Source of the DNA: Tribonema minus
Lineage: Eukaryota > Sar > Xanthophyceae > Tribonematales > Tribonemataceae
Reading direction: 5' to 3'
Assembly (NCBI GenBank): GCA_017506865.1
Contig: JAFCMP010000514.1
Coordinates: 992,001 to 1,056,000 of the forward strand
Length of the DNA stretch: 64,000 nt
Shown: piece by piece, positions 1 to 64,000 of the stretch
Layout: each line of letters starts with the position of its first letter
Numbering within the stretch: the first letter of the stretch is position 1
Translations under genes and position numbers: made by a program
The notes under the pieces: generated by a model
What the model was told of the DNA's origin: nothing
The model's database searches: none
The model's input: the letters and a program-made list of their open reading frames with translations, nothing else

Positions 1-1900
1 TAGCAGTTTGGCTTCTAGAGCCTGCTGAGTAGCTGTCTGCACTTCTAGCAGATCATCAGCCTTAATTGGAGTCACTTTTCCCCAATACGTGTTGCGGCGC
101 ACGTAAACCGGGTACATTGAAGTGTTGCTCAATGTAGCGTATATCGTGCCGCTGGCATTTACGGTGAGAGCGGTGATATTTGCCTTAACACCTTTGCCTC
201 TCATCATTTCTGTAGTCACTGTCTCTTCTGGTATGAGCAATGCCTCATAGGGCTGCACGCGCTTTGGCTTTGGTAGCAGCGTGAGTTCCACAATCGTCTC
301 CGACGATGGTGCCAGTACAGTGTTATATGCCATCCTAGCTGAGCACTGCTGAGGCTTGTCTGGTGCCTCAGTGCTCTCAGCGCTGCCATTGCCCTTGCAA
401 CTGGCTAGTGCTGCCGCACGCGCGTTCGCGTTGTCTGCGCGATTCTTGTCGTGCATGGGGCGTATGGCCACACCTTTTAGTCCCCCTGGGAAGAAGGCTG
501 GGCTACCGCCGTGATACGAGATGACTGAGCCATGCGGGGCAAAGAAATCCGTACCTAAGAGTACGTCCATGGGTGCGTTCACCACATAGAACTTGTGCAA
601 GAACATCTTGTTCTTAAACCGCAGCCATGCATTGACCACACCACTGATCTGCAGCGACGTCTTGCCGTCTGCCAAGAGGATCTCAGTGTAGTCACCTTGC
701 TGAGGTGTACATACATAGCTGTTGGGGAGCTTGTCTGCAATGCGCTTGCCCATGATGGTTACGGTCGCACCGCAGTCTACCATGGCGCGCACATAGAGTT
801 CTTTGGGCGTCTGAGAGTTGCTTTGTACGCGTAACGACGCGGACACAAACATCTGCCCTGGAGGTACAACACCGGCTACTGGGCGTATGTACTCCACTGG
901 AGCCTCCGACTTGAAGCGCTCTACCGAGCTAGGCTCAGGGGACCCTACTGCAAGGCCTACATGAGGTAACTTGACTGGTTCCTTCGGTTTTGTGATCTCT
1001 TCTGTGAGATTCTTAATTGTCTCTGCCACACTCACTGGTGGGGCTGTGTCTAACTTGCTGACACCTGGCACATGGTCTAATATGCCTAGAGACTGAGCAT
1101 CAAGGCCAGCGCGCCTGAGCGCTGCCTTCAACTCACCTGGGGCAAGGCGGTCTGTACCGCCGCCGAGCTTCTTGCGTGCCGCTGCGGCCGCAATGGGTGG
1201 AGCACTGATTTCTGTGTCAATGTCCATGTCGTCTGCGCTACTGCAAACGCTCATAACTGACTGTGAGTCCCACTCAGAGTCAGACCCTGAGTCAGAGTCA
1301 TCGACTTCCACGATGTCAGCCATGCCGGGCTGCACCACAGCCAAGTCTACCTCTGGCTCTTCCCATGCACTGCGCATCGGAATTATGGGTACCTCTGCAT
1401 ACCCTGCATCATGCGCCTTTGCATGTATGCTACGCGCCACTGCTGCTGAGCAGTGTGCACTTGACGTGGGCGCTGCGTGTACCGCGGTAGCGGCCTGCAC
1501 CAGCGAACCACTCTGACCAGCCAACCAAGACGGGGGCGGGCAGTCAACTGAATGCCTCAACGTAGAGTCTGACCTACGCGGCAAACGTACCTGTTGTTCT
1601 GGCAGTGTGCACAGGCCCGAGGCCTCAATTGCCACGAACAAGTGAAATGCCATCTCTGGGATGAACAAGTCTGCAATGTAACGCCGTACATCACTACTGC
1701 ATGCACTCGCTGGTAATTCATGATGATAAGTCATGAGCACTGCCATTTCCGCAAGCGACAGCAAGCGGGCAGATGCCACTGGACCAGCGTCTTTTGCATG
1801 TGCAGCATAACTCGCAGTGGGCCTACCAGGCAGTCTGCGCACTGGGCTAGGCAACAAGCCATCAGCATCCAAAACACCAGGGTGCTGAGCACTGCGTGGT
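1..1900 (-). CDS. pol N-terminal part with retropepsin-like protease (copy A, fossil)
   Basis: An open pol-type frame on the minus strand that leaves the window at position 1. The stretch below about position 945 matches copy B pol, including the protease motif DCGATVTIMG and the downstream LGTDFF segment typical of Ty3-like retropepsins. Between about 950 and 1900 the frame encodes an acidic, Ser/Asp-rich linker with no recognised domain. It follows the Gag-methyltransferase frame on the same strand. How pol would be expressed relative to Gag (frameshift or read-through, both known among LTR elements) cannot be told from sequence alone. Confidence 0.8.
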
Positions 1901-1995
1901 TGCAAGAAGAATGTGCGTTCGGGGCAGCGCAAGCGAGAGCGAACAGATGTGGGTCTGCTTTGTAAACGCTTGGTATTTATTACCGCACCGAACCT

Positions 1996-4900
1996 CTAGA
2001 GCGCCTCACGTGAGGCCACCCCTGCTGGTACTATGACAATGTACACCCTCTGCCTCCTGCAAGGTACTTCAAACTCAGAAGCCTTTAACTTGGCAATGTA
2101 CAGCATGTAACCAGCCGACTTGAGAATGCGTACTGCGCGTGCAAACGCGCGTGACACTAGCACTCCTGGCACATTCTCATACAACACCACCCGAAGCTTG
2201 GCCCGCACGATGAGCCGTGCGGCATGGACCGTGCACTCGGCAGCTTCGCCCTCGACCTTCTTGCCCTCCGCAGAAAAATCTGTGCAGGGCGGCGAGATGG
2301 TGGTGACGTCAGGTTTCTCGTCGATGAGACGTGCAACAACCTTCGCATCAGTGATGCATGCAGTGAGCGTGGGCACTTCTGGATGAACTTCATGCAGAGC
2401 CTCAATTGCCTTGACGTCTTTGTCAACTGCGAGCACCGTGCGTGTTACAAAACCTGCTCTGGAGGTCAACTTACCCCCAGCTATGGCGCCTCCTAGCGCC
2501 CCACAGCAGATAGACGCGTGTTTGATAACTCTGGGTGGTGGCTCTGGCCCACCCTCAATTGCCGCCATCTGCGCGCGCAAAGAGACATCGTAAACAGCGT
2601 CAGTGGCATGCTCAGCTACCTGTGCCGAACATGCATCTGCTCTAACTACACCAGGCAATTCACTGATTGCTGATGCTGAACTTGCAGCAGGCAAGTCACT
2701 TTCTACCAAGGCAGCAGACAACTGCAAGTGTGATTCACCTTGGCGGTGCTTTTCTGCCATCCTCTTTCGGTGCGCAATGCACTGAGGGCAGGTAGTCTTG
2801 TGCCGCATAAGTGTGTCCCAGTCTCCCTGGTTCACTCTGCAGCCAAGACACTTGAAGTTGCTCTGGGGCTTGGCTCCGCCGCCGCCGTTATCGCCTGCGG
2901 AGCTAGCCTTGCCCTGCGGCGCGCGGTCGCTGACTCCAAGCTGGCGACGCTCGTTAGCGCTCAGCCCCGCCAACACAGCGCGAACAGCCGAAAGCTTATT
3001 CTTCTTTTTATAGCGATGGTCGTTACTGACCACGCTCCACCCATCCTTGGCAGGGCGCTTGCCTGTGTCAGAGTAGGGGGGGGTTGAGATGTGTGCCGCG
3101 GCCATTGCAGACACAACATTTCGAGTCTCGCGCTCGTCAATAGGCGCTGCCTGCCACTTTTGCTGGGCAGTTGCCACGACCTTGGGAAAAGCGGTGTTCT
3201 TTAGATCCCAGGTCTCATACATGCCGTTTACTTCTTGACGGCAGCATAATGGCAGTTCATGAACGAACTTCATACGAACAATTTGCTGGTTGTCCGCGCA
3301 GCCGGCGTCGTGCGCGGCTGCAACTACCTCCCTGCCCCACACTTCGGGGCTGGTACCGGAGGTACGCGTGAGTTCATGATACTTTTGAAGTGCTATTTGC
3401 CTGGCAGATGTGCTATCGTACGCTGCCGTAAGGCATTGCACCATCTGCTCATAAGACAAATCACTAAACGCACGAGTTTCTAGCATTCCCGTGCGCTCAT
3501 TGGTGACTGCGCTGGTCAGATCAGCGTACTGACTCTTGGTCAGACTCTGCAACAGCGCTTCTGAGTAGGCCGACTTGGGCACGCCACGCGTGTCGCAGCT
3601 ACGCTCAAAAGCTCTAATGGAAGCTTCAAGCCTGCCTACTTGCGTTACAATGACGACGCCAGTGCCGCCGAAACCCCTCAAGTCAACTTTGGGTTTCCGC
3701 GCCGTCATGGCAACTGAGGAGTACGAGGGTTCTACTGCCCCCGCAGTCCTAATGCTCTCACCTAGAGCCGATGCGCTGGTGGCTACGCCGGCCACTGCGC
3801 CATCTTCACGCGGACTCGCAGCTGCGCCGGCTGCGTCGTCGTCCGACGTGTCGGAGTGCCCGTCAGTGTTGAGGAACGGGTGCGTCACCAGGCTGCGCGG
3901 GTAAGTGTCCGCAGCTAGGCGCGCCTCCTCGGTGACCAGAGGCGTGTTCTCGAACTCCCTTAGCATTCGCCAGAGTTCCGCCTCCTCACCGTCGCCTGTG
4001 CCGAAGGCGAAGCGATGCCAACTATTGGACCGCTTACGGTGTTCACCTATGGTCAGCAGCTCGCCGAACTGGCTAGCTTTGAAGTCATGACCACGTTTTT
4101 CCAGAAGTGCAACATTATGCTTGCGCACCTCTTCGGCCTGCTCCGCAGCGAACGTCCGCGCCATCGGCAGCAGTGAGTTCTTCACCATGTTCTTGCTCTC
4201 ACTAGGAGCTCTGGTGACGCGAAATTGGAGCTCGCCAAGGCGTTCGTAAAGGGCACGCTCGTGAATTTCGGCGAACGTTGCAGCCGTTTTGGCGGCCTTG
4301 GCAGCTCGCTTATGTGCCTCGACGCGAGCTTCGATGCCCTCACGCCACTGGTCATAAGCCTCATCTGTGCCCTCAGGATCAAAGGGCACACCACCCTCAT
4401 CACCAGATGACTCAGAAGACTCGAGCAGTTGCCTAACTGCCCTCCGTCGCTCTGCCGCTTGTTGCTCAACTGGCTTTCGCGGTATGACGGGCGCGCTACG
4501 TGGCACAACTGGCGCACTTTGCACGACTGGCACGCTACGTGGCACAACTGGCACACGCCGCGCCTTACCACTTGCACCCCGACGCGGCTGCGTCACAGGC
4601 GATTTATCTGAGGCTTCAGGGGCCCTCGCTGGTGCAGTATAGTATGTGGGAGCCACTAGCCTAGCTGACGGCTTGGAGCTCTGAGGCGTCGGAGCCGCCG
4701 GTGCTACTTCAGGCGCCGCAACTGGGGCCCGTGCACCGCGCGTAACCGACGTCTTGGCCGGCTGACTGCGCGCGACCTTAGGTGGGGCCACCGCGGGCGC
4801 AACCAGTGCTGCAACTGGCACTGTGGACTTTGCAGGTGCTGGCGCCGCAGACTTCGCGGGCGCTGCCGGCACAGCTGGCGCGGCTACCGGCACAACTGGC

Positions 4901-5427
4901 GCGGTTGTTGCAGCTGCACGCGGTGTCTTGCGTGGGCTTTTCGTTGGTGCGAGTTTTTTCTCAACAGCTGCATGTGCAAAAGCTTCTTCGCCTTCTGCTA
5001 CCTGGGCTTCGCTAAGCATAATGCCCATTGCTGCAAGCTGTTCTCTTTTCTGCCTCAAACGTAACTGCCTTGCCACTATGGCTTCGGCTTCTGAGCCGCC
5101 ACCGCCGGGCTCGTCGCTGGACTCAGCGAAATTACGTATAAAAGGAGGTGCGGCACCAGTGACTACTGATTCTGTGGACCGTACCGAGGCAGACGTGTCG
5201 GGCGCGCTGGCACCGACCTGGCTGGGTTGTGCGGACGCTGCCGCGGGCCGGGGAGGGGGGCGTGACGGCTTGTCACCCGAGCTTGGTGCGGGGCGCGTAG
5301 CGGAGCGCTGACCGCCCTTGTTGCTCTTAGCAGCAGTGCTGCCAGCAGGCCTAGCACCGCCACTAACACCTCCGCTGCGGCTTGACCCACTCGTTGGCTT
5401 CTTGGAGCCATGGTCAGTCTTGACCAT
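1996..5427 (-). CDS. Gag-like protein fused to a C5-cytosine DNA methyltransferase domain (retrotransposon ORF)
   Basis: An 1143-residue frame. Residues 1 to about 340 are low-complexity, basic and rich in Ala, Pro and Ser. About 590 to 780 is a helical region that looks like a Ty3-type Gag capsid (retrotrans_gag-like). Around 885 to 920 a Cys/His cluster (CLGC, then HKTTCPQC) resembles a zinc finger. From about residue 970 a Dcm/DNMT-type fold follows: SICCGALGGAIAGG as motif I, the catalytic SPPCTDFS loop (motif IV, Cys about 1048), YENVPG (motif VI) and RRQRVYIV (motif VIII). C5 methyltransferases move a methyl group from SAM to cytosine. Captured DNMTs have been reported in retrotransposons of dinoflagellates and charophytes; this may be another case. 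The Gag and methyltransferase parts share one uninterrupted frame. Confidence 0.88.
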   Translation of the reverse strand: MVKTDHGSKKPTSGSSRSGGVSGGARPAGSTAAKSNKGGQRSATRPAPSSGDKPSRPPPRPAAASAQPSQVGASAPDTSASVRSTESVVTGAAPPFIRNFAESSDEPGGGGSEAEAIVARQLRLRQKREQLAAMGIMLSEAQVAEGEEAFAHAAVEKKLAPTKSPRKTPRAAATTAPVVPVAAPAVPAAPAKSAAPAPAKSTVPVAALVAPAVAPPKVARSQPAKTSVTRGARAPVAAPEVAPAAPTPQSSKPSARLVAPTYYTAPARAPEASDKSPVTQPRRGASGKARRVPVVPRSVPVVQSAPVVPRSAPVIPRKPVEQQAAERRRAVRQLLESSESSGDEGGVPFDPEGTDEAYDQWREGIEARVEAHKRAAKAAKTAATFAEIHERALYERLGELQFRVTRAPSESKNMVKNSLLPMARTFAAEQAEEVRKHNVALLEKRGHDFKASQFGELLTIGEHRKRSNSWHRFAFGTGDGEEAELWRMLREFENTPLVTEEARLAADTYPRSLVTHPFLNTDGHSDTSDDDAAGAAASPREDGAVAGVATSASALGESIRTAGAVEPSYSSVAMTARKPKVDLRGFGGTGVVIVTQVGRLEASIRAFERSCDTRGVPKSAYSEALLQSLTKSQYADLTSAVTNERTGMLETRAFSDLSYEQMVQCLTAAYDSTSARQIALQKYHELTRTSGTSPEVWGREVVAAAHDAGCADNQQIVRMKFVHELPLCCRQEVNGMYETWDLKNTAFPKVVATAQQKWQAAPIDERETRNVVSAMAAAHISTPPYSDTGKRPAKDGWSVVSNDHRYKKKNKLSAVRAVLAGLSANERRQLGVSDRAPQGKASSAGDNGGGGAKPQSNFKCLGCRVNQGDWDTLMRHKTTCPQCIAHRKRMAEKHRQGESHLQLSAALVESDLPAASSASAISELPGVVRADACSAQVAEHATDAVYDVSLRAQMAAIEGGPEPPPRVIKHASICCGALGGAIAGGKLTSRAGFVTRTVLAVDKDVKAIEALHEVHPEVPTLTACITDAKVVARLIDEKPDVTTISPPCTDFSAEGKKVEGEAAECTVHAARLIVRAKLRVVLYENVPGVLVSRAFARAVRILKSAGYMLYIAKLKASEFEVPCRRQRVYIVIVPAGVASREAL

Positions 5428-6242
5428 TTATGGTGTATCCTGCACACGATTCACGCGCATGAAGCTGAGTGCGACGACAAAACCATGATTTTAAATTGTC
5501 AGCGCACGAGCCGTCTATGCCCCGCACGCCTCTGCACGAGGTCTGATGCTACTAGGGCACTCTGAACTGCAAGCCAGCCAGTTTGACATAGCAGTTGTAC
5601 AGATCGACCGCGTTGTCAATTCTGCAACACAATTGCGGCCGTACAATCATGAAGCAAAATTGCATCGCTTTGCTCTTAAGCTAGACTCCTCTCCCCCTTC
5701 TTTGCAAAAAGCTAGTCATATCAGCTTTAGAGCAAATTACTAAGGAAGAGCATGCGGTAGGGTTTTTATTCTAGTCATAGGCAACCGTTACAGCCAGAAA
5801 AGTGGCAGCGCATGCCCCTTTGTGCGCTTATTCTCGAGACTTCTCGAGTGCAACCACTTAACACTGTCTATGACAAGTCACTACCGTTTCTGTGACTTCT
5901 GATACACAAGCTATCACGTGTCCCCCCTAAAGGATCTCCGCGCGTTCTCCCGGGAGACTCTGGTGCGTTCGTGACGTGATAGTGTACGGCGCGCAAGCTG
6001 GTGTACACAGCGCGCTACCGCACGGGTCTACCCTCGATGCCCTGTATGGGTCCACGTGACCACGTTCATCAACCACAGATGAGCCGCAGAATAAGGCCAG
6101 CTCAATGAAGTTGCATGTTCATTGCTGCTCAGACCCGTGCAGCACGCACTGCGTCGTTGACATCAAGGGGGCGGGTCACGACGTAGCGGTGCACCACTAC
6201 GCCGCCCCGTCATAAGCATTCTAGTGCAGGAACCTAGCGTGA

Positions 6243-6485
6243 TTAACGTTTAACTCGCTTCCCACGGCTGTTCTTTACGTATCGCTTTACGTAATCTGGG
6301 TCCTCGAAAGGCTTTGACACGATTCGAGCAGTGATACATTGAACAGCGATCACCACGCTGCTGCCCTTGCGGGCGGGGTTAGCACGAGGTAAGGACTGTC
6401 TTCGGGTGCCAAATTGAAGCGGCTTACCTTGTGATGCTGTCATGAATGCAAACAAGCAAGCTGGAAGAGCAAAACAAGTAGACAC
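6243..6485 (-). CDS. small basic leader ORF starting inside the LTR and crossing the primer-binding site
   Basis: An 80-codon frame upstream of Gag-methyltransferase in copy A. It begins within the LTR, passes through the primer-binding site and ends in the leader with a strongly basic tail (KRYVKNSRGKRVKR). A second in-frame ATG (MTASQGK) sits 45 bases downstream of the first. It has no recognised domain. It may be a translated upstream ORF, a remnant, or chance; there is no independent sign of selection. Confidence 0.35.
   Translation of the reverse strand: MSTCFALPACLFAFMTASQGKPLQFGTRRQSLPRANPARKGSSVVIAVQCITARIVSKPFEDPDYVKRYVKNSRGKRVKR
6393..6411 (-). other. tRNA primer-binding site of copy A
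   Basis: Just inside the LTR end (CA at 6415-6416 on the minus strand), three bases on, the minus strand reads TGGCACCCGAAGACAGTCC. It starts with TGG, as expected for pairing to the CCA tail of a tRNA primer. The tRNA species was not identified. The site fixes copy A as a minus-strand element and the 6415-6827 LTR as its 5' LTR. Confidence 0.75.
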
Positions 6486-6827
6486 GCTTCAGAGAACTCA
6501 AATGAAATGTTATGCGAAAGGAAACGCGATGCGCTTACCGGATATTTTATTCTGCTGCTGAGAGACGGAAGGCTTGGGGCTGGACGATGGCTGGCACAGC
6601 AAGGTTCGGGCTTGCTGCTTGCAGGGGAGGTTCTGATGCTGTGCATACTACTTTGATGCGCCCTTTGGCATGTGACCCAACTAGTTGCACCTGCCTTCAA
6701 CTAAGGTCAGGCCAGCTCTCAATCACATGTCAAGGTCTACACCGACTACACAGGTCTACTGAGACCTGTGCCAACCTGTGAGGTGTAACTGCCTGTAACT
6801 GTTTGAATACACCCCCAAGCCGTATCA
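6415..6827 (-). repeat. 5' LTR of copy A (413 bp)
   Basis: Reverse complement of 12570-12982 with one difference noticed by eye. The ends are TG...CA. It contains an AATAAA-type signal and, further on, a GTAAGC ... TTCCAG stretch that could act as a small intron in the leader transcript, and a second GTAAGC close to the LTR end. Near-identity with the other LTR indicates recent activity of the family. Confidence 0.93.
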
Positions 6828-6858
6828 CTCGGTAGAGCGCTCCAAGTCGGAGGCTCCA

Positions 6859-9800
6859 GTGGAGTACATACGCCCAGTAGCCGGTGTTGTACCTCCAGGG
6901 CAGATGTTTGTGTCCGCGTCGTTACGCGTACAAAGCAACTCTCAGACGCCCAAAGAACTCTATGTGCGCGCCATGGTAGACTGCGGTGCGACCGTAACCA
7001 TCATGGGCAAGCGCATTGCAGACAAGCTCCCCAACAGCTATGTATGTACACCTCAGCAAGGTGACTACACTGAGATCCTCTTGGCAGACGGCAAGACGTC
7101 GCTGCAGATCAGTGGTGTGGTCAATGCATGGCTGCGGTTTAAGAACAAGATGTTCTTGCACAAGTTCTATGTGGTGAACGCACCCATGGACGTGCTCTTA
7201 GGTACGGATTTCTTTGCCCCGCATGGCTCAGTCATCTCGTATCACGGCGGTAGCCCAGCCTTCTTCCCAGGGGGACTAAAAGGTGTGGCCATACGCCCCA
7301 TGCACGACAAGAATCGCGCAGACAACGCGAATGCGCATGCGGCAGCACTAGCCAGTTGCAAGGGCAATGGCAGCGCTGAGAGCACTGAGGCACCAGACAA
7401 GCCTCAGCAGTGCTCAGCTAGGATGGCATATAACACTGTACTGGCACCATCGTCGGAGACGATTGTGGAACTCACGCTGCTACCAAAGCCAAAGCGCGTG
7501 CAGCCCTATGAGGCATTGCTCATACCAGAAGAGACAGTGACTACAGAAATGATGAGAGGCAAAGGTGTTAAGGCAAATATCACCGCTCTCACTGTAAATG
7601 CCAGCGGCACGATATACGCTACATTGAGCAACACTTCAATGTACCCGATTTACGTGCGCCGCAACACGTATTGGGGAAAAGTGACTCCAATTAAGGCTGA
7701 TGATCTGCTAGAAGTGCAGACAGCTACTCAGCAGGCTCTAGAAGCCAAACTGCTAGTAATAGCGGCCAAAAGGCACTCTGAAAATGCTAAGTTAGTGGCA
7801 GAATTAGCTGCTAGCATAGGCAAGACTGCCAAAGAGGTTGCACAAGAAGTGCAACGGCTGGCAGACCTTAGCCAGCGCCACAATGACCAGCTAGAAAACT
7901 GCACGGATGCAGAGCTGGAGGAAATCCTTGTGAAAGATGGCAGGCTTGCGCCTCATTTGCAAGGAAGGGGGAAAGATGGGGTACTTTTGAAAACAAAAGC
8001 ACTTGACATGCTAAAAAAGCACAGGAATGTCTTTGCTAAGGACCCTAAAAACCCTCGAGTCACTCAGCATTTTGAGATTGATGTTGACACTCAGACGGCC
8101 AAGCCGGTGGCGGACAAGGCACGCCATTGGGCTTTCAAAGAAGCCGAGTACATCATGAAACAGATTCAGATGATGGCAAAGCGCCAACAGATTGAGCCAT
8201 CAGCTAGTGCGTGGGCAAGCAACCCAGTACTAGTGGTTCAAGGCGACAAGATCCGCTTCTGCATAGACTTCAGGAAGTTGAATGCGGTCACGAAGCGTGA
8301 TAGTCATGGCTTAGGCAACATGGATGACATGATGCGGGCTGTGCAAGGTGCGAGGATCTTATCTTCGTTAGATCTGGCAGCGGGTTACCATCAGATCCCG
8401 CTGGCCAAGACGGCTAAGGCCAAGACGGCCTTCAGAGCCCCAGACGGCTCGTTGTGGCACTACAAGGTTGCGCCATTCGGGCTGGTGAACTTGCCAGCGC
8501 AGTTCACGAGATTGATGCACCAAGTGCTGGGAGATGCCTTAGGCTCCCACGCGCTAGTGTACATAGATGACGTGTTGGTGTATGGCACGGACATCGAGGA
8601 GCACATCGAGCAGTTAGATGATGTTCTTGGCCGCATAGGCGCGGCGGGCATGAGTGTATCTCGCCCAAAGTGTCAGCTATTTCAAGCTGAAGTCAAGTTC
8701 CTAGGCCATATAGTTGGCGCCGCTGGAACAAGACCAGACCCTGACAAGGTCAAGGCCATGCTTGACATGAGCCCCCCACTGGAAGGCGGGGTACCCGACA
8801 AGCAGTTGGTACAAGTGGTTATGGGAGTGTTTAACTATTACAGGCGATATGTACCCAACTTTGGGGCGATATCAGAGCCTATAGTAGCCCTGACCAAGAA
8901 CAAAGCAGTCATGGTTTGGGGGTCTGCGCAAGAGCGGGCTTTCAAGCGGCTGAAGAGTGCCATGTGCGACAGTCGCATAGTGATGCACCCAGATTTCAGT
9001 TTGCCTTTCGTATTGTACACCGACGCCTCCAAGACGGCGACGGCAGGTGTGCTTACACAATTCAGACCTGTGAGTGAGGTCGAAAGGGCAACAGCGGGAC
9101 AGCCATATGCTCACACGGGCAGGCGCCGCATAGCTGAAGGCGAGGAGGTCAGAGAAGTAGTCGTTGGCTACTTCAGCAAGCTGAACTCTGAACCCGACGC
9201 GAAGTTAGGAGCGACGGCAGTAGAGTGTCTGGCAGTAGTGCTGGCGCTCAACCACTTCAGGCCTTACATTTGGGGTAACCCCGTTACAGTGGTCACAGAT
9301 GCCGCTGCGCTCAGGTGGCTGTTGACGTTACAAGACTACAACGGCAAGCTACTAAGATGGGCCATGCGCATACAGGAGTATGACGTTACCATTCAGCACA
9401 GGCCTGGCAAAAGGAATGCCAATGCTGATGCCCCATCCAGGCTGCCACAGCAGGCAGAGTTAGATGCTGAGCGCTCTACGGAGCCAGCAGACGAACAGTG
9501 GCCAGACGCAGTCCCGAGCATGGACGCACCGCCGTCAGGTGTGCGCTTTGCGGACGAGGCCACGAGAACGCACAAAGTGGCCGACGTGAACAGCTGTCGT
9601 GGGTACACGGCGGACGCACGTTACGGGCCAGCGTTCAAGTTCAACGAGGCCGTCGCCATATCAGGCGTAGTGGCCGCTAGGTTAGCCGCTCTGACAGCTG
9701 TGGAGCTAGCGCAGTTGTTGGACAGAAGGCTAGATGACTCCACGGTGGAGGAAGCTGAGGTTGATGAAGTTGAGATCAACACAGCGTATGCAGAGCCAGT

Positions 9801-12327
9801 CAATAAGTACACCGGCTCGTGGGAGCATTCCCAAGCGCAGCGACTCTTAAGGCAGATCGCATGCGACAGGCGACGCAGCATCAGCTCAAAGAGGGCCAAG
9901 TGCAGCGTCACCACGGCTCAGCCGGCGGCAGACTCATTGGAAGAAGGAGAGATTCCAGAGGTAGAAGCTGCTGCTGATGCAGATGAGGCAGACGAGCCAC
10001 CGGATGGCGAAGCTGTTTTAGGCAAGCGCAAGAAGACGCTGCCAAGGCCAGAAGTAGTGCAGTTGCTGAAACGGGTGGCCGAGGGAGACTCGCCTGCCAC
10101 GCCAGCAATGCTCAGCAGAGCCGCATTTCTTGAAGTTCAGAAAGCGGACGGGTTCTGTCAAGCAGTGAGCAAGATGCTCATTGAGGGTGACATACCCGAA
10201 GGCGCGGAGCTAGCCGCTCACGTCTTAGCACAGAGAGAGCAGTATACCATCGAGGAAGATGGCCTCTTAGTGCACAGTTCAACGAGCCACCCCAAGAGAG
10301 GTATGGTGTTGTTGCAGTGGGTCGTGCCAGTGGTGCTACGAACCCTAGTCATGCGTCTAGGGCATGATGACGCAAGCGCTATGCATTGCGGCATAGGCGC
10401 TACGCACACGCGTATATTCGAGAGGTATTTCTGGCCTGGTATGGGCGCGGACATACGAACGTACGTGCAGAGCTGCATGACGTGCCTCGAGCGCAAACGC
10501 GCCAGCTCCACTCAGTACAGACAGTGGTTAGCTGAGCCCGTGCGTATGTGGCAGCGGCTCAACATAGATATCACAGAGCCTGGTATACAGTCCACGGCAG
10601 GGCACAGATATGTCCTGACCATAGTGGAAGCAAGGTCCGGCTTCGTGTGGCTCTCGGCCATGCACGGCCAGGGAACGCGCGATGTTACCCCGCACCTCAT
10701 GACAGTGTTCCTTGAGATTGGCGCGCTAGTGGAGGAGCTGTGCTCTGACAAGGGCAAGGTCTTCCTAGGCAATGTGGTCACAGACCTTTGCAGAGCGTTT
10801 AAAGTTAAACGCATAGAGACCAGTGCATACCACCCACAGACCAATGGTGTGGCAGAACATGCAAATGGTCGTGCTAAGAAGGCACTAGCATCTTGGGTCA
10901 GCGCTCAGCAGACAAACTGGCACGAAGGCTTAGAGCTCGTACAGTTTGTGTTGAGGACAACTCCCCGAGATGAAACAGGTTTAACACCATTTTTCTGTGT
11001 GTACGGTCGGGAAGCTTCACTGCCACATGATGCATTTATGCACGAGGATGGCAGCAGGAAGTTGGACCTACACGAAGAGATTGAGCACAAGTTAGATATG
11101 CTTGAGCTTGCAGACAAGGTGGTGTCAAAGGCGCTGCAAGTGCGCGCCCAGAAGATCACCAAGCGCAATGAAGCTATTAAGCGCGCGGTGAAGTTCGCCG
11201 TCGGTGACTATGTCATGATACGGCTGCCCAGACAAAGAGACAGGTCGGCTGCTCTTGATGCCAGGTATGTGGGGCCTTGGCAGATCGAGGCTCGCACAGG
11301 CGAATCAGGCCTCTCATTCATCTGCAGGATGATGGGCAGAAGAGTTAGACACACCACAGCTCATGTTGAGAACATGAAGCCCTTCCACATGAGGCCTAGT
11401 GCCATGTTGGAGCCAGGTGTGCACGCCATGCTAAGCCCCCGACAGGTGGAGGAGCTAGCAGATGGTGAGAAGTTATACAGAGTTCTGGACCGCCAAGCGG
11501 GCCCCAATGGCTCGTGGCAGTACAAATGGCAGTCCATAGATGGCAAGTCACATGCGTGGGTGTCAGAGGATGACATGCTGCAAGAAGTGACGCCATGGAC
11601 CTTAGACGCTTTTCACGCGCTCTATGAGCTGCGCAACGAAGGAAGGTTGCCGGCATATGCCATCAGGCCCACACCTAAGGAGGATGCTGGCATGCGCCGA
11701 GAGAGCGCGCTGCAACTCTATCCCATCGGCACGGCGCTGGTCAGGGAGCACAGAACGGTAGTGGGCGGCCCGATCACTTACGTGTGGGGGGCCGTTAAGA
11801 ACTTTGTGTCACCATACTGGAGGATCAGATATGAGGATGGTGAGTGGGAACAGATGACCCGTACACAGGTCAAGTCTGCCATACAGTTGGCAGAGGCAGT
11901 GCGTGACAAAGCCAAGAGGTTGCAGGCGCGAAGCGCGCCGGACAGCGCGAGTAGTGCAAGTCCCAACTCTCAGGTCACGCGAGGTCTGCCATCTTCCCAA
12001 ACTAGTTCTGAGGCAAGCTCAGCCCAAGATTCTGCTCAGCCGCAGATCTCGCTGGTAAGGCTGCCCAAACTGCCATCTGATTTCGGATCAGACTTTGAGG
12101 GTGAAGTGATCTGGTATCACTTTCCGACAGGCTGGAGCCGCGGCGTCCTGGGTGAGTTTTACCCCGCCAGGTCGCAGTTCACGTTTGATGTACTATTCGA
12201 CGGTGAGAAGACTGTCAGGCGTATGCGCTTACGTCCGGGTGACTACCGCACGCCAAAAGACAGCCCATACTCATCATGGAACGTGCTCGCCGCTCGCAGT
12301 ATATCCTCAGAGGAGAGTGCGAAGTAG
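6859..12327 (+). CDS. Ty3-like Pol polyprotein (protease, RT, RNase H, integrase, chromatin-reader-like tail)
   Basis: An 1822-codon frame; 6859 is only the first GTG start, and the frame is open back to the junction at 6828. Domains in order: retropepsin-like DCGAT (about residue 41) with LGTDFF; reverse transcriptase with FCIDFRKLN and YIDDVLVYG (about 568); RNase H with YTDAS (about 720); an acidic linker; integrase zinc region with H-H-C-C spacing ending CMTCLERK (about 1176 to 1215); catalytic DIT, CSDKG and HPQTNGVAEH (about 1235, 1295 and 1330, the DDE triad); a GPY/F-like module with YVGPWQI (about 1470). The last 350 residues hold three small barrel-like segments (KWQSIDGKSHAWVSEDDM, PYWRIRYEDGEWEQM, DVLFDGEKTVRRMRL) that resemble chromo or Tudor folds. 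Domain order protease-RT-RH-IN defines Ty3/gypsy. Confidence 0.95.
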   Translation: MEYIRPVAGVVPPGQMFVSASLRVQSNSQTPKELYVRAMVDCGATVTIMGKRIADKLPNSYVCTPQQGDYTEILLADGKTSLQISGVVNAWLRFKNKMFLHKFYVVNAPMDVLLGTDFFAPHGSVISYHGGSPAFFPGGLKGVAIRPMHDKNRADNANAHAAALASCKGNGSAESTEAPDKPQQCSARMAYNTVLAPSSETIVELTLLPKPKRVQPYEALLIPEETVTTEMMRGKGVKANITALTVNASGTIYATLSNTSMYPIYVRRNTYWGKVTPIKADDLLEVQTATQQALEAKLLVIAAKRHSENAKLVAELAASIGKTAKEVAQEVQRLADLSQRHNDQLENCTDAELEEILVKDGRLAPHLQGRGKDGVLLKTKALDMLKKHRNVFAKDPKNPRVTQHFEIDVDTQTAKPVADKARHWAFKEAEYIMKQIQMMAKRQQIEPSASAWASNPVLVVQGDKIRFCIDFRKLNAVTKRDSHGLGNMDDMMRAVQGARILSSLDLAAGYHQIPLAKTAKAKTAFRAPDGSLWHYKVAPFGLVNLPAQFTRLMHQVLGDALGSHALVYIDDVLVYGTDIEEHIEQLDDVLGRIGAAGMSVSRPKCQLFQAEVKFLGHIVGAAGTRPDPDKVKAMLDMSPPLEGGVPDKQLVQVVMGVFNYYRRYVPNFGAISEPIVALTKNKAVMVWGSAQERAFKRLKSAMCDSRIVMHPDFSLPFVLYTDASKTATAGVLTQFRPVSEVERATAGQPYAHTGRRRIAEGEEVREVVVGYFSKLNSEPDAKLGATAVECLAVVLALNHFRPYIWGNPVTVVTDAAALRWLLTLQDYNGKLLRWAMRIQEYDVTIQHRPGKRNANADAPSRLPQQAELDAERSTEPADEQWPDAVPSMDAPPSGVRFADEATRTHKVADVNSCRGYTADARYGPAFKFNEAVAISGVVAARLAALTAVELAQLLDRRLDDSTVEEAEVDEVEINTAYAEPVNKYTGSWEHSQAQRLLRQIACDRRRSISSKRAKCSVTTAQPAADSLEEGEIPEVEAAADADEADEPPDGEAVLGKRKKTLPRPEVVQLLKRVAEGDSPATPAMLSRAAFLEVQKADGFCQAVSKMLIEGDIPEGAELAAHVLAQREQYTIEEDGLLVHSSTSHPKRGMVLLQWVVPVVLRTLVMRLGHDDASAMHCGIGATHTRIFERYFWPGMGADIRTYVQSCMTCLERKRASSTQYRQWLAEPVRMWQRLNIDITEPGIQSTAGHRYVLTIVEARSGFVWLSAMHGQGTRDVTPHLMTVFLEIGALVEELCSDKGKVFLGNVVTDLCRAFKVKRIETSAYHPQTNGVAEHANGRAKKALASWVSAQQTNWHEGLELVQFVLRTTPRDETGLTPFFCVYGREASLPHDAFMHEDGSRKLDLHEEIEHKLDMLELADKVVSKALQVRAQKITKRNEAIKRAVKFAVGDYVMIRLPRQRDRSAALDARYVGPWQIEARTGESGLSFICRMMGRRVRHTTAHVENMKPFHMRPSAMLEPGVHAMLSPRQVEELADGEKLYRVLDRQAGPNGSWQYKWQSIDGKSHAWVSEDDMLQEVTPWTLDAFHALYELRNEGRLPAYAIRPTPKEDAGMRRESALQLYPIGTALVREHRTVVGGPITYVWGAVKNFVSPYWRIRYEDGEWEQMTRTQVKSAIQLAEAVRDKAKRLQARSAPDSASSASPNSQVTRGLPSSQTSSEASSAQDSAQPQISLVRLPKLPSDFGSDFEGEVIWYHFPTGWSRGVLGEFYPARSQFTFDVLFDGEKTVRRMRLRPGDYRTPKDSPYSSWNVLAARSISSEESAK

Positions 12328-12554
12328 TTGTGGGGACTCAAGTTGAGTCAAAGCTGAGGCCGGCGACTCCCTTTTCCTGCAGAGAGGATTTCCCTGACTA
12401 GCAGGTTTGCCTCCCAGGTTTTTAATGGGGTTTCCAACCAGTTCTATATTGGCCTCCATGCTTAGTAGTGCACTTAGTGCGAGCATGCTGCAACTACACT
12501 AGGGACCGCGATCTGCTGCTTCGAGTTCAAGTCCGCATCGAGGGCGATGCTCAG

Positions 12555-12569
12555 CAAAGAAGGGGGATC
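12555..12569 (+). other. polypurine tract of copy B
   Basis: Purine-rich CAAAGAAGGGGGATC directly abuts the TG start of the 3' LTR at 12570. This is the expected place for plus-strand priming and confirms plus orientation of copy B. Confidence 0.8.
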
Positions 12570-12982
12570 TGATACGGCTTGGGGGTGTATTCAGACAGTT
12601 ACAGGCAGTTACACCTCACAGGTTGGCACAGGTCTCAGTAGACCTGTGTAGTCGGTGTAGACCTTGACATGTGATTGAGAGCTGGCCTGACCTTAGTTGA
12701 AGGCAGGTGCAACTAGTTGGGTCACATGCCAAAGGGCGCATCAAAGTAGTATGCACAGCATCAGAACCTCCCCTGCAAGCAGCAAGCCCGAACCTTGCTG
12801 TGCCAGCCATCGTCCAGCCCCAAGCCTTCCGTCTCTCAGCAGCAGAATAAAATATCCGGTAAGCGCATCGCGTTTCCTTTCGCATAACATTTCATTTGAG
12901 TTCTCTGAAGCGTGTCTACTTGTTTTGCTCTTCCAGCTTGCTTGTTTGCATTCATGACAGCATCACAAGGTAAGCCGCTTCA
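12570..12982 (+). repeat. 3' LTR of copy B (413 bp)
   Basis: Starts TGATACGG and ends GCTTCA. AATAAA lies at 12846-12851. It is present in reverse orientation at 6415-6827. The match stops exactly at both ends, which fixes the LTR borders. A run of A follows at about 12991 to 13003 outside the LTR. Confidence 0.93.
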
Positions 12983-13608
12983 CTACTTTTCAAAAAAAAA
13001 AAACACTGTGCATGGCTTTTCTGGCGTGTATGCGCACTACTGTGCTGAGCACTGACCCATTTACGAGGTTTGAATACACATTCATCATGGCCAACAAATG
13101 TATGGCTCACCACAATTTTAGCCACTGCTGTTTTTTTGTTTACAAATGATAGCAGGTCATGGAGACGAATCAACAGGTCGTACAGCTCCAGTGACAATAG
13201 CAGGTTATATGCACCGTACAAATTTCGGTGATGACCACAATGTGAAATGTTAGCCGCTCGCCGTCCTCTGGGGGGTCTTTTAGATGCTGAACGTTGTCGT
13301 CAATTCGATACTAAACTCATTCCATGGCCAGCCACATTTGCTGCGCCACATCTAGAGGTCACTTGAGTGTAAATGGTAAACCACACTTGCCGTGTGAGCA
13401 TGCTATCTAGCGTCCCCAGCGCTGAGCTGCGTTCTGAACTGATCAATTGACCGTGCCCCTGCAGCTGCTGGGGTGACGCATGGCGTCACAATGTATGCAC
13501 GCAAAACGGTTGTCAAGCTTCAGCACCACAATAGTAATCACTCGCACACCACGAGCGCGCATGCCCCGCACCGCATCAACATCACTGCACCGCACGCATC
13601 GTAGTAAC
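12983..13608. other. no gene seen
   Basis: Unique-looking, AT-richer sequence between the 3' LTR and the CAG tract. No frame with a recognisable domain or convincing codon bias was found on either strand. Confidence 0.6.

Positions 13609-13610
<2 letters not shown>

Positions 13611-13650
<40 letters not shown>
13611..13650. repeat. (GCA)n microsatellite
   Basis: About 13 uninterrupted CAG/GCA triplets. It lies downstream of the stop codon of the RRM gene (minus strand), so it is probably in the 3' untranslated region or intergenic. Confidence 0.9.
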
Positions 13651-13652
<2 letters not shown>

Positions 13653-13711
13653 ACTGTCCGCCACCGGACTTTGCCCCTTGACCTCAACCAAATTATTTTG
13701 TTTCATTGCTG

Positions 13712-14077
13712 TCACCGCCGGTCGCCGCGGCTGCGACGCCGGTCCCGTGACCGCGACCGCGACCGCCGCTGCGCGCGCCGCCCGTCGCCGCCGGGCGATC
13801 GCGAACGCGACCTCCGACTGTGCGGCCGCTTAAGCAATACCACAGGGCTAGCGCTCCTATCGCTTCGCCGCCTCTCATCCCCCTGACCCCCGTCCCGTCG
13901 CTCCTCCGCGCGCTGCTGCTGCCGCTGCTGCTGCCGCAGCGGCGGCGACGCGCCGCGCCGCTCTCGCGACCGCTCCCGCCGCCTCTCCGGGCTGCTGCGC
14001 TCCGGGGGAGGGCGGTCGCGGTGCGCCGCCTGCCCAGCACCGTTCTCGCGCATGCCGCTCGATGCTGCCATCCTCTG

Positions 14078-14108
<31 letters not shown>

Positions 14109-14161
14109 GCTGCTGCCACGGACGTGCGCTGCGGCTGCGGCGCGCCCCCTACTGCCCCGCT

Positions 14162-14197
<36 letters not shown>

Positions 14198-14650
14198 CGG
14201 GCCATATGATGACCCCCCCGCTGCCCCCCCCTGCGGCGGAGCCCTGCTGCCGGCACCGTCGCCTCTGCGCGCCGCCCCCGCGGGCGGCGCCTCCGCCCTC
14301 TTGACCTTCATCTCGCGCCCCGCCAGCTCGTCGCGATCCATCGCGAGCGCGCGCGCGCCGCCGGTGAGCGTCGCGAACGTGATGAACGCGAAGCCGCGGT
14401 GCCCGGCGCCGCCGCCGCCGCCGCCGCCGCCGGCGTCGCCGTCGCGCGCGCGCGGCAGCGACAGCGCGGCGATCTCGCCGCACGGCGCAAAGGCGGCGCG
14501 CAGCTGCGCTTCCGTCACGTCGTAGGAGAGGTTGCCGACGTAGACGGTGTTGGGGCCGCCGGTGGTGGCGGCGGCGGCGGTGCCGGGGGCGGCGGCGGGC
14601 GCGGCGACGGTCGCGTAGAGCGCTGCTTTCTGCATCTCCCTGGCGCGCAC
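13712..14650 (-). CDS. RRM-containing SR-like RNA-binding protein
   Basis: A single 312-codon frame without apparent introns. An N-terminal RNA recognition motif shows RNP2 (VYVGNL, about residue 36) and RNP1 (RGFAFITF, about residue 84). It is followed by Gly/Ala/Ser low-complexity sequence and a C-terminal Arg/Ser-Arg/Asp tail (RSRSRSPGG, RSRSRSRDRRRSRG) typical of splicing-associated SR-like proteins. The position of the RRM near the N-terminus resembles cyclophilin/CIRBP-type or eIF3g-type RRMs, so the exact orthologue is not clear. The start may be ATG 14650 or the nearby ATG at 14635 (MQKAALYATV). Expected role: binding pre-mRNA in the nucleus. Long GCC/GGC runs give poly-Gly and poly-Ala stretches that also make long shadow frames on other strands. 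Confidence 0.85.
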
Positions 14651-14995
14651 GCAGGAGAGAGCGCAGCGCGTTTGTTGTAAGAGCGGCTAGCGCAGGGGCG
14701 GAAAGGGAGCAATCCGCTGCGTTGCGGACTGCTGGGCACCAGTTGCAAGCCCTAATCCTAACTGTGACAGGAGGCGGCTCAGCAAGGGCCTGCGCATTCT
14801 GCCATGCGCAAGGCATTTCGCTGCGATGTTTTGTACCCCCATGGAAGAGCGTAGCACAGAAGCGGATAAGAGAAATTTTTAGTCCTGCACTCCATCTTCA
14901 ACAACATGAACTTGGCGGCATGCAGAACTTCTCACCGCAGGCGAGTCACGCTCACGCGCTCCCGCCCAATCACGAAGGCCGGTCGGTCACACAGC

Positions 14996-15178
14996 TCACG
15001 ACTCACTCACCCACTCACTCACTCACTCACTCACTAACTCACTAACTCACTCACTAACTCACACATTCACTCACTCACTCACTCAGTCACTCCTTTGAGG
15101 TCGCGCCGCAGCGATGCCACCCTGACTCACTGACTCGCTCACTTACTCACTCATTGACTCACTCACTGACTCACTCAC
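14996..15178. repeat. (ACTC)n microsatellite with an embedded exon-end copy
   Basis: Degenerate CTCA/ACTC tetramers. On the minus strand this is the first part of the intron after the FHA exon, so GTGAGT-like donor words recur many times. At about 15096 to 15126 a copy of the exon end (GAGGTCGCGCCGCAGCGATG) interrupts the repeat, matching 15181-15200 with few changes. Confidence 0.85.
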
Positions 15179-15513
15179 CTGAGGTCGCGCCGCAGCGACG
15201 CCACCCTGTACTCGCGCCGCGACAGCCCGAACGTCATCGTCGCCGCCGCCTCCCCCAGCGCTCCGCACACGCGCCGCGGCACGAACGGCGCTAGCCGCTC
15301 GCCACCCACAAAGGTCCCGTTGGGGGCCCCCAAGTCAACCAGCAGACACCCCCCCTGCCCCCCCCTGCCCGCGCGCGGAACGAGTAACAGCGCGTGCCGC
15401 CGCGACGTGGAGGGGTGCTCCATGAGTACGTCATTGCCCTCAACTTTGCCGAGTTGCACTAGCGCCGTGCCTTCGATGACGGGGGTGTCGAGCACTGCGC
15501 CGCCCTTGGAGAT
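15179..15513 (-). CDS. FHA-domain exon of a larger gene
   Basis: A minus-strand exon bounded by a CCCCGCAG acceptor (above 15513) and a CTCAG/GTGAGT donor (below 15179), 111 codons plus 2 bases. It carries a forkhead-associated fold: an N-terminal strand region (KGGAVLDTPVIEG), then VEGNDVLMEHPSTSRRHALL, where S-R-R-H matches the phosphothreonine-binding SxxH loop, then LVDLGAPNGTFVGGERL, the conserved NGTxxNG-like turn. FHA domains bind phosphothreonine peptides in DNA-damage, splicing and trafficking proteins. Flanking exons were not resolved, so the parent protein is unknown. A partial copy of the exon start lies upstream at 15596-15673. Confidence 0.75.
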
Positions 15514-15595
15514 CTGCGGGGGTGGAAGAGGCGGTCACGTGTGTAACTGTAGGGGGTTGGGAGGGGGGGGGGGGGGATGATTGTGCTGCCATCAC

Positions 15596-15673
15596 GGCGT
15601 TGCCCTCGACTTTGCCAAACTGTTCTAGGGCCGTGCCTTCGATGACTGCGCCGCCTTTGGAGATCTGCGGGGG
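15596..15673 (-). repeat. decayed tandem copy of the FHA exon start with its acceptor
   Basis: On the minus strand it reads CCCCGCAG then ATCTCCAAAGGCGG, and continues as a shortened version of the first 25 codons of the FHA exon (KGGAVIEGTAL). It then diverges. It would offer an alternative acceptor about 155 bases upstream of the real one. Confidence 0.8.
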
Positions 15674-15679
15674 GGGGGG

Positions 15680-16115
15680 GAGGCGGTTACGTGTGTAACT
15701 GTTGGTCGGGGACCTGGGGGGGGTGGGGGGGTGCAGTGTGGTGCCGTACGTCCGTTGCCGCTTTGCACGCAAGGGCAAAGGCAGGGAGTTTGTGTGTTGG
15801 CTTCGCAAGTGTGTGTGACGATGGCTGTTGAAACTGTCACAGGTTACATCACTCTGAAGCACCTGAGCACATTACAGCCGCTCAAATTTTGGAGCATGTA
15901 CGGCTTTGTTAGATGTTTAAATAGGAGGTTGGTGCTGATGTATGTCGGTGGCACACGCGAGCACAGGCACGCGCCGCATGGATGTACAGCATGTACTTCA
16001 AAGCATGCTATTTCTTCTTTCTGCACCTACCCAAAGCAATACGGTTGCGGCGCTTTTTTCCAAATACTATCACAGTATCGGCTAGAGTTTAGGACTGACC
16101 CCCGCTGCTGGTTCA
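15680..16115. other. no gene seen
   Basis: Contains G-homopolymer tracts at its left edge and otherwise unremarkable sequence. No supported coding region. Confidence 0.55.
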
Positions 16116-16121
16116 CCGGCA

Positions 16122-16705
16122 ATAGCCTCGCTCACACTTGAGTACAAGGGCAAGCCAAGGGCATACCCCGTTCGGCGCCACATGCCATGCCCACGCACAA
16201 TCGTGCTCACATACGACGAGCTGCAGCTCATGGTCGAGAGAGGGGAGCTCACCTCCACTGACAGGCAGATTCAGCGCCACACAAAGGTCCTGATGATAAA
16301 TCAGCCAGTGTGGCACGCTCTCAGCAGGTGACTTTGTTACAGCGTGCCGCACGCGATGTGTGCCGATTCTTGTCCCCGCTTTCGGTGTGTCAAAGACTTA
16401 ACAGCGGGGTATACATAGACGTCCAGATGTGGACATTGTACAGGACCCGGCACATCGCATGTGGCACACTATGATGAAGTCACATGCTTCTAAAAAGCGT
16501 GCCAGACCAGCTGATCGCTCATCAGCACCTTTGTGTGGCGCTTAATCTGCCTGCCAGTGGGGGTGAGCTCCCCTCCCTCGGCCATGAGCTCCAGCTCGCA
16601 ACTTGTGAGCACGATTGTGCGTGGGGACAGCATCTGGTGTCGAATATGCCACTGACATGCCCTTGGCCTGCCCTCGTACTCAAGTCTGAGGGAGGCTATT
16701 GCGTG
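16122..16705. repeat. exon-like segment present twice in inverted orientation
   Basis: The plus strand at 16122-16327 and the minus strand at about 16705-16490 encode similar peptides of about 65 residues. They share LEYKGKPRA / LEYEGRPRA, PRTIVLT, GELT, RQI-RHTKVLM and VWHA. The plus copy ends at CAG/GTGACT, which looks like a splice donor. The similarity at protein level across both arms suggests a real coding exon of unknown family, duplicated and inverted. I do not recognise the protein. The spacer of about 160 bp between the arms has no coding signal. Confidence 0.6.
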
Positions 16706-16869
16706 TGTGAACCAGCAGAGAGGGGTAAAAAATGATGATGTGCATTCAGATTGGTACTGTGTGCAGTGCGCACCTTCAGACTCGCTGCGCGGCCTGGTAG
16801 CTGTTGCTGTACATCTTTCGCTTCTCGGCACAGCTTGATGAACTGTACAATGACTTGCCTCAGCGGAAT

Positions 16870-17130
16870 ACCTTCAAGTTATTTGAATAGTACACCTGCA
16901 ACTGTAACTGCATATAAGATCTCCCTCGTCTGGACAAACTTCAAGTTATTTGGGCGGCGCGCACCTGTAACTACAACTGCACATAAGCTTCCCCTCGTCC
17001 GGAAAAAGTTGAAGTTTGCTTTTGGCGGCGCGCACCTGCAACTGTAACTGCGAATCAGGTCCCTCATTTACTTCAAGTTCTTTGGGCGGGGCGCACCTGT
17101 AACTGTAACTGCACGTCTTTACCCTCCTCC
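16870..17130. repeat. tandem repeat, about 75 bp x 4
   Basis: Four diverged units each containing CAAGTT-TTTGGGCGG, GCGCACCTGTAACTGTAACTG and a pyrimidine-rich CCCTCGTC segment. No coding function evident. Confidence 0.8.
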
Positions 17131-17214
17131 AGGTCAAAGCATGTGCGTGCCCACGCCAGTACGTCCCTGCTTTGTTTGATGTCATCGCGCACGCGCATAA
17201 GCAGCAGCCCTGCG

Positions 17215-17450
17215 TGTGGCAGCGGCAGCGCGGCAGTAGCAGCAGCGGTGGCACCAACGGCGGCAGAGGTGGCATCAGCAGCAGCGGCAGGGGCAATGGC
17301 GGCAGCGGCGACGCGGCAGCAGCAGCGCCGGCGGCAGCGACAGCGGCATCAGCGGCAGAGAGGTGGCATCAGCAGCAGCGGCAGCAGCAGCAGTGGCGGC
17401 TCAGCAGCAACAGTGGCGGCAGCGGCAGCAGCAGCAGCAGTGGAATGGCG
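17215..17450. repeat. GCA/GGC trinucleotide-rich tract
   Basis: Imperfect CAG, GGC and CGG triplets over about 235 bp. It gives long artefactual frames in several phases (poly-Ala, poly-Gln/Ser, poly-Gly/Arg). Confidence 0.8.
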
Positions 17451-17929
17451 ACACAAGAATCAGACAGTGTGTCAGCACAGCACAGTAGCCACGCTGCGCA
17501 GGCAGGCGATAGTGTGCTCAGGCCACCGCGGCAGCGGCGCACATAGGTGCTGCGCCTGACGAGCTCGCGCACGCGCCATCCCGGTATTTGATACAATCAG
17601 ACGCCTTGCGCCACAGCAAACAAGCCCGTGCACGAGTCTCCGCTGCTGCGCGCTGACTCAGAGAACCGGTGTTATGGCATTCGGCGGACGCGTGACGGAA
17701 TGTCGCAGGCGGAGCGCTGCCACAATGGCGTCACAGCGCTCAGCGGGGTCACTGCGGCTAGGGGCGATTGCCACCGCTGAATGATCATGGCACTATGCTC
17801 GCATGCAGTCCCTGTTGAGCTCAGGCCAGTAGGGGATCGCTGCAAGCATGCGAACCGCATAGCACTTGCGCACTCAACCCTATCTTTTCCTACATCATAT
17901 TGTTGCAGTGGGTCAGCTGCGTCGTGGCG

Positions 17930-18103
17930 ACGACGCAACGGTGCGCTGCATTTGTGACAATGAGAGAAGTATTATCAGCGCTGTGTGTTGCGGCGGCCAC
18001 GTATGCGGCACGCACGCACGACGCAACGGTGCGCTGCATTCGTGACAATGAGCGAAGTATTATCAGCGCTGTGCGTTTCGGCGGCCACGTATGCGGCACG
18101 CAC
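17930..18103. repeat. tandem duplication, 87 bp x 2
   Basis: 17930-18016 and 18017-18103 share ACGACGCAACGGTGCGCTGC, GTATTATCAGCGCTGTG and GGCGGCCACGTATGCGGCAC with few differences. Confidence 0.9.
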
Positions 18104-18109
18104 GGGGGG

Positions 18110-18560
18110 GGAGGGGGGGAGGCAGCTATGCAGCTGTGATCACTATGACAACGCTCAAGGGCAGACGGCGCTGCAGCAGCGTAAATGGTGGCTGCCGTCA
18201 GGCGTGTGCAGCGGTTCTCAGGTCATGGCACGCCGCGCACCGATGCCTTCACGACGTTTAAACATTGCGCGGCGCAGTGGCAGATCGCTGCCTGCCAAAG
18301 CCTGCACGCTGCATCACACTGCGGCTTGGGTCTTTCTTCATGTTCATGCTTTGAGTGATTCGATAGATGAAGCTTGCTGCATCACATTGCAGCGTGCGTC
18401 TTTGACGTGCCTACTCTCAAGTAATTTGACTCATGTAGCTCGTGCTGAAGCCGCAGTGCCCAATGCACTCAAGCCACCATGGGGCAGGTGACGTGGAGTA
18501 TGGGCATACATACATACATTCATAGGTGCTGCCGAGCACTGTGGCACAAGCGCGAACTCA
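18110..18560. other. probable 3' part of the NADAR gene, last exon not located
   Basis: The NADAR domain needs one more short segment after the 18562 donor. No clear final exon was found here on the minus strand. Otherwise no supported gene. Confidence 0.4.
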
Positions 18561-18561
18561 C

Positions 18562-19861
18562 CCAGCTTGTTCTCCCCCTTGCCATCGCACACGCCCCAGA
18601 GCTTGTCGTTGTGCTCATTCACGTATGCCAGCAGCTGCGCGCCAGTGCCGAGCAGCTGCTCCCTGTACCTGTTGCGCATACACATGCATTATACTTTGAT
18701 TATTGGTGAATTATCTATTTGCAGTGTAAGTACTTCGAAGTATATTGACGCATATATGTAGGCCAGCAGGTGAATCATCTATTTGCAGTGTAAGTATGAT
18801 GACGCATATATGTAGGCCAGCACAAGAGATGCCGTGAGTGGAGGGAGGCCTTGGTCAACGTGCGTGGGTGGCTGTTACAAGTGTCATCAATGCTTGCGCA
18901 GATGCTCTCGCACATGCTGTGAGTGTTCGTGCAGACACATGATATCACAGTATCGATGCTGCTTCTTTAGTACATGATTGGATGAAGCTGTAGTAAGTAT
19001 TTGAAGCACTATTTCAAGAAAATGAACATCGAACACTGTAATCGTTACCTCTTCTTAACCTACATGAGTGGACACAGCTGCAACAAGTATTTGCAGCACT
19101 GCTTTCAAGATAATCAACATCAAAACGGCAAGTACCGTATTCGCATGCTGCTGCGCACTTGTCGTGGCGCCGGAACTTGTCTCTGACCAGCGCCTCCATT
19201 ATAGCCTCGCTGCGTGAGCGCCATGCATCGCTCACCGCGATCTTCCGTGCCGCCTTCTTTGCCTCTATGGCGGTTGGCGCAGCCCTGACAAGGGGCACGC
19301 AGCAGATGACCGCAGGCAAAAGCACAGGTGCAGTATGTAGTCGTTGAAATGGTGATCACAGGCCAGCAGTGTGAGAGCCTCTCTGAGCGGCTCTCTATGA
19401 TGAGAGAAAGTTCAAAAGGTCACGCGTACTTTGCACTGCAAGATCAGTTTCCACAAGCAGCTTGAGCAAGCTTTGCTACATACCTGATCTCGGCCCTCAG
19501 CTGCATGTCTTCGGTCTTCGATGCCTGAAATGCATGCTCCACAGTGGGGTATGGTTCCTCGTCACCTGGCAGGTATACCTGAAATCGGATGCAAGATGTA
19601 GCCGATGAGGAGTGGGGCCTCCTTGCTTCTGGCAGACAGCGGCGCTGTCAGCAAGAACGGCAGGCTTGGTGTGCACGTACCACGACAAAAGTTCATGTTT
19701 GTCGAGCAGGAACCTCGACTCGGTGTATCGTTACCTACCTTTGCCCTGTGTAGATTGCTGAGATACTCGTACTCCTCCTTGCCGATGTGAATAGCCGTTT
19801 TTAGAGGGTCTACGGCCTTCGGTTTACTGGGCATATAGTAATATCTGCCAGGTTCATTCAT
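18562..19861 (-). CDS. NADAR-domain protein (YbiA/RibX-like), four exons seen
   Basis: Exons on the minus strand: 19861-19739 (from ATG), 19578-19484, 19284-19159, 18668-18562; all junctions are GT/AG and the phases fit (0, 2, 2). Exon 1 gives MNEPGRYYYMPSKPK ... EYEYLSNLHRAK. Exon 2 gives YPTVEHAFQASKT, the family's catalytic-site motif. Exon 3 gives PTAIEAKKAARKI ... DAW ... KFRRHDK. Exon 4 gives LLGTGAQLLAYVNE ... LWGVCDGKGENKLG. NADAR proteins are N-glycosidases; characterised members act on riboflavin intermediates or remove ADP-ribose from guanine in DNA. The last short exon (expected xxLM-VR motif) is not identified, and the frame is open a little upstream of the chosen ATG, so a further 5' exon is possible. 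It is divergent from the NUDT6-like gene. Confidence 0.85.
18705..18824. repeat. tandem duplication, about 62 bp x 2, in a NADAR intron
   Basis: Two units with TCTATTTGCAGTGTAAGTA and GACGCATATATGTAGGCCAG. The unit holds a TTTGCAG/TGTAAGT string that mimics splice-site words. Confidence 0.85.
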
Positions 19862-20286
19862 TGTTTCTGGTGGGTACTCCTGGATCCTTGAATTCTGGAT
19901 TCGATGATGCTCTTGGACACCTGGTACCCGTCAACTTTATGGGCGTGCTGTGATGTCAGCACGCCTGCTGCACCAGGAGAGTTTTAAAGCTCTCTCTATG
20001 CAACTTCGCTGGAGCGTCAGAGGCTTGAACTTGAACTACCTCTTGTTGTACTACAGTTGTAGTCACGTTGGTCAGTGTACTCACCACGAGGATGAGGGCA
20101 ACGTTGATCAGACAAGGGCTCAGCGTCGCAAGACGCGCATCCGGTTCACCAGGCGCAGGTGCCTGTGCGTTTACTAGCCAAGCACGGGCAGGGGGAAGGG
20201 CCTGCATCAGGGCACACGGATCATGTTCTGCGGTGGCACCATGGGGAGCCAGGCTTATGAGCAGCAGCATACCGACAATGACAGGC
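19862..20286. promoter_or_regulatory. divergent intergenic region between NADAR and NUDT6-like genes
   Basis: About 425 bp separate the two proposed start codons, which point away from each other. A minus-strand frame starting at 20288 has a signal-peptide-like beginning (MPVIVGMLLLISLAPHG), so an additional 5' exon or short secreted product cannot be excluded. No defined promoter element was recognised. Confidence 0.45.
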
Positions 20287-22375
20287 ATGCCGGACCCATT
20301 TCCATACGAGGAGGGCCGCTACAACAGCGCCACCGTAAATGCAGGTGAGGAACACAAACTTCAACACTGCCGTGACGTAAGGTTTTTGCGCCATGTGCAT
20401 GTAATGTGAGTTACACAATGATCCTCTGACTTGCAGCTCCGATGACGTACTCGCCGTTCTATAGTCACGCCTGGCGTGCTTGTGGACCGTACCGCAAAGC
20501 TCATGTTGCATCCGCGCTACTTGGCACACTCAATGCCGAAAATGCCTGCTTGTGCGAGATAAGTTGCTCCCCGAGCTGGGCAGTAGCGGCATGCCATGCG
20601 TGAGCTGCGTCTCAAGCGGAGCTCATTGCAGCATGCCAGTTTCTTGTGTTAGAGATCGCGTCAAACCCATCGTCCATGCCAGTTGCAACCTCATTCAGAC
20701 ACCTGAGGCACTGGCCCCTTCAGCAGATGCAGGATGAGTTTTGTAGTTAAAGCATTATTTACCTCAGATTCCATTCATGAATTTAGCGTGCCAAAAATCA
20801 CTCACATCTTGCAGAGTGCACGCAAGCCGCTGTTGCGCTGGTGAGAGCAAGGTCTCTTGTTGCAAGTGCGGCACTGTTCACGACACACTTCGGCATGCAT
20901 CAAGGGCTACGCACACGGTGGTCCTGCAAATGGCTGCTGCCGCCTGGGTGCTAAGCCAAGCGCACCTGATGCTTCCAGAGAAAACACTGAAGAAATCCGC
21001 AGTATGCGACTGAAGATGGTAACCAGACCGTGCGAATCAGGTCGAGATGTATATGTATGCACGGTGTGTCCCTCCGCAGTACCAGTTTTTTTGGCTCTTC
21101 TTCAGGCTGAAAGTAGATATCTCTCCTCCCGCTTCTCTGTGCAGGCAAGGTGTATGCTGAGGACACGGCAGATTTTGCCACTTCCCTCTTTGCCACCATC
21201 ACGCACCTGCGGCATGAGAAGAAGAATGCGCTTTGGCTCAGGGTGCCCATGGACTTTGCGCACTACGTGCCTATCGCTGGGCACTATGGCTTCAAGTTCC
21301 ACCATACCGAGGTGAGATATCGCTGCGCTCGTGGGTGACGCGCATTGCGCTGATTCCCAAATATATTGCTGCATGCCAACAGGCACATGGCTGCACGCTG
21401 CAATGCTGCATGATACTCCGGTGATGCAAGACACAGGTGAGGATGCGTATGCGCCATGATTTTTGCTTTTGAGTGGTGGGCGAATATTTGGTGCAACAAG
21501 AGCATGTTGTTCCTTTCAGCCTGCACGGTGTGCGAGGTCGCTGGCATTGCGGCAGTTGGCGCTGGCTGGCTTGCGGAGTGGGCACTTCAGGCCACAGAGT
21601 GGTAGGCCGCATGTCGAATGGGGCGCTGCACTGAAAGAACGAGTTGCGCGCATGGGCCCAGCCTATGAGGCGGGCCCCCCTGCACCCCCCCAACACAAGC
21701 CCTCACCCCCCCCCCTCCACCCTCTCTGCCCACACCCGCTCGTGTCCCTCCCCCTCTCCCCTGCAGGAGAACGCCGTCATGATGGTTCTGTGGCTGCGCG
21801 GCGACGTCGCCAACCGCATCCCGCCGTTCGCGACGCACCACGTCGACGTCTCCGCCGTCGTCACCAACGCCGACGGCCACGTCCTCGTCGTGCGCCGCCC
21901 CCCCCCCGCCCCCCCCTCCCCCACCCCCCCCCCCTCCTCCTTCACCTTCCCCGGGGGGCTCGCAGAGCGCGGCGAGGACCTCGCGGACGCCGCCGCACGC
22001 GCCGTCGCCGCCGCCGCGCCGCGCGCCCTCGGCGGCGGCGGCGTCGCGTTCCGCGGCGTCCTCGCGCTGCGTCAGGCGCACGACGCGCACGCGGGCGGCG
22101 CCGGCGCGCTGCACTTCCTGTGCCACCTGACGGCGGCCGCCGGAGGCGGCGGCGGCGGCGGCGGCGGTAGCGGCGGCGGCGAGGACGGCGGCGGCGGCGC
22201 GCAGTGGGTGCCCGTGTCGGCGCTCAGGGAGCAGGGGGAGGCGGGGGATGTGGTGGCGGCGGCGGTGGCACAGCTGCTCGAGGGGGGGGCGGAGCGCAGC
22301 GAGATGGCGGCGGAGGTGCACGCGTCGGCCGTGCCGGGGCGCCCGCCGTACACGCTGTTCTACCACAGGGATTGA
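20287..22375 (+). CDS. NUDT6-like Nudix-family protein with a degenerate Nudix box
   Basis: Exons 20287-20344, 21145-21311 and 21767-22375 join in phase (1, 0) into 277 codons plus stop. Residues about 20 to 76 form the pre-Nudix domain of the NUDT6/plant NUDT2-10 group (ALWLRVPMDFAHYVPIAGHYGFKFHHTE, split here as ALWLRVP and GFKFHHTE). It is followed by LWLRGD, PPFATHHVDVSAVV, the start of the Nudix fold, and FTFPGGLAERGED. The box G-x5-E-x7-R is kept but the following glutamates of REUxEExGU are all alanine (RAVAAAA), so metal-dependent hydrolysis should be lost. The C-terminus PPYTLFYHRD is typical of the group. Codons in the third exon are extremely GCC/GGC-biased and Pro/Gly inserts are present. 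NUDT6 itself has weak or no known hydrolase activity. Confidence 0.85.
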
Positions 22376-23240
22376 GGGGGGGGGGGGGGGGGATGGGCCG
22401 CGCCCCCACGCGGAGTTTCGACGTCGTTGAGCGGAGTGCGTAGCGGCAGCAGACGCGCATGTAGGCGTTACACGTCTCAGTATATATATGAAAGGATGAT
22501 GTACGTTGTGGGCTGCATGGCATGTGCCTGTCTGCACTGCTTGTGCAGCATTCGAAAAGCAGGTTGCTTTGGCTGCAACAATCTGGACCGCTTGCCATGC
22601 TATGGCCTATGGCTGTGAACTCTGGCATTTGGCGCAGCTGTAGGCACATGTTGCTGGCTGCAAATCACCTTCTGCATGATGCATTGAATGGTGAAGGGTG
22701 CAATACATGGGCCACAGCTCGTAAACCGAAGAAATCGCTTGCAGCAGCGGCAGCAGAGTTCAGGTTGGTTGACATTTCGAGCATAACGATCTGAGCATAG
22801 CAGCGCCAGTGCATGGTTTTTTTAGCCGCAGTGCACGCTTCTCTCAGCACCAGTTAGTGCGTTTTTTGCGCATGAATGGGGCTACACCAGTTTTGGTGAC
22901 TGAACAAGAGCACTGAGTTGCGGGATGCAGGAGACAATAGCAGCATCAGCGCAGCGGTTGTAGGTGCCATCAGGCTTTGTGACCGGATCCCAGAAACTGT
23001 CATGAAACCTGGCGCTGCTTGACCGTTACGTGGGTACTGTACGTACGTGTACGGTGGTTTTGGATTCTGACAGGAGCAGCATGCCTCGACAGGGAGCGGC
23101 CACACACATCGGCTGGAAGAGCTTCGCTCGAGGAGAACAAGTGCAGGTTTTGCAGAGAGACATCGGCGGCCTCTAACCACAAACAAGCTCTGCAGCTGCT
23201 TTCCCCAGGCTCATTGAACTTGCTGCAGTGACGAGAGAGG
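22376..23240. other. intergenic, no gene seen
   Basis: Begins with a G homopolymer of about 18 bases at 22377. A minus-strand frame at 23416-23000 includes a hydrophobic stretch but overlaps exon 1 of the next plus-strand gene and shows no family resemblance. Confidence 0.5.
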
Positions 23241-26200
23241 ATGACCAGTACAAGCACACCCAACGGAACTCCCAAGACGGTAAGACGCTGAGACAACCTG
23301 TGCTGCATTTCCGGCCCTTGCCTGCACTGTGTGCTGAGCGTGGCGTTTGTTGGTGCGGGTTTTGAGTGGTGGTCCTGCAACAGACGGAATGTCTCCGACG
23401 CAGATTTAAAGGTCACTGAAGCATGACGGCCTAGTGCGGTCAGCGCGCAGCGCTCGGCGCCAGTGTTTTAGTCCTGAAGAGGTGCTGCAGTGCTTGCAGC
23501 AGACCGTGGCCTCAGCCATCGCCATCGGCTCTCATGCGAATCTTCAACCAGCCAGCCCAATTGATCTCAATTTCCTCCGACGGCAGTGGCGCCTGACGGC
23601 ATGAAGCGCTTTTAATTAATAGTTAGTGAAGTTCTGTAGATGCCGCCATGAACGTGTCGGTGGCACTGAATGCTTGATGCCTCATGCACGGTCGGCGGCA
23701 GTTTCATTGGCATCCTGTCTCGGAGACTCCAGCGATTGCTTGTGCACAAGTTGGTGTTTGCCACACCACAATGCCGATGTTATGATTCACTTTGATACAT
23801 CGCTGGTTCTGCATCTATGTTGCGTTACAGTCACTTGAGGCTTTCTTTGAATGCACCACAACAATTCGACCTGGCCGCAGCTCATTGCTCTGTAGGATTC
23901 CTCTATCAATCATGAAATTCCTCCATGAATGATCGAATTTGTTAACAGAGAAAAGAAACTTTTGGAAGTACATGGATAAAGCTGCCTTTTGCACATGTGC
24001 ATCTGCCCATCCGAATCTAGTTATCATAAATTGTTTGTGAGCCAAGAAGCCTCACTGGCACTGATTCTTGCTCAAGGATATGCACTGACGTGATTGGGCA
24101 GAGAGGTGCTTTGCAGCAGCATTCAAATTGAAAATTGAGATATCATCTCACCCACATTCAGTTCCTGTCGAAGAATATGGGTGTTGAAGCAGAGTTGAAG
24201 TTTCATTTGAATCGTTCTGAACGAAGTCGTCCCTGTCATCTGTGTAGATATGGCCACTGTATCTTACTCGGTGTTGCACAGACATGACTCCCTGGAAGGG
24301 CAGCAGTGTTGATGATGCGGTATCAACCACACCATGGAGACGCTTCGGCGCACAGTGTGCCTTGCCTGTTGTGAGCGCAGGTTTAGTACATCGTTCGCAG
24401 CAGCTCGTGCGTTACATCGCTGTGTAAGCAATCGTCACCACTGCAAACCTCAGTCAGTGCTGCTTGGCACTACAGCCGCTCAGCCTTAGCTTTTTAAAAC
24501 TACAATTGATGTATGCCAGAACGCGCAGCTCATGGCATACGATGGATTGTGTTGCTTCGGTGCCCCGTCTTGTTTTCTCCATGTTCTCAAGCACTGCCCC
24601 TCCCGCACTCGTGCGCTACTCACATTGCACGAGCTACACTCACATGAGTTTATGAGCATTTGAGCTTCATTCCTCGCCTCTCCCAGCGCCGCACTGCCTG
24701 CAGCTGAGTGCGTGTCGTGACCATGGCGATGCACGCCAATGCCTCAGAGTAGCTTACGCAGCTCTTCCGCCCCTGCTCTGCCGCTGGGAAACGCATGTCT
24801 CAGGCCTCACCTTTGCAACAGTTTCCGTTCGGGCATCAAATCTGAGCCTCCATTTTCACAACTGCCGCCGTTGCTGCCGCCGCCGCAGCTGAGCGCGCTC
24901 GCCAAGTACAAGGAGATGCGCGCGAGCGGCGCGTCCGACTCGCAGATCCGCCTGCGCATGGCCAACGACGGCGTGCCGTCAGACGTCGCCGACATGTTCC
25001 TGAGCGCTGCCCCGCCGCTGTCGCTGGGGGCCAGCAGCGGCTCGCTGGGGGGGGTGGGGGGGTCGCCGGACAAGCGCGCGCGTAGCGGGAGCGTGGGGGG
25101 GCCGCGCACGAGCGAGTTCCGGAGGATGCTGGCGAGCGGCGTGCCGGCGGCGTCGGTGCGGCAGAAGATGGCGCGGGTGAGTCGAGCGCGGCTGTGGCGT
25201 CGAAGCGGGTATGTATTTCGTTGCTGGCGGAAGTCTGCATGCTTCAACTTTAGTTTTGTACTGTCTGAGTGTGTGATGTGTGGTGTGGCAAGCGTCTGTT
25301 GTTGGTCACGCAAGTTGACGCAGCAGAAGATGGCGCGGGCGAGTCGAGCGCTGCTGTCGCGTCGTAACGGGTATGTACCATGTTGCTGTGGAGGTTCTCA
25401 TAGTTCAAGTATCATAACACTGTTTGGGTTTGCAGTGTGCAGTGCTGCAAACATTTGTGGTTGTCTCGGGGGCTGGGGTTGCAGACAATGGCGCGGGGGA
25501 GCGGAACATTGCTGTCGCTTCATCGTGGGTTTGTGTATTGCTGTACAGGTCGTTACAGTTTACCACGTAGTGTGCGGTGCTGCCAACAGTTTTTTTTTTT
25601 TGAATGTGCTGCCAACAGTTTTTTTGTATGTAACGGGTATTGGCGCCGCAAAAGATGGTGCGGGGAGAATGTCGTTTCACAGTGGGCATGCGCACTCTGT
25701 AGAGGTCATCATAATGTATATACCATGTAGTGTGCGCTACTGCCTTACTCTTGTCAGGTCTCGAGAGTAGGTTAGGGTTAGGGTTGGGGTTAATTGGCGC
25801 CGTAAAAGATGGTGCGGGGAGAATTGGGCGCTGCTGTCACGTCATGGTGGACATGCATACTGCCGCAGAAGTCTTCATATCGCATGCCTGACTCTCTGTG
25901 CCGCTACAGCCCTCAACGGCGCCTCTGCGTTTACGGCGAACATGACTGCCTTCAATCGTTTAATCGCAGCACATGACTAAATTGGTGGAGAGGACGCATC
26001 AGCAATGTCAACTTTTGAGGCAACTCCAGAAATAAGAAGCGCTCATTGTTTCCCGAAATTTGTCACAGTTGTTGATTGATGATTTGGATCCAGAAGGTGA
26101 ACTTGCATTGAGGGTATAAATCCTTCTTGTTCAATGATGCAACGCTGCACAGCAACAGAAGCTGTTGTGCAACAGCAAGGCACCATGATTTTGAAGCTGA

Positions 26201-26552
26201 ACAAGCTGAACTATGCATGTCCCTCTGCCAGTCACTTCCAGCTGCGACAGTCAGAGGCAAGGCCATCACTGAGCATCAGAGGACATGCAAGAAGCAAATA
26301 ATACTGGTTTGCTCCTTTGCAGCTTCGGCATCATAGAGAGAGGGTCATTACTCTCAGTGATGTATACCATACATTGGAATAGCAATAGTTGCTTCATCGT
26401 TGCACATGGCTCAAGCGCTCTTATCTATGCAGCAGATTTTTACATGACGGTTTCCCAATGCGGCTGCTTTTTGGTTTTCGCTCTGCCCACAGCAAGGGAT
26501 GCTACCAGAGGAGATCAATGAGTTCTTTGCGAGCAACCCGGCGCTCGCTTGA
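23241..26552 (+). CDS. small protein with two WASHC3 (CCDC53)-like helical motifs
   Basis: Proposed exons 23241-23279 (MTSTSTPNGTPKT), 24889-25176 and 26493-26552, all phase 0 with GT/AG borders, give 128 codons. Residues about 14 to 47 read LAKYKEMRASGASDSQIRLR then MANDGVPSDVADMF. Residues about 90 to 128 read FRRMLASGVPAASVRQKMAR then QGMLPEEINEFFASNP and stop. This repeats the K-Y-x-x-M-x-x-x-G-V-P-x-x-x-V-x-x-K-M-x-x-x-G motif found in WASHC3/CCDC53 and related actin-regulator proteins, where it forms short helices. A Gly/Ser-rich linker joins the two. Exon 1 is less certain than the other two. The second intron is filled by tandem copies of its own donor junction. Confidence 0.68.
25160..25890 (+). 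repeat. donor-junction tandem array, about 160 bp x 5
   Basis: The end of exon 2 plus donor (CAGAAGATGGCGCGG/GTGAGTCG at 25161-25184) recurs at about 25322, 25485, 25647 and 25803. Variants run from CAGAAGATGGCGCGGGCGAG to AAAAGATGGTGCGGGGAG, followed each time by a similar GCTGTCGCGTCG segment. Similarity falls with distance from the real exon. The whole array lies in the intron. Confidence 0.9.
25767..25792 (+). repeat. interstitial telomere-like tract
   Basis: TAGGTTAGGGTTAGGGTTGG and a following GGTTA in the intron, between the fourth and fifth junction copies. Confidence 0.75.
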
Positions 26553-28369
26553 AGTTGACGCACCCACATCAGTGCTCATCAAGCACATCACATGGGAAGA
26601 GAAAAAGGAGCGAAGGGGGGGGGGGGGGGGGGGGCAACGGGTTTGATGCTGCAGTCACGACTAAAGGCGCATTGGGGGGGAAGGGTGGGAGGAGGAGGAT
26701 GTTGCAGTCACGGCTAAGGCTTTATTCAGCGCCCTCATTCCTGCACGGGCTCGCGGGGGCTGTGAGTATCTGTTGCAGCGGCGCTGCTTCTGCGCGGAAG
26801 CCCAGACGGCCGGGCTTGCTACATCAGCTGCCGCGTTCTTGGTTTCAGTTTTATCCTGTACAGTTGCCCACGAGGTGAAAGTAGACAAAGAAGAGGTTTC
26901 GCGATTGGGGGAAGGGGGGCAAGGGGGGGGGGGGGGGGCGTGTAACCGATGCTGGCAGCAAAATGAGAGTTTGGAGGGGGTCCAGGGTCCTGGCCCCCAA
27001 CACACGGCGTCACGCACCGCGCGGCGCGCATGGATGTACTTCAAGTATGAAGTATGTGTCAGCTGCTCAGGAACGTGTGGCGCGCGCGCGGGTGTGCTTG
27101 TTGCGACACCGCGGCCGCCGCAGCGCGTTCGTTCCGTACCGCTTCCCAGCGCGCGTGTATTCGTCCAGTTTTCATCACCTCCTTTGTGAGCAGCCGCGTG
27201 CAGGGGCAGCACTGCTGCAAATTGTTTCACGTGCCCTGTATATATACATAATGATGACAGGTGCTGTGTCATGAGATTTGGGGTGATCCGGTCGCTGTGC
27301 TGTTCTTGGTTCTGATACCTACTGCTCCGATGAGGAAATGTGCATTGTGTGCCGTCTTGCCTGTGTCTCTTGTTGTATGTTCTTGTCAAAGTGGTCACTT
27401 TCGTGCAAGGGGGCTGCAGATATTGTCAAGAGCAATTGCTGTGTACCTCCAGTGACTCTCACAGTGGCCCTGGCAGGACAGATCATTAATTGCAGCCAAT
27501 CGCGGTGTACTGTTGGCCTTTAGAACAACGACAAGGCCCTGTGATCAAACCAGTCCTTGTGCGCATGGCGTGTGTAGTCGCTACTGGTGGGGGGTTGCAT
27601 TCCTCTACCAGTGGGGTGTGTCAACCTGTGGTGTCAGGGTGCTGCAATCATGTGCTCAAGCTGCCCTCATTGCCGCCTTGGGTGCTCGAAAGGCTTAATA
27701 GCAAAACACACGAATGTGTGGCAGTTTTATGCATGAACGGCCACCATGCAAAGTCGTGACAGTCACAGTCTAGGAAATGCGCCTTCACATTTCCACGAGT
27801 AACAAGAGCAACGCACTCATGGACTTGCATGAAGGCCTTCAGGAAGGCCGATTGTACAGTCTGTTCCTAGCGAGTATATCCTATGCAGCAAGCTAGTCTG
27901 CACTGCAGTGCAATGCACGTATGGTTTTGTAATGCACAAGTCACAAGTGCAGTCATGACCCATTGGTCTCAAGAAACTTTGACAATGTCTCTCATCATCT
28001 GCGTTTCGCTGTCATCATTTAGGTAGGTTTCTGCAGGGCGTTTAAGATGCTAGCCAGTGCATTTAATGGATAGGTTGAAAGATGCTAGCTTAGCGTTTGC
28101 AATGACTAGCGTGTATGTACACAATGTTGTGGACAGTGTTAGCAATTGCAATGTCCAGGGGTGCTAAAAAGTGAGATGTTGCAGTGCCTAGTGCTTGTTT
28201 TCGGTACAGAGCATTTTCAGGGGTGTTGAGAACGACTGGTTTTGCGATTCAAAATTGGACAGAGTCCAGTTTGATTAGCACATACACCAATTGGAGCCCA
28301 GTTGGACTCCAATTGGAGTAAATGCGCAGATCCTGCTTTTTTCCCACATGTATCTAATTTCCGAAAAAC
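26553..28369. other. intergenic, no gene seen
   Basis: G homopolymers at about 26617 to 26634 and 26920 to 26938. A 245-codon minus-strand frame (27398-26661) has no domain or bias and is treated as chance. No RNA gene recognised. Confidence 0.5.
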
Positions 28370-28535
28370 CTGCTAATTGCTGACATAAATTCTGGAAGCG
28401 GGGAGAATGCAACACCAACTTTCTCTCCAATCTGAGGCGCATTTGGGAGACCTGCGGCCTGGCATGCATGAATGCTCTCCTCTATGTGCACATCCAGCTC
28501 TTTTATAGAGGCACTGGCAGAAGCTGCTGCGTACA
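28370..28535 (-). CDS. candidate single exon, unknown protein
   Basis: The minus strand is bounded by CTGCCAG (acceptor) and GCAG/GTTTTT (donor). The frame reads YAAASASASIKELDVHIEE, then HACQAAGLPNAPQIGEK and FSPLPEFMSAISR. Helical, soluble-looking sequence; family not recognised. No partner exons were found, so it could be a chance frame. Confidence 0.3.
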
Positions 28536-28867
28536 CTGGCAGGAGAAGTCGCGATCATGGTGCACAGATTGCGACAAAGGAAATGCTGAGCCTCTAATTG
28601 TGGACTCAACTTTGCTGCAGACAATAACTGCAATGCAAGCATGCAGCAGGCTCTAGAGGATACTGGGGGTTGCATTTATTGATATGCTGCGCAACTGCCT
28701 TGTGCTGACTGCAGCTCAGAAGGGTCTGCCCATGGAAGTGCGGGAAGCACGCCACCTGCGCTACAGAGAAGGCTGACTTGCTGCACATACCAGTAGGTGA
28801 CTAATGTACTTCTGATTGCACTTGCAGCGCGAAAAGCCCTCTCTTCCATGGACTAGTGTACTTCTAC

Positions 28868-28975
28868 CCCGTACCCGAACCCTAGCCCTACCCCTCCGCC
28901 ATTTGCTTAAACGCGCCCTTACCCTAAACCTTGACTACCCAACCCTAACTAACCTAACCCTGACCCTAACCCTCT
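28868..28975 (-). repeat. degenerate interstitial telomeric tract
   Basis: CCCTAA-type hexamers in diverged form (ACCCTAACC, CCTAACCCTGACCCTAACCC) over about 100 bp just upstream of the next plus-strand exon. Confidence 0.75.
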
Positions 28976-29074
28976 AAATCTGGAAAGTGTCCGCCCATGG
29001 CGACAGTTCGTCCAAGCTCTGAACATCACATGAAAGATTGGCAAAAACAACTTCCAGCCAATACGCCTGAAGAG

Positions 29075-29331
29075 TACAACCCACGCGGCGGAAGCTGCTG
29101 GAGGCTGTGGCGACGGAGTATGCCAGCAGGATGTCAGTGCCCGGAGCAGCGCGCCCTAAAGCTCTCAAGGGCATCGCCCTGGCGCGCTTACGCTCGGCAC
29201 TGTCGGCAGCGCTCCACATGGCGTACTCTGGCCGTGTCATGACACACATGGCAGAATCCAGGGGGGGGGGGCACATGGAGGAGGACGTAGGGGAGGACCC
29301 CAAGATGCCATTTGGCGGCGGCGGCGTTTGA
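29075..29331 (+). CDS. last exon of an unknown gene
   Basis: A plus-strand frame after an AG at about 29074 and ending at TGA 29331: RRKLLEAVATEYASRM, then PKALKGIALARLRSALS and AALHMAYSGRVMTHMAES, then a Gly/Glu tail. AATAAA lies at 29432-29437, a plausible poly(A) signal. The amphipathic helices look real but I do not recognise the family. Upstream exons were not found. It converges on the FAD oxidase gene. Confidence 0.45.
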
Positions 29332-29439
29332 GTGGTTGTCGTTGCGACACTTTCAGACTGTCATACGACATGTAGATTCCTTACAGCTAGATGCCAATCA
29401 TCTGGGCTTTTTCGCGCCCTGAGCGAGAATTAATAAAAA

Positions 29440-29993
29440 GTACAACCCACCACCTGTACCCCCCACAACCAACAGTTCTCTGAGGCCGCATCGACTTGAA
29501 GTTGTCGGGCCACCCGCAAGGACAAATAACAAATATCATAGTCGCCTGTCTGCTCACTCCTCAGCACATTGTCACCCCCTTGTCTGCTGCTTCCACAGGG
29601 AGCTCACGTGCAAACCCGCTGCCGTGCAGAGTTGAGCTTGCACTGTGGTAAACAAAATCAACTGCGCTGCATGTATGCAGCGCATGAAGCGCTCGGCTAG
29701 CCGCAGCGTGAGCGCGCAGCAGCGGCGGCGTCACCTGCTGCAGCACAGCATCACGCGTCTCCGACCACACTGCACAGCGGCATCCAGCACTCTCGCAGAC
29801 GCCGCTGCTACGGCTGCTGCTGCAGCGCATGCGCCTCTACAGCGGCGGCAGCAACACGACACAGTGACTGTGCGCCACCGCCGCCGCCGCCGCCGCTGCC
29901 GCCTGCTGCAGCGCCCGCGTCTCCCGCAGCAGCGGTGGCGGCAGCAGCAGCGGCGGCAGCAGCAGCAACGGCGGCAGCTGCAGGCGCGCCGCC
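29440..29993. other. 3' region between convergent genes, GCC/GCA-rich
   Basis: From about 29680 the sequence becomes CAG/GCC/GCG-rich low complexity running up to the stop codon of the FAD oxidase. No separate gene supported. Confidence 0.5.
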
Positions 29994-32900
29994 TCAGGCG
30001 TGCGTCGGCGCCGGCGCCGGCACGCCGACGCAGAACGCGTTGGGCGTGAAGACGCCGTGCGGGTCGACGCGCCTCTTGACGGTGCACAGCCTGTCATACT
30101 TATCGCTGTCCTCGTGGTACAGGGGCCACGTGGCGCCCATGTTCGACTCGGATGCGTCGGAGATGTAGGAGCCCCACAGCACGCGCCGGTCAAAGCCCCT
30201 GCGACGGCGGCGGCGGCGGTGCGGAAGGACAGGGGGCACCATGAGGGCGGGGGGTGAAGGCGTTACATTTGTGAAATCGAGTGCTGGTGGCAACAAGGCG
30301 GCGAGAGATGACACATACCGGAAGCGGATGTGGGTGCCCGTGGACTTCTTTGTCTGCAGGCCTGCATTTGCCGGCAATTGCCCTAACCCTACCCCTAACC
30401 CTAACCCTAATCGCACGCATCCCCCGCCAACTCACTTGGAAAACGTGCCCTGGGGGCCCTTGAACGCCGCGTCGTTGCCCCTCTGCCACCTCGCTCGGCG
30501 ACCTGCGCGGGCGACTTGCCCTAACCCTACCCCTAACCCTAACCCTAACCCTAATCGCACGCTTCCCGCGCCAACGTACCTGGAGAACGTGCCCCGGGGA
30601 CCCTTGAATGCCGCGTCATTGCCCCTCTGCCACTTGTCAGCGACCTGCGCGGGCGACTTGCCCAGCAGCCGGTGCACGAACGCGTGCGCGCCGCGCGCGT
30701 CCTCGTAGAAACAGTCCATCACCGCGATGACCGACGTGTCGCGGAAGCTGTACGATGTGCGCCGCGCGGCATCGCCGCGCGCGAACGCTGAGTGGCGCCC
30801 CCCGTAGTGCTGTATCTGGACCATGGCGTTGCAGCCGTTGGCGAAGTCGCGCTCGAGGTCTTCGATGCGCTGAGCCGTGGCGGCCGCCCAGCCCGTCGCG
30901 GCGAGGTCCGTGGAGTTGGTCGCGTACGTGCGCTGAGGTGGAGATTCAAGTTGGGGGAGGAGCGGGCGTAGAGTTCAGAGCCAACTTCGGTCTATTGCAA
31001 TGGCAATCGATTCAGCTACTTCTACATGTACTGCCTACATGAAGGTCTCAAGTTTGAGCAGCCGGTGGCGGCGAGGTCCGTGGAGTTGGTCGCGTACGTG
31101 CGCTGGGGTGAAGGTTGGGGAGGAGCGGGCGTAGAGTAGTTCAGATCCAAGCTGGTGTACTTCGAATGCAATTAATTTTCTGTATTTTCTATGGGTCTCA
31201 AGTTCTAAACGGTCCCACATGGTGAGGTCCGTGGATTTGCTTGCGTAGGCGCGCTGGGTTGCGGTTGCGGCGGAGCGGGCGTAGAATTTGGAGTCAAGTT
31301 GGTGTAGAGCAACTCCAGTTGCTAGGGCACCCTTTACTGCTTGTGAGTCTCGATGATTGGGCAATAAAAGTCGTGCAAAGAAAAAAACGTGGCGAGGTTC
31401 GTGAAGTTGATGGCGTACCACTACTAGTAGCACGTGCACTGGGTTAGAGGTTGGGAGGGAGCGGGCGTAGAGTTCAGACCTGTGTTGGTGTACTGCAATC
31501 TTTTTCCTTGTACAGCTTGTGGGTCTCGAGACTTCAACATTACGAAGCGGCAGGTCTACGGCGTTGGTCACATAGGCGCAATAGCTAAGGCTCAGGGGGG
31601 GCGCAGGCATAGAGTCAGAGCTACTTTTGTGTCGTGCGATTCAAAGGCTGGTATCTACCTGTACTGCTCACGGGTCCTCAGATGCGTAATGGGCTTTAGT
31701 GAGCGACTTCCCTTCAGTCTTCAACTTCAAACGCGGCGCCAGGCATCATGAGCATGCGTTCAGCCTTGTTGAACCTAATTGAGCGGTGGGTTTCATGGGA
31801 GACCACTCTCAGTCTTTAACCGCAAACGCGCTCACCTTCTTGTAGGGCATCTCAAACTCACGCACGTTCTTAAAGACCCAGAAGTCAGTCATCTGGGACA
31901 TCTTGGTGGGCTTGTCAGCCTTCAGCTCAAAGATAGGCTTAATAATCCCCTCGGATGCGGCAGATTTGATCTTGTTGAACCAGGCGTCGTCGAAAGTCTG
32001 GCTGGCGCCCCCCAGATTGGCCCACTGCACGTAGACTACGATGGCGGCGGGCCAGCCCATCTTGTCGTTGTCGCCGTAGGTGCCCTGCAATTGTGTGGCG
32101 GGAGGGGGGGGCAAGGGGGGCGTGGAGGGTAGCGATACATTTGAACTGTTTTTACAAACTTGAAGTCACACAAGGGTAAGACATTGAACAGTATGCGCAA
32201 TACACCCCACGCCGTTGCTGAACACATCCCCCGTATTCAATGCTGCATGGAAAAAATTACAACGGTTCCCAGTGGTCAGTCAGCACACAGAGTAGTAGTT
32301 TGAGCTCATTGAAACTATTCGCCCTTGGCGGACGCTATTGAACACCAATCATAGCTTTGTAATTGGCAGGGCTCGCCGGCAGTTCGACCCTTATTGACGC
32401 CATTCACCAGTGGCGACGCTATTGAAATTATAGTATTAATTAATACAATTGACAGGGCTCACCGGGTGGCGCGTCCTCATGTATGCGTCAATGTCCCTGA
32501 AGTCGTACGCTGGCAGAATGGACTGCCCGGCGCTGACGACGGTGACACAGTAGTCGTAGTCACCCGGGAATTCGTCGTCTGCCGCCATTTCGGCCATTAT
32601 CTGCAGCAGCTTCTGGACCTTCTCCTTCTTGTACAGCGCGTAGAACTAATGGGGGAAGGAGGAAGGAAAAGGGGGGGGCAGGCAGGGGGCAGATGGCGGC
32701 AAAAGCAAGAGGGTCAATGATGAATAAATGCAGCGGGACCTACCACTGGGCACTGACCTGCTGCTCTCCATGCTGTGCCGTTAGAGGTGTACACGCGCCA
32801 TGAATCATTCTGTACGACTTTGTAAGAACATTTGTGTGTCACATGCATCATTTCTCCAGAAGCAGATGAGAAATATGGCCTAGCCGATCACCAACCACTC

Positions 32901-35900
32901 AACTTCAGTTTTGAACACTGCCGCGTCAAAACCTGACCTTGAACCTCGCGCAACATGAGAGAGGGCAATGCATTCATGGCACCTCAATGGTGGAGCAGCA
33001 GCCTCAATATTGAAGTCGGCATGACCAGCCTCACGCCACCCAACACGGTGGGAGACGCACGCCGCAGCACGCGCACTCAGCCACATCGTCACAACTTCAA
33101 GCGAGCTCAAGAAGGGGATAAATTCATGTTCAACTCCAACTTCAACTTCAACTTCTGCTCACCTTCATCCCGTGCGCGTTGGGGTGGTCCTCGTCGTGGT
33201 GCGGCCTTATGGTCACGTGAGTCAGCACGCCAAAGTTGCCGGGGCTGCCGCCGAGGACGGCCCAGAAGAGCTCCTGGTCAGCCGCGACGGCGCTGTCACG
33301 CGTGAGCTCGCGCACCTGCAGCGGCCGCAGCAGCGAGCAGGATTCATGAGCGTGTAGGCAAGTGCTCACCACGATTCTGCTGCCAAGTACTTATCAGCAC
33401 AATACGCAGAAGGAGACAGTGTAGTATGGTGTCGTGCGCACAGGCTTCGCGCTGAGGTGACGCTGATGGCCAGACTATGAGACAGGGCTGTCGCGCGTGA
33501 GCTCGCGCACGTGCAGCGGCCGCAGCGGCGAGCAGCGCTCGCGAATGTGTAGGTGCTGAACACCAAGTACTACCTACCAGCACAACACGCAGAAGGAGAC
33601 AGTGTAGCATGGTGTAGTACGCACAGGCTTCACGCTGAGGTGACGCCGATGGCCGGACTATGAGACGGTGCTGTCGCGCGAGAGCTCGCGCACCAGCACT
33701 GCGGCAGCGGCTGCAGCAGCGAACAGGACTCGTGAATGCGTAGGTGCTGCAGCAGCTCGCAGCTGCAGGGTTAGCAACGCAGCGGCAGGGTGCGTCGTGA
33801 ATGTGTTGATGCTGTATATGCGCACACCATTGAGTACCAGCGCTCTTCTGTGACAGCAAGAGTTTGCGCACTTGCGGTGATCGCAGCAGCGAGCAGGCTT
33901 ATGGAGGTGTACCTGCCGTGTGAGCTGGCAGCATATTGATCACGCGCAAGTGCAATACAGTGTAGGTGCTGTATGCGCACACCGTTGACTCACGGTGTTG
34001 AGTACCAGCGCTCTTGCGCGGCAGTGAGAGCTCGCGCGCCTGCAGCGATCGCGACAACGATGAGGTTTGCAGGAGTAGAGTGCCTGCCCGCCTGCGCTGG
34101 TGGTATGTTGATCAAGCACAAGCGCAAAGTACAGATCACACAATCACGAGCCACAGATATGCACAGAGCATATGTACAGTCTTTACGCTGATGCCCTGGT
34201 GAGCCGTGGTGATGCTCAATCATTGCTCACGGGCCTGATGCGGTTTTCACAGTGGCTTGGAATGCCATGGATGACAAGAAGCACTGTTGCGCTCCACAGT
34301 GCATATGCATTTGCGCGAGCTCCAAACACACATTTACCTCACGCAGTCTTGATGGCCACGAACCAGTTCACAATGGCAGCTGCCACAGAGGCTCGGCAAG
34401 ATGTTAACATCAGTGAGCTTCACGGTATGTGTACTGTACTGTTCATCGCGGAGTAAAAAGAAATTACACATTCATAGGCGCAGGCTTCACACACTGTGTC
34501 ACACCTCTTGGTCTGCAGTACCTGATGGCTACGATGCGGTCCCCACACGGGCTTGTCAGTGGGCTCAAGCGCGATGATAACACCAACAGGCTTCACATTA
34601 TTGGTGCGCGCACGAGTCAATCGATTTAACACACTGCTCCTGGTCTGCGGTGATGATCCTGATGGCCACGATGTGGTGCAAACAGGCTTGTCAGTAAAGC
34701 TCAAGCTCAGTAATTATTTGTTTGAGACACTAGCAGGCTCTACGATATCCGCGCGCGCATGAGTCAATCAACGCACACACCTCCTGGTCTGCAGTGATGA
34801 TCCTAATAGCCACGATGTGGTCGCCAAACAGGCCGAAGGCACGGCTCAGCTGCCCGTAACCGCCGGTCTGCGCGTGCCCGCCGATGCGCACGTGGGAGCA
34901 CTGGCCGTGCGCCACAAAGAGGCCCCTCTCGGCGAGCTTCGCGCGGAAGTCTATGAGCTTGTGGCTGATGCCTGCACATGGCGGTTGAGAGCGCGGGATA
35001 TTAGTACAAAAGCACAGCAAGCCTGGGCATTCTAGCTCAGGGTTGCTGCAACACCAACGCAAAAGATCTCAAACTGATTGTGAACACTGGCAGAGTCTCG
35101 AACGAACTGCAATGTCAAGTGCACGACTTCAAGTGAAACCTGCTAAGAAAGCAGTGATCATCTCAACAGGACCAACTTCAACACGTCTGAACTGTGAACT
35201 CGTTGTGTGACTTGCCATTCTGAATGTGATGCCTGCTCTACGCTGCCAGTGAGTGCTTGGTTGCACATGGCAGGAAGTTACTGAAGAATCTGACGGGAGA
35301 CTGCCAGGACTGGGGCACCTCCAGCTACTAGACTGAGTACACCAAAAGGTAATATGCACCACGCTGCGCTTCGCTGCAAGTACTACTAGTAGTCAGGCTG
35401 TGCAAGCAGCCTGAGGTAGCCCCTGGCACGCCCTTTCCTTGCTAAGGCTTGCACAAGACACCAGAGGCGCCCCCCGCCCATGCATGTAATGCTAGCAGTG
35501 TGCGCACTGGTCACCAGGTTCAAGTTGATGCATCAATGCAATTGCTTTGTCACAGTCACTGAGTCACTGTGGTGCATGCCCGACACTTGCGCATCCGTTG
35601 AGACGCGTCACCATGTGACACCAACAGAGCCTGGACCGCCCGCGGGCCGCGCACACGGTGGCACTGTCCATCGCAAATGCCAGCAGGGCAATGTACTTCA
35701 ACTTCAAGCATAAGTTTCTTTCAAACTCATCTCACACGCAGCGCACCCACCCGGCGGCGCGCGCAGCAGCCCCGTGGCCAGTGTTGTGAATCCCGTGCCC
35801 CCGGGGGGGGAAGGGAGTTACCGGGAGCAAGGGAGCGACCAGGATCTGAAGGGTGCTCCCGGCACTCGCGGCTAACCCTAGTTGAAGTTATCCGGACCCT

Positions 35901-38041
35901 AATTGAAGTTAGCCCAACGCTAGTTGGAGTTTCAGCTCATTTGTGGCACACGGCACTCCTACACGGCACTCTCCTCACCACCTCACACTCTCTGACAGCA
36001 CTCTCTCACAACACACGCGCCTGTGCAGTTCAACTCGTTGAACGAACCGGGTGAAGTAAGACAACTGTTTTTCAAACTTTGAAACGTAAATGTAGCAGCA
36101 GCGCAGGCAGAGCACGGGCCCCGGGCCACGGCTAGCGCAAAACTTCAATTACTTCATAACTCACTTCAAAGTCCTTGAGCCGGGAGTGCCGGGAGCGAGC
36201 CAGATCCTGGCTACTCCCACGGGAGCACGGGCGCGAGTGCCTCAAAGTGCCGGGATCAACAACGCTGCCCGTGGCGACGTCGTACTCAAACTTGGTGCTC
36301 GCACGGCTCATGTCGAGCTGCACATTGGCGCCCCCAGTGGACGACACGCCGCAGTACACTTAATTCAATACTATCGCAAACGCCAGCCTGAGCCTATTAG
36401 TAAGCTGAGCTGTCGATGTACTCACTGATGGCATCTTCAAGTTGAATTTAACATCAACTTCATATCACGCACAGCTCACCCACCCGTGCGCAGCAGCCCC
36501 GTGGCGGCGTCGTACTCAAACTCGGTGTACGCGCGGCTCATGTCCAGCTGTATGTTGGCGCCGCCTGTGGACGACACGCCGCAGTACTGGTGCCCGCCGG
36601 TGCGCACCGCGATGGCGACGCCACGATCCGCAGCCCACTGGATCGCGAGCTTCACGTCGGCGTCCGCGTTGGGGTACTGCGGGTAGACGATGGCGGCGGG
36701 CGACATGGCGCCGTCGTGGCCGTGCGATGACGTCGCGTACTGGTAGCGGTGCTCCTCGTAGTCAGAATGGCCTGCGGCACGGCGGCGGCAGCGCTCATAT
36801 TGTGAACTTCAACACTGAAGGTGCGATTTGAAAACGTTGCCATTGGTCACCAACACAAGAATCTGTCACATGGCATTCTCACCATCGGTGACCTCAAGCT
36901 CTCGTGAAACGTAATTGTCACACGGTCACCGTGGCACTGGCTCATCGGATTGGTACAATACATCCGAATCCGATCATCGGCTTCAAGTTCAACTAGGTTC
37001 ATGGCGGCGGTGCTCTTTTTGTGCTAGTAGTCAAAATGATGCCAGACTGAGTGCGCTTATCAAGTACTACTACTACTAGTAGTACAACGCATCTCAAAAC
37101 CTTAGCCTGAGGCTGTTACAGTACACATTTTGGCACCTGCCAGTGGACACTGTTGTCGACAACAGACTGAGTGTACAGGTACCGAGATGCGTTGTATCGA
37201 CATCACCTGCCGCACTGGCAGCGGGCGCACACAACTTCAAGTTGAAGTCACGCTTAAAGTTGTCAGAGTTAAACACATCAGATTTGACAAGCTTGCTGGC
37301 CTCATCCTGACATTAAAACGAATGATCACACTCAGTCTGTCAGTTTGTGCGCTGCTGTCTCAGTATATTCAGGCATCTGATTCCGCTCCCTAGTACACTA
37401 CATCTATCATGATAGCTAGATGTTTAATTTAGTAAGTACTACTCACTCAGTTTAGCAGCGGCCTGATTCTGAATCACTGACAGAAGTAAGTCTTCCGAAT
37501 CGTTGAACGCCTGGCTCAAATAGTGTGTCACAGTCACCGTGTTACCGTGGCACGGTGTATATTATTAAATTTAAAAGTTTAGTAGCCGCTCAGGCTGCCG
37601 TCGCGCCGACAGCACTTACTAGTAGCACTGTCACACGGTGAAAAACTTCAAGTGGCAAAGAATGGTTAAGTTCTGCACACTCAGTCTGTGGCAGTGTCTG
37701 CCGCTGCTAGGAAATCAATGCCCATGGGGAGAAGTTAATGAACACATGGTCTGGATTTGCAAGGTCAACTTGCTAACTTGAAGGAAAAATCAATGAACAC
37801 GCCGGTCCGGGATTGGATCTTGCCCTACCCACTTAACTTGACGATTGCCAATCAGTAAATTACCAATTTACAACTGTAAATTTTGATTCATTACAATAGA
37901 CTGAAGTCAGTATACTATACTATTGGCAGGTATCAGTAATTTAATGTGTTATAGGGAATCCAATTTACCTTTGCAGTAAACAGCACCTTTGAACAGCGGC
38001 AAATCTGCCGGCGGCGCGGAGGTGCCGATTGAAGGCGTCAT
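29994..38041 (-). CDS. berberine-bridge-enzyme-type FAD-linked oxidase, 8 exons
   Basis: Exons (minus): 38041-37987, 36771-36484, 34971-34781, 33315-33163, 32645-32463, 32084-31836, 30932-30580, 30198-29994. All have GT/AG borders and matching phases, giving 558 codons plus stop, the usual size of the family. FAD_binding_4 domain: PAAIVYPQ, AVRTGGHQYCG (His 79, the covalent 8-alpha-histidyl FAD site) and CSHVRIGGHAQTGGYG (Cys 139, eight residues before the second His, matching the second covalent link of bicovalent enzymes), then FWAVLGGSPGNFGVLTHV. C-terminal BBE segment: KYDRLCTVKRRVDPHGVF. Such enzymes oxidise sugars, alkaloids or phenolics with O2, releasing H2O2. The in-frame stop 33 bases before ATG 38041 supports that start unless another exon joins. 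No signal peptide is visible at this start. At least five of seven introns hold decayed copies of an adjacent splice junction. Confidence 0.93.
30381..30665 (-). repeat. duplicated exon end plus donor plus telomeric tract (FAD oxidase exon 7)
   Basis: The exon 7 end (30580-30660) with its donor and the adjoining CCCTAA array (30519-30553) is copied at 30430-30510 with a second CCCTAA array (30381-30412). Unit about 140 to 150 bp. The telomere-like hexamers were therefore copied together with the junction. Confidence 0.88.
30895..31690 (-). repeat. acceptor-junction tandem array of exon 7, about 165 bp x 5
   Basis: The real acceptor and first exon bases (plus strand GGCGAGGTCCGTGGAGTTGG, then TACGTGCGCTG) recur at about 31070, 31230, 31392 and 31552. 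Each is followed by a GGAGCGGGCGTAGAG-like segment. Divergence grows with distance from the exon. Confidence 0.92.
32322..32490 (-). repeat. donor-junction duplication of exon 5, about 87 bp x 2
   Basis: CAGGGCTCACCGGGTGGCG at the real donor (32453 on) has a diverged copy CAGGGCTCGCCGGCAG at about 32366. GGCGACGCTATTGAA likewise occurs at about 32411 and, as GGCGGACGCTATTGAA, at 32324. Confidence 0.7.
33285..34070 (-). repeat. acceptor-junction tandem array of exon 4, about 185 bp x 5
   Basis: The exon start and acceptor (plus strand GTGAGCTCGCGCACCTGCAG, then CGGCCGCAGCAGCGAGCAGG) recur at about 33482, 33668, 33855 and 34025, decaying outward. Between them lie repeated ACACAGGCTTCGCGCTGAGG and AGGTGCTG segments. 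Confidence 0.92.
34335..34840 (-). repeat. donor-junction tandem array of exon 3, about 150 bp x 4
   Basis: The exon end (plus strand TCCTGGTCTGCAGTGATGAT, then AGCCACGATGTGGTC at 34781-34825) recurs at about 34640 and 34505, and more weakly at 34340. Copies carry CAGGCTTGTCAGT or CAGGCTTCACA spacers. Confidence 0.85.
35748..36590 (-). repeat. three copies of the exon 2 donor junction
   Basis: The real exon end (36484-36590: GCAGCAGCCCCGTGGCGGCG, then GTACTCAAACTCGG) has a long diverged copy at about 36262-36361 and a short one at about 35750-35790 (GCAGCAGCCCCGTGGCCAGT). Confidence 0.85.
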
Positions 38042-39130
38042 CGCCGAAGATTTGCTGGACGGCAGTCACCTGGGACTGTCACAGCGCGCACACATAAAGT
38101 GAGACATGAGATCATGCCTTCACATGGAATTCCGACACGAGCACTGCATAGTAGCAGCACTGTGACATTGGATGCATCCATGCTTGCAATGCTGGCAGGT
38201 ACTACTACTACTTAGTCTAGTAGTACGGCTTGAAGCGCTTATTCTAAAAGCTTTCAGGCCTCAGGCTGTGGCAGCAGCACGCATCAGCCTGCTCAACCTC
38301 AGCGTTGCTGCTTTTTCTCAAGGCATTGCTAACTTGACTGCAGCGCAGTGAATGCAGCAGTGAGAAAAGTTGGGTGTGCAAAGATACGAAGTTACTGTGC
38401 TACTCACCAGTTCGACGGAAGGTCTCGGTGACGGCAGCGGCGACTGCAGTTGCTCTAGTGACTGAATGCACTGCCGCACCTTATGACAATGTCCTCGTAT
38501 TTGAATCTGTAGCTATCTGCACCTAAGCGCTCGGTGCACATCTCAAGAATAGCTCAAACTTCAAGCCATCAAGAGTTGCACCGCCGCTCCGTGCGTGCGT
38601 CCCGCGCTTGCCCAAGGCCTGGACCCTTCTGCACGAAGCTACTTAGTGGCGATCGATGTACCGGCCATGACATGCGGAGTGTTGCAGCTGGGTACGTGTT
38701 GTGTTTGTGCGCAGTGACTGAAGCGCCCTGGATCCTTGCGACCTGAAGCTCTGATTCCGTATGATGCACACTAAATTTTGAGGCTCAGCCTGAGGCTGAG
38801 TTGGCTTAGCGGCAGCTGCCAGCGTGACGATAATCATTGATGACGCCATATGATCTCCACACAGAACAGGTGTGCGCTCGAGTGTGTGGCTCGTGTTTGC
38901 AATGCCATGCAACTTGAAGTCGTAGAATTCTCGATTCGAACTTAAAGTGGAGGCCCGGCTGGCGGTTTGCAAGCGCTCTAAGGCCGGCAGCCAACGTGAC
39001 GATCATCACTGATGATGGTATATAATTTCACGCTACCAGTTGGCTCACTCTGGATCAGGGGCCTCGCAAGACGCGCATTATTCTAAGTTACATTAAATTT
39101 TTTTAAATTTGCCTCAGGCTACTAATAGTA
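38042..39130. other. upstream region of the FAD oxidase, no gene seen
   Basis: Possible small upstream exon-like words near 38406-38450 (ends in GTGAGTAG on the minus strand) but no supportable frame. Contains TACTACTACTACTTAGTCTA-type sequence at 38203. Confidence 0.45.
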
Positions 39131-39142
39131 TAATACTTGTAC

Positions 39143-40965
39143 ATATGGACTGGTTTTTATAATAAAAAAAGGCCCAAGGGAGGCCGGGTTGCCTATGCAA
39201 TCGAAAGGCTTGCGTCAACGCAGCAGCCTAGTCTGCGCTGTGCCCTAGGAGCTTGAATACCGTCGCTGCAACACGGCTAGCCCAGCATTCGCGCTCCGCC
39301 TGTGTACGCCATGACGCGCTCCGCCAACTCCCGCGCCAGCGATATGCTCAGCTCAATGAGGATCTGACGCTTAGCTAACCCGGCCTTGCGTAACACATCT
39401 GCCTTCCCCCCCCCGAGCACAGTGCTGAGTGCATTGCCAACTCCTTAACAACAAGGCTTGTCTGCTTGCCCAGCCGTCCGTACGACTCCTGCACGAATGG
39501 CACAAAAGCCCAAGATGACGTCACTGACAAGGTGCCGGTGTGGTGCTTGACCTTCGCGTCCTCCCCCACCCCAGCAGCATAGCCGTCCGTGTTCGAGGCA
39601 TTTGTTTTGCCTGTCAGGTACGAGCTCGCTGTGGGCGCGCGCACACTTGTGTCTAGCACTATTTCCTTGTTACGGTATGCACTGCTAAAGTGCAGACACC
39701 CTGGGTCAATGACTGTGTCCGCCCGATAACCCGGTACCTTGAAGACGCTAGCGTCCTCATTGCGGACAATAGAGACATGGTGCTGTCTCAAGATGCGCTG
39801 CAGGCACCGCTTTTGCGCAGTGTGTGTTGCTTTGTGCCCCGTATGTGCTGGCTGGGGCAGCTGATCGCATGCGTGGAGACGGGGCTCACGTCACTGCACC
39901 GCCATGGGCACACCTCGCCCTGTATGCCCCACCCGTCTATGAAGATCGCAACCAAAATCATCGTGGCTGCTGCCGTGCTGGACATGGGCGCCGCACCGGG
40001 CGGTCATTGGCAGCGGGTGGCATGCTCATCCACGCCATTGCCCCGGACGCACGCTGGCTGCGCAGCTGCGCCAGGACCCGCGCGCTAGCCTGTTGGCGGC
40101 GGCGGCTCGTGTCGCGAGAGTCACCAATAAGTGCAGCCTGCGTCGGCTTGCCCTCGGCACCAGCCGAGGCAGCCTCTAGGTCCTTCACCAGGCAATTCTC
40201 GTATTGACGTCGAAGAACATTTGAAAGGCCGGCTTGTAGTCCTTGCGTAAAGTGACCGCGCCGCCGGCGGGGCACTACCTTCCTGCAGATCTCGTCCGCA
40301 TAGGCCTCCCAGTCGTCGTCGTCGTCCTCCTGCCCGCCGCTGCAGCTGCTTTCTTCCGCGCTAGTTTGTGTTTTAGCGGGCGTGGAAGAGGCAGCCGCGG
40401 CAGCGGCTTGAGGGCCAGGTACGGTCGCCGCCGCAGCGGCCGCCTCGGCGCCAGGCACAATGCCGTGGGTGTGTGGGGCTGGCTCAGTGGTCACCGTCTC
40501 CGTGACGGCAGTTGCGGCGTAGATCGCTTGCACCGCAGTGGGGAGCGTCGACGCTGCGGCCGTCGTATCTGCTGCCCACCGTAGCAACGATGCTGGGAGC
40601 TGCTCGGCCACAGCTGTGCGTGATTTTTCGCCGCCATCAGCTGTCAGCGCTCGCGTAGAGCGTCGCACGGCCTCGATGATTGGCGGCAGTCCCTGGTCCT
40701 CGCGTATTGCGCATGAGTGCTGCGCGAACCAGGTGACTGCGCCGTGTTCGTCAGTACCGAGCCTCAGGGCCCCTGCTGCCACAGTGGCATGAATTATTGC
40801 CGGCCGCAGTGTTGTCACGGTGCATGCCTGGGCCGTGTATGCGGCTGGTGCCAGTAGCCCCAAAAGCGGCATGCCCAGACCGCCTCGTCGCTCCGGCAAC
40901 CGTGACGCCCGCAGTGGCACTGCGATGTCCGTGAGTTCTGGCAGGCCCAAGCGCGGCAATGCGGC
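39143..40965 (-). mobile_element. 5'-truncated LINE (non-LTR retrotransposon)
   Basis: A minus-strand fragment flanked by a 12-bp direct repeat TAATACTTGTAC (39131-39142 and 40966-40977), the likely target-site duplication. The frame 40965 to 39958 contains LPERRGGLGMPLLGLLAPAA, the thumb/C-terminal hallmark of algal and protist LINE reverse transcriptases, then an Ala-rich and acidic region. Next, in other frames, come a CPWRC ... THAISC zinc-knuckle-like motif (about 39910-39860) and FKVPGYRADTVIDPG (frame ending 39375), which fits the family's C-terminal endonuclease-like segment. The catalytic RT core is missing because the copy is 5'-truncated, and at least two frameshifts separate the remaining parts. 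It is a dead copy but has a clean duplication, so it is not ancient. Confidence 0.85.
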
Positions 40966-40977
40966 TAATACTTGTAC

Positions 40978-41806
40978 TAATAATAGTCTACTAGGCAAAG
41001 CCTACTAGACTAAGTATGCGCCTGCGAGCGAAGCTGACATGATCTGATCATTGATTCAGTGCAGGCCCATAACCTCCGGTTAATCCTGCTCTGATGTTTT
41101 AAAGCTAGTGTATTGCAACGCAAACTTTGAAACTTGGAGTCTTTTAAAAATTCAAGATCTGATTCATCTCACTGACAGATGATGGACTGTATTTTATCTA
41201 TTTACTACTTCATTCAACGACAAGTGATAATTTAAAAGCAATTGCCAACTCTACAACTACAGGTGCTAGTAGTTTGACCTAGTCTTGAGGATGATGTGTT
41301 GAATTTACCCAATGGCATTTGAGATAACGCGACTCTCTGACACAGTCCAGTGCCCCGTTACGGTAGAGTATCCTCACACAGTCTGACAGAATGTCTGGTG
41401 CCGCCTTACATGTACGTTCTGCTTATAGCTCATGCCCAATAGTATACAAGTTTGCCATACGCCAACGCATGAGATGGCTATGGTTACGGTAATGCACGGT
41501 CACATTACAAATCCACCAGCCACAGTGACTGAGTGACTGGCAGCCATATCTGCATATGCAACATTGCACTGCATGCTTGAGCTGCAGTGCACCCGGTGCC
41601 GCAGTGGTGCTTCAAGTTCTTTCATGACGCAGGATCGGATACAGCCATGCCAGAGCCTGAGGCAGACTGAGGGCAAAGCACTGCAGTGCACTACCGTAGT
41701 GACTTTACAGCAGCAGCAGTAGTGCACTGCAGTGCACTGTGGCACTCAGCGCACTGCGTTGGCGGCACTGGGGCGGTTGCTCTGCAATGAACTTGAAGCT
41801 CAAAGG
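40978..41806. other. no gene seen
   Basis: Starts with a near-palindrome (AGTCTACTAGGCAAAGCC then TACTAGACT). The rest is AT-richer unique sequence without coding signal. Confidence 0.5.
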
Positions 41807-42242
41807 ATTGAATCGCGAAAAACGGGACCTGAATTGGAAATACGGGACCCAGCATCAAACCACTTCGGCGAAGTCTGGTTGAACCCTGTCAGCGTTCGCT
41901 GCTGAATTTCAACATGGTGTTGAAGTTATTAGGTGGAGGGACCAGTGTTAAAGTTGTTTGGGATACCAGATGAGCACTGTACAATTTTTAAACTTCAATT
42001 TGGAGTTGAACTTCCGTACTTAGCCGAACTTCACATTTGAAGTTAAAGTTCAAGTCCAAGTTCAACATGGTATATCTCAAGATCCTGAGCGCCAAAAAAA
42101 AATCTTTTTTCCAATTTTTTATTTCTAGGCGTGACTATTACACCCATGTCATCACAATTGAGAGAAGTCCATTTGCAGAGTTCAATCCAGGGCCTGTGGG
42201 TCCCGTTTTGAATACAGGTCCCGTTTTTCGCAATTCAAACCT
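41807..42242. mobile_element. MITE-like element with about 45-bp terminal inverted repeats
   Basis: The left end GATTGAATCGCGAAAAACGG, then GACCTG and ACGGGACCC, is mirrored at the right end (42200-42242), whose reverse complement reads GTTTGAATTGCGAAAAACGG, then GACCTG and ACGGGACCC. About 435 bp with no coding capacity; the interior is rich in AACTTCAA/TTGAAGTT words. A non-autonomous DNA transposon is the best explanation; no clear target-site duplication was found. Confidence 0.6.
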
Positions 42243-44342
42243 TCAACCGGACTCAATGTACATGTGCCGCAGTGCTGCCTACTAGGTCTAAAGACAATAA
42301 TGTGCTGACTCGGAGGTCCACTTCAATCACGTCAGTGCTCTCTGCGTGACCTCATCGTCCCTGACTGCTGCTTCAAGAGGGGTCAACCACAGTTACTGTA
42401 ACCGTCATGGTGAGACTGTTCCCGCAGCCAGCCCTGCCCCTGAGCCCTTTCCTTCTTGGCTTACCAGCCGTGCGGCTTGTCGCAGCTGAAAGTTGCGGTA
42501 ATGCCCGCCGTCATGTGTGCCACTATGCTGTTGGTCACTGGTGCTTCAAAGTTTGCAAGCGCTGCTGTCTGTCTCGCGCTAGGTCACCACGGTGCAGAGA
42601 CCGCAATGAAGCTCCACCATGCCTCGCCTCTTTTAGCAAGTTGACGGCAACTGTCCCTGCATTCAGGTGCGGCTCGCATGATGGTCATATGGCACAGGAC
42701 TGAGCAGATGGTCACTGCTGGCACCATCACCATGGCTGGAAGTGTAGCTGGGCCACCTGGAGGCCTCAATTGGCATGAAAGCGACCCTAGATGCTAGAAA
42801 GCGACTTGAGTTAGCAGCCAACAGTAATGATCAGCCCAAACAATGCAGTTGAAGTATCTCTATGATGTTGAACTTACCATAACTTCTGACTGCAGTTGGC
42901 GGCTTGTTGAGGTAGAGCATATTGATATTGGAGATTCAGAAGTGCAAAAGATGTTGAAGTTCAATAGATAATTGAAGTTGGAATTCTGATCATCAGTTGA
43001 AGTTGTGCTGTTGAAGTTACTTAGTGCTGGCAACGTCACGACCGCAGCGAGTTGAGAATGAGTGCCTGACGCCACGATTGGGAGCTCCCAGCGGGTGTTA
43101 CAGTACCCTGCGGTTCTGGAGTGGCATGGAGTCTGTGCAGACAAGTAGCCTGCACAGCCTGAGGCACAAGCGGAGTGGATGAGCCAGGGGCATACATCAG
43201 GGGCGCACTAAACTAAACTACCAGAGCTGCTGTGCAAGCAAAATGTGAGCTAAAGCCTCAGCACCAAGGCAACTCTCCCTCAGCGCTGCACAGCGCTGGT
43301 CGAGAGAGCGGCCTCAGGCGGCGGGCGACCTTCTACTAGTACTGCTAGTAGCTGGCAAGCAAAAATAAAAGCGCAGCCAGCTCGGGAGGCATGTCATCTA
43401 CCCGAGGGCCCACAGCTGCCGCTGAACGGCACCGCGGGGCGCGAGAACTTAAAAATCGGATGTAGGCCGGGATGTTACGCGAGGCTGAGGCCCATAGGAG
43501 TGGCTGACGTTGTAGCCCGGGGGAGCGATATGTGTTGTCGGCGGTCGAGGTCCACAGGAGAGGATGGTCCAGGAGCAGGGGTGGACAGTGGTGATAGGAA
43601 GATTTGCGTCGTTTACGGAGGCGGCGCAGTAGGGCACAGGACCTTGTTCCAGGTGGAGCTTTGCTTGCGGAAGTTGGCTGCGTTGCGGCACGGAGACAAC
43701 ATGTGCCCAGTGGGTCAGCAATCTATGGCATTGTACCACTGGCAGTAGCCTAATGGCGGTGTCGTGTGCATTAGCCACTCAGGCTGGAGTGAGCTCTGGT
43801 GCTGCAGGTGCAAGCATAGCCAGCGTCATGTGTTTTCTCTGACGGCGATGTGACCTGCAACTTGCCAAGACAGGACGCGGAGCGAATGTCGGCGATACGC
43901 CACTGCAACTTCAACTGCGAACAAGAACTGCCAGTGGGCGCCTTTCCTGGAAAGGGTATATTATTACAGGAGTCGCGCTGGCACGTGCAGAAGCCCTCCT
44001 GCCTGCGCATAGCTTGAGCATAATATACTTCAAGTACCACTTTAGCATACACTTGATCAAGCTGCCAAGCACCTGTGTGTCAAAGTGCAGGGATATGACC
44101 GGCCGGCGTTCACTACTGCCTTGCAGAGCGCTTGACATCGGCATTGTGCCCACTGTACACTGGCAGTGAATTGAAGCCCGTCTGCTCTAGTTTGCATGCA
44201 TAACATGCCAGCACCAGCACCGCCGTGCGTGGCACCAACACCTCTTCACAGCAGCACTTAAACGCTCCAACTTCCTGCATGGTGGACCATTGATGGTGCA
44301 GTAGTACCCAATGCGCTTAAGACTCAGAGACTCAAGACTTAC
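42243..44342. other. intergenic or 3' part of the multicopper oxidase gene
   Basis: The last located oxidase exon (44343) has no stop, so at least one more exon should lie here; it was not identified. At 43500-43748 a plus-strand frame has scattered Cys/His (CVVYGGGAVGHRT, NMCPVGQQ) that faintly recalls a zinc knuckle of a decayed transposon; not supported enough to call. Confidence 0.4.
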
Positions 44343-47300
44343 CGCTGGGGGTTGTGATCTCCGGTTTCGTGTAGTCCACGCAATACAGGTTCTGCTGGAT
44401 GGGGTTGTAGTTGATGTTGCCCACCACGTCAAAGCTGGGGTACTTGGTGACGCCGTTAACGATGTTGCCGGTCTGCGTGCCAGGGCGCAAGGCCAGCTGG
44501 GCAGCTGCGCCAGGGGAAAACGGCGCCAGCGGGGACAGCAAGAGGGGTGGTCAGTGTGGCAGAAGCACAGATTCTGAAGCCTAGGGCGCCAACTGGGCAG
44601 CTGCGCAAGGAGTAATTGGTGCCAGCGGGGACAACAGAGGGCAGTGGGTCAGTGTGACTGAGGCGCAGAAGCCTGGGGGTCTGCCTGCACTTGAGCACCC
44701 CCGTCGGCTGTAGTCCATACCACTATGTAAGTGGAGTCCTCTGCTTTTACCTCAAATGTCGATACTGCAAGTAAATTTAGGCTTCAACTCTACATGATTA
44801 TGTTGACTAGGGTCTGCCTCCTGTCGTAGTTGCAATCGTAGGTATCACGCTTTTGAAAGTTCAGGTTGAAGCGGCCCGTCATTTCATGCTGACGCTCTGC
44901 TCGCAAAAAGCTGGCGGCCCCGACACTTTTTCTGCCTCTTGCTGGTGCGGGGCCGCCAGCTTTTTGCGAGCAGAGCGTCAGCATGAAATGACGGGCGCAC
45001 AACACTAAGACCCAAAATTGTCTGTGCCCGTGGCAAACGATGCAACAACCGCCTACCTGCATGAAACCGCAGCATGCTCACTTTCAGCTGTGATGAGTGC
45101 AGCGCGTGGCCTCTGGTGGAGCGCTGCTGTACGTGCATAGGATGCACTTGTGTCGTGATTCTTCAAGCGCGCAAGCAGACAGTAAGTCTAATATGTTCTG
45201 CCTCTCACTAAGGGTGCTTACGTAGCACCGTCTTGCATGAAGACGCCCTTCTGTGGCAGGTTTTCGAGCATGCTAACAGAGATTATGTCTGATATGTTCA
45301 ACCCTTAGGGTCACTTACTCAGCGCCGTCTTGCTGCTGGGGTAGAAGTTGTCGTAGATGCCGTCGTAGAAGTAGGGGCAGAAGTGGGCGGGGAGGTCGGC
45401 CGCCAGGTTCACGGTGTTGGCTGCGACAACGAGCACGCAGATATCAACGTCAACAATCAGGGTGCGAGAGAGTGTGTTGCGTGACTCTCATACAGGAATG
45501 GGGCAGGGACGGGTGTGCAGCAGCGCTGACACCTGGCCCACTTACTGTCGGTAGGTATTGTGCAACCTGTCACCGCAAGCATGTGCGTTACATGCAATTT
45601 GGCAACACAGGAACAGGACCAAAACTGGCTTATTTCTCTTGCAGATGTCAGCAATATACTCAATTAGAAGTTTGTCTACTAGATGGACGGGCAATGTGGC
45701 CCACTTGAAGTCCGTAGCGTGAGGGTGCATTCTGCACACATGTTGCGAGCTGTACTGCTGGCCCGTGTTGTCATGGCCAGGAGTTTCACACAATCATGTT
45801 CAGCTTGCACGGCTGCACAACATTGCCTGTCCTTCTTGGCTTGATGAAAGCTGTCAATCAAGGCAGTGATGATCATGGTGTCAACGCTATGCATGCGCTT
45901 TTACCGCTGGTGACGAGGAAAGACAGATTTGTCTCTGGGTTCCTGACGTTCTCGTTCATGACGCCGTTGCGCTTGGTGCTGGCTTGAGGAGACTGCAGAG
46001 CAGGGTTCAAGGCAGCAGGACAAAATATGCCAGAGACGCAAGTCAGATGCAGCATCAGCCAATGGCTTCAAACTGCACTTGTACAGGCATCCCACAGCTG
46101 CCCCCTTCCGCTGGGCAGTTGCCACAAGAAGAGGTGTACAGCCAGTTGTGCTTCTGTGAATAAGCAACCCACTCGCTGTTCTATTTTGTCAAGCTGCACC
46201 GGTTGCGGGCAGCGCAGTCACAGCTCACGATGCCACCCCCATTTTTCCCGCGAACAAGCAATGTTGTAAAGTGTTTGCTAGTCTGAGGACAATGCACTGA
46301 TAGCTGACGTTTCACATCGTAACTCAACACACCCACTGTGCTTTTGCGAACCAGCAAAACCATGTAGACTTTTAATTTAGTCTGTACTGTTTGTGGACAA
46401 TGCACTGAGAGCTGACGGCTGGAATCACAACTTTGATGGGCACTCCCTTTGCGCTCTGTGAAGCAGCAACTAACCTTAATGCAACAATACCCAACAATCA
46501 GCATCACAACTCACCAGGCCGTCGAACGCCACCCCCGGCGTCACGGGCTTGGCGCTGGGCTGGCTGCGGTACGGCTGGGGGGTCCACGCATTAGGCGCCT
46601 GCTTGACGACACCCGCCTTAACGGAGAACTGGTTGTCGCCGGGGAGCGCGCCTGCCTCGACGGTGCGGCCGACGCCTGCGGTCGCAAAGTTCAAGTTGAG
46701 GTTTAGTATTCACGTAGGGGGTGGGGGGGCAAGGAGCGCCCGGCCGTCGACTTGGTGTGGTCTATATGGAAAACGAATCAAAAAGATCGTTGAGCTCTAG
46801 GTGACAAGGGATGGTTGCTCGCAAGTGCTTTCCACCAATAACCGTGGTCGCCGCATACGGCGGGGCCAACGCCTGCAGCCGCAATGTGCAGGTTGAGGCT
46901 AGTTTACGCGAGAGGGGGGGATGCGCAGAGTGCCCAACCGTCGACTTGGGGTACGAAATCGGTCATGTTGCCCTGCGGGGTGCTTAGTGGCGTTGGGGTA
47001 AGACACCTGCATCTCTCACGTTTCAAATGTCGCCGATGCTCTGGCTTTTGCAAAACTCTGTCACAGGAGAGTGCCACGGAACATCCACGAACTGAAAGTG
47101 TGACCATCACTGCTGTCCTGCTCTCAAGCTTCTTTGCTGGGCATACTCCCAAGTTATGGTCCAATACCGTTAGAGGCGCCAAGGACCTGGCTGAATGCTA
47201 CCAGCATATATCACATGTCTAAAGCATCTGACTTTTGCGGTCAAGCTAGCTGGCAGATGAGAGCTCAAATAGCGTCTTTTGGTCTCATGACACCAGCACA

Positions 47301-50300
47301 GACTCACCGAAAGCAAGCATCATCGCGTGGTCCTCGTGAACGACATTGTGGCCTGCAATGGAGGGAAAAAAAAACACAGTGCAAGCAACGGCATATGGTC
47401 AGCGCTCAGCATGGTCTTCATGATGGTCTACTTCAAATGTGCAATCAATGACATGCTGCGATCGTGAAGCACACACAAATGTCGCAGTGCAGGTACCAGC
47501 GTGCATTCGGCGGTCAGCAGTGCTGCATCATGGTCTGCTTCAAGAGAATGATCATTGGCATGCCGCAACCACGCAACACAGAGACCATGTCACGCGTGCA
47601 TTGACAAGATCATACGCGCCATGTCGGGAGCTGCTGATGCTGAACTACTGCAATGGGCCAGTCAGCCTACCTTGCATGTGTTGTCTTAAATAGCCACATC
47701 ACTATGCATAGATGCTCACCAGCTCGACACTTGAAGCATCGCGTGTGATTGAATGACAGGGTAGTCTTGAAGCTGAATGGGCCTAACATATTCCCAAAGC
47801 TTGAGTTATTGCAAACGGACTCACAGTGGAACATGTAGTCTGCTTCGTAGGGGCCAAATCTGGCCATGACCCAGATCTCATCGCCGTCACCAAGGAACAC
47901 GACGTCTGCACAGGCAGGAGCAAACGTGATTGAGACATGCATGGGTGTAAGCGCGCAAATATTGCCAGAAATGCACATGGCAGCAGCAGCTACAACAGCG
48001 ACCTTTGTGTATGTGGTGCAGTGCGTGGGTGGGCATGATCAAGCTGCACGGATACTCAAGTGTGCAGAGGGGCATCTAGTACACGGCTGTACTGCAGCAG
48101 TACATGCGGTGAACACCGAGCAGCCATTGCAATGTCATTGAGACAGCGACGACAGCAAAGCGCGGCACAATGGGTGATTGCGTTGTCGCAGTGCAGGCAT
48201 GTGCATGTTCCACTTTGGTTGCTTGCAGCAGCCGTTGGGATTTGTTCTGGGTGCTCGCTCACACCTGCCGATCAGCACACAGCCAGGCAGTCAGATAAAC
48301 AACACGAGATGCCCAACTTGACCTCATGCAGGCGCACCTGCGTACTGATACGTGTCAGTCAACTTCAACAAGAGACATTGACACACGAGTAAGAGAGACC
48401 AGTGGCAATCTTGCGCAACGCCGATCTAGCTGCTTCATACTTGGCATTTCAAAACAAACATGCAATATTGCATGTTCAGATAAGCCTCTGACTTACCCTT
48501 GGGTGCGTCCTGTTCCCAGCGCCTGAGACCGTTTGCCGTGCAAGCATTGGCGACGCAGTAAGTTCCTGACAACCGGACGCACACAAGCAGGCAAGGTTCA
48601 AGTTCATCATGAGTTCAGAAATTTATGTGTGCTGATTGTGACATTGATGGGTAAAAAGGCAGACACCTCAACACTGAGTGATCGAGTCCAGGTACACGAG
48701 ACGCCAACAGCAGGGTTGCCTCCAAGAGGGCACTTGTGGCTCGTGTTGAAGTGCATGATGCAGCCATTATGACATCTCTTTGCAGCGCTGCATGATCTGC
48801 TTGAGGGCATGTATTGATCTGATGGCAAACCTGGAGCGTCACCAGATTGAAGTGCAGTGGTAGTCACCGATGGAAGTGCCTTGAAGTGTGGTGCAGCATC
48901 TTACGCCAATCACAAGGGATGCCGCAACGCGCTGCAGAAACTTGACGTTCGAGTTGAGGTTGACAGAGTGGCAGTGATCACCGATGAAAGAGCTTCAAAG
49001 TGACGTGCAGCATCTTACGCCAATCGCAAGGGATGCTGCCACGCGCTTTTCAGGCTGCCAGACTAAAACTGCATGCGCTGGACAGATTGCAGCGACATGA
49101 CATTAACGGGACTGCATACTGCTGCAGCCACCGCCTGATGTGCTCTGATTACGACACTGCCGTTGTTGCACCACACTGAAGTTGTATGCAGTAGCCACAG
49201 CTCATGCTGGTTTCTGGTTTCACCAGGCGGGCAGCGGGACTCGTACCATTACTCAAGTTGCAAGCAATGGTCATAGTTCATGCCGGTTTTTGGTCTCACC
49301 AAGCGGGCAATCGAGTCCTACAATACTCAAGTTGTAAGCGGTGGTCACAGCTCATGCTGGTTCGTGGTGTCACCAAGCGGGCAGTGGGAGTTGAGGCTGC
49401 ACTGCTGCAAGCACCATTTCACATGCGTAGATTATTGCATCGCCGGTGTTGCGCCAGTATACAGCTGCAAGCATTTGTCGCAGTTCATGCTGGTTCGTTG
49501 TCTCACCGAGCGGGCAGTGGGAGTCGAGGCTGCAGGACGAGCGTGTGCATGTGTTGGCGGTGCACGTGGACCCCGAGGGACAGTCCGCTGTAACCGAGCA
49601 CCTCAGAGGGTTCAGGTTGGAGAATGCGCCATTGGTGTTCTGCAGCAGCAGTCAACAGTGAGGAACACGGCACCAAAAAAGTCAACACTATGAACTCTCA
49701 GACTTGCTTTTCTGCGGCAAGGATACTGATGGAACGGACTTTGAAGTGGCAGCGCTCAACTTACACCAGCAGCATGAGAGCACTATCGCCATGATGCAAG
49801 CACTGTCTCTGCCACCTCTAGCACCCTACTCAACCACAGAACCCGAGCGCACCATTAGGTAAGGGAATCTGAATCACCAGCGCATCACATGACACAACCT
49901 CCAGCGCGCACGGCCACGCACGCTGATGGCTGACGAGGTTGGTGCGCTGGATTCACCTGCGTGAGTATGTCAAAGTCGTTGTACTGGTCCGTGCTCCTGC
50001 CGACGGCGTAGACAACCAGGAAGTCGACGAGGTGGATGTGGATGGGGTGGTGCCAGCCGCCGCCGCCCTGCAAAGCCAACGCAGAGCACCACAATATGTG
50101 TATGCATGCCATAAGCCAAATGCCATGGGGAACGCAGTGGCGCAAATTTGACGCAACCACAGAGAACCAGCGTATGCACATGCACGCTGTGAGTCGAACG
50201 GCAGGCGGAACTCAAATTGCGACCCAACTTCAAGCCTGACGCGTGAAAGTGACTGGCAACTTCAAACTTCCAGTTGAAAGTGGCAGGCATCTTCAAGTTT

Positions 50301-53300
50301 TCAGCAACTGCTTCTATGAGATTGCGGCGTGCAACTCATGAGTAATGGCACAAACGGCGTTACGCTCTATTGTACCAGCACAAAATCCAAGGAGACAGGC
50401 AGGTACGTGCGACATGCGTGAAGCACTAATGCCCCGGATGTAGTCATTGAGCAAGGTTGCGCAGAGAACAATCTTCAACCCAAGACAATGGCAGGTCCCT
50501 AACGACAAGTCTGTATCGCAGCATACGTGCATACCTTCAGTCGCCAGAGCTCGATGCCATCACGAGGGGGGTTGGCGATGATGCGGTGGGTAGGGTCAGC
50601 CCACGTGAAGCCGTTGATCACCCAGCCATTCATGCCTTTGCCGAAGGCGAAGTCCTGCAAAAGCACAAAGCAGAGTTGAAGTTAGATGTCAGCACAAGCC
50701 AACAGCCGTTGAAGGGTGACGTCGATGGTCATAAAAAAGCATGAACTGACGCATATTCCCACATTTGCAGCATACTGCTGGTGCCCATGCCTTGCCCCTG
50801 ACTTGACTACCGAGTTACTATTCCCTCAGGCAAGGTGTAAGCACAAGTCGGCACAGAGAGTTCAAATCTCCATTCACACACTTCATGCATGCAGAGACCA
50901 CTCACCCTATCGGGCATGCCCCCTGACATCGCGCGCGCCTTGTACGCATCAAGCTCGGCGTTGCTGATGAGGCTGCGGAGCGCACGCCTGGTGTTGAAGA
51001 AGCCCTGTAAGCGCACACAAAACATGAAAATGAACAAAACAGGTTCACTGATGTTTTTTTTTGCAAATGTCTGTGACAGCGGTTCTATGTTACTCATGAA
51101 TTGCAATTGTCTGCATCAGCAAACATCGGTGCCTGCCAAGCCAGAACCACCTAGTCGCTGTGATGTTGATACTGGCGGAAATCATTCACACCTTGCTTTG
51201 CACGGTCGCTGGCTCACTCGTCTGAAGTCCAAACATGCTGCTTCTCTCAAATTGCAGCCACACCAGTGGACACGGCAGTGTCAGCACAACAAGGCCCTAC
51301 AGTGCGCATATTGTTACAAGCGCGGACTGGCAGCTGACAAAGACTACAGTAGCAGAAGGACTACTGTAGCATAATTGCGTTTGTACTGGGTAGATGCCAC
51401 CTGTCAGACCTCCTCGGATTCGTGCAGCGCTCTGAACAAGCCCTGACAGAAGGCTCAGACCAGGTGATTGGTGAAGGCAGAGGTGGCAGGCTGCTAGACA
51501 CCAATAGTCAGCGCACTCACTGTGGGCGGCCCTCTCAAACCACACTGATGGTGAACACAGAGGTCACAGGCTGAACATCATTGCTCAGCACACTCACCGT
51601 GGGTGGCCACGTGGTGTCAGCAGCGGAAACGGTGGCGGTGTCCAGGGGCAGAGAGAGCTCGAAACGCGCCAGCAGGTGCGTCTTGCAGAAGTGGGGCGCC
51701 GCGGTCGATGGCGTGGACGAGCCATAGTCATTGACGGCATATACATACCTGGGGGGTACAACATAGTACACGGCGGTGTGCATACGCGAAAATGAAGCTT
51801 GAGTGTAAGACTGTAAGACTGTACTTGAGGGTCGAGCCGTAGTCGTTGACGGCGTATACATACCTGGGGGTGTAAGCACAATGGATGGCAGTGTTTACAG
51901 TCTACATGAAGTGTACGCATACATGAAAGTGTACACAGTGCAACACTCTATTTGAAGCAGGAGCTGTAGTCATTGACGTACAGACCTACATAGGGGAGTA
52001 CAGCATAGTACACGGCGGTGTGCACACATGCAAGTGTACAGTTCTATATGGGGGGGTAGCTGCAGTGGATGGACGGGCACGCAACGCTTTGCAACATGAT
52101 AGTCACTCTGGGTAACCTACAGCTGGCGTGTGAGGCTCATTGTGATGATGCTTGGTGTGCTGTGTGCATCGTGCTGATATATGTGTACTGACCAGACACG
52201 AACTCTGCGGGCAGATGGCTTTCCCATGCATGCCAAAGCTACAAGTCCAGCCATGTGGAACAGAATGGCAGGGCTAACTTGGCTATTGGTTCGGGGCTGG
52301 CCAGAAACGTGCGCTGCTGACGCCAACCCCTGAGACTTGAAGCAAGCGTACATACTACAACCAAGGGTTAGGGTTAGGGTTAGGGGACCAGCATGGCTCA
52401 GCGCTATGAGCTTATACCTAACCCTGTCCTAGGCGCCAGCCGACGACAACAGACTGCTCAGCATCTCAGTGTTTGGAAGTCTATAAAAATGCAAAACTTC
52501 ACATTCTGCTGTGCAGAGCCATTTTGACACAATGCACGCATAACAGCTTGCATACTTCTACTTGAAGTTCTTTGGACTCACTTCCATGGCGTTGTGGTCG
52601 TGGGCAGGTGCGCGGCCTTGAAGCTGTTAGAAAGGAGCATACATGCATATGTACACGCACACACGAGGTGAATGAATGTGGGTTGACAGCTGATGCAGCA
52701 TCAATGCAACGCCACACTGATCACTGCTGCCAGTCTGCATCTGCATGAAGAATGACAACCGGTCGAGCACCAGCACAAGGCAACAGGGCGCTTGCATGAA
52801 AGCAGACACCACAGATAAACATCTGCGGCACATGAGCTGCGCAGTGCTGCCATGACAGCGTCAAAGCACTCGCTCAATCTTGTGAGGTACTCTGTAAGCA
52901 CACGCATCGCACGCGGATCAGAGCTGCACATTCTGCGTACTCTTGTGAAGGTTTTTTTTGCCCCTGAAGCGGCAGTACATGGAAGTACTCTGTCAACTTT
53001 TCGGAGGCGCACACATACCTGATGAGAATGTCAGCCCTCTCAGCGTTGGCGACGAAGATGTGGTTGAGCTTGCGGGCGTTCAGCACCTGGCCCCCATCGG
53101 TGCCTGCACCCAAGTAAACCATATGCACGCGCGATGTGGTCAGTAAGCATCGTGAGCAGTAAATGTCACGGATGCTGAGCTCATCTTGCACGAGGAAGTG
53201 CAGATCGTGTTGTGCTCTTTTGTATCTAGTGGTTGAGTTGCGGGCATTGAATAGGTGGTCCCCCCTTCGGTACCTGCAGCGATGCAGACCGCATGAACAC

Positions 53301-56300
53301 GCGCATCTAATGTTGTGCACCGGTTAACAAGCTAACTGCCTGCAGCCGCGTCTCATTGGCGCTGAGCAGCTGTGCAGAGACGACAGAAAAAATTCAGCAA
53401 TGACGTGCCACTGGCTTTGGACTCATCTTGCACAACATTGTGAAGGCCTTAATGCTTATTTGCAGGAGTATAGAACGACAGACACCCCTGCACTAGCCAA
53501 ATTGTCAGTGATCATGGGCTGCAATATGGAGTAAGCACGTCGCCGGCATACAAGCATCATGTATATATTGGTGCAAGCTACCGGGATGTATGCACATCGA
53601 AAAGTACTTCAAACAGGAGTAATCTAGAGTTTAAGCCAACCGCTGCACAGCGCACAATAGGTTCGAAGTTTGATTTTGCGATACGCGCTGCCTTTTGCGG
53701 AAGCAAACTTCTACATGCACAGCTCTCACTGATGAGGTGGAAGTCCACCCAAAAAGACGCCGCTCACAACTTCATCTCAGCAAAGTAGTTGACGCTCCAC
53801 TCGCATTGTCGTTTATACCATAGTATACTTGGCGAGTGACGGCTATAGTAATTGTGTCGGGTGACGCTCCCTCTCACCGATGAGGTAGAAGTCCACCCAC
53901 GCCTGCTTGATAACGGTGACGCCGTTCACGACAGCCTCGCTCTCTGCGATGAACTTGAGGCTCCACTCGCGGCTGGCGGCGGCGTTGAGCACGTTGAGAC
54001 GGTACACGCGCGGTTCCACCTTGAGGTACGGCCAGGGCTTGCCGTTGACCGTGTTGATGTCGCTGCGCGCGGGGAGAGTGGAGACAGAGGCGAGGTGTCA
54101 GCAGCTGCACCGCCAGCACTGTAGACGATCGACGCAGGCATGAGTTAGTGTCGCTGCGCGCGGGGGGAGTGGAGACAGAGGCACGGCATCAGCATCTGCA
54201 CCATCAGCAGGCGGTTGCTGCAGCCATGAGTGACGTTGTGTTGAGCCATGAGCAGCATTATGTTGATTGCCGCAGCCATGAGTGGCATGGTGTTGAGCCA
54301 TGAGCGACATTGGGCTGATGACGCTGTGCGCAGGGAGCGTGGAGACAAATGTGTGACGTCAGCATCTAACACCAGCATAGCAGATCTATCATAGCCTCAC
54401 ACAACGCATGCCAGTTACCTCACATGGCCAGACTTGAGGCACTGATGGTCACTCCTCTTGTGAACGCTCAATGCCACTCTTGACACCAGTGCACTGCACA
54501 TGAAAGGGGGGGATCATCCTTGCAGCAAGACACGAGCCACTGATGCTCACCCAAAGACGAAGTCTTGGTGAGCGCCGGCCTTGTCGTAGTTGAGGGGAGC
54601 CTGGCCTGCTGCGTTGAGGGTCTTGGCCAGTATAAAGTCCTGCACGCACAGCACGGATCAGCATGTATTTATGAGTGCTTGATTGGTGCACCGCCAGCCA
54701 ATGGCACGCACAGCACGGATAAGCATGTACTTATAAGTGCTTGATTGGTGCCCTGCCAGCCAATTGCACGCACAGAGCGGATGAGCATGTACTTATGAGT
54801 GCTTGATCGGTGCACCGCCAGCCAATCATAGAGTGCAGATCAGCAACTGCGCCCGACTATTTTGTGAGCGGTGCATTTTAACTAGACCTGCTCCTCGTTC
54901 TCTCATTTTCGACTGATGCTACGAGCATGTCATGCATGCTGATGCAGATGCGCATCTACACTTACAGCATCTTGGTGTGTGTGCAACTACTTATGTGTGC
55001 ATTCACAAACTTGCTGCAGATCACACGTATACACAACGGCTACCAGTACCATGATGCATACATCAGTGGCGTCGTTCACACATAATGAAGCACATTGCAT
55101 CAGGCGCGTTTGTGACTGTGACTTGGAAGTATGCTCATACATACATCAAGCTGTACTGACAAGGACATTCACAACTTTGCATGAAGCATAGCACCAGCCC
55201 TAACCCTAATCCTAACCCTAACCACAAAGAAGCCTATTAGGCTAAACCCACCTTCATGACAAAAGGAATGGTGTGCCTGTACGGCAAAGAAGCAGGATGC
55301 AGACAGAACCCGTCACTAGGTCAGCACGTTTGGCATCACTGCGATACATACAATGCAAGTAAACAGCAAATGACGGGTCACGAGCAACGCATTTCAAACT
55401 TCCATTTGCTTCTGCAACGACTTCAAGTGATCCATGGCAGGTCTCAAGGCAGCCATCAGTCATCTCAGAGTTTGAAGCTTTCACCACGAATGCCTTCACA
55501 GCATCCCACAATATGCCTTCGAGAGCAACTCAACCTGACAACCTCGCTTGGGGTGTTTGGGCGTGAGGAACAGATCGCACAATGCAAGGCCCCAGCAGCG
55601 GTTGCCTTCATGCTTACCTAACCATCCTCTGCCCCAGAAAACTGTTCCGCGGCCCTAACTACAACAGCCTGCTTTAAATACGTTCCAGAGCATGAATAAG
55701 ATCATTGCGCAAGCGTCTTCTCATTGCTGTGTGTCAATATCGCATGTTCAAATGCTTTGCAAACCACTGCCTGACGCACGCATGTACTGCTCTGCATCAT
55801 ACACAGTATGTCAACGAATCAAATGCTGTGCCCTGCTCTGACACTCACTTGTCCTTGGGCATGTAGTTCTTCTCCTTGTCGTTGGTGCAGTCGCGGACGA
55901 TGTACTGCCCTGCCATGCCCGCAAAGGTGTTGTCGGCCGTGAAGTCCAGCCTGCAGACAGCATATAGTGTCACAGAGGCGCTCTCGGTGTCAGAAACTAT
56001 TGGTCAAGCCATCAGAAATTGGCACTGCACTTATTGCAACAACAACGTTTGCCTACGGGTCTGTGGCGCAGCGCAGGTGGGCATATTCGCGGTGAGTGAT
56101 GCACAACACTGGATAGGATCTGCACCTCTCAAGCGGAAGTGAGACAGCACTTTGAAGTACTTCACATGTGGGGGCGAAGCAGGGGCACTTGCGCACCTGA
56201 CGAGTAAGTGTGCTGCTGACATAAGGTGGAACGCAAGCTCACCATGCCCGAATCAAGCGTCCAGCGGCACTGAAGTTCTTCACCTGACTTCACATGCCAA

Positions 56301-59300
56301 GCACTGACGTCAGCAAACGGTGCTGCATGAGGCGTGCTGTTGGCAGCTGTACCAGCACAAAGCACGTTGCTCGTTCTCTGGTTAGCCTCATGTCTAACGT
56401 ATAGCGAACTTGACTGATACCGATCAGCTGACTACTACTTCAACTTCAAGCATCATGGACTACTCACGTGTGGTCGTGGTACCAGAGGCCAGTAGCCCTG
56501 CAGACAGAAAAAGCACAGAGGAAAACAGCGAAGGAAGTACTTTGAGTGTGCATGCACTTGTGTTCTCACCAGTGTTTGTACGCCCAAATGGCAAACGTGC
56601 ACAGACTTCAAATCTGCAATGGGAATACGGAAGCTGCCATAAAGAATGCATGCATCCAGTGGCACACTGCTACCCGCAGTTTGCATCATCAGGACCTGGG
56701 AACAATGCAACAAGGGCAGCTATGTAGATGACTACACGTGAAAGGGTGGCAGATTACTTGTCAAGAACAACCTAGTTACTGCAATCGTGTGGAATCTAGA
56801 CTATGCTGGCAGACCGACCAGCATGCCACCGCAAAAAATGAGTCAGGTGGCCTAGTGCAGCTGTGACTGTCATCATGCATCCACAGCTCAGGGGACATTA
56901 CATCACACATGCAGTCACCTGTTGTTGGGGTAAAGGTACTCCTTGCACTGTGATCGGCAACAACAAAAGGCACGGGAGAGTGGCAATGGTGTGAGATACA
57001 TAATTGCTGTGCGGGGCGAGCCAACACGTCAAGGCACTACAGTAGCTGCAGCTGTGCATATGCGGCAGAGCTGCAGGGCAAGAACGCTGACTTGCGCAGG
57101 CATGACCACAGCAACTGATTTTGAAAATGCTTGTATGCTGCACCTCTGAGCAACCGTCTGTATTGAAATGCCTGGCCGCCTGCACAGCTGCATGATGATC
57201 TGCATGGCGGCGACGTTCATCATTGCCAGGCGTCACTGACGCTGCGTCAGCATTGACACGTCAGTGCGACATGGAGGATCGGAACCATATGCACAGTGCT
57301 CAGCTTGTGCACAGATCCCGCATAATGGCATGGGCTTACCTCTCCAAGGTCGGTGATGTCTTCTGCCCATCCGTCTGTCCGACACAGGAAAAGAAACAGA
57401 GCACAGGCAGCTCAGGCGCAGCGGTGTACAATGACAGCCATGGCCACAAGAACCTAATCCACAATATAAGGCAAGGTACTAATATGTAAGAATGGCCACA
57501 AGAACCTGACCAGATGAGGGCACTGTAAGTGTGGATTGTGAACTCTGTCGGCAGTGGCAATAGCGGCGGCAGCAGGTTTCGCAGCATGCAGTACATCTTC
57601 ACACGCAAGAAGCGCGCGGTCTAGTTGTCAATCTGTGGTACGGTGAGCGAATCACGCTGCGAGCGGCACAAACATGATCTCAAGTGATTTTCTTGTTCCA
57701 TGCAACATCAAATCACCAGATGCTCACCATAAGCGGCGACCGACGCTGAGCCATGCAGGTGAACGCTGAAGGCCCTGTTGGGCCCAAACTTAGTGGGGAG
57801 CTTGTTGCAGAAGCGCACCAGCGTCTGACGCCCAGCGCAGTTCTTGATGGTGGGGCCGGGCACCGTGAAGCCGTTGGTGGCAGAGCCATAGGCCATGAGC
57901 TCCGTGCCGGTGTAGCTGCCAGGTACAGCAGCGGCATGGGGTGCAGTGCGTGTCAGGCATTGCGTGTCAGGCATTGCATGCCAGTCTTTTGTGCTTTACA
58001 GTTGATCGGACAGCATCATGTATGGTGATCTGAGTGTTACAAAACATCACGGCAGAGCCGTAGGCCATGAGCTCCGTGCCGGTGTAGCTGCGGGGCACAG
58101 CAGCGGCATGGGGTGCATTGAAGTATGCGTCAGGCATTGCATGCGAGTCTTTTGTGCTCTGGAGCAATCCGCACAGCATGATGTACAGTGGCCTGACTGT
58201 CATGACACATCGCCGTGCTCGCCGTCCTTGGAGGACAATACAGGCATATGCCATGCGCCACAATTACTGGCAGCCGCAATGCAACGATTGTGCTTGGCGT
58301 ATGCAGCTGTGAGGTTAGGGTTCAGATTAGGGTTAGGGTTAGGGCAAGTGGCGCCACACGTTCAAGTCGCTTAACCACAGCATTTGTCGACATCACTCAC
58401 AAGAAGGTGCATAACGATGCCTGTAGAAAGCAGCATCACAAACAGCCAAACACTGAAGCGCGCATGAACATGCGATACACGATGGCGCCTGCACTGTACG
58501 ACTTGCATCCGCATCTTCAACTTCAACTGGCAGAAGCTTCTGTCTACAACTCATACACTGTCGCTCACGAGCAAGCACCCCTCTTCTGAACGAGCTGGGG
58601 GTGAGCGACCCGGGACTGAGCATTGTGACAGGCAGTTACAGTTTCGTGACGACGCAGTGTCACGTACCCGGTAGGGCGGCACTGGTCAAAGAGTTGAGGG
58701 GGGGGCGAGCGACGTGGACTGAGCGATGTGACAGGCAGTTACGTGACAGTTATGGACGGATTTGAGTGAATGTCACGTACCCGGCAGGGCGGCACTGGTC
58801 AAAGGTGCCGGTCGGGCTGTTGGCTGTGTTCTTGCCCAGGAAGAAGTTGCCGATGACCGTGTTGAGGTCTAGGGCCTCAAACACATCCACCGTGCGGACC
58901 TGGTCCTCGTACGTCTGTGCCACGTACACAGAAGAGCGCATCGAGACACTTGGTCAAAAGGTACATGGCTTTGGAAGCACAAGAGCTTCATGTCTATGAT
59001 ATCTTGACGTGTTCAAGAGGAGGTGTACAAAAGCATGTATAGGCTCTGGTAGCAAGCTTGACGTCAACAATTTGGGCGCTTTTGCGTCCTACGCGAGTGT
59101 TTATGAAAGTTCAGGATCCTTGAAATGTGGACTCGTGTAACGTCTGCCAAGACGGGATGTTGCATGGCCGCTTGGGAACTTGGAGCCTGGCCATACGCGC
59201 ACAACCAACACGTTACCGAGGCGAGGTATATACATACATGTTCACGTCTGCAAACACATGGCGCGAACGCACAGCTATCCTATGATGACTGCTGTGCGCA

Positions 59301-60956
59301 CTGCGGCGGCGGCAGTGCAGCGCAACACGCCCTTATCGCACTGCTCACCTTTACGACAGGAAGGTCGCCAGCCGCGTTGTTGTTTGCCTCGACGCCCGCC
59401 TTGGTGGTGAACATGGGCGTGCTGAAGAGCGCAGGGCGCGCAATACTCGTAGGCCAGGAGCCGACGTCACCGCACGTCCTGTTGTACATACCAGCATACA
59501 TACATGCCATGGTTGACAGAACACCGGTCAGCAACAGATCAAGGCTGCTCGGCGTACGCCGTGCAGAATGCAAGCGGCTAGTAATATGTTGAAGGCCAGG
59601 CGCCAACGTCACCGTAACTCCTGTCCAGGGGGCATCATATATACATGCATGCATACCATGGTCGACGTGGCACCGGTCAGCAACAGACCGAGGCCGCTCG
59701 ACACAGGGCGTACAGCATTAAGGCGGCTAGTAATATGTTGAAGTCACCTGTTTAACTGATGCATACATGGTCGACAAGGCACCGGTCAGCAACAGATGGA
59801 GGCTGCTCGACATGGGCCGTACAAAATACAAGTGTCTAGTGATATGTTGAAGTCAACTGTTGAACTAATACATACCATAGTTGACAAGGTACCGGTCAGC
59901 AGCAACAGATTAAGGCCGCTTCAAGTTGACATAACGCGTACAACAGAAAACCGTCTTTATAGCAACAGGTAGGTCAACTGTTGAAGTGAGGCAGAAGTCT
60001 GTACAGCGCTGCCACGGCGGGGCTGAGCATACTGTGCTGATAGGAAATAGAACCTAAAACCGAGGTGTTCGCATTGCGTGGTGCTCGAGTTGCGGTGCTT
60101 TAGAGCTGCAACCTCTCCACGTGTGCATGCGCAGAGCCAATGTTTAAGAGGTATTGTTGCGGGCGTTTACTAAGATTTTGTGTTGTGGGTGAGCGTGTGC
60201 TGTGTACGCTTGCGGCGCACAGATATGCGGCTCATCTCCGCTCTACACAATACTTTAAGTGCATCTAGACTCAGCATGAATGCCTTCTGCTTAGCTCTGA
60301 GGTCCGCCATGGCCTTTAATCATCACAGTGACTCACCCAAGGATCTTGCGTGTTGGGAAGAGCTTGTTGGCTGCGCCATAGTGTTGCTGAGCGATGAATG
60401 GGTCCCTGCCGAAAGCACGTTGCAGCAGAAGGGCAGCGGTCGCGGGCAATTCCGCGATGTGAGCACGGCGAGTATCTGCACATGCGGTCTGGTGGCCATG
60501 GCAAGCACAACGCGTAGTGACGTTGTGACACGTGGGGACAAACATGCTGCGCAGGAGGCCGCAGCATTAACACCTGTCACTCGGTGCCCGCATGACGTTG
60601 GTCATCGCACTAGCATGCTTCAGCTGCTTCTGCAAAAAATAACAGTGTCATGATACACATGGGAGACATGTACATGAATTGAGCGGGCCGCTGATGGTAA
60701 ACGAACAAGTTGCGAAGCTCTAGTGTTCAGATAAAACTCGGTAGACTAGTCTGCTTGCGAAATGCAGAGAAAATTGCATGCGTCTCAGTCAGGACACAAT
60801 CTAGCATATCATTGACATGCAAATGTGAATGGCGGCTTTTGAAGCAATAAAGTCTTTGTGCAGTACTTACATGGCTGCTGGCTCAAACCTCTGGGCAGGG
60901 TCGCTTTCATCGCAGACAGCCAGTGCCGAGTGTGTGTTACAGCTGAAAGTCAGCAG
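44343..60956 (-). CDS. multicopper oxidase (bilirubin-oxidase/CotA-like), at least 24 exons
   Basis: Minus-strand exons: 60956-60871, 59478-59349, 58914-58781, 57915-57728, 57374-57340, 56947-56919, 56497-56468, 55950-55849, 54639-54551, 54062-53878, 53103-53019, 52623-52582, 51748-51598, 51004-50906, 50654-50535, 50067-49957, 49639-49507, 48565-48497, 47905-47825, 47352-47308, 46675-46515, 45992-45905, 45420-45319, 44504-44343. All have GT/AG borders and fitting phases except between 55849 and 54639. Copper motifs in order: SVHLHGSAS, LWYHDHT, WHHPIHIHLVDF and, across two introns, YMFHCHNVVHEDHAMM (type-1 Cys with axial Met). Three cupredoxin domains oxidise a substrate and reduce O2 to water. 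A Cys-rich insert (DCPSGSTC, HCPLGTYC) sits between the last two motifs, and over 165 residues follow the final motif. The 5' end, signal peptide and stop codon were not located. Secreted or cell-wall role is an inference. Confidence 0.93.
44485..44675 (-). repeat. acceptor-junction duplication at the last exon seen, about 100 bp x 2
   Basis: CTGGGCAGCTGCGCCAGGGG with GGCGCCAGCGGGGACAGC (44496-44540) recurs as CTGGGCAGCTGCGCAAGGAG with GGTGCCAGCGGGGACAAC at about 44597-44640. Confidence 0.88.
44874..44996. repeat. perfect 49-bp inverted repeat (hairpin) with 25-bp loop
   Basis: 44874-44922 and 44948-44996 are exact reverse complements over 49 bases (arm begins GCCCGTCATTTCATGCTGAC); the loop is 44923-44947. 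It lies inside the intron between exons 45319 and 44504 of the multicopper oxidase. No coding content. It may be a hairpin-forming RNA, a fold-back element, or a recent template-switch product. Confidence 0.95.
46255..46475. repeat. tandem duplication, about 115 bp x 2, in an intron
   Basis: GGACAATGCACTGATAGCTG then ACG (46288) and GGACAATGCACTGAGAGCTG then ACG (46395), each followed by a CACAAC/TCGTAAC and ACTCCC/CCCACTGTGC-like stretch. Confidence 0.7.
46665..46950 (-). repeat. acceptor-side duplication, about 195 bp x 2
   Basis: GCCGACGCCTGCGGTCGCAA ... CGGCCGTCGACTTGG (46669-46755) and GCCAACGCCTGCAGCCGCAA ... CAACCGTCGACTTGG (46863-46948). The first contains the real acceptor of exon 46675-46515. 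The second could splice as a short extra exon but would shift the frame. Confidence 0.8.
48866..49042. repeat. tandem duplication, about 110 bp x 2, in an intron
   Basis: TCACCGATGGAAGTGCCTTG with GCAGCATCTTACGCCAATCA then CAAGGGATGC, repeated as TCACCGATGAAAGAGCTTC with GCAGCATCTTACGCCAATCG then CAAGGGATGC. Confidence 0.88.
49196..49530 (-). repeat. donor-junction array of the Cys-rich exon, 4 copies
   Basis: The real exon end and donor (plus strand TGTCTCACCGAGCGGGCAGT, then GGGAGTCGAGGCTGCA) has three copies at about 49366, 49295 and 49222 (for example GTGTCACCAAGCGGGCAGTG). Each is preceded by CATGCTGGTT and a CAAGTTG or CAAGC word. Spacing is about 72 bp, then 135 bp. Confidence 0.9.
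51718..52010 (-). repeat. acceptor-junction array, about 120 bp x 3
   Basis: The real acceptor side (GTCATTGACGGCATATACAT, then ACCTGGGGGG) recurs at about 51840 (GTCGTTGACGGCGTATACAT, then ACCTGGGGG) and 51966 (GTCATTGACGTACAGACCTA). TAGTACACGGCGGTGTGCA follows the first and third. Confidence 0.9.
52366..52386 (+). repeat. interstitial telomere-like tract
   Basis: GGGTTAGGGTTAGGGTTAGG, three to four perfect TTAGGG units inside an intron of the multicopper oxidase. Confidence 0.85.
53218..53277 (-). repeat. copy of an acceptor junction (exon 53103-53019)
   Basis: GCGGGCATTGAATAGGTGGT and CCTTCGGTACCTGCAG resemble GCGGGCGTTCAGCACCTGGC and CATCGGTGCCTGCA at the real exon start. Confidence 0.75.
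54053..54400 (-). repeat. acceptor-junction array, 3 copies
   Basis: TGTCGCTGCGCGCGGGGAGA with GTGGAGACAGAGGC (54058 on) recurs at 54149 (TGTCGCTGCGCGCGGGGGGA) and about 54320 (ACGCTGTGCGCAGGGAGCGT then GGAGACA). Further internal copies of GCAGCCATGAGTGACGTTGT occur between them. Confidence 0.9.
54636..54831 (-). repeat. acceptor-side array, about 64 bp x 3
   Basis: GCACGCACAGCACGGATCAG, CATGTATTTATGAGTGCTTG and CACCGCCAGCCAAT repeat three times with few changes, the first unit touching the real acceptor at 54640. Confidence 0.93.
55197..55223 (-). repeat. interstitial telomere-like tract
   Basis: CCCTAACCCTAATCCTAACC then CTAACC in an intron of the multicopper oxidase. Confidence 0.85.
57872..58215 (-). 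repeat. acceptor-junction duplication, about 173 bp x 2
   Basis: The start of exon 57915-57728 with acceptor and upstream intron (CATGAGCTCCGTGCCGGTGT, then AGCTGCCAGGTACAGCAGCG) is repeated at about 58066-58105 and continues as GTCAGGCATTGCATG and GTCTTTTGTGCT. Little divergence, so this is a young duplication. Confidence 0.93.
58314..58345 (+). repeat. interstitial telomere-like tract
   Basis: GGTTAGGGTTCAGATTAGGG followed by TTAGGGTTAGGG, in the same intron as the duplication at 57872-58215. Confidence 0.85.
58620..58810 (-). repeat. donor-junction duplication, about 107 bp x 2
   Basis: The real donor side (GTCACGTACCCGGCAGGGCG, then GCACTGGTCAAAG at 58772) has a copy GTCACGTACCCGGTAGGGCG, then GCACTGGTCAAAG, at 58661. 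GTGACAGGCAGTTAC occurs in each unit. Confidence 0.92.
59450..59960 (-). repeat. acceptor-junction array, 4 to 5 copies
   Basis: AGGCCAGGAGCCGACGTCAC (exon) is copied as AGGCCAGGCGCCAACGTCAC at 59594. The flanking intron motif ACCGGTCAGCAACAGAT, then GCTGCTCG, recurs at about 59523, 59672, 59780 and 59893, with GGCTAGTAATATGTTGAAG between. Confidence 0.9.
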
Positions 60957-63261
60957 CTGCAGGTAGACGGCAAAAGCGGACGCGATCCACGTGCCCCGCG
61001 ACATGATGCCCGATCAGCGCCGCTGTAGCGGCAGACAAGAGACGAGCGCCTGCAGCAGAAGGCGGCAAACAGTAGACAGAGCTGCTGTTGATGTTGCAGC
61101 TCGGAACCAGCAGATCCGGGCGGGCATACAGCCTAGGGCCTTTGCACAAATCGCCGAGCATGCATCCTCGCTTGGGCGCCGCGGACGTGCCAGTAGCTCA
61201 GCGACATGAGGTTGACGCGTCGAGCACTCCTCTGATCAGCAGATATCAATATCTTGGTGAGAGATGGTATTGTCATGCCATCACACAACTGCAATCGCGA
61301 GTTGACGTTCAACTTACCTTCAGCGCGTGTAGAGAGTGGAGTGTGGCTGCACGCGAGGAGGGCCACAACACGGGATTTCGGGCATGAACGCGGGATTTCA
61401 GGCACACCCGTGCTGTTGCATCCATTATGCAGCTGCTGCTGACCCAGCTTCGTCCTTTTTCACTCTGGCGGTTGCATCCGCCTCCTCGTGGATCTGTTTT
61501 TTTGCTGCGGAAAGGCAGCTGACGTGCTATGTGGCGCCGCTTCGTTCGATTCGCGCTGCAAGTGTTTTCCCACAATGCTGTACGCCTGCAGAAGTTGGTG
61601 GCATACCATCTCTCTGCCTCGTCGTCAATGCAACTTCCTGAAGTTCAAATTGGAGTTGCTGCGAGAAGTTCGATGAGAGAGACTCTCTCCGGGTTGGTTG
61701 GCGGCGCGATGCACTAACACCCTGCTGGTGGAATCAGAAGTCTTGATGAGACATGCATATGATGTGTTATTACATGTCAACCCGAGCCTGAGCCTGAGCT
61801 TGAGCCGGGGAAGGATCCAGCAAAGGATCCAAAAGCGGAGTCAAACAATCTGCGACCTGCATCACAGAGTGCCCCTCCGATGCTCCGCAGAAATAACCCG
61901 AACTCACACGCCATGAAGGCAAGCTTGAACGAGCAGTGCATGGCCGCTGGACGGGCGGCACATCGCTTACAGTATGCATTGTCAACTTTTCTGGCCTTAC
62001 TCACTCGGTGTAATTCGCCATGCTGCTCTAAGTACCTGCCTTGCTATATTTATTATTCCCATGGCCTGAGTGAACTCACTACTCTGTAGTGTACTCTAGG
62101 CTAACGGGTGACATGCACTGCTGGCCGACCTCGTTTGTTGAACCATTAGATCGAACCTTCGTCAAATTGAAGTTTTCATTGCCAAGTTGAACAACTTGAA
62201 GGTGCCCGACATCAATGCAGCATAGGGACCTGGGGCAGGAAGTCATTTGAACTCAAGAGGTGATGAACAATTGAAGTAATCGTTCCTGATGCACCTCGAA
62301 TGGTACCATTTGAATGTTCGACCGAGCTGTCAGTCACTGTGATCGGCTCTAAGCTTAGCCTATTGGTAAGTGTTGTATATCTGACTCCGGAGTTCCGCCC
62401 GCGTTGGGGCGCGGGCACCAAAACGAAATCCTGATTTCAGATTGTTGTGGGCCTCTGAGCAGCCTGGGGCAGGTACTTGACATGAATCTCATACAAAAAT
62501 GATGTTCTGTCAGCTGACGCTGCCACAGTCACTGTGTGGGCGCGCCCACCAGTCACGGTGGTCCAGTGGTCCCACTGTAATGTGAAGGCACGGTGACCTC
62601 CGTTCCAGGCGCTGACATGATATGATATGCCGCAGCGGCTGCCTGCGCTGGCAGCCACAGTCACGGTGCCACATTGCAATTCCAACCATAACCTCAGAGA
62701 TGCGTATTTTGACTCTGAGTGACAAGCTTCTGCATGCATGATGCACATTCCAGAGTGACGCTTGGAAGGCCCTGGTGTATGCAATGGCGGCGCTGACATC
62801 AGCAGCACTCAGTCTTGCACGTGATGTGCCACAGTCACTGTGGTACTGCACAACAGCAACATCAGCCCTCAACAGGCGCTGCTGCAGCGGCTGGTAGCCT
62901 GAGCAGATGCCTGCCAGTGGTGCGCGCCGTGGCACGGGCGCGAACTGCGCCACAAGCAGAACTGGGCGCGGCGCCACGATTGTTGCGGCCCAGATTGCAG
63001 CCCAGCTGTCATGACAGTGTGACTGACAGCGTTCCGCAGTCTTGGGCTAGTCTCAGCACCTTTGCCGACACAACAGGACTTCGGAGCGCTGCACAGCAGC
63101 AGGCGGTGCAGTGCGCTTGATGAGCGCTGCTGCTCACAGCCTGAGGCAGTGCTCAGCTGCGCGTGCTGCCAACGATCCTCGCTCCGGAGCGCTGCAGCGC
63201 GGAATCAGCCGCCCCCCCCTTGCGCCGCACCCCCCACGACCCGCCGCCCCCCTCCCCCGCC
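60957..63261. other. upstream region of the multicopper oxidase, no gene seen
   Basis: The first oxidase exon(s) with a signal peptide should lie here but could not be fixed. Contains short repeats (GAGCCTGAGCCTGAGCTTGA at 61784) and palindromic GTCAC words near 62520-62840. No RNA gene recognised. Confidence 0.4.
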
Positions 63262-63579
63262 ATGTCCCCCCACCGCTTCTGCGGCTTCGGCAGCGTGCCG
63301 CAGTACGCCGGCGGCAGCGGCGCGCGCCGCCGCAGCAGCGCGTTCGACGCCGACGCCGCACTGCCCGCGCTGCTGCCGCCCGTCCCGGGGCGCGACCACT
63401 CGTCCGCTGCAGTGTCGGCGCTCGCGACATCATCGCTGTCGCCTTCGCCGCCGCCGCCGCCGCCCCCCCTGCTGCGGCCGCCGCTGGCGCAGGTGCTGCC
63501 GCCAGAAGGCGCGGCAGCGGCGGCGGTGGGGCGCGAGAAGCACAGGCCGCTGAAGCTCACAAAGTCACGCTCGCTGTGG
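63262..63579 (+). CDS. candidate first exon of an unknown plus-strand gene
   Basis: ATG 63262 opens MSPHRFCGFGSVPQYAGGSG, followed by Ala/Pro-rich low complexity with a poly-Pro run and a basic end (REKHRPLKLTKSRSLW). TGG/GTGAAG at 63579-63580 may be a donor; the frame otherwise stays open to 63747. The GCC/GCG codon bias is like that of the host exons. No family recognised, and continuation beyond is not resolved. Confidence 0.4.
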
Positions 63580-64000
63580 GTGAAGGCAGGCGCCACCGTG
63601 ACGGGGTCTGCGAAGCGTATGCACGAGACAGCGTGGAACGGTTATGCATCAGCCATGCGGCATGGGGACAGTATGCACAATGTAAAGGACAGGCAGCAGT
63701 TGAGACGAATAGGTCAGGCTTGCAGTTCCATGCGTGCCACCTACTAGGCAACCGGCGGGGGCAGGGTCAGGGCGAGGCGAGGGCATTGGATAAGGGTGAG
63801 GGTTATAGGGCTGCAGCAGTAGCCGGCTTGCGGATAGGTGGAACTTAGGTTGACATCAACCGCAGTTCACCCGTGCATCGCAATCTTATCAAGTCGCTCA
63901 GGCTGAGGGTGCGTAACGTGGACTCTGCATCGTCAGAGACGTGCTGCGGTGCGGCTGATGAGCACTGTCTTGAGATTACTACATACATACCCTTCACCGC
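63580..64000. other. no gene seen
   Basis: Probable intron or intergenic sequence. No supported feature up to the right edge. Confidence 0.4.

Follow-up and report, generated by a model that had tools for sequence, protein, structure and literature searches.

Tandem copies of exon-intron junctions within introns of the xanthophyte Tribonema minus

Described duplications across splice boundaries

Degenerate units arranged head to tail are a familiar component of introns, in the form of intronic minisatellite and satellite arrays. The arrays considered in this study are unlike these, since their units consist of each locus's own exon edge and adjoining intron, and most of them include the splice junction itself. 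Closer in kind is an event in the RdRp gene of potato where, according to the available text of its description (Ma, Lan and Niu 2016, PMC4974935), a single tandem duplication across an intron-exon boundary, carrying acceptor, tract and exon edge, created a new spliced intron. The same text cites the tandem genomic duplication model of intron gain (Rogers 1989; Hellsten 2011), in which exonic AGGT segments are duplicated. By experiment, tandem duplication has been obtained from paired nicks and from breaks whose ends protrude, in the latter case after error-prone repair, as set out in the accessible part of another report (PMC5730883).

The T. minus copies resemble the potato event in that a tandem duplication crosses the boundary, but whereas the latter, as described in that text, was a single event giving a new intron, the copies in T. 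minus are many and often serial, occur on the donor as well as the acceptor side, and are taken up into the intron already there. With the Rogers/Hellsten model, as summarized there, they share a short tandem duplication near coding sequence that carries splice signals; that model creates introns, whereas duplication in T. minus acts on junctions already present and does no more than lengthen introns. The break-induced duplications are similarly local and head-to-tail, and can recur in second and third rounds, but they arose at nuclease-made breaks, with no link to splice junctions in the accessible part of the report, and the resemblance is one of outcome only. The sequence-only reading that drew attention to this DNA knew of no named system of this type. 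That statement needs amending for the junction-crossing duplication itself, which the available text describes in potato, while a literature search of partial coverage found no report of junction duplication on such a genome-wide scale.

The host, Tribonema minus, is a xanthophyte of the PX clade, with a genome of 158.18 Mb in 554 contigs. The window, meaning the whole 64-kb stretch analysed (C511:992001-1056000), was chosen by a reader who noticed the pattern there, so that loci elsewhere weigh more. Its left part (1-12324) holds retroelement frames with reverse transcriptase, RNase H and integrase, and a C5 DNA (cytosine) methylase domain lies in a long frame at 1999-5427, on the strand opposite the reverse transcriptase frame. 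Three host genes were recognized: a CCDC53/WASH-subunit-like gene (weak Pfam match), a FAD_binding_4 oxidoreductase gene (30012-36771, minus strand), and a multicopper oxidase gene close to bilirubin oxidase (46503-61004, minus strand). The last two were mapped with Trinity transcript-derived EukProt proteins, whose source species is not shown. P0001 (95% identity over 99% of the query) gave 23 exons of the multicopper oxidase, and P0121 (98% identity over 73% of the query) gave five introns of the FAD gene. Together they fix 25 introns with GT-AG ends. Two further oxidase introns flank an exon that the transcript contains and were placed by a gene model, which brings the set to 27 introns with 54 junctions, every one of them GT-AG.

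Junction copies in the window

The degenerate junction copies that the sequence-only reading had described are real. Self-comparison, counting local direct repeats at offsets of 25-700 bp, gave 50 matches for the window but not one for any of three Markov composition controls, so that the repeats are not a product of chance. Across the window and grouped loci, with near-duplicate and overlapping loci included, there were 268 direct and 20 inverted matches. Ten of the eleven junctions listed in that reading were placed exactly by the transcript-derived proteins (30932, 33315, 34781, 49507, 51748, 54062, 54639, 57915, 58781 and 59478), and the eleventh, 25176, by a gene model. A copy was present inside the intron at 13 of the 54 transcript-backed junctions, comprising six donors and seven acceptors.

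In the CCDC53/WASH-subunit-like gene, where the junction is set by the ab initio gene model only, a donor-side array at exon edge 25176 (25158-25843, plus strand) contains up to five degenerate units at a spacing of about 154-162 bp, with GT altered in the copies read. All of the following arrays are on the minus strand. Three in the FAD gene adjoin transcript-backed junctions. The acceptor-side array at 30932 (30889-31498) has an exon part of 44 bp and three extra copies, at 170, 320 and 491 bp, while that at 33315 (33286-34134) has four, at 195, 386, 556 and 724 bp, with the score dropping outward. The donor-side array at 34781 (34500-34833) has an exon part of 53 bp, with two extra copies by junction probe and four copies in all by repeat search. 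As an extreme case, the 1465-bp intron between the last two junctions (33316-34780) is mostly filled, the acceptor array extending over 819 bp and the donor array over 281 bp, in agreement with the earlier suggestion that copies lengthen introns. A paralogue of the FAD gene (C511:492571-493647, L067) lacks two introns of about 1.5 kb, corresponding to window 33316-34780 and 34972-36483, and seems to retain introns further downstream.

In the multicopper oxidase gene, five arrays at transcript-backed junctions agree with the earlier listing. They are the donor-side array at 49507 (49118-49534), with three extra copies of identity 0.91, 0.82 and 0.80 going outward; the acceptor-side arrays at 51748 (51715-52027) and 54062 (54055-54377), each with two extra copies, the exon part at 54062 being only 8 bp; the acceptor-side array at 57915 (57879-58211), with one extra copy 172 bp upstream; and the donor-side array at 58781 (58597-58804), with one at 113 bp. 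For two others the details differ from those first given. Near acceptor 54639, three 62-bp units about 90% alike (54642-54826) contain no exon and end 1 bp from the junction, so that this is strictly an interior array, and the acceptor-side array at the transcript-backed junction 59478 (59451-59920) has one extra copy with exon edge, its remaining units being intronic. Four junctions absent from the earlier examples also carry copies: donor 51598 (51469-51608); donor 53878 (53723-53899), a gene-model junction beside a transcript-supported exon, with a 29-bp copy 148 bp into the intron; acceptor 46675 (46660-46952); and junction 36484 of the FAD gene, with a weak copy 727 bp distant.

Dispersed repeats were seen in one intron of the FAD gene, where 35009-35169 is a 160-bp repeat of about 80% identity listed at more than 20 places, and 35779-36267 is a 490-bp repeat of 69-81% identity found at at least 15 places besides the window. 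Their presence in the same introns is what would be expected if introner-like mobile elements had been inserted beside exons. The array units themselves had no dispersed copies among the whole-genome matches listed for two gene regions used as queries (such searches give lower bounds, one list omitting even the query's own place), and every array read consists of its own exon edge, which makes insertion of mobile elements hardly credible as the source of the arrays.

Frequency of copied junctions and the chance model

Introns outside the window were defined in several ways. A gene finder consisting of a small hidden-Markov model was seeded with kinase and ABC exons of the same genome and then self-trained; after false exons in arrays had been masked, it recovered 27/27 validated donors and 27/27 acceptors, with five false calls of each. 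It was applied to a 270-kb sample that left out window positions 1-12500 (retroelement), the near-duplicate loci L010, L020 and L031, and L001 and L059-L066, with L032, L050, L052 and L053 trimmed where they overlap other loci. A second set comprised exon edges anchored by Pfam matches to kinases and ABC proteins, L002, L008 and L009 having no exon model. A third was judged by homology, its junctions being set by reading conserved kinase, ABC and chaperonin motifs, with solved-structure alignments backing L036 and L046 only. Its 49 introns came from 17 loci, most of them picked for holding arrays, together with L036, L046, L070 and L071, and two of the 49 hand-set acceptors were not AG; L040 and L042 (paralogues on C146), L005 and L018 were not judged, and L021 and L033 yielded no judged intron. 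Finally, five stretches were taken at fixed coordinates. A dynein-like model at one fixed-coordinate locus was set aside, as its match to solved structures was too weak to confirm its junctions.

Intron copies were found at 33/234 junctions of 117 ab initio introns outside the window (22/202 when one paralogue family is omitted) and at 5/58 junctions of the fixed-coordinate stretches, so that the affected share is about 9-27%, depending on the set. The pattern occurs on many contigs, as the sequence-only reading had supposed, and has the look of a genome-wide habit in T. minus. Any repeat carries a general risk of assembly or read error, and nothing beyond this was found in favour of an artefact; the many substitutions and indels between copies, the agreement of exon order with the transcripts, and the spread over contigs render it extremely improbable.

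Most arrays that occupy introns straddle a junction. This was so for 13 of the 15 arrays in the 27 transcript-backed introns, one of the two exceptions ending 1 bp away, and for 36 of 43 ab initio arrays outside the window (the other seven being interior), a count that may be inflated by false exons. In the homology-judged introns the proportion was 24/32 (p = 0.0035 against 0.5), or 17/25 without the C146 paralogue family (p = 0.054 against 0.5, and 0.004 against 0.4). Beside the 72 Pfam-anchored exon edges that adjoin an intron there were 17 straddling and 7 interior arrays within 300 bp (p = 0.03 against 0.5), while the fixed-coordinate stretches gave six and three, which is not significant (p = 0.25). 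Two chaperonin genes run in the opposite direction, with one straddling and four interior arrays, two of the four touching a junction within 4 bp. Repeated partial exon-edge copies beside a full exon were also seen in chaperonin genes by profile search, at C51:21979-22639, C135:208164-208583 and C5:352998-353558.

The obvious alternative to a special role of junctions is ordinary random tandem duplication all over introns, with the exon-crossing duplications staying recognizable for longer. In a simulation of this alternative, tandem duplications fell uniformly on introns and exon edges, exons were conserved, sequences underwent point mutation, indels and deletions, and detection was the same as for the real data. 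The uniform model by itself yields a straddling share of 0.33-0.50 for introns near 500 bp (0.23-0.30 if arrays promote their own re-duplication), and by intron length 0.55-0.62 at 300 bp, 0.40-0.49 at 450 bp and 0.21-0.39 at 600 bp. The observed values of 0.75-0.87 exceed the model at comparable intron lengths, exon conservation included, the binomial probability against 0.5 being 0.004 for 13/15 and 5e-6 for 36/43.

Base coverage by repeats seems at first to favour random placement, as it is flat over the junctions. In the ab initio introns outside the window, coverage of exon edges was 0.17-0.21 and that of deep-intron sequence 0.175, and for the fixed-coordinate stretches the two values were 0.10 and 0.16; in the 27 transcript-backed introns the deep-intron coverage was 0.25. 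The uniform model, however, expects a deficit at the edges, to 0.34-0.59 of the deep-intron value, whereas the observed ratio is about 1, so that flat coverage already exceeds it. A reading of no junction effect, suggested by base coverage, was overturned by counting arrays, since most intron-filling arrays include the junction. A coverage peak at junctions in the first ab initio plot was due to false mini-exons in arrays and was gone after masking.

Counts of complete units point the same way overall. Head-to-tail full-unit arrays at ≥70% identity numbered 51 in the 270-kb sample: 34 of exon plus intron, 11 intron-only, 3 outside genes, and 3 of exon plus flank. Among the 14 most recent full-unit pairs the corresponding numbers were 6, 3, 3 and 2, too few to tell. 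A test on 'young arrays' defined by short high-identity matches (26 exon plus intron, 9 intron-only) was dropped, because a match of this kind may be the best-preserved part of an older unit. The density of intron-only arrays is about as low as that of arrays outside predicted genes (22 in 125 kb and 10 in 70 kb, respectively), which again sits poorly with duplication all over introns. Stop and start codons were spanned in only 1/30 and 1/31 cases, compared with 53/290 junctions (window included; Fisher p = 0.039 for stops alone and 0.0017 for starts and stops together), which tells against conservation of coding edges as the whole explanation. The claim that junctions are 'systematically surrounded' by their copies was too strong given the flat coverage and the modest share of junctions affected, although straddling does stand above the uniform model (13/15 and 24/32 against 0.21-0.50 at similar intron lengths). 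A preference of duplication for junctions over random placement is likely but not proven. Random duplication, which can point to the flat coverage, the chaperonin genes and the few recent pairs, is considered unlikely while deserving serious weight; besides the straddling counts, it has to contend with recurrence at single junctions and with the graded similarity described below.

Order, decay and splicing of the copies

Two or more copies were present at 25 of the 48 copied junctions. With a junction probe, the nearest copy scored above the farthest at 22 of these 25 multi-copy junctions, including all six that are transcript-backed, which bears out the earlier observation that similarity declines with distance and supports the view that copies are made repeatedly at the junction. 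A duplication that crosses the junction puts its new copy beside the exon, so that older copies shift away, and the copies seem to have been added serially at the junction, the older ones being pushed outward. Duplication among intronic copies alone should not yield such an order. No junction event was found among the differences between homologous contigs, two sets of which were compared. The contigs (C90/C179, carrying L068 and L069, and those of L008, L010, L020 and L031) are collinear and about 96% identical, possibly haplotypes. Two blocks set L068 apart from L069, one of 72 bp, which has a local repeat in L068, and one of 19 bp.

Copies could also be retained by selection, if extra splice sites aid exon recognition or act as alternative sites. 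The GT or AG is kept in 59/70 copies, and in 7/7 at transcript-backed donors, and of 81 junction matches, 24 extend no more than 12 bases into the intron, stopping just beyond the splice consensus. Retention of GT/AG was for a time read as selection, but the exon side is the better comparison: since the true GT/AG is conserved too, copies are expected to agree with it to the same degree as with the exon, and roughly this was seen (identity 0.86-1.00 for the GT/AG bases and 0.84-0.93 for the exon side, compared with 0.71-0.78 for the intron side), in rough agreement with neutral decay. The divergence is near 1:2 between exon and intron sides, as expected if exon-side change is confined to the copy. 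Several copies, among them those at 25176 and two of the copies at 33315, have lost the site, and the transcript proteins skip the copies, so that selection appears improbable. Plain decay does not explain 14 matches at ≥85% identity that run no further than 10 bases into the intron. In general the copies decay roughly as expected without selection, a conclusion which, like the junction preference, is supported but not settled.

In the two genes with transcript proteins, the exon-proximal (outer) sites are joined in all 25 fitted introns, at donors and acceptors, and neither P0001 nor P0121 shows use of a decoy site. Nor was any new intron spliced out within the duplicated regions of these 25 introns, and gene structure was unchanged by the copies where tested. 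The suggestion that copies seed alternative splice sites or introns thus found no backing in these two proteins. Some copies can be read in frame, for example YTGTELMAYGSA upstream of 57915, and the gene finder called some of them as exons, as might be expected of tandem or mutually exclusive alternative exons. Only 8-53 bp of exon is copied in the transcript-backed genes, however, and the transcripts join the outer sites, making alternative exons very improbable.

Proposed mechanism and significance

The explanation judged somewhat probable for T. minus is repeated junction-crossing tandem duplication, with the copies absorbed into the intron and decaying there while introns grow. Tandem duplications of about 60-200 bp would reach from the intron a short way into the exon (mostly 10-60 bp). 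The outermost site, next to the exon, would continue to be the one spliced, exon definition being the simplest reason, and the extra exon edge, splice site and intron start would be silently swallowed by the intron and then decay. Each new junction-crossing event would leave the youngest copy beside the exon and displace the older ones, producing the similarity gradient and longer introns. As the initiating cause, error-prone repair acting on staggered breaks or on paired nicks is proposed as the likeliest, and once a first repeat exists, slippage or misaligned repair may follow. Recent pairs with exact ends were too few for scoring microhomology or a nick signature at unit ends.

Interstitial telomere repeats are a sign of break repair. 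Telomere-type repeats of this sort (at least 12 bases of TTAGGG or near variants) were noted at 17 sites over 270 kb, and predicted introns account for 16 of these. The sites are at window positions 25771, 30392, 30530, 52367, 55197 and 58326 and in loci L005, L013, L040, L041, L042, L048, L056 and L058; at five sites they lie in or beside duplicated units.

A broader proposal, offered tentatively and with some doubt, is that splice junctions are mutational hot spots, where a process linked to exon edges, be it transcription, splicing, chromatin or exon-intron composition, keeps causing duplication, at donors and acceptors alike and rarely at start or stop codons, and that this may be a main route of intron growth.

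The pattern in T. minus works like the potato event, as the available text presents it. It differs in being widespread and often serial, and in that the structure of the gene stays as it was where tested. It touches on the questions of how introns lengthen and where new splice sites originate. With one junction in four to eleven, depending on the set, accompanied by ordered and decaying copies of itself, the genome preserves a record of past rounds of duplication, each tied to a known position, and the system allows testing of how splicing separates the genuine junction from decoys that resemble it at a distance of 100-200 bp.
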